A stretch of DNA of 47,298 nucleotides from a virus. The notes beneath the pieces are model-generated. The model had not been told where the DNA came from. It did no database searches and saw nothing but the letters and a program-made list of their open reading frames with translations. The DNA is taken from positions 1 through 47,298 of IMG/VR virus record IMGVR_UViG_3300000101_000027. One strand, written 5' to 3'. Position 1 is the first letter of the stretch, and every line of letters starts with the position of its first letter. The position numbers and the translations under genes are program-made. Shown here piece by piece: positions 1 to 47,298 of the stretch.

Positions 1-1088
1 GATGCATAGTTTTGTAGGAAACGGTCTTTCCAAACATCAGAACCATTTGACGTATCTACAGTTTTATATGCTTCAACAACAATATAGTTACCCAGTGAAA
101 GTTGATCCCAATCTGTATCAATCTGAATCTTGTTTGTGTGTCTATTGAATCTTAGTTGCTGTTTACCAACCAACATCTCATCTAAAAGAGATAGATGAGC
201 CATTGACATATAGTAATGAGTTATGTTATAATTAACTATGTCGTGTAAGTTATGAAGAATAAACTGATACTTTGCGTTAAACATACCAGTACCAGTAGAT
301 ACTTCTGATTCCATTGGGAATAGATTAGAAACACCAATGTATGGGTCTTCAATAGTCTCGAAAGTAAGACCAGTTGTTGCTCCACCACCTACAACAGTTG
401 TTTCAGTAGAACCATCTGTATTCTTTAACTGAAAAGTTCCACCACCAACTGAAGACGTAGATACTCTATAGTCACCAGTTGCTAGTGTTGCTCCACCAGA
501 TAGCACACCAGATACTCTAATCAACTGACCTACTTCTGGAACATTTCCAGTTGTAGCAAACGAAGCACTTGTATCAGTTATCGTTATTGTGCCAGTCATT
601 TTCGTCTTAACACTTAGATCAATGTAGCGAGTTTCGTACAACCCTCTGTATAAATCTGTTATTTGTCGTGCATCATTAGCCCCATGCACACTTGCGAAAG
701 TATCACTTGTAGCAAACTTACCTATAGTAAACTCACTTAGTGATGGTCTTTTGAAGAAAACTCTGTTGTTATCTACATCGACTCCAACTACAGTTGCTTT
801 TGCTGTGGCTTCTTCAGCACCACCGCTAGATGAAGATACTTCTTTGATGGCATCACCTACTTTGAAGTCACCCTCTGAAAGTGTGCTAAATTCGATATAA
901 GAGTTCAGTACTCTGGCTTTATAATATACTTTTTCTACACCATCGAAGTGATAATCATGATAATATGCTAACGCCTCATCAACTCTATCTGTCACTTGAT
1001 CATCAGAAACATTGATATCGATTACTGGTTTACCCAGTTTTCTGAGACAATATTCTTTAAATTCGGCTTTAGTTGTTGGCTCTGCCAT
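1..1088 (-). CDS. gp13: Neck protein, T4 gp13-like (partial, runs off left edge)
   Basis: Neck protein that in T4-like phages joins the filled head to the tail. The visible 362 codons are open to the left edge, so the C-terminus is missing. The N-terminus has the family signature: KEYCLRKLGKPVIDINV, then a run reading DDQVTDRVDEAL, then YHDYHFDG. The last visible residues (KDRFLQNYA) match the segment near T4 gp13 residue 250 as I remember it. Residues about 164-248 form a beta-rich block (VGQLIRVSG, TGDYRVS, GLTFET) that I do not recall in T4 gp13; it matches blocks in other proteins of this window and probably accounts for extra length. The start at 1088 has an AGGAA ribosome site about 6 bases upstream and a late promoter box at 1122-1129. 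The gene is separated from the other minus-strand genes by the plus-strand cassette 1235-7960. Family call is firm; the meaning of the insert is inference. Confidence 0.8.
   Translation of the reverse strand, partial: MAEPTTKAEFKEYCLRKLGKPVIDINVSDDQVTDRVDEALAYYHDYHFDGVEKVYYKARVLNSYIEFSTLSEGDFKVGDAIKEVSSSSGGAEEATAKATVVGVDVDNNRVFFKRPSLSEFTIGKFATSDTFASVHGANDARQITDLYRGLYETRYIDLSVKTKMTGTITITDTSASFATTGNVPEVGQLIRVSGVLSGGATLATGDYRVSTSSVGGGTFQLKNTDGSTETTVVGGGATTGLTFETIEDPYIGVSNLFPMESEVSTGTGMFNAKYQFILHNLHDIVNYNITHYYMSMAHLSLLDEMLVGKQQLRFNRHTNKIQIDTDWDQLSLGNYIVVEAYKTVDTSNGSDVWKDRFLQNYA
345..599 (-). repeat. Module B copy inserted in the neck protein
   Basis: About 85 residues of gp13 (roughly 164-248) with the strand pattern VGQLIRVSG, then TGDYRVS, then TFQL, then GLTFET. 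The same pattern occurs near 16379-16645 (YVRVSG, GNYRVS, FSLR), at 37980-38207 (VGTLIRVSG, IYKIS, GLTFEI), and more weakly at 19793-20020 and in the N-terminal third of the LRR protein. It is a protein-level repeat; DNA identity between copies is not obvious by eye. Confidence 0.55.
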
Positions 1089-1121
1089 GTTCGATTCCTA
1101 AATTATGTTGGTATAATATAC

Positions 1122-1129
1122 TATTTATA
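1122..1129 (-). promoter_or_regulatory. T4-style late promoter box for gp13
   Basis: The plus strand reads TATTTATA, so the minus strand carries the exact T4 late -10 sequence TATAAATA. It lies 33 bases upstream of the gp13 start codon, in the short divergent gap. Function is inferred from motif and position. Confidence 0.7.
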
Positions 1130-1165
1130 AGCAATAAATTTGTGCTTTTCATCAGATACAATGAG

Positions 1166-1183
1166 TATAAATATTTATAAATA
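1166..1183 (+). promoter_or_regulatory. Tandem, partly palindromic late promoter boxes
   Basis: Two exact TATAAATA boxes lie on the plus strand at 1166-1173 and 1176-1183, 50-60 bases before the start of the gene at 1235. Bases 1166-1179 are a perfect palindrome, so 1172-1179 also reads TATAAATA on the minus strand. This element could fire both ways, toward the plus cassette and, as a second site, toward gp13. Confidence 0.7.
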
Positions 1184-1234
1184 AGTGATAACAGACTTCA
1201 CTTAATTTCTACTTGAAAGGACAAAGGATTAAAA

Positions 1235-1657
1235 ATGAGCATAACAATACCTAGCGTAGTTACAATATCTGGTACTTCACCAACAGCAGTCGCTACAACT
1301 TCAGATTTACCTGTATCATCGGTAAACAACGGAGACGGCACTCATACCCACACTTATGGTATTCCGTACAAAGGTGGAAAGAGTACATTCGCATTTTATG
1401 GTGACTCTAATGCGTTCAACACTGTAACTAAGATTGAAATTCAAGCCGCATTTGATGGTGGACAACTAACTGATGGTAATGAAACTGCCCCTGCTCTCTA
1501 CACCGGGAATTTTATAACACTAACTGACAATCAAGATGCCATAGTTAGTGTTACAGGTAATGATATAGTATCTATAGATATTGGTAAATGTATGCTAAGA
1601 TTTAAAGTTACTGTAACCGGCACCATGCAAAGTGACATTAATATTGCAGTATCGTAG
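1235..1657 (+). CDS. Hypothetical 140-residue virion-associated protein
   Basis: I do not recognise a family. The protein is small, rich in Thr, Ser, Val and Gly, without charged clusters, signal peptide or membrane segment, and looks like one or two beta-sandwich domains. A GDGTHTHTYGIPYKGG stretch near residues 33-48 and an alternating beta pattern at the C-terminus (RFKVTVTGTM) fit a fibre-associated or decoration protein. It is first in the plus-strand cassette, behind the tandem late boxes at 1166-1183 and a purine-rich ribosome site (AAAGGACAAAGG) ahead of the ATG. It ends 11 bases before the large adhesin-like gene at 1669, so the two are probably cotranscribed and may act together on the tail surface. 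Function is inferred from context only. Confidence 0.55.
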   Translation: MSITIPSVVTISGTSPTAVATTSDLPVSSVNNGDGTHTHTYGIPYKGGKSTFAFYGDSNAFNTVTKIEIQAAFDGGQLTDGNETAPALYTGNFITLTDNQDAIVSVTGNDIVSIDIGKCMLRFKVTVTGTMQSDINIAVS

Positions 1658-1668
1658 GGGAGGGCTAA

Positions 1669-4278
1669 ATGTCCACTATACGAAAAGGTACAATTAGCAA
1701 GGGTACTATATCAACTGGCTTTGCATTCAAATCAGAATTAGCAGTCACAGGTGAACTAAAGTTCAACCTACTGGGTGACTATGGTTTCACGCCTTCTGAG
1801 AATGTTGCTCCAAGTACATCACTACTAAGCGGAACTATAAGTTCGGGTAGTGCTTCGGGTGCGGTAACATTTACTCTTGATGATAATGCAAATGGGCGCA
1901 TATCAATTGCATCAACAGGCGACAAAACATTCAGTATATCAACGACTGGAGTTGGATTCAATCACAGCACTTCGCCATCTCATACATTCAAAGTTAGAGC
2001 AGTTGGCTCAGATGGAGCAATTATATCTAGGACTGGCACAATCGTATTAACAGATGTTGATAATGCTCCTACTATCACAGCGACTGATTTTGCAGGGAAT
2101 AGGAATAATTTTCATGCTGATGTTCTACCGGGTGTTGCAATAGCGGGCGGAAACGGAAACGAATTAAGAAGTATATCCACCGATAAACAATCAGTATTTA
2201 CTCTAAGTGGATCACAGGCTGACGATCATTTACTTATACCTGATACAGATGGTCTTGGTGCAGTTGTTACTGCAAAGCGTATTATTCCTCATGGTGGTAG
2301 CGACAATACAGAATTCGGTCCTAGTGGAGTAGAAACCCCTGCCGCAGGTGATGCAACTTACACAGCAGAAGAAAAGGGTGACACTGACACTGACACAAGT
2401 ACAGCAAAAACTCTTACTAGTAACGCCAATTTAAGCGGAAGTTCGACTGTTGTCATTCAGCCTGATGTAGCCGCAAATTCTTACTTTAGTACAGGCTTCT
2501 CTGCTAGTTCAGTTTTAGAATCAGCGGGTGGGTCGCATACTTATCACTATGATAGTAACAGAGCCACTAACTTCAACACCAAGTTTTTTATCAATTATAA
2601 TAACGGGCAAATAGCAAGAAGATCGGGTCAAACTATTCAACATGGTGATACATTTAGTGTAGTGGCGCAGGCTGCTAGGTTCAAAGTGTGGACACCTGCT
2701 GATATTTCGGAACTTCAAAATCCTGGCGCAGATGACGAATCTTTTTACTCAATCTTATATGTCGGTGGCTTTACATCTTCGGCTGGGCACAGCCCTGCAA
2801 TCGATTTAACTAATGATACTTTTATGTTGGAAGAAGTGCCTGTCGCAGTTTCAAAGACAAATGCGTTTTCTGTTGGATCGGGGCCTAAAATTACTGTTTC
2901 ATCAGGTGGTGGTGGTGATTCATTCGGAAACACGATTTCTGGAATAGACAATCCAACAATCAATATGTATGTTGGTGACACATTTACTATAACCAATTCT
3001 GCACACGCAACAAAAGAAATATATGTCAAAACTGAAGTAGTCGGTGGTACAACACTAGGTCTACCAACTGATTCATCAGTTACGAACAACGGAAGCGCAT
3101 CAGTAGCATTTACCCCTGTTTCTAAAGGCGTATATTATTATGTCGATGCAACTGACTCTAGAAACTATGGTATTATTCAAGTTCACTCTCGTGATATAAG
3201 AAATCCATTTAAGACTGGAACACCTGTAGTTGCAACTAATCTTACAATTTATCAAGGCAGTGTCATATCTAATGTAAGTCCTACTCAAGGTAGACTTTTA
3301 TATGTAAGAAATGTATATCAAGATACTGGTAACGAATCCGATGCAGGTAAAATATCTCTTCACACCACAAAAAGCGGAGCCGAAGCAAATAATAGCAGAC
3401 TTGATATAACTTCAACTACGGGCGGTCAAACACAATCTTTTGTCGGTATGATTCTAAGACCAGTTGCATACAGAAATATCACATTTAATGTACAAGATAC
3501 TATAGCCCCATCGTTTACTTCATCTGCTACAACGAGTTTGATAGAAGGACTTAAAGCAGATACTAGCACTCTTTATAATGCGGCTGCTACTGATGCGGGC
3601 ACCGGTGTTTCTAGTTACTCTATAGTAGCAAACACTTCTGGATTAAATCTAGAAATTGGTCAATATCAATCGCCGGGTAATGTGACTTTCGATGGAGCGC
3701 AAACAATCACTGCCGGACAAACATATTCGCTCACTGTTCGTGCAACAGATGGTGCAGGTAATTCAACTGATCAAGCGGTGACAATAACTGGAACGTCAGC
3801 GTCAACTACTCATTTCGTAACACATGGTATTAATAGCCCTGTTAATGGGGTACATCGCTACGGGTATAGTGGGCAGGAATACAGTGCCCTTTCTAGTGCG
3901 ACTGGCTCAATAAGCCCTAACGTCAATGTGAGTGGCTTCTCTGCAAGCACAAAGATTGTGGCTTGTTATATGCATGAGAGTAATTACAATGGCTATAATG
4001 CTAGTGGAGCAGACAGATATCGTTTTTATATAACATTCACAGGCGATCATCGCAATAATTCGAACAAAAATCAAATTGTTGTTACTAGTGGAAGTACTTC
4101 TCAAACATTTACATTTGCATCCGCCTCTACTGAAACATATTCGAGCGCCTATTATCAAAGCGATGGCGGGTTTACACGATATACATGGAACTTCTCTAAC
4201 CCTACATCAGGGAATAGCATATGGGATGTTATCGCAAATCTTAGTGGCGGCAGCCAATGGTCAATTGAGGTAAGTTAA
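1669..4278 (+). CDS. Large multi-domain adhesin-like structural protein with Ig/cadherin-like and cupredoxin-like domains
   Basis: 869 residues, probably a tail fibre or surface adhesin. Residues 1-35 contain short KGTISKGTIST-type repeats that could be an attachment region. Residues about 45-130 look cadherin-like (TFKVRAVGSDG, then IVLTDVDNAPTI). Residues about 608-708 are a second such domain (SLTVRATDGAGNSTD). Residues about 427-505 resemble the cupredoxin-like domain often seen in marine phage structural proteins (FTPVSKGVYYY, then YGIIQV), but the usual Cys, His and Met copper ligands are replaced by Asp, Asp and Asn. The C-terminal 150 residues are Ser-, Tyr- and Asn-rich and may form the receptor-binding tip. 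The start is set by a strong GGGGAGGG ribosome site. The gene ends one base before the next ATG. Host-binding role is inference. Confidence 0.6.
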   Translation: MSTIRKGTISKGTISTGFAFKSELAVTGELKFNLLGDYGFTPSENVAPSTSLLSGTISSGSASGAVTFTLDDNANGRISIASTGDKTFSISTTGVGFNHSTSPSHTFKVRAVGSDGAIISRTGTIVLTDVDNAPTITATDFAGNRNNFHADVLPGVAIAGGNGNELRSISTDKQSVFTLSGSQADDHLLIPDTDGLGAVVTAKRIIPHGGSDNTEFGPSGVETPAAGDATYTAEEKGDTDTDTSTAKTLTSNANLSGSSTVVIQPDVAANSYFSTGFSASSVLESAGGSHTYHYDSNRATNFNTKFFINYNNGQIARRSGQTIQHGDTFSVVAQAARFKVWTPADISELQNPGADDESFYSILYVGGFTSSAGHSPAIDLTNDTFMLEEVPVAVSKTNAFSVGSGPKITVSSGGGGDSFGNTISGIDNPTINMYVGDTFTITNSAHATKEIYVKTEVVGGTTLGLPTDSSVTNNGSASVAFTPVSKGVYYYVDATDSRNYGIIQVHSRDIRNPFKTGTPVVATNLTIYQGSVISNVSPTQGRLLYVRNVYQDTGNESDAGKISLHTTKSGAEANNSRLDITSTTGGQTQSFVGMILRPVAYRNITFNVQDTIAPSFTSSATTSLIEGLKADTSTLYNAAATDAGTGVSSYSIVANTSGLNLEIGQYQSPGNVTFDGAQTITAGQTYSLTVRATDGAGNSTDQAVTITGTSASTTHFVTHGINSPVNGVHRYGYSGQEYSALSSATGSISPNVNVSGFSASTKIVACYMHESNYNGYNASGADRYRFYITFTGDHRNNSNKNQIVVTSGSTSQTFTFASASTETYSSAYYQSDGGFTRYTWNFSNPTSGNSIWDVIANLSGGSQWSIEVS
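2947..3183 (+). other. Cupredoxin-like domain lacking copper ligands
   Basis: Residues about 427-505 of the adhesin-like protein run from NPTINMYVGDTFTI to YYYVDATDSRNYGIIQV. In the common phage version the last part reads YYxCxxHxxMxGxIxV. Here the ligand positions hold D, D and N. The fold is inferred from the pattern; loss of metal binding follows if the alignment is right. Confidence 0.45.
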
Positions 4279-4279
4279 T

Positions 4280-4696
4280 ATGATAACATGGAAAATAACT
4301 AAACTAATACCAAACACGATTCCGCCTCTCGACAGAGTGATAATAGAATGCGAGTGGCAATGCACATATAAAACTGACTCTGTTTTCAGAATATGTCATG
4401 GAAATATAAAACTTCCTCACAATCATTTAACAGAAGAATCGATGATTGCATTTGATCTGCTTGAAGAAACGACTGTTCTTGGATGGGTTAAGAGTATACT
4501 TGGACAAGAGACTGTTGATGCTATAGAAGATATGCAGAATGGTGGCTTAGATGTCGAAGAAGTTGATTTAACTGATTCGAATACTGTATGGCCTGCTTAC
4601 TGGGAAGGTGCCCCAGCAGACCCACAATACGATGAGTGGGGCAATCTAGTTGACTCTGAAGGCAACCCGATAGACGAGCAAGGTAATCCATTATAA
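4280..4696 (+). CDS. Conserved small phage protein of unknown function, with acidic GNP repeat tail
   Basis: 138 residues. The N-terminal half (MITWKI, then a beta-strand ending RVIIECEWQC, then LGWVKSILGQETVDAIE) resembles small proteins found beside fibre genes in many T4-like phages (I believe the DUF7936 type); no role is established that I know of. The C-terminal 25 residues are acidic and repetitive: three units of roughly seven residues, EWGNLVD, SEGNPID and EQGNPL. The GAGGTAAG ribosome site lies inside the end of the previous gene, whose stop codon is one base from this ATG, so the two are translationally linked. The next gene has its own promoter (4706-4713). Small size and position suggest a chaperone, adaptor or minor fibre component, but this is a guess. 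Confidence 0.6.
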   Translation: MITWKITKLIPNTIPPLDRVIIECEWQCTYKTDSVFRICHGNIKLPHNHLTEESMIAFDLLEETTVLGWVKSILGQETVDAIEDMQNGGLDVEEVDLTDSNTVWPAYWEGAPADPQYDEWGNLVDSEGNPIDEQGNPL

Positions 4697-4705
4697 TTGT
4701 GTTGC

Positions 4706-4713
4706 TATAAATA
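4706..4713 (+). promoter_or_regulatory. T4-style late promoter box
   Basis: Exact TATAAATA in the 48-base gap before the gene at 4745, 31 bases upstream of its ATG. It indicates late expression of the 1071-residue protein independent of the first three plus-strand genes. Confidence 0.7.
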
Positions 4714-4744
4714 GTATGATAACACATGAACCTAAGAGAATCGC

Positions 4745-7700
4745 ATGGCTACTACTAGAAAATATTTAAAATTTGGTTTAAGAGCAGACAAAAATCTTGC
4801 TGACATGAGTGATCAGTCAGAGGGTCTTGGCAACCTTTTAAATAATCTAGATAGAGATGTTAGAGATGTTCATGGCGATCTTGTAGGATTTAGAGTAAAT
4901 GATGTTGTTCCTTTACAGCAACTCAGTCAAACAGATATTGATAGCACTTCACCTAGTCCTGGGGCTATACCAGAAGCATGGACATGGTTAAGAGAAAATA
5001 TTGCTTTTCAGATAGTAGATGGAAGAAACGCAAACATTCAACCTCTTGTTACAATACAAGATGAAATAAACAAAGGAAAAATAGTATTAGGTGATCCACC
5101 CTTTGTAAGTGGTGGAACAGGTCCGCTAACAACATATATCCCATCAAACAGATTTTCTCCATACGCTCCAAACAGTGGCTTGGAAAATGAAAAAGTTGCG
5201 GCAAATAAAATTCGACAAGGAAATAGATACAGAATAGAAAGTCTTGGCTCGCCTGCAGTATCAGACGGGTTATGGAACAATGTATCCACCACAACTGACA
5301 CTGGTTACACCGCAGGTGACATATTCACAGCATCAACCAATAGCACACACGAGTTTTCATTAGATGATATGTCTGATGGAACAGATGGTTCTATTCAGCT
5401 AAAAGTGGGTAATGGATTATTGGCGGGTATGCAAGTAAGATATCTGGAAACAGACTCTACATATTCCCCAAGCAACTTAACTCATAATACTGTATACTTT
5501 ATTCGTGATGTAAATGGATCGGCAGGACAAGGAACGATCAAACTAACTCTACAAGTAGATGGTACTGCGGTAGCATTTACCAAGCCAACTATTGAAGATA
5601 TCGATGATCCAAATCGAACAGTTAGAAGTGCTAATAATTTTAAACTTGTATTAGAAGGTTATGAGAATGGGCAAATTAGAAATGTGACCATGCCTTCAGG
5701 AAAATTTGCCACAGAAGCTGAAAGTTTAAACCCAGAAGAATTAAACTCTACGTTAGTATATACTAAAAAAATAGACCCTACTGGGGCTATAGGTAATGAT
5801 CTACAAAATGATGATGAGTTTTGGAGTGAAAGTGGGTTTTCGTTATCTACACCATTTTATCCAGTATTTCAAAATAACTTTGGTGGAGTTCAGTTTGAAG
5901 GATATCTAGAAGATGGATTTAATCCAACATTCGAAACAAATGGATTTCTTGTAGTGGAGCAAGACTTACAAGAAGATGGGACAGATAATAATTGGGAACT
6001 TATCAAAGGTGTTAATACTGATAGATTAAGACCAATATATCCAGTGACTTGGGGAGTTGACCCAAATGATTCTAACAAAACAAGACTTACATTTAATAGC
6101 AATGGAGAAGACATAAAGAGACTTGCAGTAGGTATGCTAGTCACAGTAAGGCCTGATGAATACGCTGCCGCTTCTGAAGCATCTGAAGCTGACCCAACCA
6201 ATCAGGCGTTATTTGTCGCACTAAGCGATATTGGAAGTGTCTCTCAACCAATATCGTCTGTAGATGTTGCTAACAACTTTATTACTGTACCAAAAATGAC
6301 ATATAGTGACAGTAGTGGTAACATCCAAAATGCCACTGGAAGTTCATCTTTTGATGTTACCATTAATTGGAACATGGGTGGAAGCGAAAGAATAAGATTT
6401 CCAATAACAATATCTAAGCCAGTTGGTAGAAGACGAAGAGTAAGATTTACTTGTTGGTGGCCGCAAAGAAATCTGGGAAACAGAGATTTAGGACAGACAG
6501 ATAAGGTATTTTCTGACATTTCTAGTAATAGTGTCAACTTGAAAGTAGGAAACTTTTATAAAAGTCAAAACAATCAAGATTTTAGTAATAAGAAATATAG
6601 TTTTCCATTCTATAGAGATAGAAGAGCAAGTGCAACACAGCAAGAATCTAAAAATCAACTTAAAGTTGAGTATACAGCAAGAAACATTTATGAACCTGTT
6701 AGATACGCTAAAGACACTACAGACTACTATGACGCAACAACATATGGAGCCGAAGGTAGAATTGGGGTAATTCCTATTCAGTTGGGTTCTAATGGTCTGA
6801 TGAAATATGCGCCAACAAGTGGTGATTTTTTAAATAGCCTGGCAGAAGTAAAGGCTTCACACAATGGTGATAATTTCATTGCTAATTTAGGTGATATAGT
6901 CATTACACATAATGAGTCAACTGGAACATATCACGCATTTAAGATAACATTTAATGACTTAAATGAGGCAGCCTTCTTGGTTGATTCTAGTTACTCAACG
7001 GTCACTGGTATAGCAGAGGGCACAATTCATAGGGTTTTACTTGTTAGAAATAAAGGTCTGCATGGAATATATTCTACTACACACGATGGTTCTGATCATA
7101 CTTTGACTCAACTGTCTACAAGTGATGCATCATATTCTTATCATATCAATCAAGTTAAAAGAGAAGATTTTATCTATAAGGTCGAGTATGATAATATAAG
7201 TTCTTTAAGTACTGTCACGAGTGGTGGTAATACTTATACTTATGCACCCATGAATCAGATTGCATTTAAGCTAGAAACTATTAATCATAGCGATACTCGT
7301 GATCCAAGTACAACTACTGCAAACTTTACAGTTTCTGCACACCCACAAGCAAGTGGCGGTGTATTCACAACATCACAGGCTCTTTCTACGAATAATGGCA
7401 TAATCTTAGCATATTCATCAAAGGGTCTAAATGATAGATCGGCTGTAACAGAGTGTACAGATGTTTTTGGTCACGAAGTTTCAACAACAGCATCTGCTAC
7501 AACCAGTGTGCTTACGCTAAAAAGCGTAGAAGGTATAAGTGCTGGCGATATAGTTTATGTAGATGGAACTATTCCATATAGCGAAACTGATCCGACTGTT
7601 GTTGGTGCTGTTAGCACCATTACCAAAACAATTACTCTCGTGAACAATAATGGAAGCGTGGATATAACTAAAGAAGCCCCTCCAGGCACAACCGTAGTAT

Positions 7701-7960
7701 TTGTACCTGCAACAGCGGGTCCTGCTAATGATGGTTGGGGCAAGCAAAATAAAGAATATTGCGTGACTCCACTTAATACCGCTCCGCCTTGGGCAGGTAC
7801 AGACGAAGGTTTGGAGACAACAGATAGCAATCCAAGCATAGTCGCAAAGGAATTGAGATTTACTGATTTGACTTTCTTAGGTGTTCCTACGAATCAAATT
7901 TCTGATCTTTCTGGGCAAACACTAGCGAATGGTTATTTTAATATAACGTATAGCGACTAA
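4745..7960 (+). CDS. Large virion structural protein with module A and module B
   Basis: 1071 residues. The N-terminus (KYLKFGLRADKNLAD, then a LGNLLNNL run) is of the type found at the head of several marine T4-like structural proteins and echoes the NLG-type N-termini of the LRR and 734-residue proteins of this window, so it is probably a docking segment. Residues about 155-200 are a module A copy (RQGNRYRIESLG, then AGDIFTAST), followed at about 200-305 by module B-like strands (LLAGMQVRYLE, TVYFIRDV). Residues 360-450 contain GVQFEGYLEDGF and FLVVEQDLQEDG, a segment I cannot name. Residues about 560-580 are unusually basic (GRRRRVRFTCWW). The remaining part is beta-rich with no recognised enzyme motif. 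Its TAA overlaps the stop of the converging gene by bases 7957-7960. Likely a fibre or baseplate-peripheral protein. Confidence 0.65.
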   Translation: MATTRKYLKFGLRADKNLADMSDQSEGLGNLLNNLDRDVRDVHGDLVGFRVNDVVPLQQLSQTDIDSTSPSPGAIPEAWTWLRENIAFQIVDGRNANIQPLVTIQDEINKGKIVLGDPPFVSGGTGPLTTYIPSNRFSPYAPNSGLENEKVAANKIRQGNRYRIESLGSPAVSDGLWNNVSTTTDTGYTAGDIFTASTNSTHEFSLDDMSDGTDGSIQLKVGNGLLAGMQVRYLETDSTYSPSNLTHNTVYFIRDVNGSAGQGTIKLTLQVDGTAVAFTKPTIEDIDDPNRTVRSANNFKLVLEGYENGQIRNVTMPSGKFATEAESLNPEELNSTLVYTKKIDPTGAIGNDLQNDDEFWSESGFSLSTPFYPVFQNNFGGVQFEGYLEDGFNPTFETNGFLVVEQDLQEDGTDNNWELIKGVNTDRLRPIYPVTWGVDPNDSNKTRLTFNSNGEDIKRLAVGMLVTVRPDEYAAASEASEADPTNQALFVALSDIGSVSQPISSVDVANNFITVPKMTYSDSSGNIQNATGSSSFDVTINWNMGGSERIRFPITISKPVGRRRRVRFTCWWPQRNLGNRDLGQTDKVFSDISSNSVNLKVGNFYKSQNNQDFSNKKYSFPFYRDRRASATQQESKNQLKVEYTARNIYEPVRYAKDTTDYYDATTYGAEGRIGVIPIQLGSNGLMKYAPTSGDFLNSLAEVKASHNGDNFIANLGDIVITHNESTGTYHAFKITFNDLNEAAFLVDSSYSTVTGIAEGTIHRVLLVRNKGLHGIYSTTHDGSDHTLTQLSTSDASYSYHINQVKREDFIYKVEYDNISSLSTVTSGGNTYTYAPMNQIAFKLETINHSDTRDPSTTTANFTVSAHPQASGGVFTTSQALSTNNGIILAYSSKGLNDRSAVTECTDVFGHEVSTTASATTSVLTLKSVEGISAGDIVYVDGTIPYSETDPTVVGAVSTITKTITLVNNNGSVDITKEAPPGTTVVFVPATAGPANDGWGKQNKEYCVTPLNTAPPWAGTDEGLETTDSNPSIVAKELRFTDLTFLGVPTNQISDLSGQTLANGYFNITYSD

Positions 7961-10161
7961 GCAACAGTTAAAATTCTGTAAGTACCAACTCCATCAGAAT
8001 CTATACCACTGTGAGTAGATGCGCTATAGCTTGAATTGGGTATTCCACCAGATACTGTTGGTGGTTCTATACCATTATCGCCCTTAGCTAGAATATAATA
8101 AATCTCTCCATTGATGTTTATCGGTATAGTATGCGTATAATCTGCAATAAGATCGTTTCCGTAGCTACCTTGAGCTGTTTGAAATGCACCTGAGTCGAAA
8201 GCATCTTGTGCAGTATTTGATAGTATTAGTTTTGGTGAACCAAGAGCAAGCCCACCGCTACCTGCGGTAAGCGTACTACCATTGACTGCGGCTGTAAATA
8301 CGCTACCTTCTTGAACTAAACCTTGAACTCCAAGACCCGCCCAATCTCTTCCACTACCAAGACTGGTTATCGTAAACTTTTCTCCTGCAACAATGTCTGC
8401 AAACGCAGTACTTGCTTTTCTTTGGAAGACGAAGTTTTGTGACTGTGCTATAAGAGACTCAGTTTTTAACGCAGGGAAAGTTATACTTCCTATCGTATTT
8501 GCGGGTTGACCCCCACCGCCTCCAACTTCAGACCAGGGATTGCTTGGATCAGTAAATGCACGAATTGCTCTGTCGTCAGCAGGGTTTAAAATATATAGAC
8601 CAGGCGCTTCTAATGCCTTAACAAAACCATTAGTACTTGGTATTACTCCAAAAGTCTTAGCTGTTGCTTCAAATTGTGCAAGTTTAACTTTACCATTGGT
8701 GATGGTAGAGGTAGAAGAGTTTACTTTGAAGTAACTACCGACTATGTAGACATTATCTGTTGTATTCGCTATATCATTCCATCTCAACTGCGGGTCTACA
8801 ACAAAGGTGAAGCCAGAATGAGTTCCAGTGCCATTAGGGGATATTTCAATTATAGAGTTAGCAGATTCGGTAAGACCTAAAGTTATCCTATTCCCATTTA
8901 CTGCTTGAACATAATATACGCCTTCGTTGGTAATACCAGAGATATTATTATTATCGCCTGCCTCGTTTTCAAGATACTGTAGCTTATCATTGACGACAAG
9001 ACCATGAGAAGCACCAAGGTCTATCTCATGCGAATTCTCGTCTACCTGACTAGTTGAAAATGTGAATATTCCGTCATTATTGGGCCCAATATTAGCAACA
9101 CCTAAACTTTCTATTCGATAAATCTTTCCAGTAGTAATATCTGCGCTACCAGTAGTTAGTTCAGGTGTAGATGGTAGGATAATATTCGAGCCCACACTAT
9201 CCCATTGACTTTTAATCACATCTCCTAACTCTACAATTTCATATGGCTCACCTACAACCAATTGACCAAAAGGAGTGTTCCCACCTATCGTTACAGTATG
9301 CTGTGCATCTCCATTATTAACTATTCTGACAGAACCATCAAACCTAATACCAGACTCTGTGCCTTCGTTAGAAAAGTCATCTGGTAAATATGTAAGAATT
9401 GTTTTTGACTTGATAGCGGGTAAACTACTTAGATTCTGCTGAATTGATGATACTCGATCAAACGGCTGATTGAGTATTTCTTCAGCTAGTGTGCTACCAG
9501 TAGTTGCTGTTCTCTCTACATATAAATTCTTTAAATGGTCTGTCGTAACTTCATCATTTCTAGTGATGGTCATACTACTAACATTACTCATATCAAGCAA
9601 TTCTTGTGTTGTAATATTTTCTAACTGAAAGCGTCTGTTGCCATCACTATTTACGACTTTATGACTGTAGCTTACACCTTTATTGAGAGATACGATAGTA
9701 CCCTCAGTAAAAGCAACTTTAGCTTTACTGATATTAGTAAATGCTGTCCACCCCTCTCCGTCAATAAAAACTGAAGTGAAGTCTTCTCTACCTATAACCT
9801 CTAATGCGACTCCACCTGCACCTGTCGCTCCTTCACCAGAAGCAATTGCAGTAAACGTATCTCCAATATCAGCACTAGATAATGCCGAACCACCTACAAT
9901 TATCCAGTTACGAGGATTAAAAGTGTCGCCAATATTAGTTATTTTATATTTCTTACCCGGCACAAATGAGCCATAAAATATTGGAGTGTCGTCAGTAAAA
10001 TTTGGATCATTTATAAGCGCAGATTTAAACTGAGTATTACCTATGAATAACTGTATGTCTCTACTTATTCCGATGCCACCAAGATTATCAAGTGCGTTTC
10101 TGTCCGAAACAACTGTTGAACTTTCTTGTAGATTTAGATTTGTTACGAAACCTTGTGCCAT
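7957..10161 (-). CDS. Modular structural protein built largely of module A and B copies
   Basis: 734 residues; no enzyme motif. The N-terminus carries SDRNALDNLGG, matching the docking motif at the head of the LRR fibre. Module A copies occur at about residues 66-116 (VPGKKYKITNIGDT, then IGDTFTAIASG), 302-326 (VVGEPYEIVELGD), 342-365 (TTGKIYRIESLG) and 591-637 (VAGEKFTITSLG, then EGSVFTAAVNG). The third copy runs into a module B unit at about 390-457 (VNDKLQYLENE, GVYYVQAV, GFTFVV). A GGGGG linker sits near residue 547. The start overlaps the stop of the upstream LRR gene by one base (TAATG). It is last in the minus block and converges on the plus cassette. I infer a tail fibre or fibre-tip assembly; nothing identifies the target. 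Confidence 0.65.
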   Translation of the reverse strand: MAQGFVTNLNLQESSTVVSDRNALDNLGGIGISRDIQLFIGNTQFKSALINDPNFTDDTPIFYGSFVPGKKYKITNIGDTFNPRNWIIVGGSALSSADIGDTFTAIASGEGATGAGGVALEVIGREDFTSVFIDGEGWTAFTNISKAKVAFTEGTIVSLNKGVSYSHKVVNSDGNRRFQLENITTQELLDMSNVSSMTITRNDEVTTDHLKNLYVERTATTGSTLAEEILNQPFDRVSSIQQNLSSLPAIKSKTILTYLPDDFSNEGTESGIRFDGSVRIVNNGDAQHTVTIGGNTPFGQLVVGEPYEIVELGDVIKSQWDSVGSNIILPSTPELTTGSADITTGKIYRIESLGVANIGPNNDGIFTFSTSQVDENSHEIDLGASHGLVVNDKLQYLENEAGDNNNISGITNEGVYYVQAVNGNRITLGLTESANSIIEISPNGTGTHSGFTFVVDPQLRWNDIANTTDNVYIVGSYFKVNSSTSTITNGKVKLAQFEATAKTFGVIPSTNGFVKALEAPGLYILNPADDRAIRAFTDPSNPWSEVGGGGGQPANTIGSITFPALKTESLIAQSQNFVFQRKASTAFADIVAGEKFTITSLGSGRDWAGLGVQGLVQEGSVFTAAVNGSTLTAGSGGLALGSPKLILSNTAQDAFDSGAFQTAQGSYGNDLIADYTHTIPININGEIYYILAKGDNGIEPPTVSGGIPNSSYSASTHSGIDSDGVGTYRILTVA
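8251..9966 (-). repeat. Four module A copies in one protein
   Basis: Within the 734-residue protein the unit GxxYxIxxLG, followed by a W, a G and a GxxFxA strand, appears four times, at 9814-9966, 9184-9258, 9067-9138 and 8251-8391. The copies differ enough to be seen only at protein level. Confidence 0.55.
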
Positions 10162-13100
10162 TATGCTTTACCATCCATTTTTACTGCCCAACCTCTGTTT
10201 TCTATAGCTTGAATTGTAGAATAAATTGAATTTGGGTCTGTACTGTAACTACCATCTAAACCAATAATCTGAGTGTAATTTAATCCAGACCCTGTGTTAC
10301 CAATAGTACCATCGGGATTAGTTACAGTAACCATTATTTGATTTTGCAAATCAATATAATACTTAGCTTCATCTGGTACAAACTGTCTATTGTTAACTGC
10401 TGTAAGTACATCTTCAAAAAATGCTTTTATTGCATTCCAATCTGAACTGCCCTTTGTCTGAAGTGCAGGGAACCTGTTATTCTTCAAATCAAGAGAGTGA
10501 AAACTGATTGCGGGAGCAAAGTTACCAGAAGTATAATTAGACAAGTTATTGAAACTGAAGTCATAGTCTTCACAATCTGAGACTCCATTCATTGATGGTA
10601 TAGTTCCTACCAACTGATTATTGTTTAATAGTATTTTTGATATAGAAGAGCCAGCGATTATATTAGGAATATTTCCAGTCAGCGTATTAAAAGACAAATC
10701 TATTTCTTCGACACTATTTAGTCCAGTTAGTGTAGGAACATTACCATAAAACCCTAGACTAGTCAAATCTGTACCATCAGTAGCATTGAACTCAGTAGAA
10801 TTTCTTCTTGCGACTAATCCAGTACCAAAATCTCTTGGCTTTTCACTCGCAGGGAAGTTAGCATCAACATTACTGGAATCATGTTCTGATGGTAAAATCT
10901 TTCGAGCATATATTCCATAATCATTAACGAAAAACGGAGTACCGCCAGCACGACTAAGACCATCTTGAGTTGCTTCAAAAGTCAAGCCTTCATACCATTG
11001 CCAGGGATTGTCTGATAGACCTTGTCGATTCCAAGGCGTATTGACCAAAAATGGGAGCATCGACGGGTATGACTTCATTACTCTATAAAAACAACCTTGC
11101 TCTAAATCGTGTACTTCTTGTGTATTTGATTCATCACTTCCTCTGAATTTATCACCTACTTTGGGCGTAGACCCTGTACCAAATTCTGCGCTATTTGCCA
11201 CCCAACCTAAGTCTGTCCAATCTTGAGTTGTGGTAGTTCCTAAGTCCTTGATAATATAAACAAAGTGTTGAACAACTTGATTAGCGGTCAAATCTCTGAA
11301 TATAAAAAGATCACCCTCTTTAACATGAGTTCCGTGCTGAGTTGCGTTGTTGTCTAAGTCTGCACTATTAGAAGGTATACCACCAAATTCCCAATTATAT
11401 GTTCCATTTGGTATAATTTTATCAACTACAGCCGCATTACTAGTCGCATATTCTTGAGCAGTTGCATCTAACGCTCTATGTGTCGCTAGTGATGTGGTAT
11501 CAGAAGAATTGCCACTAATATCGCCCTCTGTAGTATCATTACCCGGGTACCAACCCATATCTTCATACTCAAATGTCAATAGTTTTACCTGATTTGGGTC
11601 ACTAACTATATTCATCTGAACTCTGGAAGCACCTGAGCCCCATGCATCTTTTTGTACTTGATATATTCCGCCCTTTTTCATCGACTGAAATGGAACAGAA
11701 GTTGACGAGCCAGTTAATAATATTTTTTCCAAATTGGACATTCCTGCCAAACTTGGTATTGCGCCTACGTTACCACCAGAAATGGATAATTCTTCTAAGG
11801 CAGATAAATTACCAAGAGGAAAAGTAATGACATTATTTACATCGTCAGAGTTTACTAATCTACCGCCGCCCCAAGACGAAACATCTATATCCAATGTCAA
11901 TAGAGAATTTTGAACTGTCGATAACGCTTGCCCAGTTCTACCCGAACCATCAACACCCCAGAAGTCAGTATATGCCGCCACAGGAGACAATGTATCACTA
12001 TCTCTATTTTTTATGGTAAGAGACTTTAACTTATTGTCATTTACATTGTTTGTGCCGTCATTGAATGTGTTGTTCGCAAATCTAAAAGCAATTCCACTCA
12101 AACTGGTCAATGTTAAAGTTTCTAAATTAGGTTTATCGTTAAATGCTAATGATAGATCACCTCTACCGCACAGAGGATCGTCATGCTTAATACCAAAATC
12201 AGCAAATTTAAAAAAAGTTAATGATGCAAGATTTTGAAATAAAGTGTGGTCTACAGTTCTTAAGGCTTCCGTTGTGATTGCAGAATCAATCCCATTGTTA
12301 TCAAGATTTACTCCAGATAGTTGAGTGTTTCCACTAAAATTTGGTATATTAGAGAAAGTGTCTTGATAATATACAGTACCTTCAAGAGCATTAGTGTCAA
12401 ATTTAACCGCCGCTTGCCAGTCAGACTCTTCTTTTTTACTAGCTGTAGAAGTATCTCTATATGAATAATTAGAAGTTTTAAATGGATTTGTTCTCAAGTC
12501 TAAACCTTCCAATCGAGTACTATCTAATACTTCATTTGGAATTGCTGTATAAGAACTATTACCTACTTTGTATACCTCAACACTCTTCTCTTGCCCGTCA
12601 TTACCATTTCGTTTATATGGAGTACCGTCTGCGTTGACTCTAACTAATTCGTGATGAGTACCAACCATAGTACCACTATACGAAGTAATTGCCGTACCAC
12701 CCGGATAAGTTTTTAATGTGAATAACGCACCACCACCGCCGACAGTAGCAACTTCATATATGGTGTTATTAGCACCCGGGATTGCTGATGACGATGTAAG
12801 TTGATTGATGCCTCCGGCAAGAGTATTGGTGCTATCAACTCTTTCCCAATACTGAACATAGTCTCCTGCTTGCAAGCCATGATCAGTAATGGTGAAAATG
12901 CCAGCACTGGTAAAATTGGAGGGTTGCGTAGCAGGAGCGAATTTTACGACCTGACCAGGCCCACGAACAATTGGAGCAGTACCACCATTAGAAGTAGGGC
13001 CTACTCTTTGACTACTACTTGTCCCTCCCGGCTGACCAAAGAGTAACTTTTCGAGATTCTGCAATCTAGTAAAATCTATATTTACTACATTATCACCTTT

Positions 13101-14612
13101 TAATGATTCTCTCAAATCCAAAAGCTCTAGTGTTGTTGGTAATCTACTGAATATATCGTCATAACTTACTTCAAACTGGCTCGTCTCTGGATTAAAAGAG
13201 TTTGTGTTTTCTGAAGATAGATTATTACCTTTCAGTCTAAGTCTTTTTAGAGCAGGAGCCTTGACGTTAAAGTCTGGTAAAATTGCAAGAGAATTTCCGT
13301 TAAAATTTAAACTAGTAAGATTTGGAAGTGTGGGAAGACTATATGTATCTATATTCAGTCCAAACTCGGAGCCAATATCACCTTCTCCAGTAAGTCTTAA
13401 ATAGTTAATTTTTTCTGGAATATAAAATATCTTGAAGTTAGAGACATCAGACAAGTCAGTATTATTGTATTGTGCGGCTTTTCCACCATTCTCCAAACTA
13501 TCGTTATCGTCAACTGCCGTCGGCGAAGAGTCTAAGACGTTTACAGTTCCTGCAAGATCATTCGGAAACTGTCTTTCAAATGTTACTGGTATAGTTCCTA
13601 TACTATCGAATAGAAAGCCTTGACTACCATCAACTTGCTGAACATCTTTGCTTACTCCAACACGAAAATCTAGTGCATTACCAACACCTGGAGCAGGCAT
13701 ACCAGACAAAGTTATCGGCAAGCCCTTTACAGCAGGTACTTTTTTATATGCACCGTTTATATACAACTCTATGATGTGTGTGGGTTGCTCTGATCTATAC
13801 TTTTTAACAAGAGGTTCTGTAGTTAGACTTAATGAAGATGCCGACAAAAACTCTCCATTGTTTTTTAACTGACCACCATATAGAATATAATCATCTGGGT
13901 TTTGTGGAGCAACACCCACAGGCGACCAAGAAGAAACTCTAGACGTTGATATATCTGCCGATACATAATTCCAGTATTGATAAAGCGTGAATGTACCACT
14001 TCCAAAACTTGATATTACGCTACCAGTAGTTGCGTCTGCACTAAGTGTGAATGTTTTGGGTTGAGTGTTGGTCTGTGCTATAACTGTATAGTCACCATCA
14101 TTAAGAGATGAATCTGCTCCACCTATAGTTAACTTATCACCAACAGAAACTTCTACTTCAACACCACTAGCATCTTGAAAAACTGTATCAGCAGTAACCA
14201 CAGCATTGTTTATTGATGCAATAGATGATGAGTCTATTGTTTTTTGGATACCATTATCATTAAAATCTGTAAAGTTGTATTTAATCGCACCCGCTACCAA
14301 TCTATCATCTAGATTAAAATTGAACTCTTGAGCAATTGGGGTTATTCCGGGTCCTGCAGTTGCACTAGGGATATCATCAATTATTGAACTAACTTCAGTA
14401 GACGCACTAACTAGGTTAGATAGTATTTTATCTTGATTATCAGTTAACCCGGAAACCAAATGCAATTCATTTAAGTTAATTATTTCAGTAAGACCAACAT
14501 TCTTAATGACGTTAAGGTCCTTTGCGTTAAGACCCAAATTATTTAGAGCGAGAGTCTTATCTTCGACATCGCTAAGATCATTAGCTATATTAAGACCGTA
14601 AATAAAAGCCAT
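10161..14612 (-). CDS. Leucine-rich-repeat tail fibre / adhesin candidate
   Basis: 1483 residues. Residues 1-60 (DLSDVEDKTLALNNLGLNA) are a fibre-type N-terminal docking segment. Residues 130-210 are a module B copy (VSVGDKLTIGG, GDYTVIAQ, TFTLSAD). Leucine-rich repeats occur in three blocks: about 400-527 (LPNLTSLNFNGNSLAILPDF, then LKRLRLKGNNLS), 695-975 (LEGLDLRTNPF, then LEELSISGGNVGAIPSLAGM) and 1280-1395 (VEEIDLSFNTLTGNIPNI, then ISKILLNNNQLVGTIPSM). The gaps hold a module B-like unit at 545-660 and module A-like segments at about 978-1240 (GCFYRVMK, EGLTFEA). The LRR pattern is of the plant or bacterial LxxLxLxxNxLxGxIP type. Known role of LRRs is protein or glycan binding; receptor recognition is inference. 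Stop and start overlap the neighbours by one base (TAATG) on both sides. Confidence 0.7.
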   Translation of the reverse strand: MAFIYGLNIANDLSDVEDKTLALNNLGLNAKDLNVIKNVGLTEIINLNELHLVSGLTDNQDKILSNLVSASTEVSSIIDDIPSATAGPGITPIAQEFNFNLDDRLVAGAIKYNFTDFNDNGIQKTIDSSSIASINNAVVTADTVFQDASGVEVEVSVGDKLTIGGADSSLNDGDYTVIAQTNTQPKTFTLSADATTGSVISSFGSGTFTLYQYWNYVSADISTSRVSSWSPVGVAPQNPDDYILYGGQLKNNGEFLSASSLSLTTEPLVKKYRSEQPTHIIELYINGAYKKVPAVKGLPITLSGMPAPGVGNALDFRVGVSKDVQQVDGSQGFLFDSIGTIPVTFERQFPNDLAGTVNVLDSSPTAVDDNDSLENGGKAAQYNNTDLSDVSNFKIFYIPEKINYLRLTGEGDIGSEFGLNIDTYSLPTLPNLTSLNFNGNSLAILPDFNVKAPALKRLRLKGNNLSSENTNSFNPETSQFEVSYDDIFSRLPTTLELLDLRESLKGDNVVNIDFTRLQNLEKLLFGQPGGTSSSQRVGPTSNGGTAPIVRGPGQVVKFAPATQPSNFTSAGIFTITDHGLQAGDYVQYWERVDSTNTLAGGINQLTSSSAIPGANNTIYEVATVGGGGALFTLKTYPGGTAITSYSGTMVGTHHELVRVNADGTPYKRNGNDGQEKSVEVYKVGNSSYTAIPNEVLDSTRLEGLDLRTNPFKTSNYSYRDTSTASKKEESDWQAAVKFDTNALEGTVYYQDTFSNIPNFSGNTQLSGVNLDNNGIDSAITTEALRTVDHTLFQNLASLTFFKFADFGIKHDDPLCGRGDLSLAFNDKPNLETLTLTSLSGIAFRFANNTFNDGTNNVNDNKLKSLTIKNRDSDTLSPVAAYTDFWGVDGSGRTGQALSTVQNSLLTLDIDVSSWGGGRLVNSDDVNNVITFPLGNLSALEELSISGGNVGAIPSLAGMSNLEKILLTGSSTSVPFQSMKKGGIYQVQKDAWGSGASRVQMNIVSDPNQVKLLTFEYEDMGWYPGNDTTEGDISGNSSDTTSLATHRALDATAQEYATSNAAVVDKIIPNGTYNWEFGGIPSNSADLDNNATQHGTHVKEGDLFIFRDLTANQVVQHFVYIIKDLGTTTTQDWTDLGWVANSAEFGTGSTPKVGDKFRGSDESNTQEVHDLEQGCFYRVMKSYPSMLPFLVNTPWNRQGLSDNPWQWYEGLTFEATQDGLSRAGGTPFFVNDYGIYARKILPSEHDSSNVDANFPASEKPRDFGTGLVARRNSTEFNATDGTDLTSLGFYGNVPTLTGLNSVEEIDLSFNTLTGNIPNIIAGSSISKILLNNNQLVGTIPSMNGVSDCEDYDFSFNNLSNYTSGNFAPAISFHSLDLKNNRFPALQTKGSSDWNAIKAFFEDVLTAVNNRQFVPDEAKYYIDLQNQIMVTVTNPDGTIGNTGSGLNYTQIIGLDGSYSTDPNSIYSTIQAIENRGWAVKMDGKA

Positions 14613-17600
14613 TATTGTTCCTTACTGGTTAAAGATAGTTGTATATTACCATTTCCGAAAGAAGAGTCTATCGATGTTGCTGTTATAAAGACTCCCTTAT
14701 TATTTAGTGCGCCTCTTTGAATACCCTTTCTATCTCTAGCAAATACATTATCCAATTCTACTTTTGTAGTATCATCAGCATCTACAAATATCGAATATAC
14801 TACATTCCCCGGTCTCAAAGGATTTAATGTTGAAACATCGTATCTGCAGGCAGAATTTAGATCACTTTTTAGATCATTAAAAGAACTTGGTGTCTTATTG
14901 CTAGAAGAAGATTGTGGTTGCACGACAGATATAGATGTATTCCAATCATCATCTTCTGTTAAAAAATTAGGCGTGTGAGTTCTTATCTCTCCAGTCTCAC
15001 TAATCTCTTCAATAACAACGCAGTTTATACGAGAAAAATCTCCAAGAGCAAAAACTGGATAGAGTGGTTGCGTGTTGAAACTTACCGCTTTAGTTATGTT
15101 AAATGATTTGTGCTGAAATCTTTCCCTTGCATCTTCTGTCGCTGTTGCGGCGGCAAATGTTGTTGCTCTCCAATCATCTTTTATGGTTATAGTTTTGGTT
15201 TGTATTACAATCTGTGCAACTCCGTTAGTGAGTGTATCAAAATGTCCAGTTGAAGAATCACTTGCTGAATCATTGTCTATAAAGACATATGGTTTGGCAT
15301 CTGAACCAACTGGTGGATAAACCACTTGACTCTGAAACTTAACTACTGAACCACCAGTATTACCTACACCAGAATTTAAAGACCCAAAGTTAAATCCAAC
15401 TTCAGAAACATCTGGTTGAATTTCAGTCACTGATGGAGCAGAATCGGCAAATACAATCTTAATTCTATTTGAACCACTATCTGGATCAAGCACATCTCTA
15501 TCTATAGATTCTACCACATAAGTATTTACATCAACATTACACTCTACTGTGGATGCGTCTCCATTTGCATTGGCTTCACCTGCGTGAGATTTAGGAGTAT
15601 TGGTACTAAGATTTAATCTTGGATCGACATTTAATCTATTACCATAACTTTGATCAATTTCTTTTTCTACAAGTCTTGTTCTAGCGTTAAAATCAGTTGA
15701 CTTATGAGCATATTCAATACTAGGAAACTCTTCTCTATCGAATTGAACTAATTGACCATACTTATTAAACTTCACCTCTGGGTCTTCGTCAAGATTTCTA
15801 GTTACATCTTCAGTCCCAATTGGTTTGTGTGGAGTAACACCCACCAAAAACTCGGAAAAGTGCTTTAAGCCAAAATTAGAGCCAGGATCTTTAGCATCTG
15901 GATTTAAAAAATGTATTTTAAACTTATTACTATGTATTGGAACATCAGAAGCAACAACAGTATGATAAGAAGATAATACTGCATCAAAAATTCCACTCTC
16001 ATCTATTGTGGATAAAGTATCCGATCTAAAATCAGAAGAGTTTAAGATTCCTGTACTTGATTCGACTGCTTGTGAGTCAACTAGATCATATGCATTTTCT
16101 TGATTGCCACCTCTTCTCTGAAGAAGATTACTAGTTTCACTATCCACATATCTACCATAAACACCATTTGCTATAATGTGTGCATTTTTATCAGATGTGT
16201 TGTATTTGTAAATAAGATTAGCACGTTGATTGGTAACAGTTCCGCCTGTTGATGTTTCTAGTGTAAGTTCAGTCGCACCAGTACTGGAAGACTGGTTGTT
16301 ATCGAAATATTTAATAACATAATCAGTAGCACCTATTTTCAGAGAGTCACCAACTTGAAGGGCGTCAAAGCTAGTGGGAAACTCTCTCAACAGAGAAATT
16401 GTAATTCCCTCAATGGTAGTACCATTCACCCCTAAAGAACCACCACTCGCCGTGCCATTAAGAGTTCTTAATGAAAAGCTATTTGTGCTGTTGTCAGGAT
16501 TGCTGACACGATAGTTACCTGCTTGTAAATTGGCTGTTCCAGAGTTAGTTCCAGAAACTCTCACATAAGAATTATGCGGTACAGCACTATAATCCTTTAT
16601 ATCGTTTGTTATTGTAATTTCACCAGTTGCGCTAATACTAAGGCTTCCTGTTATTGGATTACCTTCATACATATCGCCTGCTTGAAAATTATCTGGAGCA
16701 GTAATGCTACTTGCAATGGTTAATACCGAATTGCTGGCGTCAACTTTGAATCCATGTTCTTTATATGTTGCATTACCACGAAAATCATTAAAGCCTAAAG
16801 TACTAGCTGTTCTTGCTGGCTGTACTGGAATGATGGCACTATTACCAGTTAAATTTCCACCCTGTGAATATTGTAACTTTAGTGTTCTTGATTTGGGATT
16901 TCTACCATTCATTCTTATTGATGGCGAATAGTTGAAATGTACACCTTGTGGTGAACCTAAAATTTCTTCAAAATCCAGTCTACACGCCTTATCAGAAGTT
17001 ACTGATAAGGTTGATGGATAACTCTTTTTCATATTGATCTTAGGTGTTCCTACAGTACTCTTAATATCTTCTTTTGGAAGAATGCCTAAAATCGGAGTTC
17101 TTGTATTGAACTCTTTAGTGTCTGTACTTATTGTTGATAGGCGTAGAGTACCCTCATCACCACCATCGATGTAGCAACTACTACCATACTTGTAAAGAAA
17201 CATTGGGGCACGAATGTTTTCTGTGTTTGTGGTATGAACTAGATATCTAAATCTAAAATCTGGATTTTCTAATACTGGCTCACCGAGACCGTTTTCAATC
17301 ACAAAAGTGTGTATAAGAACCCATCGACACTCACCAACACCAACTGGTACATACGCATAGAATTTCGCACCAATAGCACCATACCAAGAAAATTCTATCT
17401 TATACATTGTAACATCTTCAAATCCAGTTAGAATGTAACCAGAAGGTCCGTTACCATCAAGACTATCGCCATTAAATTTATTTCTAGGTATGATTGTTTC
17501 CCAGAGTTCTTCAGTCTTACCAATACCCTTTATTCTTACTGGATTTTCTCTTGGATTATTAGATTGATAGTTTTCTGGTGGAGTTAGTCCTTGCCTAGTT

Positions 17601-18853
17601 AGCAAGTCGTCTGGCATTTTTTTAGTGCTTCGTCTGACGATGTTGAATGTACTGCCCTTGAGTTGAAACATATACATATCAGTATCATTAGCACATCCCC
17701 ACTCAGCAGTTTGGTCTTGTCTATTTCGGTCACCTGCAACAACTCTAGTACCAAATGTAAAACCACTTACTCGACCCGGTTGATATCTAAAAGTTCTCTT
17801 ACTCTGAAGAACTCCATAATATTCAGCTAAAGAACTTCTACCCGGTCTAGTTGATGCAGTATCTGCCAAAAACGCTCTTATTAAGAAGAACTCGCCAAAT
17901 GCGGGGTACCCTTCTCTTCTAATCTCATCACCACGAGTTTCATCTACTCTATTTACTTCAAGTTCTTCAGTTCCGCTAGTAACTCTGGGGAATGGAAAAG
18001 GAAGTCTGTCTTTAATTTTGTCATATGCTACTGTCCATCTTTCTATAGCATCAAAAGAATCTTGAATATTTGCTCGGCTGTACTTAACATCGAAAGGGCT
18101 ACGCATACCATCACCACCCCAAGTTAATGTAGAACCTGTAGTAATAATTCTTAAATCGTCAGACACAATTTCGTCAAGATCGTTTACCACACTAGCGTCT
18201 TCTCTAGAGATAAAATGCGTTTTTGCAAATTGTTCTTGACCCTCTGCAACCCAAAAATCGTAAAGATATCTTCCGACAGCAATAAAGTTCATATATGCTA
18301 TCATATAACTAGGGTCTGGCTCGTTTTGATTTCTTTCTTTAGGTCCTGCGGGGTAAGAATACTGTGTGGGGAAACCTTTTATGTATAATGCTTGTTCGTC
18401 AGACCCCTCGTAAAATTCAACACTTGATCTTCTACCATAAACTGGGTGTTCTTTATTATACCACTGGTATGGAGATTGGTTTGCGCTTGTAAAGAAATCA
18501 CTAGCATCCCAGTTGTCTTCATCGAGTCCATAAGTTGCAACATCGGAGAAAAGGCTTAATTGCTCTTCTGCTCGTTGCACACCAAGCAAAGACGAACTGA
18601 CTTCAGAGAACTCTTTAAATTGTTCTTCAATAGCAATGGGACCGCCGCCACCAGGATCTGTTGAATTATTAACGTGAACGCTTAACGCATTAGCTGATAA
18701 TAAAGTCCCGGTGGCTACAGCATCATCTTCAGTTACAAGAGGATTACCCGCATCATCAAATAGTAATGAACCGTCTACATCTATAAGTTGTTGGAATACC
18801 TTTGTGACTGGAGCCGGTGTTTTGTCGAATCCAATCTTTATTTGCTTTGCCAT
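14612..18853 (-). CDS. Large virion structural protein, paralogue of the next upstream gene
   Basis: 1413 residues, of a kind common in marine T4-like phages near fibre genes. It shares three blocks with the 1636-residue neighbour: SLLGVQRAEEQLSLFSDVAT near residues 88-107, TFRYQPGRVSGFTFG near 354-368, and a core near 484-580 (KIEFSWYGAIGAKFYAYVPV, then YGSSCYIDGGDEGTLRL). Between the first two blocks lies a helical region unlike the paralogue. Residues about 737-880 hold two beta modules of type B (YVRVSG, GNYRVSN; then LQVGDSLKIGATDYVIKYF). The C-terminal third has no recognised domain. The N-terminus has a GNPL-type stretch (DDAGNPLVTEDD) like the tail of the 138-residue protein. The ATG is three bases from the upstream stop. 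Probably a baseplate-peripheral or fibre-connecting protein; family known, precise place not. Confidence 0.65.
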   Translation of the reverse strand: MAKQIKIGFDKTPAPVTKVFQQLIDVDGSLLFDDAGNPLVTEDDAVATGTLLSANALSVHVNNSTDPGGGGPIAIEEQFKEFSEVSSSLLGVQRAEEQLSLFSDVATYGLDEDNWDASDFFTSANQSPYQWYNKEHPVYGRRSSVEFYEGSDEQALYIKGFPTQYSYPAGPKERNQNEPDPSYMIAYMNFIAVGRYLYDFWVAEGQEQFAKTHFISREDASVVNDLDEIVSDDLRIITTGSTLTWGGDGMRSPFDVKYSRANIQDSFDAIERWTVAYDKIKDRLPFPFPRVTSGTEELEVNRVDETRGDEIRREGYPAFGEFFLIRAFLADTASTRPGRSSLAEYYGVLQSKRTFRYQPGRVSGFTFGTRVVAGDRNRQDQTAEWGCANDTDMYMFQLKGSTFNIVRRSTKKMPDDLLTRQGLTPPENYQSNNPRENPVRIKGIGKTEELWETIIPRNKFNGDSLDGNGPSGYILTGFEDVTMYKIEFSWYGAIGAKFYAYVPVGVGECRWVLIHTFVIENGLGEPVLENPDFRFRYLVHTTNTENIRAPMFLYKYGSSCYIDGGDEGTLRLSTISTDTKEFNTRTPILGILPKEDIKSTVGTPKINMKKSYPSTLSVTSDKACRLDFEEILGSPQGVHFNYSPSIRMNGRNPKSRTLKLQYSQGGNLTGNSAIIPVQPARTASTLGFNDFRGNATYKEHGFKVDASNSVLTIASSITAPDNFQAGDMYEGNPITGSLSISATGEITITNDIKDYSAVPHNSYVRVSGTNSGTANLQAGNYRVSNPDNSTNSFSLRTLNGTASGGSLGVNGTTIEGITISLLREFPTSFDALQVGDSLKIGATDYVIKYFDNNQSSSTGATELTLETSTGGTVTNQRANLIYKYNTSDKNAHIIANGVYGRYVDSETSNLLQRRGGNQENAYDLVDSQAVESSTGILNSSDFRSDTLSTIDESGIFDAVLSSYHTVVASDVPIHSNKFKIHFLNPDAKDPGSNFGLKHFSEFLVGVTPHKPIGTEDVTRNLDEDPEVKFNKYGQLVQFDREEFPSIEYAHKSTDFNARTRLVEKEIDQSYGNRLNVDPRLNLSTNTPKSHAGEANANGDASTVECNVDVNTYVVESIDRDVLDPDSGSNRIKIVFADSAPSVTEIQPDVSEVGFNFGSLNSGVGNTGGSVVKFQSQVVYPPVGSDAKPYVFIDNDSASDSSTGHFDTLTNGVAQIVIQTKTITIKDDWRATTFAAATATEDARERFQHKSFNITKAVSFNTQPLYPVFALGDFSRINCVVIEEISETGEIRTHTPNFLTEDDDWNTSISVVQPQSSSSNKTPSSFNDLKSDLNSACRYDVSTLNPLRPGNVVYSIFVDADDTTKVELDNVFARDRKGIQRGALNNKGVFITATSIDSSFGNGNIQLSLTSKEQ

Positions 18854-18856
18854 ATA

Positions 18857-21800
18857 CTATTGCTCTTCCCATGTCACACCCAAGCTAATTTCGTCAGTGT
18901 TTGTGCTTCCTGTATCTGAATCTACAGCGAAGTACAAAGTGTCTGCAATGTCTGTTAGAGGGAACGACAAATATTCCTTATTGTAGTCGAAGTATGTATC
19001 AAGATCAAACTGTTCTGTGCCAGATCGCAAGTAAAGCGTAGCAACATTTACACCAGTGTTTGGAATAGGCACTACACTATTGGATGCAATTTTAACAGAA
19101 CTCAGTCCCTCTTTCTCGTAAGAAGTCTTGTACCCAGTCGTTGTGTATGCGACTTTAGTACCATCTGCTAAGAATTTACAATCTGATATAAATGTACTAC
19201 CACTTACTAGTGTAACAACGCCTTCATAGCTTTCAAGCAACTGGAAATAGTAATTATCAGTTTCTTTGTTTAATCTACCAAAAACAGTGATAAACTCTGA
19301 GCCTATTCTTCCTCTAAACCAACCATAAGTCTCTTCACCATTATTTAGGTAGCCTCCACTATTACCACTATTTATTGGCAAGAAATTATTACTGGTGTCG
19401 ATAGCAAAGTCTGCTGTCAGAGTAAAAGTACCAGTTGGTGAAGCATTGGATTGGAAGGTTGGAGTCTTCTTGAAACGAAGCCTTACATTGGTATTATTAG
19501 TAGTCAAGTTGGCAGTAGAGAGTTTAGTTGGATATACCTGAACTCTGTTTCTTACAGCATTCTGTTCACGAGTGCTAAGAATTGTTTTCTTGGTTTCAAT
19601 GCCATATACGGAAGCCGATCTATCAGCTAGTAAACTAACTCCAGTTAGTGTAGTAGGTGTACCAGTCAGATATACTCTACCCGCTTCAGTCAATCCCGTA
19701 CCAGTAGTTTCACCCCAACACGCTTTAATGTTCTGATCTAAAGCATTATCAGTTTTTAATTTTGCACCAACATAGAATGTTGGATCAATGAGTTTACGCC
19801 AAGTGAAAGTACCCGTAATATTACCTGTAGTTCGAATAGTCGTAGATGGGTTACCTGTAGTGAACTGACCATCACTTAAACGTATTGATGTGTCGTTTGC
19901 TCTTACTTTGACTCTATAGATTCCGGCATCAAGACCAATATTATTATCTGCACTAACCTCAACATAATTGCCTAATGTTGGAGCATTCGTTAATCCATTT
20001 ATAGTTCCAGTACTATTAATTGACGCACTAGCCATGTTTAAAGTTGCTACAGGATATGTCTCTGTAACTTCTAGATATGGAGTCGCATTTGCTTCTGAAT
20101 CAATAGTATCAGTAGGAACTGAAGACAGATTCTCTAAATTGCCAATAGCAAATCTCTTGCCTCTAGCAGATACTGTGTCATCGTTGTTATGGCTGTATAG
20201 ACGAACAGTACCACGGTCACCACCATCGATGTAATACGAAGCACCATACTTAACAATATTGTGCGAATTAGTTTGATAGTCACTTTGATAAGTAGTGTCT
20301 TCACCATCACCTAGACAGTATTCTGATCCACCACCATAAGTAGTGTAAGTAATTGGTAGTGTTGCGTTACCAAGAGATGCAATCTTCAACTGATTCGATG
20401 CTCTTAGGTGATGTACTCGTACCCATCTCGCTTCACCGTTACCAACAGGAACATATGCTAAGAACAATGCACCCACAGCACCATACCACGAGAACTCAAT
20501 TTTAAGCATCGTTACTTTCGTGAAATCATAGTTGTAGAGACTGTTCTGATATACTGGTACGCCAGGTATTTCTGTAAAGTTTTCGCCTGGTCTAACTGTA
20601 CCTGTAGAACCAGTAGCAACATCACTGTATACACGAGTTCTCTTACCTCGTGTATTATTAAATGCCTTATCTGTGGCTTGATCTGAAATGCCATCTAACG
20701 CATCATGACTGAATCGTGAACGAGGTACACGATACTCGTAAACACCCCAGTATTCTGGTTTAACATTATTCTTAATCCAGTTTACATACTCTGGGTAGAA
20801 GTTTACATTATCAATCTGTGATCTGATAATATCAACATTCTCTGTGCTACCTGGGTTTAGTGCTGTATTAATAAATCCAATATAGCTATTTTCCATACCA
20901 CCATCAAGTAGATTATCATTGATAGCATACATATATGGGAACATTGCTCCTCTTGGAACAGCACCAGTTTGAGTAGTCTGACCAAGTGTTCTAAATTCTC
21001 TCTGAGCATTTAGGGCAGGGTTTACACCAACTGTATATCCACTAGCATTGTTCACTAGAGTTTGATATGTAGTATCAATTTCAGATGTGAAGGTTGATCC
21101 GGCGTTAGTATTACCTATACTAGAAACAATATCATAATCTTTAGGGAATATAAATGGAACAACAGTGTCTATATAGAAAGTACCAACTGTAGCCGAATTG
21201 TTAATGTCTGTGTCTCTTAGGCGTACAGAAGTAAATGCATCATTTACTGGAGTTCTATCTTCTTTAACAAGAGTAAACTCGTTGCCCTTAGGACCTATTA
21301 CTCTACGAACTCTTAAAACTTCTCCTTTGAAAATCTTGATACCAGAAGTTTCACCACATTGTAACTCAGTAGCAGTACCTGTCCAACTAATTTTAACGTG
21401 CTGACTAAAAGTAACCGTACCTTCTGTTAGCTTGAATACAGCTAGTGCCGAATCAGCACCAATCGCACCAGATATTCCAGTAGCAATTGCTTTAACTGGT
21501 TTAGAGTCTTTCAAAAGAGATGGATCGTACACAGCCCCATGAGTATGCACCAATCCATCACGAAGAACAACTAAGTTGCCTGGGAAACCTTTCTTACCAA
21601 TTTCTATCGAATTTATATTTTCAGTTGTGAAGTTGCCTATAATTTTATCGGCAAGATTTTTAAATAAACCACTATCATTAGAAGGATTAGTGCTAACAAT
21701 TTCTGCACTAGCACCAAATGCTCTTAAATCTTTTGCGATAATGTCTCTTAGGTAAGCGTGTCTTGAAATTTCACTTAGAGTTTCTGCCGCACCACTACCT

Positions 21801-23767
21801 ACAGTCTGCGAGTAAACTGAAAGACCAGTACCACGAACAAACATAGAAGCATTGTAAGTAGTTTCAGCGTTACCACCGCCAGCCAAGTCATTCTTATAAC
21901 CATCAACGATATATCCAACATCACGTTGACATTTATTCTTAATAACTTCTTGTAACTGTGCTTCAGACAATCCTGCAAATGGTGCTAAACGAGATGCAGT
22001 GACATTACCACTAGTACCACCTGATTGATTCGAACCGGCTCCGCCAGGCACGGTATACTTAATTGTTTCTGCAACCACAGTTCCAACAAAAGAATTACTG
22101 ATAGTTCCATTTCCTGTAGCTACAAAAGTATGACCAACAAAACTAGCGGCATTTATTCCACCCACACCGCTAAGATTATTATTGCCTGCTAGAACTGTAT
22201 AAGTTTTACCTGATTCTATAGTGTTTATTGGTGTTGCATTCGTTCCATCAAAATCATCTGCTCTTTTGACTGTAACATAGTAAGACCAGAAGTTTCTTTT
22301 GGTTGTCATAAATGTTTCTATTTTTTCACTTGCAGATGTTCTTACACCATAATCAGTGGGAATTACGACATCAAATGTATTATCATATGTTGGGTCGACA
22401 CCATCACCTGCTGTGCCAGCCGCATTACCGAAAGAGTTAGCAACAATTGTTTGTAGTGCTTGAAGTCTTGTTAAACCATCAGCAGATAAACTTAGAAGCG
22501 TGTTATGATGAATAGTATCGAGAAGAATTTTATGAATAAGCGACTCAAATTGTGAGATTCTTGGGAATACGCCAACCTCAGTGCCAACACTCCAAGTCGT
22601 CTGCCCACTAGATAAGCCAAAGTTTGTTGTGTTCCACTTAGTATGTGCATCTCCACCATATTCAAGATCGAGCAAGAAATTATCGATCCAGTAATCTAAA
22701 TCACGTTTACACTTAGCTTCCATCTGCTCTGCTGATACAAGATAGTCGGTTGTCGATGTAACTGGATTACCGCCAACATGATATGCTAGTTCTGCGTTAT
22801 AGGCAGCCGCTAAATCGGTATAAAAGACGCTAGTTGAAGTATATGTTTTACCGCCTGCGGTTTGTTGGTTAGAAAGAGTACCTCTGGCAGTAATTCTATC
22901 ACCATCTGCATAGCCCGCAATCATTTCTGCACCACTAGTTGTAACAGCCGCATCACTACTAACAGCTTTAGTCAATACTGCATCAACCAGTTCAAATCTT
23001 TTTTCTTTAAGTTTGCTTCTATCGCTAAGAAGAGTTTCTACTACATCCCCTTGCTCTCTTTCACCAAGACCAACTATTCTATAGTCATCTAATTGAGACT
23101 CGCCTAGCTTATCCAAACTTGTACTCTGATCTTCTTTTAAGTTCTTTTCACCTCTTAATAGAGTTCCATTCGCACCACCTACTCCATACGGACTTATAGG
23201 TGCGTATTGTAATGACTGTGTTCTTCTTACAGCAGAGAAGTTATCTTCTTCACCATCGTTTCTGCTTTCCCAATAGTATCCATCATATTTGTCATAGATT
23301 CCAAACTTACGGATAGGTGGATTTTGAGAAAAAGTAGAACTAGATACAGATGACTTAATACCAAATGTAGCCGCAGATACACGACCAGGCTGATATCTGA
23401 AGAAACGCTTAGATGTTAGTACAGAAACTTTGTTTCGTGATGCTTCTACAAGCGCACCCGCCTCAGTTGGAAGATGCTTAATACCATCGCCCCCAACATG
23501 ATATGCTGGCTTCATAGACCACTCAGACGGGTTAACATCATATGTGTTTACATCAGCAAAGATACCAAGTGCAATCTCTGCTCTTGGAATACCTAGAAGC
23601 GATAGCGCAACTTCCGACTGTACTTTATTCTGCTCAACAACAGGAATAGAAGTCTGGTCAGTTGCCATTACAACAGGAATAGACTTATCCGCTATTTGTG
23701 CGCCGGGAGTAACTGGAGTAGTTCTACCTACGTTAACTACACTTGTGTTTTGATTAATACTTGTCAT
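18857..23767 (-). CDS. Large virion structural protein with internal duplication, paralogue of downstream gene
   Basis: 1636 residues. The N-terminus (ADKSIPVVMATDQTSIPV) is typical of cyanophage-type structural proteins. It shares with the 1413-residue protein the blocks SLLGIPRAEIALGIFADVNT (56-75), FFRYQPGRVSAATFG (122-136) and KIEFSWYGAVGALFLAYVPV (1089-1108) with YGASYYIDGGDRGTVRL near 1174-1190. Inserted between them is a region with two copies of a CxRDxxYxxD motif (about 353-419 and 613-681), which I know from other marine myovirus structural proteins. A module A copy lies at about 520-554 (ESGKTYTVLAG, VGHTFVATGNG) and a module B copy at about 1250-1325 (LGNYVEVSA, AGIYRVKV, TFTWRK). 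An AGGAAAAA ribosome site precedes the ATG, and an exact late box lies at 23818-23825. Probably part of the fibre or outer baseplate assembly. Confidence 0.65.
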   Translation of the reverse strand: MTSINQNTSVVNVGRTTPVTPGAQIADKSIPVVMATDQTSIPVVEQNKVQSEVALSLLGIPRAEIALGIFADVNTYDVNPSEWSMKPAYHVGGDGIKHLPTEAGALVEASRNKVSVLTSKRFFRYQPGRVSAATFGIKSSVSSSTFSQNPPIRKFGIYDKYDGYYWESRNDGEEDNFSAVRRTQSLQYAPISPYGVGGANGTLLRGEKNLKEDQSTSLDKLGESQLDDYRIVGLGEREQGDVVETLLSDRSKLKEKRFELVDAVLTKAVSSDAAVTTSGAEMIAGYADGDRITARGTLSNQQTAGGKTYTSTSVFYTDLAAAYNAELAYHVGGNPVTSTTDYLVSAEQMEAKCKRDLDYWIDNFLLDLEYGGDAHTKWNTTNFGLSSGQTTWSVGTEVGVFPRISQFESLIHKILLDTIHHNTLLSLSADGLTRLQALQTIVANSFGNAAGTAGDGVDPTYDNTFDVVIPTDYGVRTSASEKIETFMTTKRNFWSYYVTVKRADDFDGTNATPINTIESGKTYTVLAGNNNLSGVGGINAASFVGHTFVATGNGTISNSFVGTVVAETIKYTVPGGAGSNQSGGTSGNVTASRLAPFAGLSEAQLQEVIKNKCQRDVGYIVDGYKNDLAGGGNAETTYNASMFVRGTGLSVYSQTVGSGAAETLSEISRHAYLRDIIAKDLRAFGASAEIVSTNPSNDSGLFKNLADKIIGNFTTENINSIEIGKKGFPGNLVVLRDGLVHTHGAVYDPSLLKDSKPVKAIATGISGAIGADSALAVFKLTEGTVTFSQHVKISWTGTATELQCGETSGIKIFKGEVLRVRRVIGPKGNEFTLVKEDRTPVNDAFTSVRLRDTDINNSATVGTFYIDTVVPFIFPKDYDIVSSIGNTNAGSTFTSEIDTTYQTLVNNASGYTVGVNPALNAQREFRTLGQTTQTGAVPRGAMFPYMYAINDNLLDGGMENSYIGFINTALNPGSTENVDIIRSQIDNVNFYPEYVNWIKNNVKPEYWGVYEYRVPRSRFSHDALDGISDQATDKAFNNTRGKRTRVYSDVATGSTGTVRPGENFTEIPGVPVYQNSLYNYDFTKVTMLKIEFSWYGAVGALFLAYVPVGNGEARWVRVHHLRASNQLKIASLGNATLPITYTTYGGGSEYCLGDGEDTTYQSDYQTNSHNIVKYGASYYIDGGDRGTVRLYSHNNDDTVSARGKRFAIGNLENLSSVPTDTIDSEANATPYLEVTETYPVATLNMASASINSTGTINGLTNAPTLGNYVEVSADNNIGLDAGIYRVKVRANDTSIRLSDGQFTTGNPSTTIRTTGNITGTFTWRKLIDPTFYVGAKLKTDNALDQNIKACWGETTGTGLTEAGRVYLTGTPTTLTGVSLLADRSASVYGIETKKTILSTREQNAVRNRVQVYPTKLSTANLTTNNTNVRLRFKKTPTFQSNASPTGTFTLTADFAIDTSNNFLPINSGNSGGYLNNGEETYGWFRGRIGSEFITVFGRLNKETDNYYFQLLESYEGVVTLVSGSTFISDCKFLADGTKVAYTTTGYKTSYEKEGLSSVKIASNSVVPIPNTGVNVATLYLRSGTEQFDLDTYFDYNKEYLSFPLTDIADTLYFAVDSDTGSTNTDEISLGVTWEEQ
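21725..22711 (-). repeat. Internal duplication with CxRDxxYxxD motif
   Basis: Two copies inside the 1636-residue protein: 22511-22711 (CKRDLDYWIDNFLLDLEYGG) and 21725-21931 (CQRDVGYIVDGYKNDLAGGG). Each is followed by a helical segment ending in LLDTI or AKDL. A module A copy sits between them. Confidence 0.6.
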
Positions 23768-23776
23768 TAATTTTTC

Positions 23777-26700
23777 CTATTTAATAATACCTTTTGCCAA
23801 TACAAAGTCGTCTACCATATTTATAGTACCAAATGCCCCTGCTTGCGTAGCGGTTTGATCATAAGGTGCATCTTGATCACTAACTGAATTGTCGTCATTA
23901 TACCTTGTGCCAAAAAATCTTACTGTTATTGTATTTGGAGTTGTGTTTCTATCTATATCAGTTACAAGTCCATACTCTGAGACTAAGTTATTACCGAAAC
24001 TGATCGGGTGACCATCAATACTAACATAATAGTTACCATCATCATCAATGTGATTTAAATTGTTAACCTGACAGGTAAAGTCTCTATAATATCTATATGC
24101 ATTCATTGGATCAGTGTCACCTGTTAAATACACATTTCTAGCTGACGCATCTGCGGCGTCTAATCCACTAGCATTATAGCTACCGACTGTCCCAGCCCAT
24201 GCACCATAGTTCGCAATGTCAGCAACTTTAACATTATGTCTGTAGTTTGCTGTCCAAGCCACACCAACATGATAAGAGTTATGCGGATGAATCTTACCTG
24301 CGGTCGCATCGCTTATTGAAGCCTTTTTCTTACTGTTAAATAATGTAGCCAATGCGCCACGAGTATAAGCACCACTTGCGTCAATGAGATTTTGTAAAGT
24401 GTTGTGTGTACCACGAACATCATCTGAATTGACTATTTTGAACTGGAATCCACCATTTTCTGGTGTAATGTTTGCATTTCCATTATGATCTGTAAGCACA
24501 ATATCTGAAAGTTTAGTACCACCGTCATTAGTGTATCCTTCAAACTGCTTTCTAGTAACGTATCCAGTAGTTGACACAGTTTCATTAACAGAGTTTCTAT
24601 CGTTGGAAGTGTTGTTCTTTTGAACTAGTTTTTGGTTTCCGGCACTGTTGTATGTAAATGTTACGCCCACTTTGTTAATTGGTGCGCCAACTTTTGTCCA
24701 GTCTGTATTACCAACTTCTCCAATTTCATATTTTTCACCCGGTATCAAATATGAACTTTGAGTAGCAAATTTTTGTGCGGGACTACTAGTGTCTGTGTAT
24801 GAAACTGTTGTCTGTGCATTAGCATCTAGTTGCGCTGGGCCTGTCTTGTTACCATATTCTTCTTCAGACTGTATTTCAATAATAGTGCCATCACCAGTAT
24901 TATTCTGGAAGTATCCACGAATAAGTTTAGTTCTATAGACTATATTCCCCGAAGACGTAATAGAATCTTGAGTTAAGTCAAACACATTTCCATTTTCTTG
25001 ATATACGAATGGGTCGCTCAAGAATATTCCACCAGGACCGTCTGTTTCTGATCTAATTTGGCTTCTCAATATATTAACAGAATCAAAGTCACTATTAAGA
25101 ACATCAGGGCTTTGTAAACTTTCATTAGCAGGTCCTACAAGAACATTTGGGCTACTGATAAAGAAAGTAGAACCAAATATATCGAGACCAGACGCACAAT
25201 TTTTAATAACATTGTTTGCTACGATAGATCCGTCTTTTGTGACTGTACAATCTATAGGTGCTGTAAAGTTTCTAAACACATTATTGGTTATCATTGTGTT
25301 CTGACCACCATCGGCGGTTAATGGTGCGAATGTTTCATATCTATCAGTTATGCCACCATTAGTAACTTCACAATTACTCATTTTAAGATTAGTCGGGCTA
25401 CTTGCGTAGATACCACCACCAATCATATTAGTAAACTTACAGTTTTCTAATGTCACATCAACAGAACCAATACCCAGTCTAACCAAAACATTTGTATCTT
25501 CGTCAGTACCTTGAGCATCATCTAAAAGAAATTGATTGGTGTGAGAGCCATCAAGTCCAATTCCAGATAAAGTTACTACTGATGGCGCTAAGTTATTTAT
25601 TGTTCTCAACAAAGAAGCGTCTTTAGGAGAGTTTGCAGATAAGTTGCGATATCCACTCCAAGGCAATTTTTTAAGAGTGGTAAGACCGGTAACTCCAGTT
25701 AATGCGAAGTTACTAGGAATATAAATATTGGAAACATTATAAGTTTTTGCATTAAGTGCTAGTGAGTTGCTTCCAATATCAATTTTTTGGTTAATAGCAT
25801 CTTGAATATCGAGAGTATTATTATGAGCAAACGAACAAATTCCATCAACATTAACATATAGTGTTTCGGTTTCATTAAAGATCACATCAAAACCACCACC
25901 TTCTGCATTAAGAACATCTGCGACAGTAACATCTGCCCAACCACGAAGATTTTTAGCATCGTCTTCAACTGATGGTTCTCCAGATATTGTCGCCGGAAAG
26001 TGTGTAAGTGTTTCCGCTATGTATGAATTATCTATTGAACTCTTTCCAGACCAAGACGTATAATCAAACATATAATAATCTTTATACAGAGTACTAATAT
26101 CTTTAGGACCTAAGACCGCTATAAGTTTAAATGGATTAGTGTTTAATGTTGCATCCTTTCTATATAACAAAACACCCTGATCTGCATTACTTGTCTGTAT
26201 GTTTAGAGTAATAAATTTATCTTCGTTGAACGAATTTAATACATCTTGTATATCAACAGCGCCAGGAGAAGTAAACGATATGGTGTTTTCTCCTACAGGT
26301 GATGCTTGTGTTGCAGACCTTACTCCAATAGCACCAGTTTTAAGATCAAATCTCGCAACCTTATATTGGAAACTCACTACTGGTTCGGTACCTACAGGGT
26401 CAGGAAATTGAATATCATTCTTAGAAACCTGAAGAGTTGGTGCGGTATCTAACACTATGTTAGATGTGTCTCCACCATATACTCTGATTCTATCGCCAGC
26501 TTTAATGGTAGCATTTTCACCTTTTGGTGCAGTAAATAAGTTATCTTGATCAATAACTTTAAAACTTTTCGCTCTTTTTGGTGCATTGGCATCAGTAGTA
26601 CCAATGATGTTGAATGTGCCAGGTACATCGATAACACCATCTTTAACATTACCACCATCAAAAGAAGCACTATACTTATTGAATAGTCCTTCAAAACTTG

Positions 26701-27247
26701 TTTCAATTGCACCATCAACAGAGGTTTGGTTGAAGAAAAGATTGGTAGTACCACTATCAATCATGTCCGCATTAATAGTAAACTGAGCAGTGATCGGTTG
26801 CGCCTCGTTTTCAACTGCAGGCAAGGGTATATTACGAACAACTAGTTTCTGATTACCACTAACTTGAGTAACTCCCGCAAACTCCATGTAGTTTTCGAGT
26901 TTATCGTTTCTGGTGATTGCTGTAGGAGCATCTGGTATTCTATTGTACTGAAAAACTGCATCAAAGTCTTCATATGTATTACTAAAATATACCTTAGATG
27001 CCATCAATCCATTAGCGACAAATGTTTGCGAGTCTCCAGATGGATTTCCTTTACCGTTGATGGCACTGATTATACTATTTGTATTAGTTGCTTCACCAAC
27101 AACAGACGAACTGAATACAAAATCAGATATTTTCTCAGCAGTTACCTTTTTACTGACAAGTTGACCCTCATCATCAACCACGGCAAATATGTCACCTGCT
27201 GTTAAGTTGGTTAAATTGGGGAGTTCTGAAAACTTTTTTGTTGACAT
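23777..27247 (-). CDS. Tailspike candidate with pectate-lyase-like beta-helix
   Basis: 1156 residues. The N-terminus (KKFSELPNLTNLTAGDIFAV) is a common fibre or tailspike attachment domain. Residues about 476-560 resemble the pectate-lyase superfamily opening (LDIQDAINQKID, ALNAKTYNVSNIYIPSNF), and residues about 560-720 show the repeating short strands and Asn/Cys ladder of a right-handed beta-helix (VTLENCKFTNMIGGGIYAS, then NTMITNNVFRNF). Residues about 834-870 are a clear module A copy (IPGEKYEIGEVGNTDWTKVG). The C-terminal 250 residues (YHVGVAWTANYRHN) have no assignment. Such beta-helices usually bind or cleave surface polysaccharide; no catalytic residues can be assigned from sequence alone. 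It has its own late box at 27276-27283 and ends nine bases before the next gene. Confidence 0.65.
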   Translation of the reverse strand: MSTKKFSELPNLTNLTAGDIFAVVDDEGQLVSKKVTAEKISDFVFSSSVVGEATNTNSIISAINGKGNPSGDSQTFVANGLMASKVYFSNTYEDFDAVFQYNRIPDAPTAITRNDKLENYMEFAGVTQVSGNQKLVVRNIPLPAVENEAQPITAQFTINADMIDSGTTNLFFNQTSVDGAIETSFEGLFNKYSASFDGGNVKDGVIDVPGTFNIIGTTDANAPKRAKSFKVIDQDNLFTAPKGENATIKAGDRIRVYGGDTSNIVLDTAPTLQVSKNDIQFPDPVGTEPVVSFQYKVARFDLKTGAIGVRSATQASPVGENTISFTSPGAVDIQDVLNSFNEDKFITLNIQTSNADQGVLLYRKDATLNTNPFKLIAVLGPKDISTLYKDYYMFDYTSWSGKSSIDNSYIAETLTHFPATISGEPSVEDDAKNLRGWADVTVADVLNAEGGGFDVIFNETETLYVNVDGICSFAHNNTLDIQDAINQKIDIGSNSLALNAKTYNVSNIYIPSNFALTGVTGLTTLKKLPWSGYRNLSANSPKDASLLRTINNLAPSVVTLSGIGLDGSHTNQFLLDDAQGTDEDTNVLVRLGIGSVDVTLENCKFTNMIGGGIYASSPTNLKMSNCEVTNGGITDRYETFAPLTADGGQNTMITNNVFRNFTAPIDCTVTKDGSIVANNVIKNCASGLDIFGSTFFISSPNVLVGPANESLQSPDVLNSDFDSVNILRSQIRSETDGPGGIFLSDPFVYQENGNVFDLTQDSITSSGNIVYRTKLIRGYFQNNTGDGTIIEIQSEEEYGNKTGPAQLDANAQTTVSYTDTSSPAQKFATQSSYLIPGEKYEIGEVGNTDWTKVGAPINKVGVTFTYNSAGNQKLVQKNNTSNDRNSVNETVSTTGYVTRKQFEGYTNDGGTKLSDIVLTDHNGNANITPENGGFQFKIVNSDDVRGTHNTLQNLIDASGAYTRGALATLFNSKKKASISDATAGKIHPHNSYHVGVAWTANYRHNVKVADIANYGAWAGTVGSYNASGLDAADASARNVYLTGDTDPMNAYRYYRDFTCQVNNLNHIDDDGNYYVSIDGHPISFGNNLVSEYGLVTDIDRNTTPNTITVRFFGTRYNDDNSVSDQDAPYDQTATQAGAFGTINMVDDFVLAKGIIK
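23818..23825 (-). promoter_or_regulatory. T4-style late promoter box for the 1636-residue protein
   Basis: The plus strand reads TATTTATA, giving TATAAATA on the minus strand, 50 bases upstream of the ATG at 23767. It lies in the last codons of the tailspike gene. An exact match at the expected distance makes it credible, though it is inside coding sequence. Confidence 0.5.
24638..24748 (-). repeat. Clear module A copy in the tailspike
   Basis: Residues about 834-870: IPGEKYEIGEVGNTDW, then KVGA, then VGVTFTYNSAG. It is one of the clearest copies in the window and can serve as a reference, together with LKPGRSYMIQTLGNTDW near 39865-39915. Confidence 0.6.
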
Positions 27248-27275
27248 TTTTAATTGTATCCTTAGTAATTTATAC

Positions 27276-27283
27276 TATTTATC
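27276..27283 (-). promoter_or_regulatory. Late promoter box variant
   Basis: Minus strand reads GATAAATA, one base from the T4 late consensus, in the 47-base gap and 28 bases upstream of the tailspike start. This is one of the few real intergenic gaps in the minus block, which supports the call. Confidence 0.55.
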
Positions 27284-27294
27284 TATAAGTCAGA

Positions 27295-28815
27295 TTAAGT
27301 AAGAGATTTTCTTCTCCATGCTCTCACTACTTGATATGGCTGTAAAAGTGAGAAAGAATCAGTATTACCATTATTATTACCACCTGTATAGTTGGTGTTA
27401 TAATCCGGGCCGTTATACGTTGCTAAATCTGGGCTTGAACCATTTCTAGTAAAGGACCTGGGTTGATTTGCTCTCGAATCTGATATACTATGTCTATGCT
27501 TAGGCATTTGAGAAAGACTCAATGTGTGATTATAATTACCACCAGTATTCGTATTCTTAAATGCATTTGCAGTAGTCGAATATCCACTTAATGCCCTTCC
27601 CTGTGCATATCTTTCCCATGTGCCAGGGAAGCCAAGGTCTGCAGGTGATGAATTTGCAGATGACAAATAAATCGAATTCACTGGATATATGAGATTAAAT
27701 ATGGCAGTCTCTCCGGTGGTTGTTAATGCTGATGCTTTACTAGCAGTTGCTGTTAGTGTTCCAGTAACTTCTGCATTAGCTAAAGTAGCCTTACCACTTG
27801 TGGATAATGTAGTGAATTTTCCACTCGCCGCTGAAGTTCCACCAATGGCAACACTATTTATCGAAGCAATGTTAGTACCTGTTGACAAATCTGTCGCCAT
27901 TGAACTTTTCACACTAGATAAGGCAGCGGCTGTTAATCCATCTGCTGAACTAGCAGTTGCTGATAGTGTTCCTGTAACACTTGCACTAGCGAAAGTAGCC
28001 GCACCGGTAGAGACTAGTGTAGTGAATCTTCCACTCGCCGCTGAAGTATAACCAATGGGAACACTATTTAATGCACTATCTCCACCACCAGTTGCTATTA
28101 ACGTAGTAAATGAGCCAGGCGCTCTATTTGCCACATCGCCGCCACCGATTGTTGTGTTAGTTATTGAACTATTGTTTCCACCAGTTGCATTAAAGGTAGT
28201 GAACGAACCAGTACCCGCAGTACTAGCACCAATATTTACATTTTCTATAGTACCTGTAGATGCACCAGTGCAGTCTAGTTGTGTAAAGTTACCAGTGCCT
28301 GGAGTAGCATTACCTATAGTTACAGCATTGAAGACACCACCATCTACCATAGAAACTGGTATAACTATGTCGGTAGACCCCTGAGAACTAATGTTACCAT
28401 CTCCGCCTACCTGTAACGAAACATTACCCTTCGAGAATCTTAAATTAGAATGAGTGCTATTTGTTGCCATTGCCCAAGTATTAGTTTTATCAGCACCAGA
28501 AGTCATTTGAACGACACTTTCGACATTGCCGCTATTAACTGTCTGATTCACATATAAAACACCCTCAACATCTGTGTTCTTTTTCACCTTTAAGTCAACA
28601 CTACCTGTCGTGTCTACTATGTCAAAGGTGGCTTCTTTACCTGCACTCAAACTGAAGTCGCCATCAATAGTAACATCGCCAGAGTTTGCACTACTTTCAC
28701 CTGGGCCGAATGTAACAGATTTTTTGGCAACGTCAATTAACTCATTGGTTCTTTGTCTCCAATCACCAAATGTGTTTGCGTTTGTTATGTCTGCTAGACT
28801 AGATTTTTGCGTCAT
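27295..28815 (-). CDS. Tail fibre with FTTL repeats and C-terminal collar-type receptor domain
   Basis: 506 residues. Residues about 1-40 (TNANTFGDWRQRTNELIDVA) are the attachment end. Residues about 160-360 contain five repeats of the form IGxxxAxSGxFTTLxATG; the last two are extended by a VTGTLxATAS unit. Residues about 375-506 form a tail-collar type tip: GFPGTWERYAQGRALSGY, then GGNYNHTLSLSQMPKHRH, then QPYQVVRAWRR. The HRH near 440-442 matches the HxH motif that binds zinc in T4 short-fibre tips. This architecture fits a trimeric tail fibre. Its ATG overlaps the stop of the small upstream gene (ATGA). Target receptor unknown; the fibre assignment is firm. Confidence 0.75.
   Translation of the reverse strand: MTQKSSLADITNANTFGDWRQRTNELIDVAKKSVTFGPGESSANSGDVTIDGDFSLSAGKEATFDIVDTTGSVDLKVKKNTDVEGVLYVNQTVNSGNVESVVQMTSGADKTNTWAMATNSTHSNLRFSKGNVSLQVGGDGNISSQGSTDIVIPVSMVDGGVFNAVTIGNATPGTGNFTQLDCTGASTGTIENVNIGASTAGTGSFTTFNATGGNNSSITNTTIGGGDVANRAPGSFTTLIATGGGDSALNSVPIGYTSAASGRFTTLVSTGAATFASASVTGTLSATASSADGLTAAALSSVKSSMATDLSTGTNIASINSVAIGGTSAASGKFTTLSTSGKATLANAEVTGTLTATASKASALTTTGETAIFNLIYPVNSIYLSSANSSPADLGFPGTWERYAQGRALSGYSTTANAFKNTNTGGNYNHTLSLSQMPKHRHSISDSRANQPRSFTRNGSSPDLATYNGPDYNTNYTGGNNNGNTDSFSLLQPYQVVRAWRRKSLT
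27745..28070 (-). repeat. 210-base-spaced direct repeat in the tail fibre
   Basis: Two segments of over 110 bases, the downstream one starting near 27746 and ending at 27860, the other near 27956 to 28070, align at an offset of 210 bases (70 codons). The right-hand 50 bases differ at only a handful of positions (both contain CCACTCGCCGCTGAAGT). Three older copies lie further upstream in the gene at protein level only. This suggests recent tandem growth of the fibre shaft. Confidence 0.7.
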
Positions 28816-28997
28816 TTCGATATCTCTTTAACTGTATTCTCTAATAACATCATGGCAGATTCTAATTTCTCTATTCTCTGCTCAAGACTCCTTAAATATT
28901 TAGCTTGCTCTCTTTTGGCAATCGCTTTATGATAAGCACTTACATCAGTGTTAATAACGCCAGTACCACTATCTGATTTCACAAAAGTTTCCATCAT
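28812..28997 (-). CDS. Small coiled-coil protein next to fibre genes
   Basis: 61 residues. The C-terminal half (QAKYLRSLEQRIEKLESAMM) has heptad spacing of Leu, Ile and Met and is a predicted coiled coil. Similar short coiled-coil genes sit between fibre and baseplate genes in other marine T4-like phages. A second Met follows the first, so the true start may be one codon later. The stop overlaps the fibre start as ATGA, indicating coupled translation and a joint role, perhaps as a fibre chaperone or trimerising adaptor. Function is inference. Confidence 0.6.
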   Translation of the reverse strand: MMETFVKSDSGTGVINTDVSAYHKAIAKREQAKYLRSLEQRIEKLESAMMLLENTVKEISK

Positions 28998-28999
28998 GT

Positions 29000-31900
29000 C
29001 TATCCCGTCAATGCTATTGCTGTTATGTTATACAAATGAGGGAATAAATTAACATCGGGAGTTATATCTCTCAATTCTGATGGCTGTAGTTCTGCCGAAT
29101 TACTATGTCTGAATAATATTTTTAACTGGAAAGTATTATATTTAGGCGGAACTGCACCTTCAGTTAAGTCATATTCATAATCTCTGTAGTCATAAATGTT
29201 GCCGGATATAGAAAACTCTTTTGGATTAGAAAGAACAAGTTCTTCCCAAGCACTTACAATTTCAGAGTTATCCTGTCTAACAAATCTAGCATATACATCA
29301 ATCTCGGTGCCGGCAGGCTTATATGCACTTAATTTCACCTTCAAGCCTTCAGCAGGTAACTCGTCTTTTAGAATAACTTCTTTAGTGACCCAGGCAGAAG
29401 TGCTGTTTTCATCATCAGTTATCTTATACTCGTAAGCATTTATACTCGACAATTCAGAATCAATAATAGGAGTGACTGCTTCAAAGTCATTATTATTCAA
29501 AGATAGTCTCAAAACAAAGTCTTCCGAATCACCATTTCTTAATCTTTCACTTTTACTAGTAATCCCTTTAGGCTCATCAAGACAATATACATTTGAACTT
29601 TTCTCAATAGTTTTATCTAAAATTAAATCACTACCACTTTTCTTAAACAAATTAATGTCAGTAGTTGTATTAGATGTGTTATCTACCATAACTTCTGACT
29701 GGAAGTATGACAGCTTTTGCACATCTGTACTAGTGATCGTTGCTGATGCTCCACTGGTTATGCCATATATTTTATGAGAGTTTTCTCTAGCTGTACCATT
29801 ATGCCCAGGTATTGTTGCGCTATTACCAGTTCCTGTTGCAACAAATATAGTTCCAACTTGAGGAATGACATTGCCTGGAACACCAACCTCTCTCCATGCT
29901 GTTGTTCTATCAGGACCAGCATCACCTAAATTAGTGATAGTATATGTTTTACCTGTTATAAATCTATTCGCTAGATCATCACTAAACACGCTGTTGGGTA
30001 AATTATCAATGAAATTAGTTGCTGTAGCAGAACTATTTTTAAGATGTATCTTAGATTCATTTCTAGGGTTGTAGTAAGAAACCTCTCCATAAACACATAA
30101 TTGAACATTAACATTACCTGTTGTGAAGAATGGAGTATCTATTAAGATATCTGTAGTACCCTCAGTAGCACCATCAGAAAAGTTTTCAATCTGTGCAACA
30201 ATTTTTTCATTTGGATCATCGTTTGCAACAATAAACAAGTAGTCGCCATCAGCGAATGGGAAATTATCACTACCTAAACCAACTGCTATGTTTAGTGTTG
30301 TAAGTTCTCCTGGCTGAACAACGGCAGTCGTTATATTTCCTGATCCTGGTAAGATATAAACAGACTCGTCATTTTGGAAGTGAAGAGTTTTTCTGGTATT
30401 TACTCCACCTTGACTAGTGTCGCTTGGTGACACTTTAGTATTTTCTCGTATCGTCAAAAACTCAACATCATTAGGAACTAAATCAACAGTACCAGAAGAT
30501 TCTGAGAAGTTAAATCTGTTAATGCAGAACTTGAGGTCTTCGTCTTGATAGGATTTCCAAGCACTGTCGTTCGTAGAAGTAAATAAAACACCATCACCCC
30601 AGTCATTAACTACTGGCAATTGAGATGCTACTTCACCTTTAGACAAACTTGTTGACCCAACCTTAGCTGTAAATATCAAATACTCTGGTGAGTTGCCATC
30701 TGGAATAACGACAAAACAGTATTCAGCGTCTGCTTTCAATTTAACAGGATTGTCAAATGCAAATTTAGTTGAAGCAGTACCATTTGAAGACACTAGTACA
30801 TCTTGACTCTCTAGATGTTTAACTCCGAATGGTAAAACTTTTGATGTTGGATAACCGTTACTAACTTCTCGTAACTGTAGTGTCACACCAACTGAACTAT
30901 CCTTTCTCTTGAAATATACATCAATATCACTAAGGAAAACAAAGTTTGCTCCATTTGTATCTGAGGACTTAATTCTAAATGTTTGTGCAATAGGGTCAAC
31001 AGTTTTTACTTGGAACTGTCTTTCAATTATGTTGGTAGAAACATCAAAATCAACTGTTCGTGTTGTGACATTAATTTCAGACTTATTGAGTGCAAAGTTG
31101 TACCCTCTATAAGTTGCTTTAGCATAAGATGTTGATGCAGATTTTATTGAACTATATTGATCAACATCGACAATCTCTAAATCATTCTCACCAACAAAGA
31201 ACTTACCTGCTGGCATCTCAAAAACTGCCCTTAGTTGTCCCTTACTGTTTGTATATACAGCTTTACCCTTTACTCTTCTTTCGGTTCTTAAACTACCGAA
31301 TCTATATCTACCTGTCTGATGTCTAGCACTACTTCTTCTGCCGCTAGTATTATATTTTGCCAAATCTTTTAGAGGAATTACGTCATCATTAACATCAATT
31401 TCGTCAAAGAAGAAATAGTGTCTAGTATTTGGTCTTAGACCTGCAACAAAAATTCTTATTGCTGTAGATGGAAGATATGGCTTCATTCTAACGTCAGTTA
31501 CGAAATTACCGAATGTTTGCTCTTCAGTTCTTGGAGTAGATGTCAAACTATGCATTTCTACGCCTTGTGCAAAATTTTGAGTACGCACTCTTCTAGATAC
31601 TTGTCGTGTCCCTCTACGACCCGCACCTATAGTAACATTTTCTCTTCTTACAAACTGATTAATGAGTCTCGGTGAACCAACTGTTTCTCCCTCTCTAGTT
31701 AAGGGGATAAATTCTTGAATACTATCGACTAAATCTAATATTGGGCCCTGCAAATCAATATCAAAGTTAACAGCAGGGTTTTGAACAACATCTCTATTAG
31801 AACTAAATTTAGGATAAATGTCTGCTTGACCTTGATAACTATAATAGTTAGATACACAGCTTCTAAAGTTTGTAGCATATGGCTGATTAATAATTTTAAC

Positions 31901-34852
31901 TCGACCTGCATCTGGAACAAGAGAAAGAATATCATCAAAACCAGTTTCGGCAGTTGACACATTAGCGTTTACAAGCAGTGTGGATGCGGGATCTACTTTT
32001 AAGTCTACAGGAAACTCTCTAATCGCAGGCATTGCAATAGTTCTGGTTTCATCAATCGCCGCACTAAATTCTGGGTCAAATAACTGCGCTCCACGAAATG
32101 ACTGGAACTTATCAACTAAAATACCATTCTTGAATCTTTCATTACCATCGGCATTTCTTATGATCAAAGATTTCGCCTGAACTTCAGCAAGAGATAGTTG
32201 AACGATATTGGAGAGATTTTCGACTTTCATCTCAAGTTCTTCAATATCTTTCATGGTGTAATTCTTGTTCTTTTTGTCCAAAACAGTAATTGGGTTTGCC
32301 CCATTTACTCTAGTAGTGTTGCCTGGTATAAATATTGAAGAAATAGGATACTCTCTATCTAATTGTGGTGGCTGAGGTGCTTCAGTCTCATCACCTTTAA
32401 CGATTGATATTTCTCCATATTCATTTAGAACAACACTATCGGTTCTGGATAGAGAATAATTATATGTACTGTTAATGACACTAAAGTTTCCGAATAGAGT
32501 TTTACCTAATATATCAACTTCAGACGATAGTGAGTCAGTGTATTCGAGAGTTCCACCATTACCCACTTCTGATGTGGCGGCTCCTGCGTTTGCTCTACTG
32601 GTAGCAGGATTAACGATGTTCTTCTTATACGGTCTCATATCATAACAATCTAAAAGACTATATAAATCTAGATTTTTTGATGTGTGATCATTAATCAGAT
32701 GTCTTAAAGTTGTTATGTTAGAGTAGCTACTAGCTGTTAAATATCCATTACCATTTGCACTACTTCTAGATAGATACTTGAAGTTAACTAGTAATATCGC
32801 ATCATCTGCTAATGGCTCTTCTCCAGACTTTAGCTGAATATATGATAGATCGTAATGAGTATCTGTCTGATTGTTTACAAGCCTAAATTTAGAAGTAACG
32901 TCTACGATGTCAGCATCTGGTGTACTCTGCCCCTCTGAAGTCGTCAATCCAACATTAAGCAATTGAATGGCATTTGGCACACCAAGAGTTGCTTTTTTAT
33001 TGGTTAAGTCAAACTTGGTATATATCATACCATCTTCTTCACCTAAAGTATCAGCCGCAGTGTCCTTAATTACTTCTTGATAGTGTACAACAGCAGTCGA
33101 TGGCGCACCTGAGCCAAAAGTAACTGTCATTGAAGTGAATCCAGAAGCGTTTGGAGAGGTGTCCATCTGGACACTTGACGCAGGGTATATCGTATCATTT
33201 TTGATAGCAAAGATAGTAGTTGCGTCTGCAATTGGTTGTGTGACAAGTGATGCGGGTATAGTAACGACTCTATCAGCAGTTTGCAAGTCAATATCTGTAC
33301 TCGTTTTTACTCTTCGAACTAGATTAGTGTCCGTGATAGAATTTAAATTCCTTTGACCAGAATCAAAAATATAACAACCCTTCGTTCTTTCTTGTAAAAC
33401 ACCACCATTTGTTAACGCAACTTTTGATGCCGTACCGAGATTAAATCCACCGAGTAGAGTCGGAGCATTTGGAAGAATGTGAGTCGGTGAGGCACTCGAA
33501 GTTTTTACGATATTAAAGACATATATTTTTCCGGGTTCAACACTAGCTACATTACAAAAGCCAACTTTTGAAGAACCAGAATATAAAGCCATCTTTGGAT
33601 ATACCACATTAGGCTCTACATTAAAATCTATAACGCTTTGTCCTGCCGCAGAATTAAAAGTAAAGTATTGACCATAATCAACACTAGTTATTTGCGATTG
33701 CTTGGTTTTAGTGGTAGTAACAGGATCGATATTGAGTTTCTTTGTAGTTACATTGGTAACTTCTCTACCAAAGACATACGCTTTACCTGGCTGTATCTGC
33801 GCCTGAGCAACAGTAACACCTTCTGCATTTGTCACAGTGTCGAGTGAAGTCGATAAACCACTGACGACATAGTTACCAGACTCTTCATATGTTCTTCTTG
33901 CAAGTTCGTCACCAATAACATTAAACTCAGTGAAGTTTCTTAGTCGAGTTGCATTACCATTAACATATCTGATTAACGCAAAAAACTCTGCAGGCTCTGA
34001 TACAGTTGGAACTGAGTTTAAGACAGGCACAAGCTGTAGTCTATCTGCGCCAGGTGCGTTCTGATTGTTAAATCCAGTTGCATTATCTAAGAGACTGCTG
34101 TCAAGATTAGAATCAATAATGTTCTCGTTGATAGTAAAGCCAACAGATACATTTTCAGGCGTATTAGTATATCGTGAAACAATAACTAGTTGTCTATCAA
34201 CAAATATGAAATGACCTTTTTGATATATGACACCTTCTTCACAAGACACGCCAAACGAATCGCCTGCGTAAGCGTCACTAGAGTTGTCAGCAGTAAAAGT
34301 GACGTTAACATTATCAACTTTTACTTGTTCGAATACACCGCTACCATTATCTGGTTTCAATAAGTTTAATTTTTCACCTTTAATGAATTGCTTCTGACCA
34401 GTCTCTAAATTAGCATTTAAGTAATTAATAAAGAATGTTTTTAGATTAGGTGCTTGAGTTTCAAATCCACCCAACCCTTTAACAATTTCTGCTCGTATAT
34501 TACTTGATTGACCCTCAAGAATAAATCGACTAGTTGATCCAAAGTTTGCGTCATTATTATCAGTGATGATAAACTCATCGTAAATTGCAGGGTCAGTAAA
34601 TCCAACTTGATCTTGAAGTTTTACATACTTTAAATCGCTTCTAGAAGTCAAGTTGATACCACTAATGATAGTACCCTCTTTATATACATTTGACCCAAAC
34701 CGTTCTACTTGTTTTTGTAGAATAGTTTGTAGTTGAGTTAATTCTCTCGCCTGAACAGCCCTAGATGGTTTAAACAAAACACGGTTAAACTGTTTTGTTT
34801 CGTCAAAATCATCGTAGTACGGATCTACATTTAAGTCTTTGTTGATACTCAT
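29000..34852 (-). CDS. DUF4815-type tail fibre / outer baseplate protein
   Basis: 1950 residues. The N-terminus (VDPYYDDFDETKQFNRVLFK, then RAVQARELTQLQTILQKQVE) is the DUF4815 signature found in large structural proteins of many T4-like marine phages. The middle has an Arg-rich patch (GRRGTRQVSRRVR), then segments I know from the same families: RIFVAGLRPNTRHYFFFDE, FEMPAGKFFVGEN and DPIAQTFRI with LREVSNGYPTSKVLPFG, which looks like a beta-sandwich carbohydrate-binding-type region. A module A copy lies near residues 1630-1692 (ITGKTYTITNLGD, then VGTIFVATGTG). Position directly after gp8 fits an outer wedge or fibre-attachment protein, the place where T4 has gp9-gp10; homology to those is not claimed. 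AAAGGAAAAG is the ribosome site. A candidate late box lies in gp8 at 35006-35013. Confidence 0.7.
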   Translation of the reverse strand: MSINKDLNVDPYYDDFDETKQFNRVLFKPSRAVQARELTQLQTILQKQVERFGSNVYKEGTIISGINLTSRSDLKYVKLQDQVGFTDPAIYDEFIITDNNDANFGSTSRFILEGQSSNIRAEIVKGLGGFETQAPNLKTFFINYLNANLETGQKQFIKGEKLNLLKPDNGSGVFEQVKVDNVNVTFTADNSSDAYAGDSFGVSCEEGVIYQKGHFIFVDRQLVIVSRYTNTPENVSVGFTINENIIDSNLDSSLLDNATGFNNQNAPGADRLQLVPVLNSVPTVSEPAEFFALIRYVNGNATRLRNFTEFNVIGDELARRTYEESGNYVVSGLSTSLDTVTNAEGVTVAQAQIQPGKAYVFGREVTNVTTKKLNIDPVTTTKTKQSQITSVDYGQYFTFNSAAGQSVIDFNVEPNVVYPKMALYSGSSKVGFCNVASVEPGKIYVFNIVKTSSASPTHILPNAPTLLGGFNLGTASKVALTNGGVLQERTKGCYIFDSGQRNLNSITDTNLVRRVKTSTDIDLQTADRVVTIPASLVTQPIADATTIFAIKNDTIYPASSVQMDTSPNASGFTSMTVTFGSGAPSTAVVHYQEVIKDTAADTLGEEDGMIYTKFDLTNKKATLGVPNAIQLLNVGLTTSEGQSTPDADIVDVTSKFRLVNNQTDTHYDLSYIQLKSGEEPLADDAILLVNFKYLSRSSANGNGYLTASSYSNITTLRHLINDHTSKNLDLYSLLDCYDMRPYKKNIVNPATSRANAGAATSEVGNGGTLEYTDSLSSEVDILGKTLFGNFSVINSTYNYSLSRTDSVVLNEYGEISIVKGDETEAPQPPQLDREYPISSIFIPGNTTRVNGANPITVLDKKNKNYTMKDIEELEMKVENLSNIVQLSLAEVQAKSLIIRNADGNERFKNGILVDKFQSFRGAQLFDPEFSAAIDETRTIAMPAIREFPVDLKVDPASTLLVNANVSTAETGFDDILSLVPDAGRVKIINQPYATNFRSCVSNYYSYQGQADIYPKFSSNRDVVQNPAVNFDIDLQGPILDLVDSIQEFIPLTREGETVGSPRLINQFVRRENVTIGAGRRGTRQVSRRVRTQNFAQGVEMHSLTSTPRTEEQTFGNFVTDVRMKPYLPSTAIRIFVAGLRPNTRHYFFFDEIDVNDDVIPLKDLAKYNTSGRRSSARHQTGRYRFGSLRTERRVKGKAVYTNSKGQLRAVFEMPAGKFFVGENDLEIVDVDQYSSIKSASTSYAKATYRGYNFALNKSEINVTTRTVDFDVSTNIIERQFQVKTVDPIAQTFRIKSSDTNGANFVFLSDIDVYFKRKDSSVGVTLQLREVSNGYPTSKVLPFGVKHLESQDVLVSSNGTASTKFAFDNPVKLKADAEYCFVVIPDGNSPEYLIFTAKVGSTSLSKGEVASQLPVVNDWGDGVLFTSTNDSAWKSYQDEDLKFCINRFNFSESSGTVDLVPNDVEFLTIRENTKVSPSDTSQGGVNTRKTLHFQNDESVYILPGSGNITTAVVQPGELTTLNIAVGLGSDNFPFADGDYLFIVANDDPNEKIVAQIENFSDGATEGTTDILIDTPFFTTGNVNVQLCVYGEVSYYNPRNESKIHLKNSSATATNFIDNLPNSVFSDDLANRFITGKTYTITNLGDAGPDRTTAWREVGVPGNVIPQVGTIFVATGTGNSATIPGHNGTARENSHKIYGITSGASATITSTDVQKLSYFQSEVMVDNTSNTTTDINLFKKSGSDLILDKTIEKSSNVYCLDEPKGITSKSERLRNGDSEDFVLRLSLNNNDFEAVTPIIDSELSSINAYEYKITDDENSTSAWVTKEVILKDELPAEGLKVKLSAYKPAGTEIDVYARFVRQDNSEIVSAWEELVLSNPKEFSISGNIYDYRDYEYDLTEGAVPPKYNTFQLKILFRHSNSAELQPSELRDITPDVNLFPHLYNITAIALTG
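29776..29965 (-). repeat. Module A copy in the DUF4815 protein
   Basis: Reads RFITGKTYTITNLGDAG, then TAWREVGV, then VGTIFVATGTG. The W and the GTIFVATG strand are as in the copies at 24638-24748 and 22106-22210. Confidence 0.55.
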
Positions 34853-34870
34853 GTTTTATTCTCTTTTCCT

Positions 34871-36856
34871 TTAAAAGTCAAACGTGAACTTTATCTTTTC
34901 ATTCTTGTCTGGTGATCTTGATATTGGGGAAAAATCTATAAAGTGTAACAGTTCCCCACTGTATGGGTCTAAAGGCCCATGTACAACTGTGTTCGCTATC
35001 ATATTATTTATAAACGAAATAGATGTGGGTAACGTCTTAACGTAGAATTTACCTGGCATAAATCTATTACTATGTCCACCATCATAGTCTACTACAAAAA
35101 TGCTAGTAACATTATTTTCATATTTCAAATCGTGTATTCTGCCACGAATTATTTCTAGACTATAATCATATCCTCGGTCTGCTGTATCAACCGCATCTCT
35201 AGCAAAAGCCAGCTTTGCATATAGAGTAGCGTCTATTTCAGCAGTTCTTTGAGAAACAAAAACACTACCAACACTTTCTGATGTTGCTCCTATCAACGAC
35301 CAAACATTAGTATCAACATTACCTTTATCAACGATAGTATATGATACGCCGTCAACAGCATCTTGTATGTCAATCGTCTCAACATACTGCTCAATATAAT
35401 TGTTTAGCTGTCCACCGTTTGTCAATGCAGTACCAGTAACGAGAGCCCCACCAACATCATTTATCTGCAAGATGGTTCTATTATCAAACTCATGCGACCC
35501 GCTGTTAGATGGAACAAATGGCTCGCCTGTTGATGGGTCAGTAAAGGTTGGATTCTTCAAAAGACCCACTACAGAATAGGTATTACCATTTGGTATTGCC
35601 ACTCGTTCTCCGTTGAAAACTGAAACCAAAGTAATTTTACTTGTAGCCATTTCATTAATTGGGTCTGAACCATGACCACCTTTGGGAGAAACTATTGCAC
35701 GAAGAATAGTTGGATTGTCCAGTACTGATGTGCTACCCTTTAGATTCGGTGGATAGATAATACTTGCTTCTGCATATTTGTATTCTGTCCCTCTAGTTTC
35801 AAAACCAACAGATACAAGAGTTCCAAATTTATCTAGCTTACCATATGCTTTACACCTAGTGCCAGTCAATGTGCTAGGAGACACATCAATTTTTACAACT
35901 AACTGATAAATCTCTTGAGCGTTAAAAGTGTCTTCAGTCTCAATATCCAATATAATAGAGTTAGCCGCAAGAAGAGTTCTCGAGGCTTTAACTTCATATA
36001 ACTTACCATCGTTGATACCACTCTTTGCTCGTAAATACATATTTTTGTAAGCATCGTTAGAGATATACAATGATCTGCCAGAAACAACACTAGCACTAAC
36101 CACAACTTGTTTAGTTTTTCCTGTTACCAATGATGCATCTGGATTTTCAATCTTAACATCAGACGCATCATGTATTGTTGTTGCAGGCCCGAATAGATAT
36201 TGATTGAATTGACTTGGCTGTGTACTCTCTATAACAATTCTAGAAACAGACTCTTCTGCGCTACTAACAACATTGAAGTCTCCATAGCCACCATCACCTT
36301 TAGTAAATTCCGAAACAGGTAGACTCCCTGCTGTTCTATATGCGTCGGCTTCTTCTTCTGTAACAGTAAACATAACGTGCCAAACATATCCATCAGAACC
36401 AGTAAAGAAACCATAGCTTTCTGGATCAATTTCTGCGGCGATGTCTCTTGACACTGCTCCATTATTATTATCGACACATTTTAGAATGATATAATCATTT
36501 CCGTCAGCTACCTGTACACTAACAATCATATTAAGTTTTTCGATATCTTTTGTATCATCGTAAGCATCATAGACTCTTCCCTCTTCCCACGGGTTGTCTA
36601 AAAACATATATTTTGCTTCATTAGAAAACCCAGTACCACCTGCTCCCCTTGTGGCAACATCTATTCGTTTACCAAATATTATTTTTCTCTGAAAGTCTCT
36701 TTTTGAGACCTGGGTATTGGAAATTGGATCAACACTTAAATTTTCAGTCTTAGTAATACTTCGAGACGCCACGGCATAGTAGTTTTCAGTCTCTAAACTT
36801 TCAACTAAGTTTTTGGTTACGCCTACTCTAAAGTTTTCTGTTATAATTTTTGTCAT
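34871..36856 (-). CDS. gp8: Baseplate wedge protein, T4 gp8-like, enlarged
   Basis: 661 residues against 334 in T4. gp8 is a wedge subunit that links the inner wedge to peripheral proteins. Family marks: SDGYVWHVMFTV (154-165; T4 has DGYVWEYLFEI as I remember it), ILRAIVSPKGGHGSDPINEM near 384-403, typical of marine gp8 proteins, and the C-terminal FIDFSPISRSPDKNEKIKFT, matching the T4 C-terminal strand. The extra length includes a module A copy at about 499-535 (VDGVSYTIVDKGN, then VWSLIGATSESVGSVF) and a block of unknown type around 205-330. A short 18-base gap with a purine-rich ribosome site leads to the DUF4815 gene. Confident call; effect of the insertions on wedge assembly is unknown. 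Confidence 0.8.
   Translation of the reverse strand: MTKIITENFRVGVTKNLVESLETENYYAVASRSITKTENLSVDPISNTQVSKRDFQRKIIFGKRIDVATRGAGGTGFSNEAKYMFLDNPWEEGRVYDAYDDTKDIEKLNMIVSVQVADGNDYIILKCVDNNNGAVSRDIAAEIDPESYGFFTGSDGYVWHVMFTVTEEEADAYRTAGSLPVSEFTKGDGGYGDFNVVSSAEESVSRIVIESTQPSQFNQYLFGPATTIHDASDVKIENPDASLVTGKTKQVVVSASVVSGRSLYISNDAYKNMYLRAKSGINDGKLYEVKASRTLLAANSIILDIETEDTFNAQEIYQLVVKIDVSPSTLTGTRCKAYGKLDKFGTLVSVGFETRGTEYKYAEASIIYPPNLKGSTSVLDNPTILRAIVSPKGGHGSDPINEMATSKITLVSVFNGERVAIPNGNTYSVVGLLKNPTFTDPSTGEPFVPSNSGSHEFDNRTILQINDVGGALVTGTALTNGGQLNNYIEQYVETIDIQDAVDGVSYTIVDKGNVDTNVWSLIGATSESVGSVFVSQRTAEIDATLYAKLAFARDAVDTADRGYDYSLEIIRGRIHDLKYENNVTSIFVVDYDGGHSNRFMPGKFYVKTLPTSISFINNMIANTVVHGPLDPYSGELLHFIDFSPISRSPDKNEKIKFTFDF
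35006..35013 (-). promoter_or_regulatory. Possible internal late promoter box in gp8
   Basis: Minus strand reads TATAAATA inside the gp8 coding sequence, about 155 bases before the DUF4815 gene. The match is exact but also encodes FINN codons, so chance is possible. Confidence 0.3.
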
Positions 36857-36871
36857 TTCTTTTTCGATCCT

Positions 36872-37864
36872 CTATACAGATCGTCTCTCCTTTGTAGTTG
36901 GTCCTATCACATATGGATACTCTGGTTGATCAAGATCATCTAGCGTTATAAAGTACGCATAAGTTCCTTTTTTATAGTCTGGAGTTATGCAGAATCTCCC
37001 ATTGTGTTCGTCTAAAAAAGGACCTGAATTATTACCATGTTTACTAGAATTATACGAGTAGTCTTCTATGAAACTACCCATTGGGTAAGTATCTCTTAAT
37101 GCTTTTCTATCTTCGGACTCATCGTTGATACTTCTTTTATCATAACTACTTCTCATCTTAACTATAGCACTACCACTATTGAACGGGCTTTGATATCCAT
37201 AAGGTCCGTAAATTGGAAAACCATCAAAAGCAAATCCTAATATTTTTGAGTGACCAGAAGTGAAATTTTTACTATCAAAAATACCACCGGCGTGTCTCAA
37301 AAATTCACCAAAATTTGGTTCATCGGCTGGCTTTTGTAAATTAAAGTATGCACTACTTTGTTTTAGTTTGCTTACATTATTCCATCCATTAAAGTAGAAT
37401 GCTCCACTTCTATATCTATACTCTCCATTTGCTTCTGGTCTTCCACCACAATTATCAGTTGGATACTGGCTAGTCAGTAACTCTGGAACATTGAAGGTTC
37501 TAAAACCAGAACTTGTTCCATTATTATCTTGTTGTACCCCGGGTGGAAAAAGTGGAACACCATTTGCCATGACGCCTATTGCTCTTAACTCAAACAAACC
37601 AGAATCATTTATATAAACATCATGTGGATTAGAGTCAACAAGGTCTGCTCCACTATATCCAGTATTACTATCGTTTACTCGCAGTATTCCACCCTGCCCA
37701 CCACGATAATCTATCGCATAAGTTTTATCCTGATCAGCAATAACTGAACTGCCAGCAAAGAGTCTAGGGCCGCTATTTTTAGGTAAACCACCGCCATCAA
37801 TATTAGAGCCGCCTGCTAAAGCGGGAAATGGATCACCATCTGTAGTAACTTTTAATATTGTCAT
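36872..37864 (-). CDS. YHYH-domain virion protein
   Basis: 330 residues. The second half is a YHYH-domain: NCGGRPEANGEYRYR at 138-152, KILGFAFDGFPIYGPYGY near 208-225, LDEHNGRFCITPDYKKGTYA near 284-303 and YPYVIGP at the end. The name-giving YHYH residues are YRYR here (149-152), so both histidines are lost, while the rest of the domain is well kept. YHYH-domain proteins occur in marine phage baseplate clusters and in bacteria; their function is not settled, though the histidines suggest metal binding. The first 100 residues are Gly-rich and extended. The gene lies between gp8 and the gp7-position protein, with 12-15 base gaps, so it is coexpressed with the wedge genes. Confidence 0.75.
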   Translation of the reverse strand: MTILKVTTDGDPFPALAGGSNIDGGGLPKNSGPRLFAGSSVIADQDKTYAIDYRGGQGGILRVNDSNTGYSGADLVDSNPHDVYINDSGLFELRAIGVMANGVPLFPPGVQQDNNGTSSGFRTFNVPELLTSQYPTDNCGGRPEANGEYRYRSGAFYFNGWNNVSKLKQSSAYFNLQKPADEPNFGEFLRHAGGIFDSKNFTSGHSKILGFAFDGFPIYGPYGYQSPFNSGSAIVKMRSSYDKRSINDESEDRKALRDTYPMGSFIEDYSYNSSKHGNNSGPFLDEHNGRFCITPDYKKGTYAYFITLDDLDQPEYPYVIGPTTKERRSV

Positions 37865-37877
37865 TTATTTACCTATA

Positions 37878-40800
37878 TTATTCTGCTACCGAACCTTCTC
37901 GGCTCACTTGAGTAGCTTGTAACTGGTCTCCATTTTCTGTAACTAAGTTGTCACCGGTTGCGGATACCTCTGTTCTGGTAACAATTTCGAATGTTAATCC
38001 TGCTAACGCACCATTGGTTGTAAACACAGTTTCGTTCGATTCTGTTACCAATGTCAAACTACTCGGCGAAGCCTGTGATATCTTATAAATCTTAGGTAGC
38101 GGCGCTAGTGAATCATCAGTTGCAAACTCTTCTAATGGTAAGTTACCAACTCCAGTATTATTACCACTAACTCTAATTAGAGTGCCTACTGTAATACTAC
38201 CAAAACTAGAGCCTGCGAGTACACCAACACTATTAATAGACTGAACTGAACCAGGCATAGTACCATAACTTTCTGAATATGTACCACTTCCACCTTCTGT
38301 TACTAAATCAACCCTATCAACATCAAAGAATACTATCTCTGAAGTTAGATTAGTTTCAACTCTGTTTACACTATTTATCAAAGGCGTACTAAACAGTTTT
38401 GTACCAGAAACACCAACAACATCGTCTACAAAACTCTTATATATTTCTGGACCCGTTGTTGCTTTAATGTCGTATGAATATTCTTGATAGTAATCGTTGT
38501 CGTGTATTATGGCTGACGAATCGTTCAAGAATGATGATTTAGTTTTCCATCTACCCAAAGTGTTTCCCTGTCCAAATGACTCAACACTTGCTGTGGCAAC
38601 TTCTTGATCAAAGTTGGGGCTTTCTGTATTTTTATTTACGATATCAACAGTCGCACCTGTTACATACTTATACCCTGTGTGAGTTATAGCGACCTCTTCG
38701 ATCTGACCAGAAGCATACGAAGCATTGCCTCTAACTACAGCATTTGCTCCCATTGGTTGAGATTCTTGATCTTGTCTCAAACTTGTTATCGCTCTATCAA
38801 TAGCCCTAATCGTGATGGGTTCGTTATCATCAAATGTGTAAAAACTCATTGGTCTAAAGTAAAAGTCTTTACCGTCTTGTTTTAAGAATTTTGCTTGAAC
38901 TGTATACTCTCTCGGAGCAACAGAGAATGTGGTTTGGCTATTACCGTACGGAGAATCTATTGTCACCGAATTAGTCGAAGCACCGATAGTAGATAAACTT
39001 GCCGCAGAAATGTTATTGGTTTCATCTATTTGTTCAGTTGGTAAAGTAATTTCTTGCGTTATAACTTCATCCTTTTCTAATTTGAACCCAGAGTTATCAA
39101 AGTTCAATATAATATCTTTTTTATTTAAGGACTCTATCAATTTATTTACAACCCTAACACCAACATCATTTTGATAGTTTGTACCTGGGTTATTCCCAAT
39201 AAGAGTTTTTAAACTTCCTATTCTGAACGTAACTGAACCAAAAGCATTCCCCAATAAAGTGTCGATATTTTCTAAGTCAGCAACACCCAACATATCATAG
39301 TTACCATCAGCATATGGATTTTGGAGATCTAAAAGCCCTGCGTTTTGTGGATCAAGAATCTCTCTATAATAGTCACCAATCTTATCTCTTGATAATGTAA
39401 CAATCTCTGCATCGTCAATAGAGTCTAATTCAAACGAAGAAGATTCGTTCAAAGAACTTACGGAAGTACATCTTACCACGTTAGTGTGGCTACCATTCAC
39501 AAAAGCACTGAATGTTCCATTAGCAAGAACACTTTCTGGGGGAGTTCTACTTTCACTACCTTGGTCTAATAGTGGATTAACAAATACTCCACCAGTTGTC
39601 CAAGTATTAGTGCTAACTGATGCATCATTATTATTAGTATCGGTTAATGTACCTCTAACATTATTATAGTCAACACACACTCCACTTTTACCCACAAGCG
39701 AGTAATCATTAGGTAAGGCTGTAGCAGTAAATGTAGCAGTATAAAAAATATGTAGCATCGCTATATCAAAAAGAGTACCATTTGTTCCGGGCGCAGATGG
39801 CATTGTAGCCGGCATAATGATGGTATCGCCTACTTGAGACTCTGCTGACCCACCCAACAAACTCCAATCAGTATTACCCAGTGTCTGTATCATATAACTG
39901 CGACCAGGTTTCAACGCTGAATACTCATTTGCAATATTATGTATAGCTAGACTAGCATCAGTGAATGTGGGAATATCAAACCCTAGATTAGTCCAATCAG
40001 TAAGAGTCGTGTTTCCGAAATCTGCTATACTGTATAGTCTGCCAGGTACAAGGTCTTGCACATTAGTGAAATAACTATCGTATACGCCGGGAGTCGATGC
40101 AGTTTCAAATGCAGTACCAATTGTCAACTTAGGAAGAATACCTTGTTGTACCAAGTAATGTAAGAGTAATGCGTATACTTGTTTTGCAGGAGTAAAGATA
40201 GCATCATGGTTTTCAATAGAACCAGTATTATCATTAATCTGATTTATCAACAAAGTGTCGAACACAAAGTCTTCGCCCGCATATCCTGTTCTAGCACCAA
40301 TCTTAACCCAGTCATCTGTACCTAGTGTGGTGCCTGGGTATATGACAGTATAGTGTTGACCATTTTTTAGTTGATTCAGTGTTAAGTTAGGAAGGTTCGT
40401 ACTTTGTGTTGCCGGTATAACTGGAGAAATGGTTGGAGTTCTATCTATAAGATCAGTCTCTTCTGAACCAGAACCTTGCGCCCCGGAGGCTTCATTTGGG
40501 TTTTGTTCAGTTCCTATCCAATCATCATTATCACCTGCTCCATCATAGAAACCATTGTTAAGACCAAGCATATACGTCTTTAATATTCTTATGTCACCAG
40601 TTTGCACTCTCATTGACTTATGACTTAGATCACCATCATGATCACTAAATAGTGTACCTTCTACTACTGAACCAGCTTGTGCAAATTCAGCAGTGATAGT
40701 ATTATTAACTGTATCTAGTACTGTGATCTTCGCTTTATTACCAGTTGTATCGCCTACTAATATCTCACCCAAAGCGAATACATTTGCTCCGTTTTCTGGA

Positions 40801-42389
40801 ACAGAGTATACGCCATTGTTAACTTCAGTAACGACAACAGTATCATTATCGGTCTCTGATGTAAGAGTTTCGCCTGCCTCAAATACTTTTACTGTAAGTC
40901 TTTTATTTGAAATGTCAATAGCTTCTATACTTGCTCTACCAGAAAAAGCACCAGAAGATGTAACTGTTTCACCAACCTGAAGATACTCAACTAAATTATC
41001 CTCTGTTAGTGTTAAGACACGGTGGTTTGTGCCTGTACCACTTGCTACAGTAGTTGCTATATTCCCCTGACCAGTGAAGTTACCTAGAATACCACCATTC
41101 TCTGACGACTCAGTAATAACCTTCATCAATTCAACATCATCGACATCATAAATCGGATCAGTAAGACTACCCTTTCTTTCTGTTTTATATGCATTGAAGA
41201 AAGAGTCATATAATTTGTTTCGGTAGGCATCGCCCTGTACATATGTGTCAGATAAAAACTCAAATAACTCAGACTTATTTTTCTCAGTATTTAAGAATAC
41301 AAGAGGGTGTTGATATGATGTAACAATGCCCGCACCAGTTAATCCATATCTTACTTTCTTACGACCATCATCATTGTCTTCTTCTATGCCTGCGTAATCA
41401 ATAGTAGAGCCTGGAAAAACAAACGAGTCTCCTGGGCTGATATCTTGAACTTCAGTTCCCTCAAGAATAACTACTTGATTACTAATTCTTATAATCTGCT
41501 CATCAGCAAATTGTGCTTGCGCTCCACCAACTCTAATTGACGATGGATCAATATATCCAAATCCACCATCTTCAATAGTGTACTCTATAGTACCAATTTG
41601 TTCTGTAGATACTCTAGTTACAATACCCTTAGCACCAACTCCATTCTCTCTTGATTTTATTTGTACTGTGTCTCCTACAGCCTGACCCGGCACTCTTGAT
41701 CTTGCATTTATCGAAACATCCGTTAAAGAGCCAGCAATTACTTTACCAACATTCTTAATAAACTCAACACCATCATCAGTAGCACCACGAACCTCTAAAG
41801 AATCTTCAGCAGTGAATACGCCTCTTTGTTGTGAAAGATACATGATGGGGGTGAGTGATCCACCAAAGTTTACAAATACAATACCATCAACAAATGCTTG
41901 GGCTTTTGAAAGATCACCAATAATTGTGTTACCACGTTGTATTGGATATTCTAATACATCATATACACTCACCATCTCAATAAAAGATTCACCACCCCAT
42001 ACAGAGTCAGATGTTTTTAAGATGTGACTACCAGGGTAAAAGATTTCAATCTCTTCATCAAAGAATGTCTTGAACAATAACTCAAGAGACTCTTTAGTAC
42101 CCTTTCTTGTGTATAGATTAGTAATATGTTTTACAACAAAACGAATATCCATAGCAGGCTGAGTTGCAAGTGGTAGACCAGCCATGTGTTTATTTCTATA
42201 ATGAATAAGGAAAGCAGATAACGTACTATCAACATCTTTTATTTTTGGAAGATCACGATCTAGCTTACTATCAAGATGCTGATAATATGCCTCGATGAAT
42301 CCAACAAGGAAGTCGTTATTCTCTTGATAGACAGCCGGAAACTGACTTGCAATGTCAGTGTAGATACTATCCCTTATATCAATTGCCAT
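37878..42389 (-). CDS. Large baseplate protein in gp7 position, with module A array
   Basis: 1503 residues; T4 gp7, which sits between gp6 and gp8, has 1032. The first 135 residues (FPAVYQENNDFLVGFIEAYY, then FVVKHITNLYTRKGTKESLE, then FDEEIEIFYPG) are a conserved N-terminal wedge domain of marine T4-like phages. The middle (about 230-600) is built of short beta repeats (GETVTSSGAFSGRASIEAID, and GEILVGDTTGNKAKI). Module A occurs three times between about 675 and 862, and a module B copy sits at the C-terminus, about 1395-1470 (VGTLIRVSG, IYKISQ, GLTFEI). Residues 1110-1190 resemble a beta region without a name. A terminal stretch repeats ATGDNLVTENGDQL. gp7 homology is inferred from position and the N-terminal domain, not proven. 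Confidence 0.65.
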   Translation of the reverse strand: MAIDIRDSIYTDIASQFPAVYQENNDFLVGFIEAYYQHLDSKLDRDLPKIKDVDSTLSAFLIHYRNKHMAGLPLATQPAMDIRFVVKHITNLYTRKGTKESLELLFKTFFDEEIEIFYPGSHILKTSDSVWGGESFIEMVSVYDVLEYPIQRGNTIIGDLSKAQAFVDGIVFVNFGGSLTPIMYLSQQRGVFTAEDSLEVRGATDDGVEFIKNVGKVIAGSLTDVSINARSRVPGQAVGDTVQIKSRENGVGAKGIVTRVSTEQIGTIEYTIEDGGFGYIDPSSIRVGGAQAQFADEQIIRISNQVVILEGTEVQDISPGDSFVFPGSTIDYAGIEEDNDDGRKKVRYGLTGAGIVTSYQHPLVFLNTEKNKSELFEFLSDTYVQGDAYRNKLYDSFFNAYKTERKGSLTDPIYDVDDVELMKVITESSENGGILGNFTGQGNIATTVASGTGTNHRVLTLTEDNLVEYLQVGETVTSSGAFSGRASIEAIDISNKRLTVKVFEAGETLTSETDNDTVVVTEVNNGVYSVPENGANVFALGEILVGDTTGNKAKITVLDTVNNTITAEFAQAGSVVEGTLFSDHDGDLSHKSMRVQTGDIRILKTYMLGLNNGFYDGAGDNDDWIGTEQNPNEASGAQGSGSEETDLIDRTPTISPVIPATQSTNLPNLTLNQLKNGQHYTVIYPGTTLGTDDWVKIGARTGYAGEDFVFDTLLINQINDNTGSIENHDAIFTPAKQVYALLLHYLVQQGILPKLTIGTAFETASTPGVYDSYFTNVQDLVPGRLYSIADFGNTTLTDWTNLGFDIPTFTDASLAIHNIANEYSALKPGRSYMIQTLGNTDWSLLGGSAESQVGDTIIMPATMPSAPGTNGTLFDIAMLHIFYTATFTATALPNDYSLVGKSGVCVDYNNVRGTLTDTNNNDASVSTNTWTTGGVFVNPLLDQGSESRTPPESVLANGTFSAFVNGSHTNVVRCTSVSSLNESSSFELDSIDDAEIVTLSRDKIGDYYREILDPQNAGLLDLQNPYADGNYDMLGVADLENIDTLLGNAFGSVTFRIGSLKTLIGNNPGTNYQNDVGVRVVNKLIESLNKKDIILNFDNSGFKLEKDEVITQEITLPTEQIDETNNISAASLSTIGASTNSVTIDSPYGNSQTTFSVAPREYTVQAKFLKQDGKDFYFRPMSFYTFDDNEPITIRAIDRAITSLRQDQESQPMGANAVVRGNASYASGQIEEVAITHTGYKYVTGATVDIVNKNTESPNFDQEVATASVESFGQGNTLGRWKTKSSFLNDSSAIIHDNDYYQEYSYDIKATTGPEIYKSFVDDVVGVSGTKLFSTPLINSVNRVETNLTSEIVFFDVDRVDLVTEGGSGTYSESYGTMPGSVQSINSVGVLAGSSFGSITVGTLIRVSGNNTGVGNLPLEEFATDDSLAPLPKIYKISQASPSSLTLVTESNETVFTTNGALAGLTFEIVTRTEVSATGDNLVTENGDQLQATQVSREGSVAE
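37980..38207 (-). repeat. Module B copy at the C-terminus of the gp7-position protein
   Basis: Residues about 1395-1470. VGTLIRVSG and GLTFEI are almost the same as VGQLIRVSG and GLTFET in gp13, although the two proteins belong to the baseplate and the neck. Confidence 0.6.
39804..40367 (-). repeat. Three module A copies in the gp7-position protein
   Basis: Residues about 675-712 (KNGQHYTVIYPGTTLG, then DDWVKIGAR), 780-805 (VPGRLYSIADFGNTTLTDW) and 826-862 (LKPGRSYMIQTLGNTDW, then LLGGSAESQVGD). Between the first two is a short helical segment (VYALLLHYLVQQGILPKL), so the copies are not simple tandem units. Confidence 0.6.
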
Positions 42390-42392
42390 ATA

Positions 42393-44153
42393 TTATGATT
42401 CCAATGGTGTTACGGTTACAGTGACATCTTCACCACGAACTACTATTACTCTATCTTTAGGTGGAATAATATCTTTGGTTTGTGTATTAGCAATGAACTT
42501 AATTTCGCTGTTTACAAAAGACTCGATATTCAGGTCACTAAACTTAACAGCGCCTGTCACATAATCAACAGTACCAACAGATGGCTTAAATACTGACTCT
42601 TGATCACCACCAAATGTCACTAGCATCAGATTGCCATTACCATCGTCTTGTACTGTTACGAGTTGACTACTTACAGTAAATGCTGTTGATGATATTGCAG
42701 GCTTATATGTATCGAACCCTCTTGTCGCATCAAATCCATAAGGCTGAACTAGTTGCGATTCAAACGAGAACGAAGGTGATCTTGATACGCCTAAGTCTGG
42801 AACATACTCAATGATTGGTTTAGCAACAATGTCAGTAGATATAATAGATACATCAGTAGCATCAAGAGTTGCCGCAAGTCGTGACTGTCTAAACGTCTTA
42901 TTAAAGTCATTTAGATTCTTATCTTGATAGTCAATGACAGCAGAGTTAATTTCTGTTTGAATCTGTGAAGCAGACTTACTTGTCATATTAGGATCGTAAG
43001 TTACACTAATATTTGCATTCACATATAAGAACTTAGCAGGCACAAAGATAGGCTCAATTGTTAATGGAGTCTTATCAGATAGATAGCGTTGAAAGTTTGC
43101 AATCTCATAGTCAGCAACACCTTCACCACCAATTACATCTACAGAGATAATGACCTTACCAAACTGTGGGGGTGTTACCTCGTCTCCGCCATATACACTA
43201 ATTGCTTGTATGTTAGGAAAACGAGAACGCAATAGAGTCTCATAGTCTCTTCTTGTAATTGCTCTCTCTTGTATCTGAGCCGCCTTTGGAGCAAAAGTCC
43301 GAATTGATTCGATGTCTTCCGCTTCTCTTCCGCCCGAAGACTGTGCAGTTACTGCTACGCTGATTGAACTTGCGCCAGCAAAAGCGCCCAAAGTCAAAGA
43401 AGTCACACCATTAGCGGAAGCGCCAGACGCTACTCTATAGGTCGCTACAATAGTATCAGTGATTGTTGGCTGTACACCAAAACGATCTTCACCAAACTGT
43501 ATAGAATACTTACCATCGTTCTCGGGCTGTAGATAGAATACCTTATCTCTTTCACCAGTACCATAGATATCGCTTCTATATGTGAATGATTCACCATTTA
43601 CAACCACTCGTAGGCTTCGTGTGTCTATTCCTGCATTTGATAGTAGTGTATCAGTACTAGAGAGAGTCTCTTTAATAATACGCCCTTCATATATGTCTAC
43701 ATCATTGACAGTAAAGAGAGCATCATTAGTACTTGATCTCACAGCACTATATGCTTGATCTGTGAGGAAGTTATATGTCTTATTACCACATCGACCAATT
43801 AATGCTGTGCCTTCTGGAATAGAAAAATAGTTGCTATCACTATTAGGATATGTTACACTTACGTTTACCTTTGCGGCTGAACTACGTCTACTAGTAGGAA
43901 GATAGTTTAACTCTTTGGCATGAGATATAACACTATTACGTTGTGTAGCACTATCCAGAAACATCTCAGATATCGCCATATTATAGTAATATGTGTTATA
44001 GAATGTATTATATGATAGTACATCTAGTAGTACATTCATGTTAGAGCCTTCGTAATCGAAGTCTTTGAATCTGTCTTGATTCTTTAGAAACGTCTTGAGT
44101 TCTTCTTTGGTAGCAAAGAAATCAGGCGTTGTTACTGGTGATATATCTGTCAT
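42393..44153 (-). CDS. gp6: Baseplate wedge protein, T4 gp6-like (baseplate J family)
   Basis: 586 residues, close to T4 gp6 (660). gp6 forms the inner ring of the wedge and connects wedges around the baseplate. The N-terminus (DRFKDFDYEGSNMNVLLDVL, then SYNTFYNTYYYNMAISEMFL, then ELNYLPTSRRS) is a strong family match, and the middle (VTAQSSGGREAEDIESIRTF, then ERAITRRDYETLLRSRFPNI) is the baseplate J signature. The C-terminal third is a beta domain ending in RVIVVRGEDVTVTV. No module A or B copy is visible, unlike its neighbours. The ATG directly abuts the gp25 stop; the next gene starts three bases after its stop. Confidence 0.88.
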   Translation of the reverse strand: MTDISPVTTPDFFATKEELKTFLKNQDRFKDFDYEGSNMNVLLDVLSYNTFYNTYYYNMAISEMFLDSATQRNSVISHAKELNYLPTSRRSSAAKVNVSVTYPNSDSNYFSIPEGTALIGRCGNKTYNFLTDQAYSAVRSSTNDALFTVNDVDIYEGRIIKETLSSTDTLLSNAGIDTRSLRVVVNGESFTYRSDIYGTGERDKVFYLQPENDGKYSIQFGEDRFGVQPTITDTIVATYRVASGASANGVTSLTLGAFAGASSISVAVTAQSSGGREAEDIESIRTFAPKAAQIQERAITRRDYETLLRSRFPNIQAISVYGGDEVTPPQFGKVIISVDVIGGEGVADYEIANFQRYLSDKTPLTIEPIFVPAKFLYVNANISVTYDPNMTSKSASQIQTEINSAVIDYQDKNLNDFNKTFRQSRLAATLDATDVSIISTDIVAKPIIEYVPDLGVSRSPSFSFESQLVQPYGFDATRGFDTYKPAISSTAFTVSSQLVTVQDDGNGNLMLVTFGGDQESVFKPSVGTVDYVTGAVKFSDLNIESFVNSEIKFIANTQTKDIIPPKDRVIVVRGEDVTVTVTPLES

Positions 44154-44561
44154 TTATCTTACCCTACTAAGATCGATTGTGAGTGATAGATTTCTGTTAG
44201 TATTTATTACACTGAATATAATCTTTACAAACACTTCATGTCGATCTATATTAGCGTTTACTATAATGTCTTTTACAATACATCGAGGCTCGTATTGTCT
44301 TATTGTAGACTTGATGTTTTCTTTTAATATAAGAATAGTATTCTGATCTATATTCTCGAATAGACTACCTCTTATATCACAACCAATGTCGGGCTGAAAG
44401 AGTCTTTCTCCACGATCAGTTAATACTAAATTCTTAATACTATCTCGTACTGCTTGCTCATTTACTCTACGAGCAATGTCTTCACGCCCAGGAATACGCT
44501 CTAGATTCGATTCAAAGTCTGAAAAGAAATCTTTATTTCGTGTTATTGGTGATAGTGCCAT
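44154..44561 (-). CDS. gp25: Baseplate wedge protein gp25
   Basis: 135 residues, the usual size (T4: 132). gp25 joins gp6 at the centre of the wedge and is conserved in contractile tails and type VI secretion (GPW/gp25 family). Matching features: DFFSDFESNLERIPGREDIA near the N-terminus, AVRDSIKNLVLTDRGERLFQ, then PDIGCDIRGSLFENID, then YEPRCIVKDIIVNAN. Well-kept length and motif make this one of the most secure calls. A late box (44587-44594) lies 25 bases before the ATG, so a new transcript probably starts here and reads through gp6 and the following wedge genes. Confidence 0.92.
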   Translation of the reverse strand: MALSPITRNKDFFSDFESNLERIPGREDIARRVNEQAVRDSIKNLVLTDRGERLFQPDIGCDIRGSLFENIDQNTILILKENIKSTIRQYEPRCIVKDIIVNANIDRHEVFVKIIFSVINTNRNLSLTIDLSRVR

Positions 44562-44586
44562 GTCGTCTTCCTATAGTCGTATTATA

Positions 44587-44594
44587 TATTTATG
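44587..44594 (-). promoter_or_regulatory. Late promoter box variant for gp25
   Basis: Minus strand reads CATAAATA, one base from consensus, in the 38-base gap between the M15 gene and gp25, 25 bases from the gp25 ATG. It lies in one of only a few real intergenic gaps in this strand. Confidence 0.55.
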
Positions 44595-44599
44595 CGTTA

Positions 44600-46492
44600 C
44601 TACGAGCGTTTCTTTCTAAAGCCATCAATCTCATGCTTATCTAATATGGCTTGTATGTCTATTTCATCTTGTGGATAAATGGCGGCTAACCCCTTCTGAA
44701 ACCCTCGTCTAGCGCCTAGATCAAGATGTATAAACTCTGGATTTACACCAATACCAGTAAAGCCTACTTGACTTGCCGCTACAATAAGGTCTTCTCGATT
44801 AAACTCATCTGCTGAGATATCTACTGCCCATCCAGTATTATGCATATTCACGTTCATTCCACCTTTACTATCACCAATATTTTCCACGATAAGGCGAGGC
44901 TTTGTGCCTGTTACTATATCAAAGTACTCGTCTGCCTGCTCTGACATACGAATAAGTCTAGCTAATACAAGTGGATTAGTGTCTCGTATTTCATCTACTT
45001 CTCTACCACCCCACAATCCGATTCTGTCAGAATAACCAATACGTTCAGTAAGTCGAGTAGTGCCAACAAAACCATTTGAAAGGGCATCCATTATAATCTG
45101 TCGTTCTTCAGGAGTCTCTTTTCTATGAGTTATTATATCTGCTTCTCGTTCAACAGGCTTAACCTCTTTTTGCTTCTTCTGCTCTTTTACTATCTCTTTA
45201 GATTTCTCTATAACCTTTTCTTTCTTCTCTACTTTTACTTTCTCTTCTACTCGTATAGCACCGGCTTTAACTGCTTTCTGTGTAGTGATTGCTTCTTGTG
45301 ATTTAAGTACTGTGACTTCAGCGGCAATACTATTTGCTGTACGATTTAGCTTCATAGCAGGCGCCATAAGTTGACCTTGAAGGTCTTGTGCTTTCTGACA
45401 CATCTTATACATGAGATTAGAGACTGCTTCTGGAGTAAGTCTTTCAAATGAACTTGCTAGATTTGCTACAACTGCTTCAATGTCTTTAATGATATTGCCC
45501 GTATTTGCTTCACTCATAGCGTCAGTTATATTAGATATTTCCTTTGCTATCTTCTTCATCACAGTAGTGGCGGCATCACCAAGTCCTTTTATCGCAAGTA
45601 ATGTACCCCCAACAGCGGCTAAAGCAATCATCTTAGCGGCTTCAAGTGCTTTCTTTACTACATTCTCTATGACACCAACAAGTGTTTCAAGTGTAGCACG
45701 TTGTTTCATCTGCTCTAATAGCTTCTTAGGGTCTTTCTCTAGTATATTAGTTACGTCTTGAACGAGTACTTTAGTATTATCAATGATAGCAAATGCCCTG
45801 CTTATCTTACTACTGACATCGTTAAATGCAGAGCATAAGGCATCTGTTAGCTTTGAGCCAATGTTATTAGCGAAGTGAAAGTCTAGATTTTCCAATAACT
45901 TAGCAAGTAGAGCAGGCAGTATGTTAATTTTAAATGCTATTCTTCCTGAGAGTATACCCGTTATATTAGTCGCTCTTTGTATCTCGGCAAGCAAATCAGT
46001 GGGTGGTTTAGTACTAATTCTACCACCACCAACAGGCGTACTTGCTCCAGAACCAGTGTCAAATGTCTGTACTGGTGATGATGACGTAGCAACTGGCTGT
46101 CCAGTTGTGTCAGAAATAACGCCTAGATCAGCATTTGTTGCGGCTCCATTAGGTAAATTAGCATTAAATTTGACTAGTTCATCTTTGAGTTCAGCCATAT
46201 CTACACCATTAGACACAGCAAATTCAGCTAAATCAGTGTATGTAATACCATCATCACTATCAAATTTTGCCTGTAGTGAGTCAAGTTCACTCAAATCCAT
46301 GTTAGATAATATGTTGTTTAGGGCATTGGTAGACACTACTACAGTGTTACGATCAAGCACATCAAGGTTACTTTGATTCGCTAGAATGTCTAAATCAATG
46401 ATAGCCTCTTGTAAAGCGGCTGCCGTTTCAGTCAATATTTCACTTGCACCCTTGCTTCCTAAGGGCGTTGTGTTGTCACATATCTGACTCAT
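44600..46492 (-). CDS. Baseplate hub-region protein with C-terminal M15 peptidase domain
   Basis: 630 residues. The N-terminal 160 residues are helical and acidic, then Ser/Thr/Gly-rich. Residues about 180-400 are mostly helical with a hydrophobic stretch (ALEAAKMIALAAVGGTLLAI, near 282-301) that could be a buried helix or membrane contact. Residues about 410-450 are a Lys/Glu-rich linker (VEEKVKVEKKEKVIEKSKEI). Residues about 460-605 form a D-Ala-D-Ala carboxypeptidase-type (M15) domain: HNTGWAVDIS (H551 and D558) and FIHLDLG (H589), the expected zinc ligands. Lying between the spike gene and gp25, it probably cuts peptide cross-links in peptidoglycan during entry, the task done in T4 by the gp5 lysozyme domain. 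The ATG overlaps the previous stop by one base (TAATG). Role is inference; the domain is clear. Confidence 0.75.
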   Translation of the reverse strand: MSQICDNTTPLGSKGASEILTETAAALQEAIIDLDILANQSNLDVLDRNTVVVSTNALNNILSNMDLSELDSLQAKFDSDDGITYTDLAEFAVSNGVDMAELKDELVKFNANLPNGAATNADLGVISDTTGQPVATSSSPVQTFDTGSGASTPVGGGRISTKPPTDLLAEIQRATNITGILSGRIAFKINILPALLAKLLENLDFHFANNIGSKLTDALCSAFNDVSSKISRAFAIIDNTKVLVQDVTNILEKDPKKLLEQMKQRATLETLVGVIENVVKKALEAAKMIALAAVGGTLLAIKGLGDAATTVMKKIAKEISNITDAMSEANTGNIIKDIEAVVANLASSFERLTPEAVSNLMYKMCQKAQDLQGQLMAPAMKLNRTANSIAAEVTVLKSQEAITTQKAVKAGAIRVEEKVKVEKKEKVIEKSKEIVKEQKKQKEVKPVEREADIITHRKETPEERQIIMDALSNGFVGTTRLTERIGYSDRIGLWGGREVDEIRDTNPLVLARLIRMSEQADEYFDIVTGTKPRLIVENIGDSKGGMNVNMHNTGWAVDISADEFNREDLIVAASQVGFTGIGVNPEFIHLDLGARRGFQKGLAAIYPQDEIDIQAILDKHEIDGFRKKRS

Positions 46493-47298
46493 TACTCGTC
46501 TCCAGTCGGCATTACGCCTGTAATATTTGGTCTAAGTCGTTTAGTTACTGGTAAAACTTTTGCTTTACTTGCCGGTAATACGCCTGGCGAGACAACACTT
46601 ACCACCTCTGTCTCACTTATATACGAACTCTTGTTTGGTTTTTGTGTACTTCTAGCACCATCTGTAGTACTAAGTGAACTATTAGAGGTGCTTGTTCCAT
46701 CACCATTTGCCATTTTAACGAAGTCATCTATACCAACTGTGCCACCACCAGTACTGGCAATACCAATATCGCCTGCTGATTTAATACCAATGACACCCCC
46801 ATTCAGGCTTAATGCAGTCGTTCCATCTGCTGATAAGTGCTTGGCATCTAGATGAAGTGTTGATAATGTGTTGATTTCTATACCATGATGACCCGCATCT
46901 GCATAAGGAACTGTCTGTTCTGACACTGCCGGCGTACCGTTACTACTAATCTTAGTGTATGTCTCAGTGAATATGTTCGCCTTATACGAGTCTAAATGCA
47001 TATCTCCATGTAATGATTGTACATAGAAACCACCTTTTGTCTCTTCAGTACCGGCTTTCATCTTAATATTTCCTACTGCACCCACATTAATATCGTCTCC
47101 AGAGGCAAGTACAGAGATGCCATTTGCACTGACGTTCGTTTTTACTCCAGCATGAAGATTCATATTGGCTCGTGCTGTGACATTAAAGTTCTCACACTCT
47201 ATGTCTAGGTCACCATTAATATAGACCTTACCACTACCAGTTTCTACTTTAAGTGACCAGTCTTCTTGTACATTATGATGAGAAGAACCTGTAACATA
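46492..47298 (-). CDS. Central spike / hub protein, gp5-like C-terminal part (partial, runs off right edge)
   Basis: 268 visible residues; the frame is open to the right edge, so the N-terminus is missing and the internal ATG at 47163 is not the start. Residues show a long alternating beta pattern rich in Gly, Asn, Asp and Ala (WSLKVETGSGKVYINGDLDI, then INVGAVGNIKMKAG, then LSLNGGVIGIKSAGDIGIAS), as in the trimeric beta-helical needles of gp5 and VgrG proteins. In T4-like phages gp5 lies near gp25 and gp6, matching this position. After the helix (about residue 190) a Ser/Thr-rich and Lys-rich tail follows (TDGARSTQKPNKSS). No lysozyme domain is visible, but it could lie outside the window. 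The adjoining M15 gene overlaps by one base. Confidence 0.6.
   Translation of the reverse strand, partial: YVTGSSHHNVQEDWSLKVETGSGKVYINGDLDIECENFNVTARANMNLHAGVKTNVSANGISVLASGDDINVGAVGNIKMKAGTEETKGGFYVQSLHGDMHLDSYKANIFTETYTKISSNGTPAVSEQTVPYADAGHHGIEINTLSTLHLDAKHLSADGTTALSLNGGVIGIKSAGDIGIASTGGGTVGIDDFVKMANGDGTSTSNSSLSTTDGARSTQKPNKSSYISETEVVSVVSPGVLPASKAKVLPVTKRLRPNITGVMPTGDE

Follow-up and report, generated by a model that had tools for sequence, protein, structure and literature searches.

A small domain inserted repeatedly into virion proteins of aquatic phages and found rarely in bacterial surface proteins

T4 Hoc is among the Ig-like phage decorations proposed to contact cell-surface carbohydrate weakly. 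Decorations of this kind (Ig-like, FN3 and Big_2 domains, as in the C-terminal domain of lambda gpV, SPP1 gp17.1*, T5 pb6 and Hoc) are small, accessory and patchily present in virions, and the element reported here, module A, resembles them in all three respects; it differs in its length of ~45 residues with a helix, in the absence of an Ig beta-sandwich and in its usual placement as an insert in an internal loop. For phage Ig and FN3 domains, the weak carbohydrate contact is a proposal and is unproven (PMC8718954). The BACON repeats of crAss-like phages, a proposed carbohydrate-binding domain (PMC6949934), are like module A repeated in a phage protein; however, Pfam scans of 61 module A copies gave no BACON match. 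Smug et al. (2023; PMC10684548) surveyed phage domain mosaicism by means of ECOD domains and the sharing of profiles, and the sections of that survey used here describe fragments common to otherwise unrelated tail proteins, as module A is, without describing module A itself. Finally, the T4 gp8 baseplate wedge (1n7z) represents the family of one of the host proteins, a wedge family that does not define module A.

The window analysed here covers 47.3 kb of an IMG/VR virus record of 47.8 kb and carries T4-like baseplate genes. Module A spans ~40-50 residues with the consensus (A)GsF..G..Y.I...G.T.[WF]t.iGA....vG..FtAtGaGsGtGtA; its conserved positions are mainly Y, I, W/F, F and A, which look like core residues, together with turn glycines, and the copies are highly variable outside these core columns (mean column identity 26%). 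Most copies have diverged from the literal motif: the relaxed pattern GxxYxIxxLGxTxWxxxG occurs once in the window. A starting profile was built from seven clear copies. Profiles that left out one protein at a time re-found the copies of the tailspike (2.3e-9), the DUF4815 protein (1.3e-9), gp8 (6.6e-6), the gp7-position protein (0.01, 1.8e-5 and 3e-8) and a 734-aa protein (4.9e-8, 5.5e-4 and 4.5e-5). Iterated over the open reading frames (ORFs) of ~150 related loci, the profile collected 216 domains in 168 ORFs, scored most full copies in the window at 24-42 bits and added an LRR protein (31.6 bits) and a 1071-aa protein (24.2 bits), while the top scores were 9.1 bits in 200 shuffled window proteomes and 7.6 bits in reversed ORFs. 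A profile free of window sequence (A3; 30 copies) re-found nine window copies at E <= 4.2e-4. Because of the shuffle ceiling, the leave-one-out recovery and the recovery by the window-free profile, the repeat is neither due to chance nor circular; module A is a real domain, uncatalogued in the databases searched.

An earlier note on this DNA had located the motif in eight proteins, core wedge proteins as well as fibres, and described the copies as lying in unrelated proteins; profiles recovered all eight close to where it placed them, and the mixture of unrelated hosts was borne out. On the plus strand, the 1071-aa protein carries one copy (aa 158-197, 5216-5335; window-free profile 5195-5338, E 5e-6), and a second unit, module B (GL...D/M.V.YLE......YYV..VNG), follows it directly (aa 196-300, 5330-5644, plus strand). 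All other copies are on the minus strand. The 734-aa protein, credited with four copies, has two whole ones (aa 66-106, 9844-9966, 36.5 bits, window-free profile 1.3e-10; aa 590-625, 8287-8394, 32.0 bits, window-free profile 3.1e-5), a first half (aa 301-325, 9187-9261, 16.2 bits, window-free profile 3.9e-5) and a copy broken into two parts (aa 342-360 and 457-481, 8719-9138). The halves of the latter score 8.3 and 9.4 bits and, when rejoined, 18.8 bits, whereas none of 150 control joins, which left out segments holding real module A copies, exceeded 10.4. Nested between them is module B (aa 361-456, 8794-9081, minus strand; matched by blastp at E 2e-5 to its counterpart in the 1071-aa protein), which also occurs as weak tandem copies in L079/L080. 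The 1483-aa LRR protein has a copy at aa 1119-1156 (11145-11258) and the beta-helix tailspike one at aa 834-868 (24644-24748, 36.8 bits). In the 1636-aa protein the copy is degenerate (22106-22210, 4.4 bits), and it was accepted because orthologues with homologous flanks (L102, L109, L126 and L127) have clear copies at the same position.

The remaining hosts in the window are the DUF4815 protein (aa 1631-1690, 29783-29962), gp8 (phrog_438; Foldseek probability 1.00 to T4 gp8 1n7z; aa 501-553 with the third strand included, 35198-35356, 41.6 bits) and the gp7-position wedge protein (phrog_17744). Of the three copies credited to this last protein (the first at aa 674-710, 40260-40370, 34.1 bits; the third at aa 826-858, 39816-39914, 34.4 bits, window-free profile 1.6e-8), the middle one is a first half only (aa 780-806, 39972-40052, 27.2 bits). 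Gp7-position proteins (o1503 of the window, L102, L060 and L113) regularly have such a first half ~20-25 residues before a full copy. An interruption of copy 2 by copy 3, which the FTATA that follows might suggest, was dismissed because in L009 this downstream string accompanies a complete copy. Module C (G..IRVSG..sG...l..G.YrV) occurs in four window virion proteins, one of them neck-type: o362 (aa 169-249; 3-1088), o1413 (aa 736-826; 14612-18853), o1503 (aa 1377-1471; 37878-42389) and o1636 (aa 1242-1329; 18857-23767), the best pairs matching by blastp at E 1e-8 to 0.004. The neighbouring 1413-aa and 1636-aa proteins (14612-23767) both match phrog_1645, but module A is present in just one of the two. 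A 330-aa protein (36872-37864), encoded between gp8 and the gp7-position gene, has a FAFDGFPIYGPYGY stretch resembling YHYH proteins.

Module A is an accessory insert, present or absent in orthologous proteins (gp8, DUF4815, PilY1). In gp8 it occupies position ~501-536 of o661 in 27 non-redundant orthologues, the window included, and lies at ~444 in two others; the remaining orthologues have a short turn where it would sit, and in the gp8 model it is placed between host strands 487-496 and 568-580. Among DUF4815 proteins, the module-bearing clade has the sequence SSAT..NFIDD-[module]-V..G..SGA, and the others have SSAT..NYI..VITGYSTGA. Bacterial PilY1 orthologues lacking module A likewise show precise empty sites. 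Virion proteins tolerate the module in their loops, most often at a beta-hairpin turn, or close to their termini.

The module is predicted to fold as an autonomous strand-helix-strand-strand mini-domain. AlphaFold modelled the DUF4815 copy, with 61 diverse copies in the alignment, as strand 15-20, helix 28-35, strand 48-50 and strand 66-69 (block pLDDT 84-93 over residues 11-50); whole gp8, modelled with gp8 orthologues only, has the same order of elements at 505-510, 516-521, 532-534 and 548-553 (block pLDDT ~91-94 across the module). Given that the two alignments are largely independent, the agreement between the lone copy and gp8 was a test that could have failed. Two checks proposed in the earlier note thus came out in its favour, as the profile also reaches far beyond the seed copies. 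Its statement that the unit belongs to no named family holds for PDB, Pfam, NCBIfam and PHROGs: sequence searches of the four gave no consistent significant family match, only scattered single weak ones, and a PDB structure search with the lone model found no resemblance (best probability 0.07). In BFVD, ten proteins of uncultured phages match it in structure at probability >= 0.89; they include a tip attachment protein J and also a YHYH protein, a type resembled by a stretch of the 330-aa neighbour of gp8. Membership of the Ig-like, FN3 or Big families was rejected on size and topology (~50 residues of strand-helix-strand-strand against an Ig beta-sandwich of ~80-100 residues) and by profile: no Ig or FN3 family in Pfam matched above threshold, with one of 61 copies weakly matching PF22359 (E 0.023). 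No CBM family in Pfam was matched either. The literature searched contained no description of the motif, an absence that is no proof of novelty.

How did module A come to sit in so many proteins? In the window lineage, sequence comparison indicates that the copies are old, mostly inherited vertically and diverged in DNA. When the module columns were left out of the gp8 tree, two changes sufficed to explain all module states, and three do so on the DUF4815 tree (two if one contig is dropped). With close relatives excluded, the nearest neighbour lies at the same site for 151 of 201 copies, an approximate count, since the flanks were clustered by single linkage and several sites fell together in one cluster. 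The copies in the core proteins of the window are far closer to orthologous copies than to each other, and no DNA repeats linking copies were seen within the two multi-copy genes (those of the 734-aa and gp7-position proteins). These observations speak against recent shuffling within the genome of the window, which was therefore rejected, so that the "actively shuffled insert" of the earlier note stands as regards insertion, with empty sites to match, and not as regards current activity here. There are two departures from vertical descent, the second clearer than the first: (i), the copy of the LRR protein is nearest to those that other phages have in their gp7-position proteins, a hint of an older transfer; (ii), in the related contig IMGVR_UViG_3300003937_000082, a module near the C-terminus of the DUF4815 protein has no counterpart in the orthologues and, over 101 nt, shares 80% identity with the copy in the contig's own tailspike, in unrelated flanks. 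This shows that module A moved fairly recently between virion proteins of this relative, the one case in which such movement is shown. Between close orthologues, the dN/dS of module A is 0-0.41 (small counts), so the copies are kept by purifying selection. As regards a mobile element such as an intein, a homing endonuclease or a DGR cassette, the unit is presumably too small to hold a nuclease.

Near-consensus copies are present in many viral contigs (137 confirmed places in one search) and in ~20 groups of host proteins; single-linkage clustering with the modules masked gave 21, with gp7- and gp8-type proteins falling together in one of them. Typed phage hosts include gp7, gp8, a phrog_232 wedge protein, a baseplate wedge subunit, tailspike, a tail fibre J with FN3, tail tube, tail protein and the podovirus fibre gp80; proteins of siphoviruses, podoviruses and myoviruses are all represented. 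Among the hosts that could be typed, which leaves out many, nearly all are virion or cell-surface proteins. The nearest relative of the window, at 52.6 kb, has 12 module A matches. Most sequences come from metagenomic fragments, and some near relatives lie outside the phage search. A single copy is present in a structural protein of the virion (UYE97271.1) of the cultured cyanophage S-TIM54. When two copies and the tailspike were compared with cultured phages by tblastn, nothing matched, in a searched set that may not include near relatives. No module A was found at E <= 0.001 in the whole genomes of S-PM2, P-SSM2 and HTVC008M, so it is dispensable for related phages.

In bacteria module A is rare. 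An earlier scan of bacterial genomes with a copy farther from the consensus confirmed no match, a pattern scan with a nearer-consensus copy found four genomes, and a further ~1640 sampled genomes, with some overlap, added two carriers. The hosts are PilY1 in two genomes, a 5089-aa frame in which module A accompanies TPS, YDG and MBG_2 domains, and a 9861-aa open frame (L241 / G003:C21) with eight tandem copies and a borderline RTX match. That these are stray phage contigs in metagenome-assembled genomes is unlikely for PilY1 (228-kb contig) and the TPS protein (401-kb contig) and possible for L240 and L242.

What module A does is a matter of inference. The pattern is that of a display scaffold: almost every typed host belongs to the virion or the cell surface, conserved positions are core-like and the others vary. 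We tentatively favour, at a little under even confidence, a surface-display domain that works like the Ig and FN3 decorations of phages, probably by weak multivalent adhesion to the bacterial surface; adhesion is judged the likeliest role by analogy with those domains, and two of the alternatives below are serious rivals. Module A would have been inserted repeatedly into virion proteins and then inherited vertically under purifying selection. Each copy would form a small displayed surface, and multi-copy host proteins in the virion would multiply these into a weak multivalent contact with the bacterial surface, allowing the phage to stay and reorient before receptor binding; bacteria, on rare occasions, would have taken the module into pilus-tip and secreted adhesins. 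The eight tandem bacterial copies, the up to 12 matches in the relative, the BFVD matches to tip attachment protein J and the YHYH protein, the shared predicted fold, the empty sites and the low dN/dS were counted in favour of this reading. On the other side, module A shows no conserved polar or aromatic patch marking a ligand site, S-PM2, P-SSM2 and HTVC008M do without it, and in core wedge hosts the copies may be hidden within the baseplate; that copies are exposed at the surface, adhere and have a ligand is what we infer.

A first alternative is a structural spacer or clamp: the inserts would enlarge the contacts between adjacent proteins of the baseplate and tail and so stabilise the virion, with no part in touching the host. 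This is not unprecedented: the tail tube of YSD1 has an extra inserted domain that clamps subunits (PMC8718954). The position of the module in gp8 and DUF4815 is strongly conserved within one clade, the module is under purifying selection, and the gp8 and DUF4815 copies tend to co-occur in the same phages. However, the module's hosts in siphoviruses, podoviruses and myoviruses and its bacterial hosts PilY1 and the TPS-type proteins have no neighbours in common, and the tandem arrays of the bacterial frame do not suit a baseplate clamp; we judge a clamp somewhat unlikely. A compact domain that is merely tolerated, or selfish, spreading between virion genes by illegitimate recombination with little benefit to the phage, would agree with the patchy distribution, the half copies, the copy interrupted by another module, the same-genome transfer in the relative and the several related phages without it; yet the long vertical retention and the low dN/dS speak of constraint, though perhaps on folding alone, and no DNA repeat was found at the copies examined, so that we regard this as improbable. 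Least probable is shielding, whereby modules would not bind but would vary the exposed surface so that the phage escapes antiphage surface factors or receptor decoys, as the high variability outside core columns might suggest, but no sign of diversifying selection was seen between close relatives.

The adhesive surface-display reading can be extended to a broader one, which we consider rather doubtful: that module A is an undescribed fold family serving aquatic phages as a portable adhesion unit, placed in unrelated virion proteins of all three tail types and traded with secreted and pilus-tip adhesins of bacteria. Should the interpretation hold, some of the bulk of aquatic phage virion proteins that now lacks an explanation would come down to a single recurring unit, open to naming in annotation, and phages would own a second, non-Ig way of decorating their virions. 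The clean empty sites and the cultured carrier S-TIM54 make the role of such decorations directly testable. The presence of module A in PilY1 and TPS-type proteins, for its part, suggests a traffic of domains between phage particles and bacterial adhesins.
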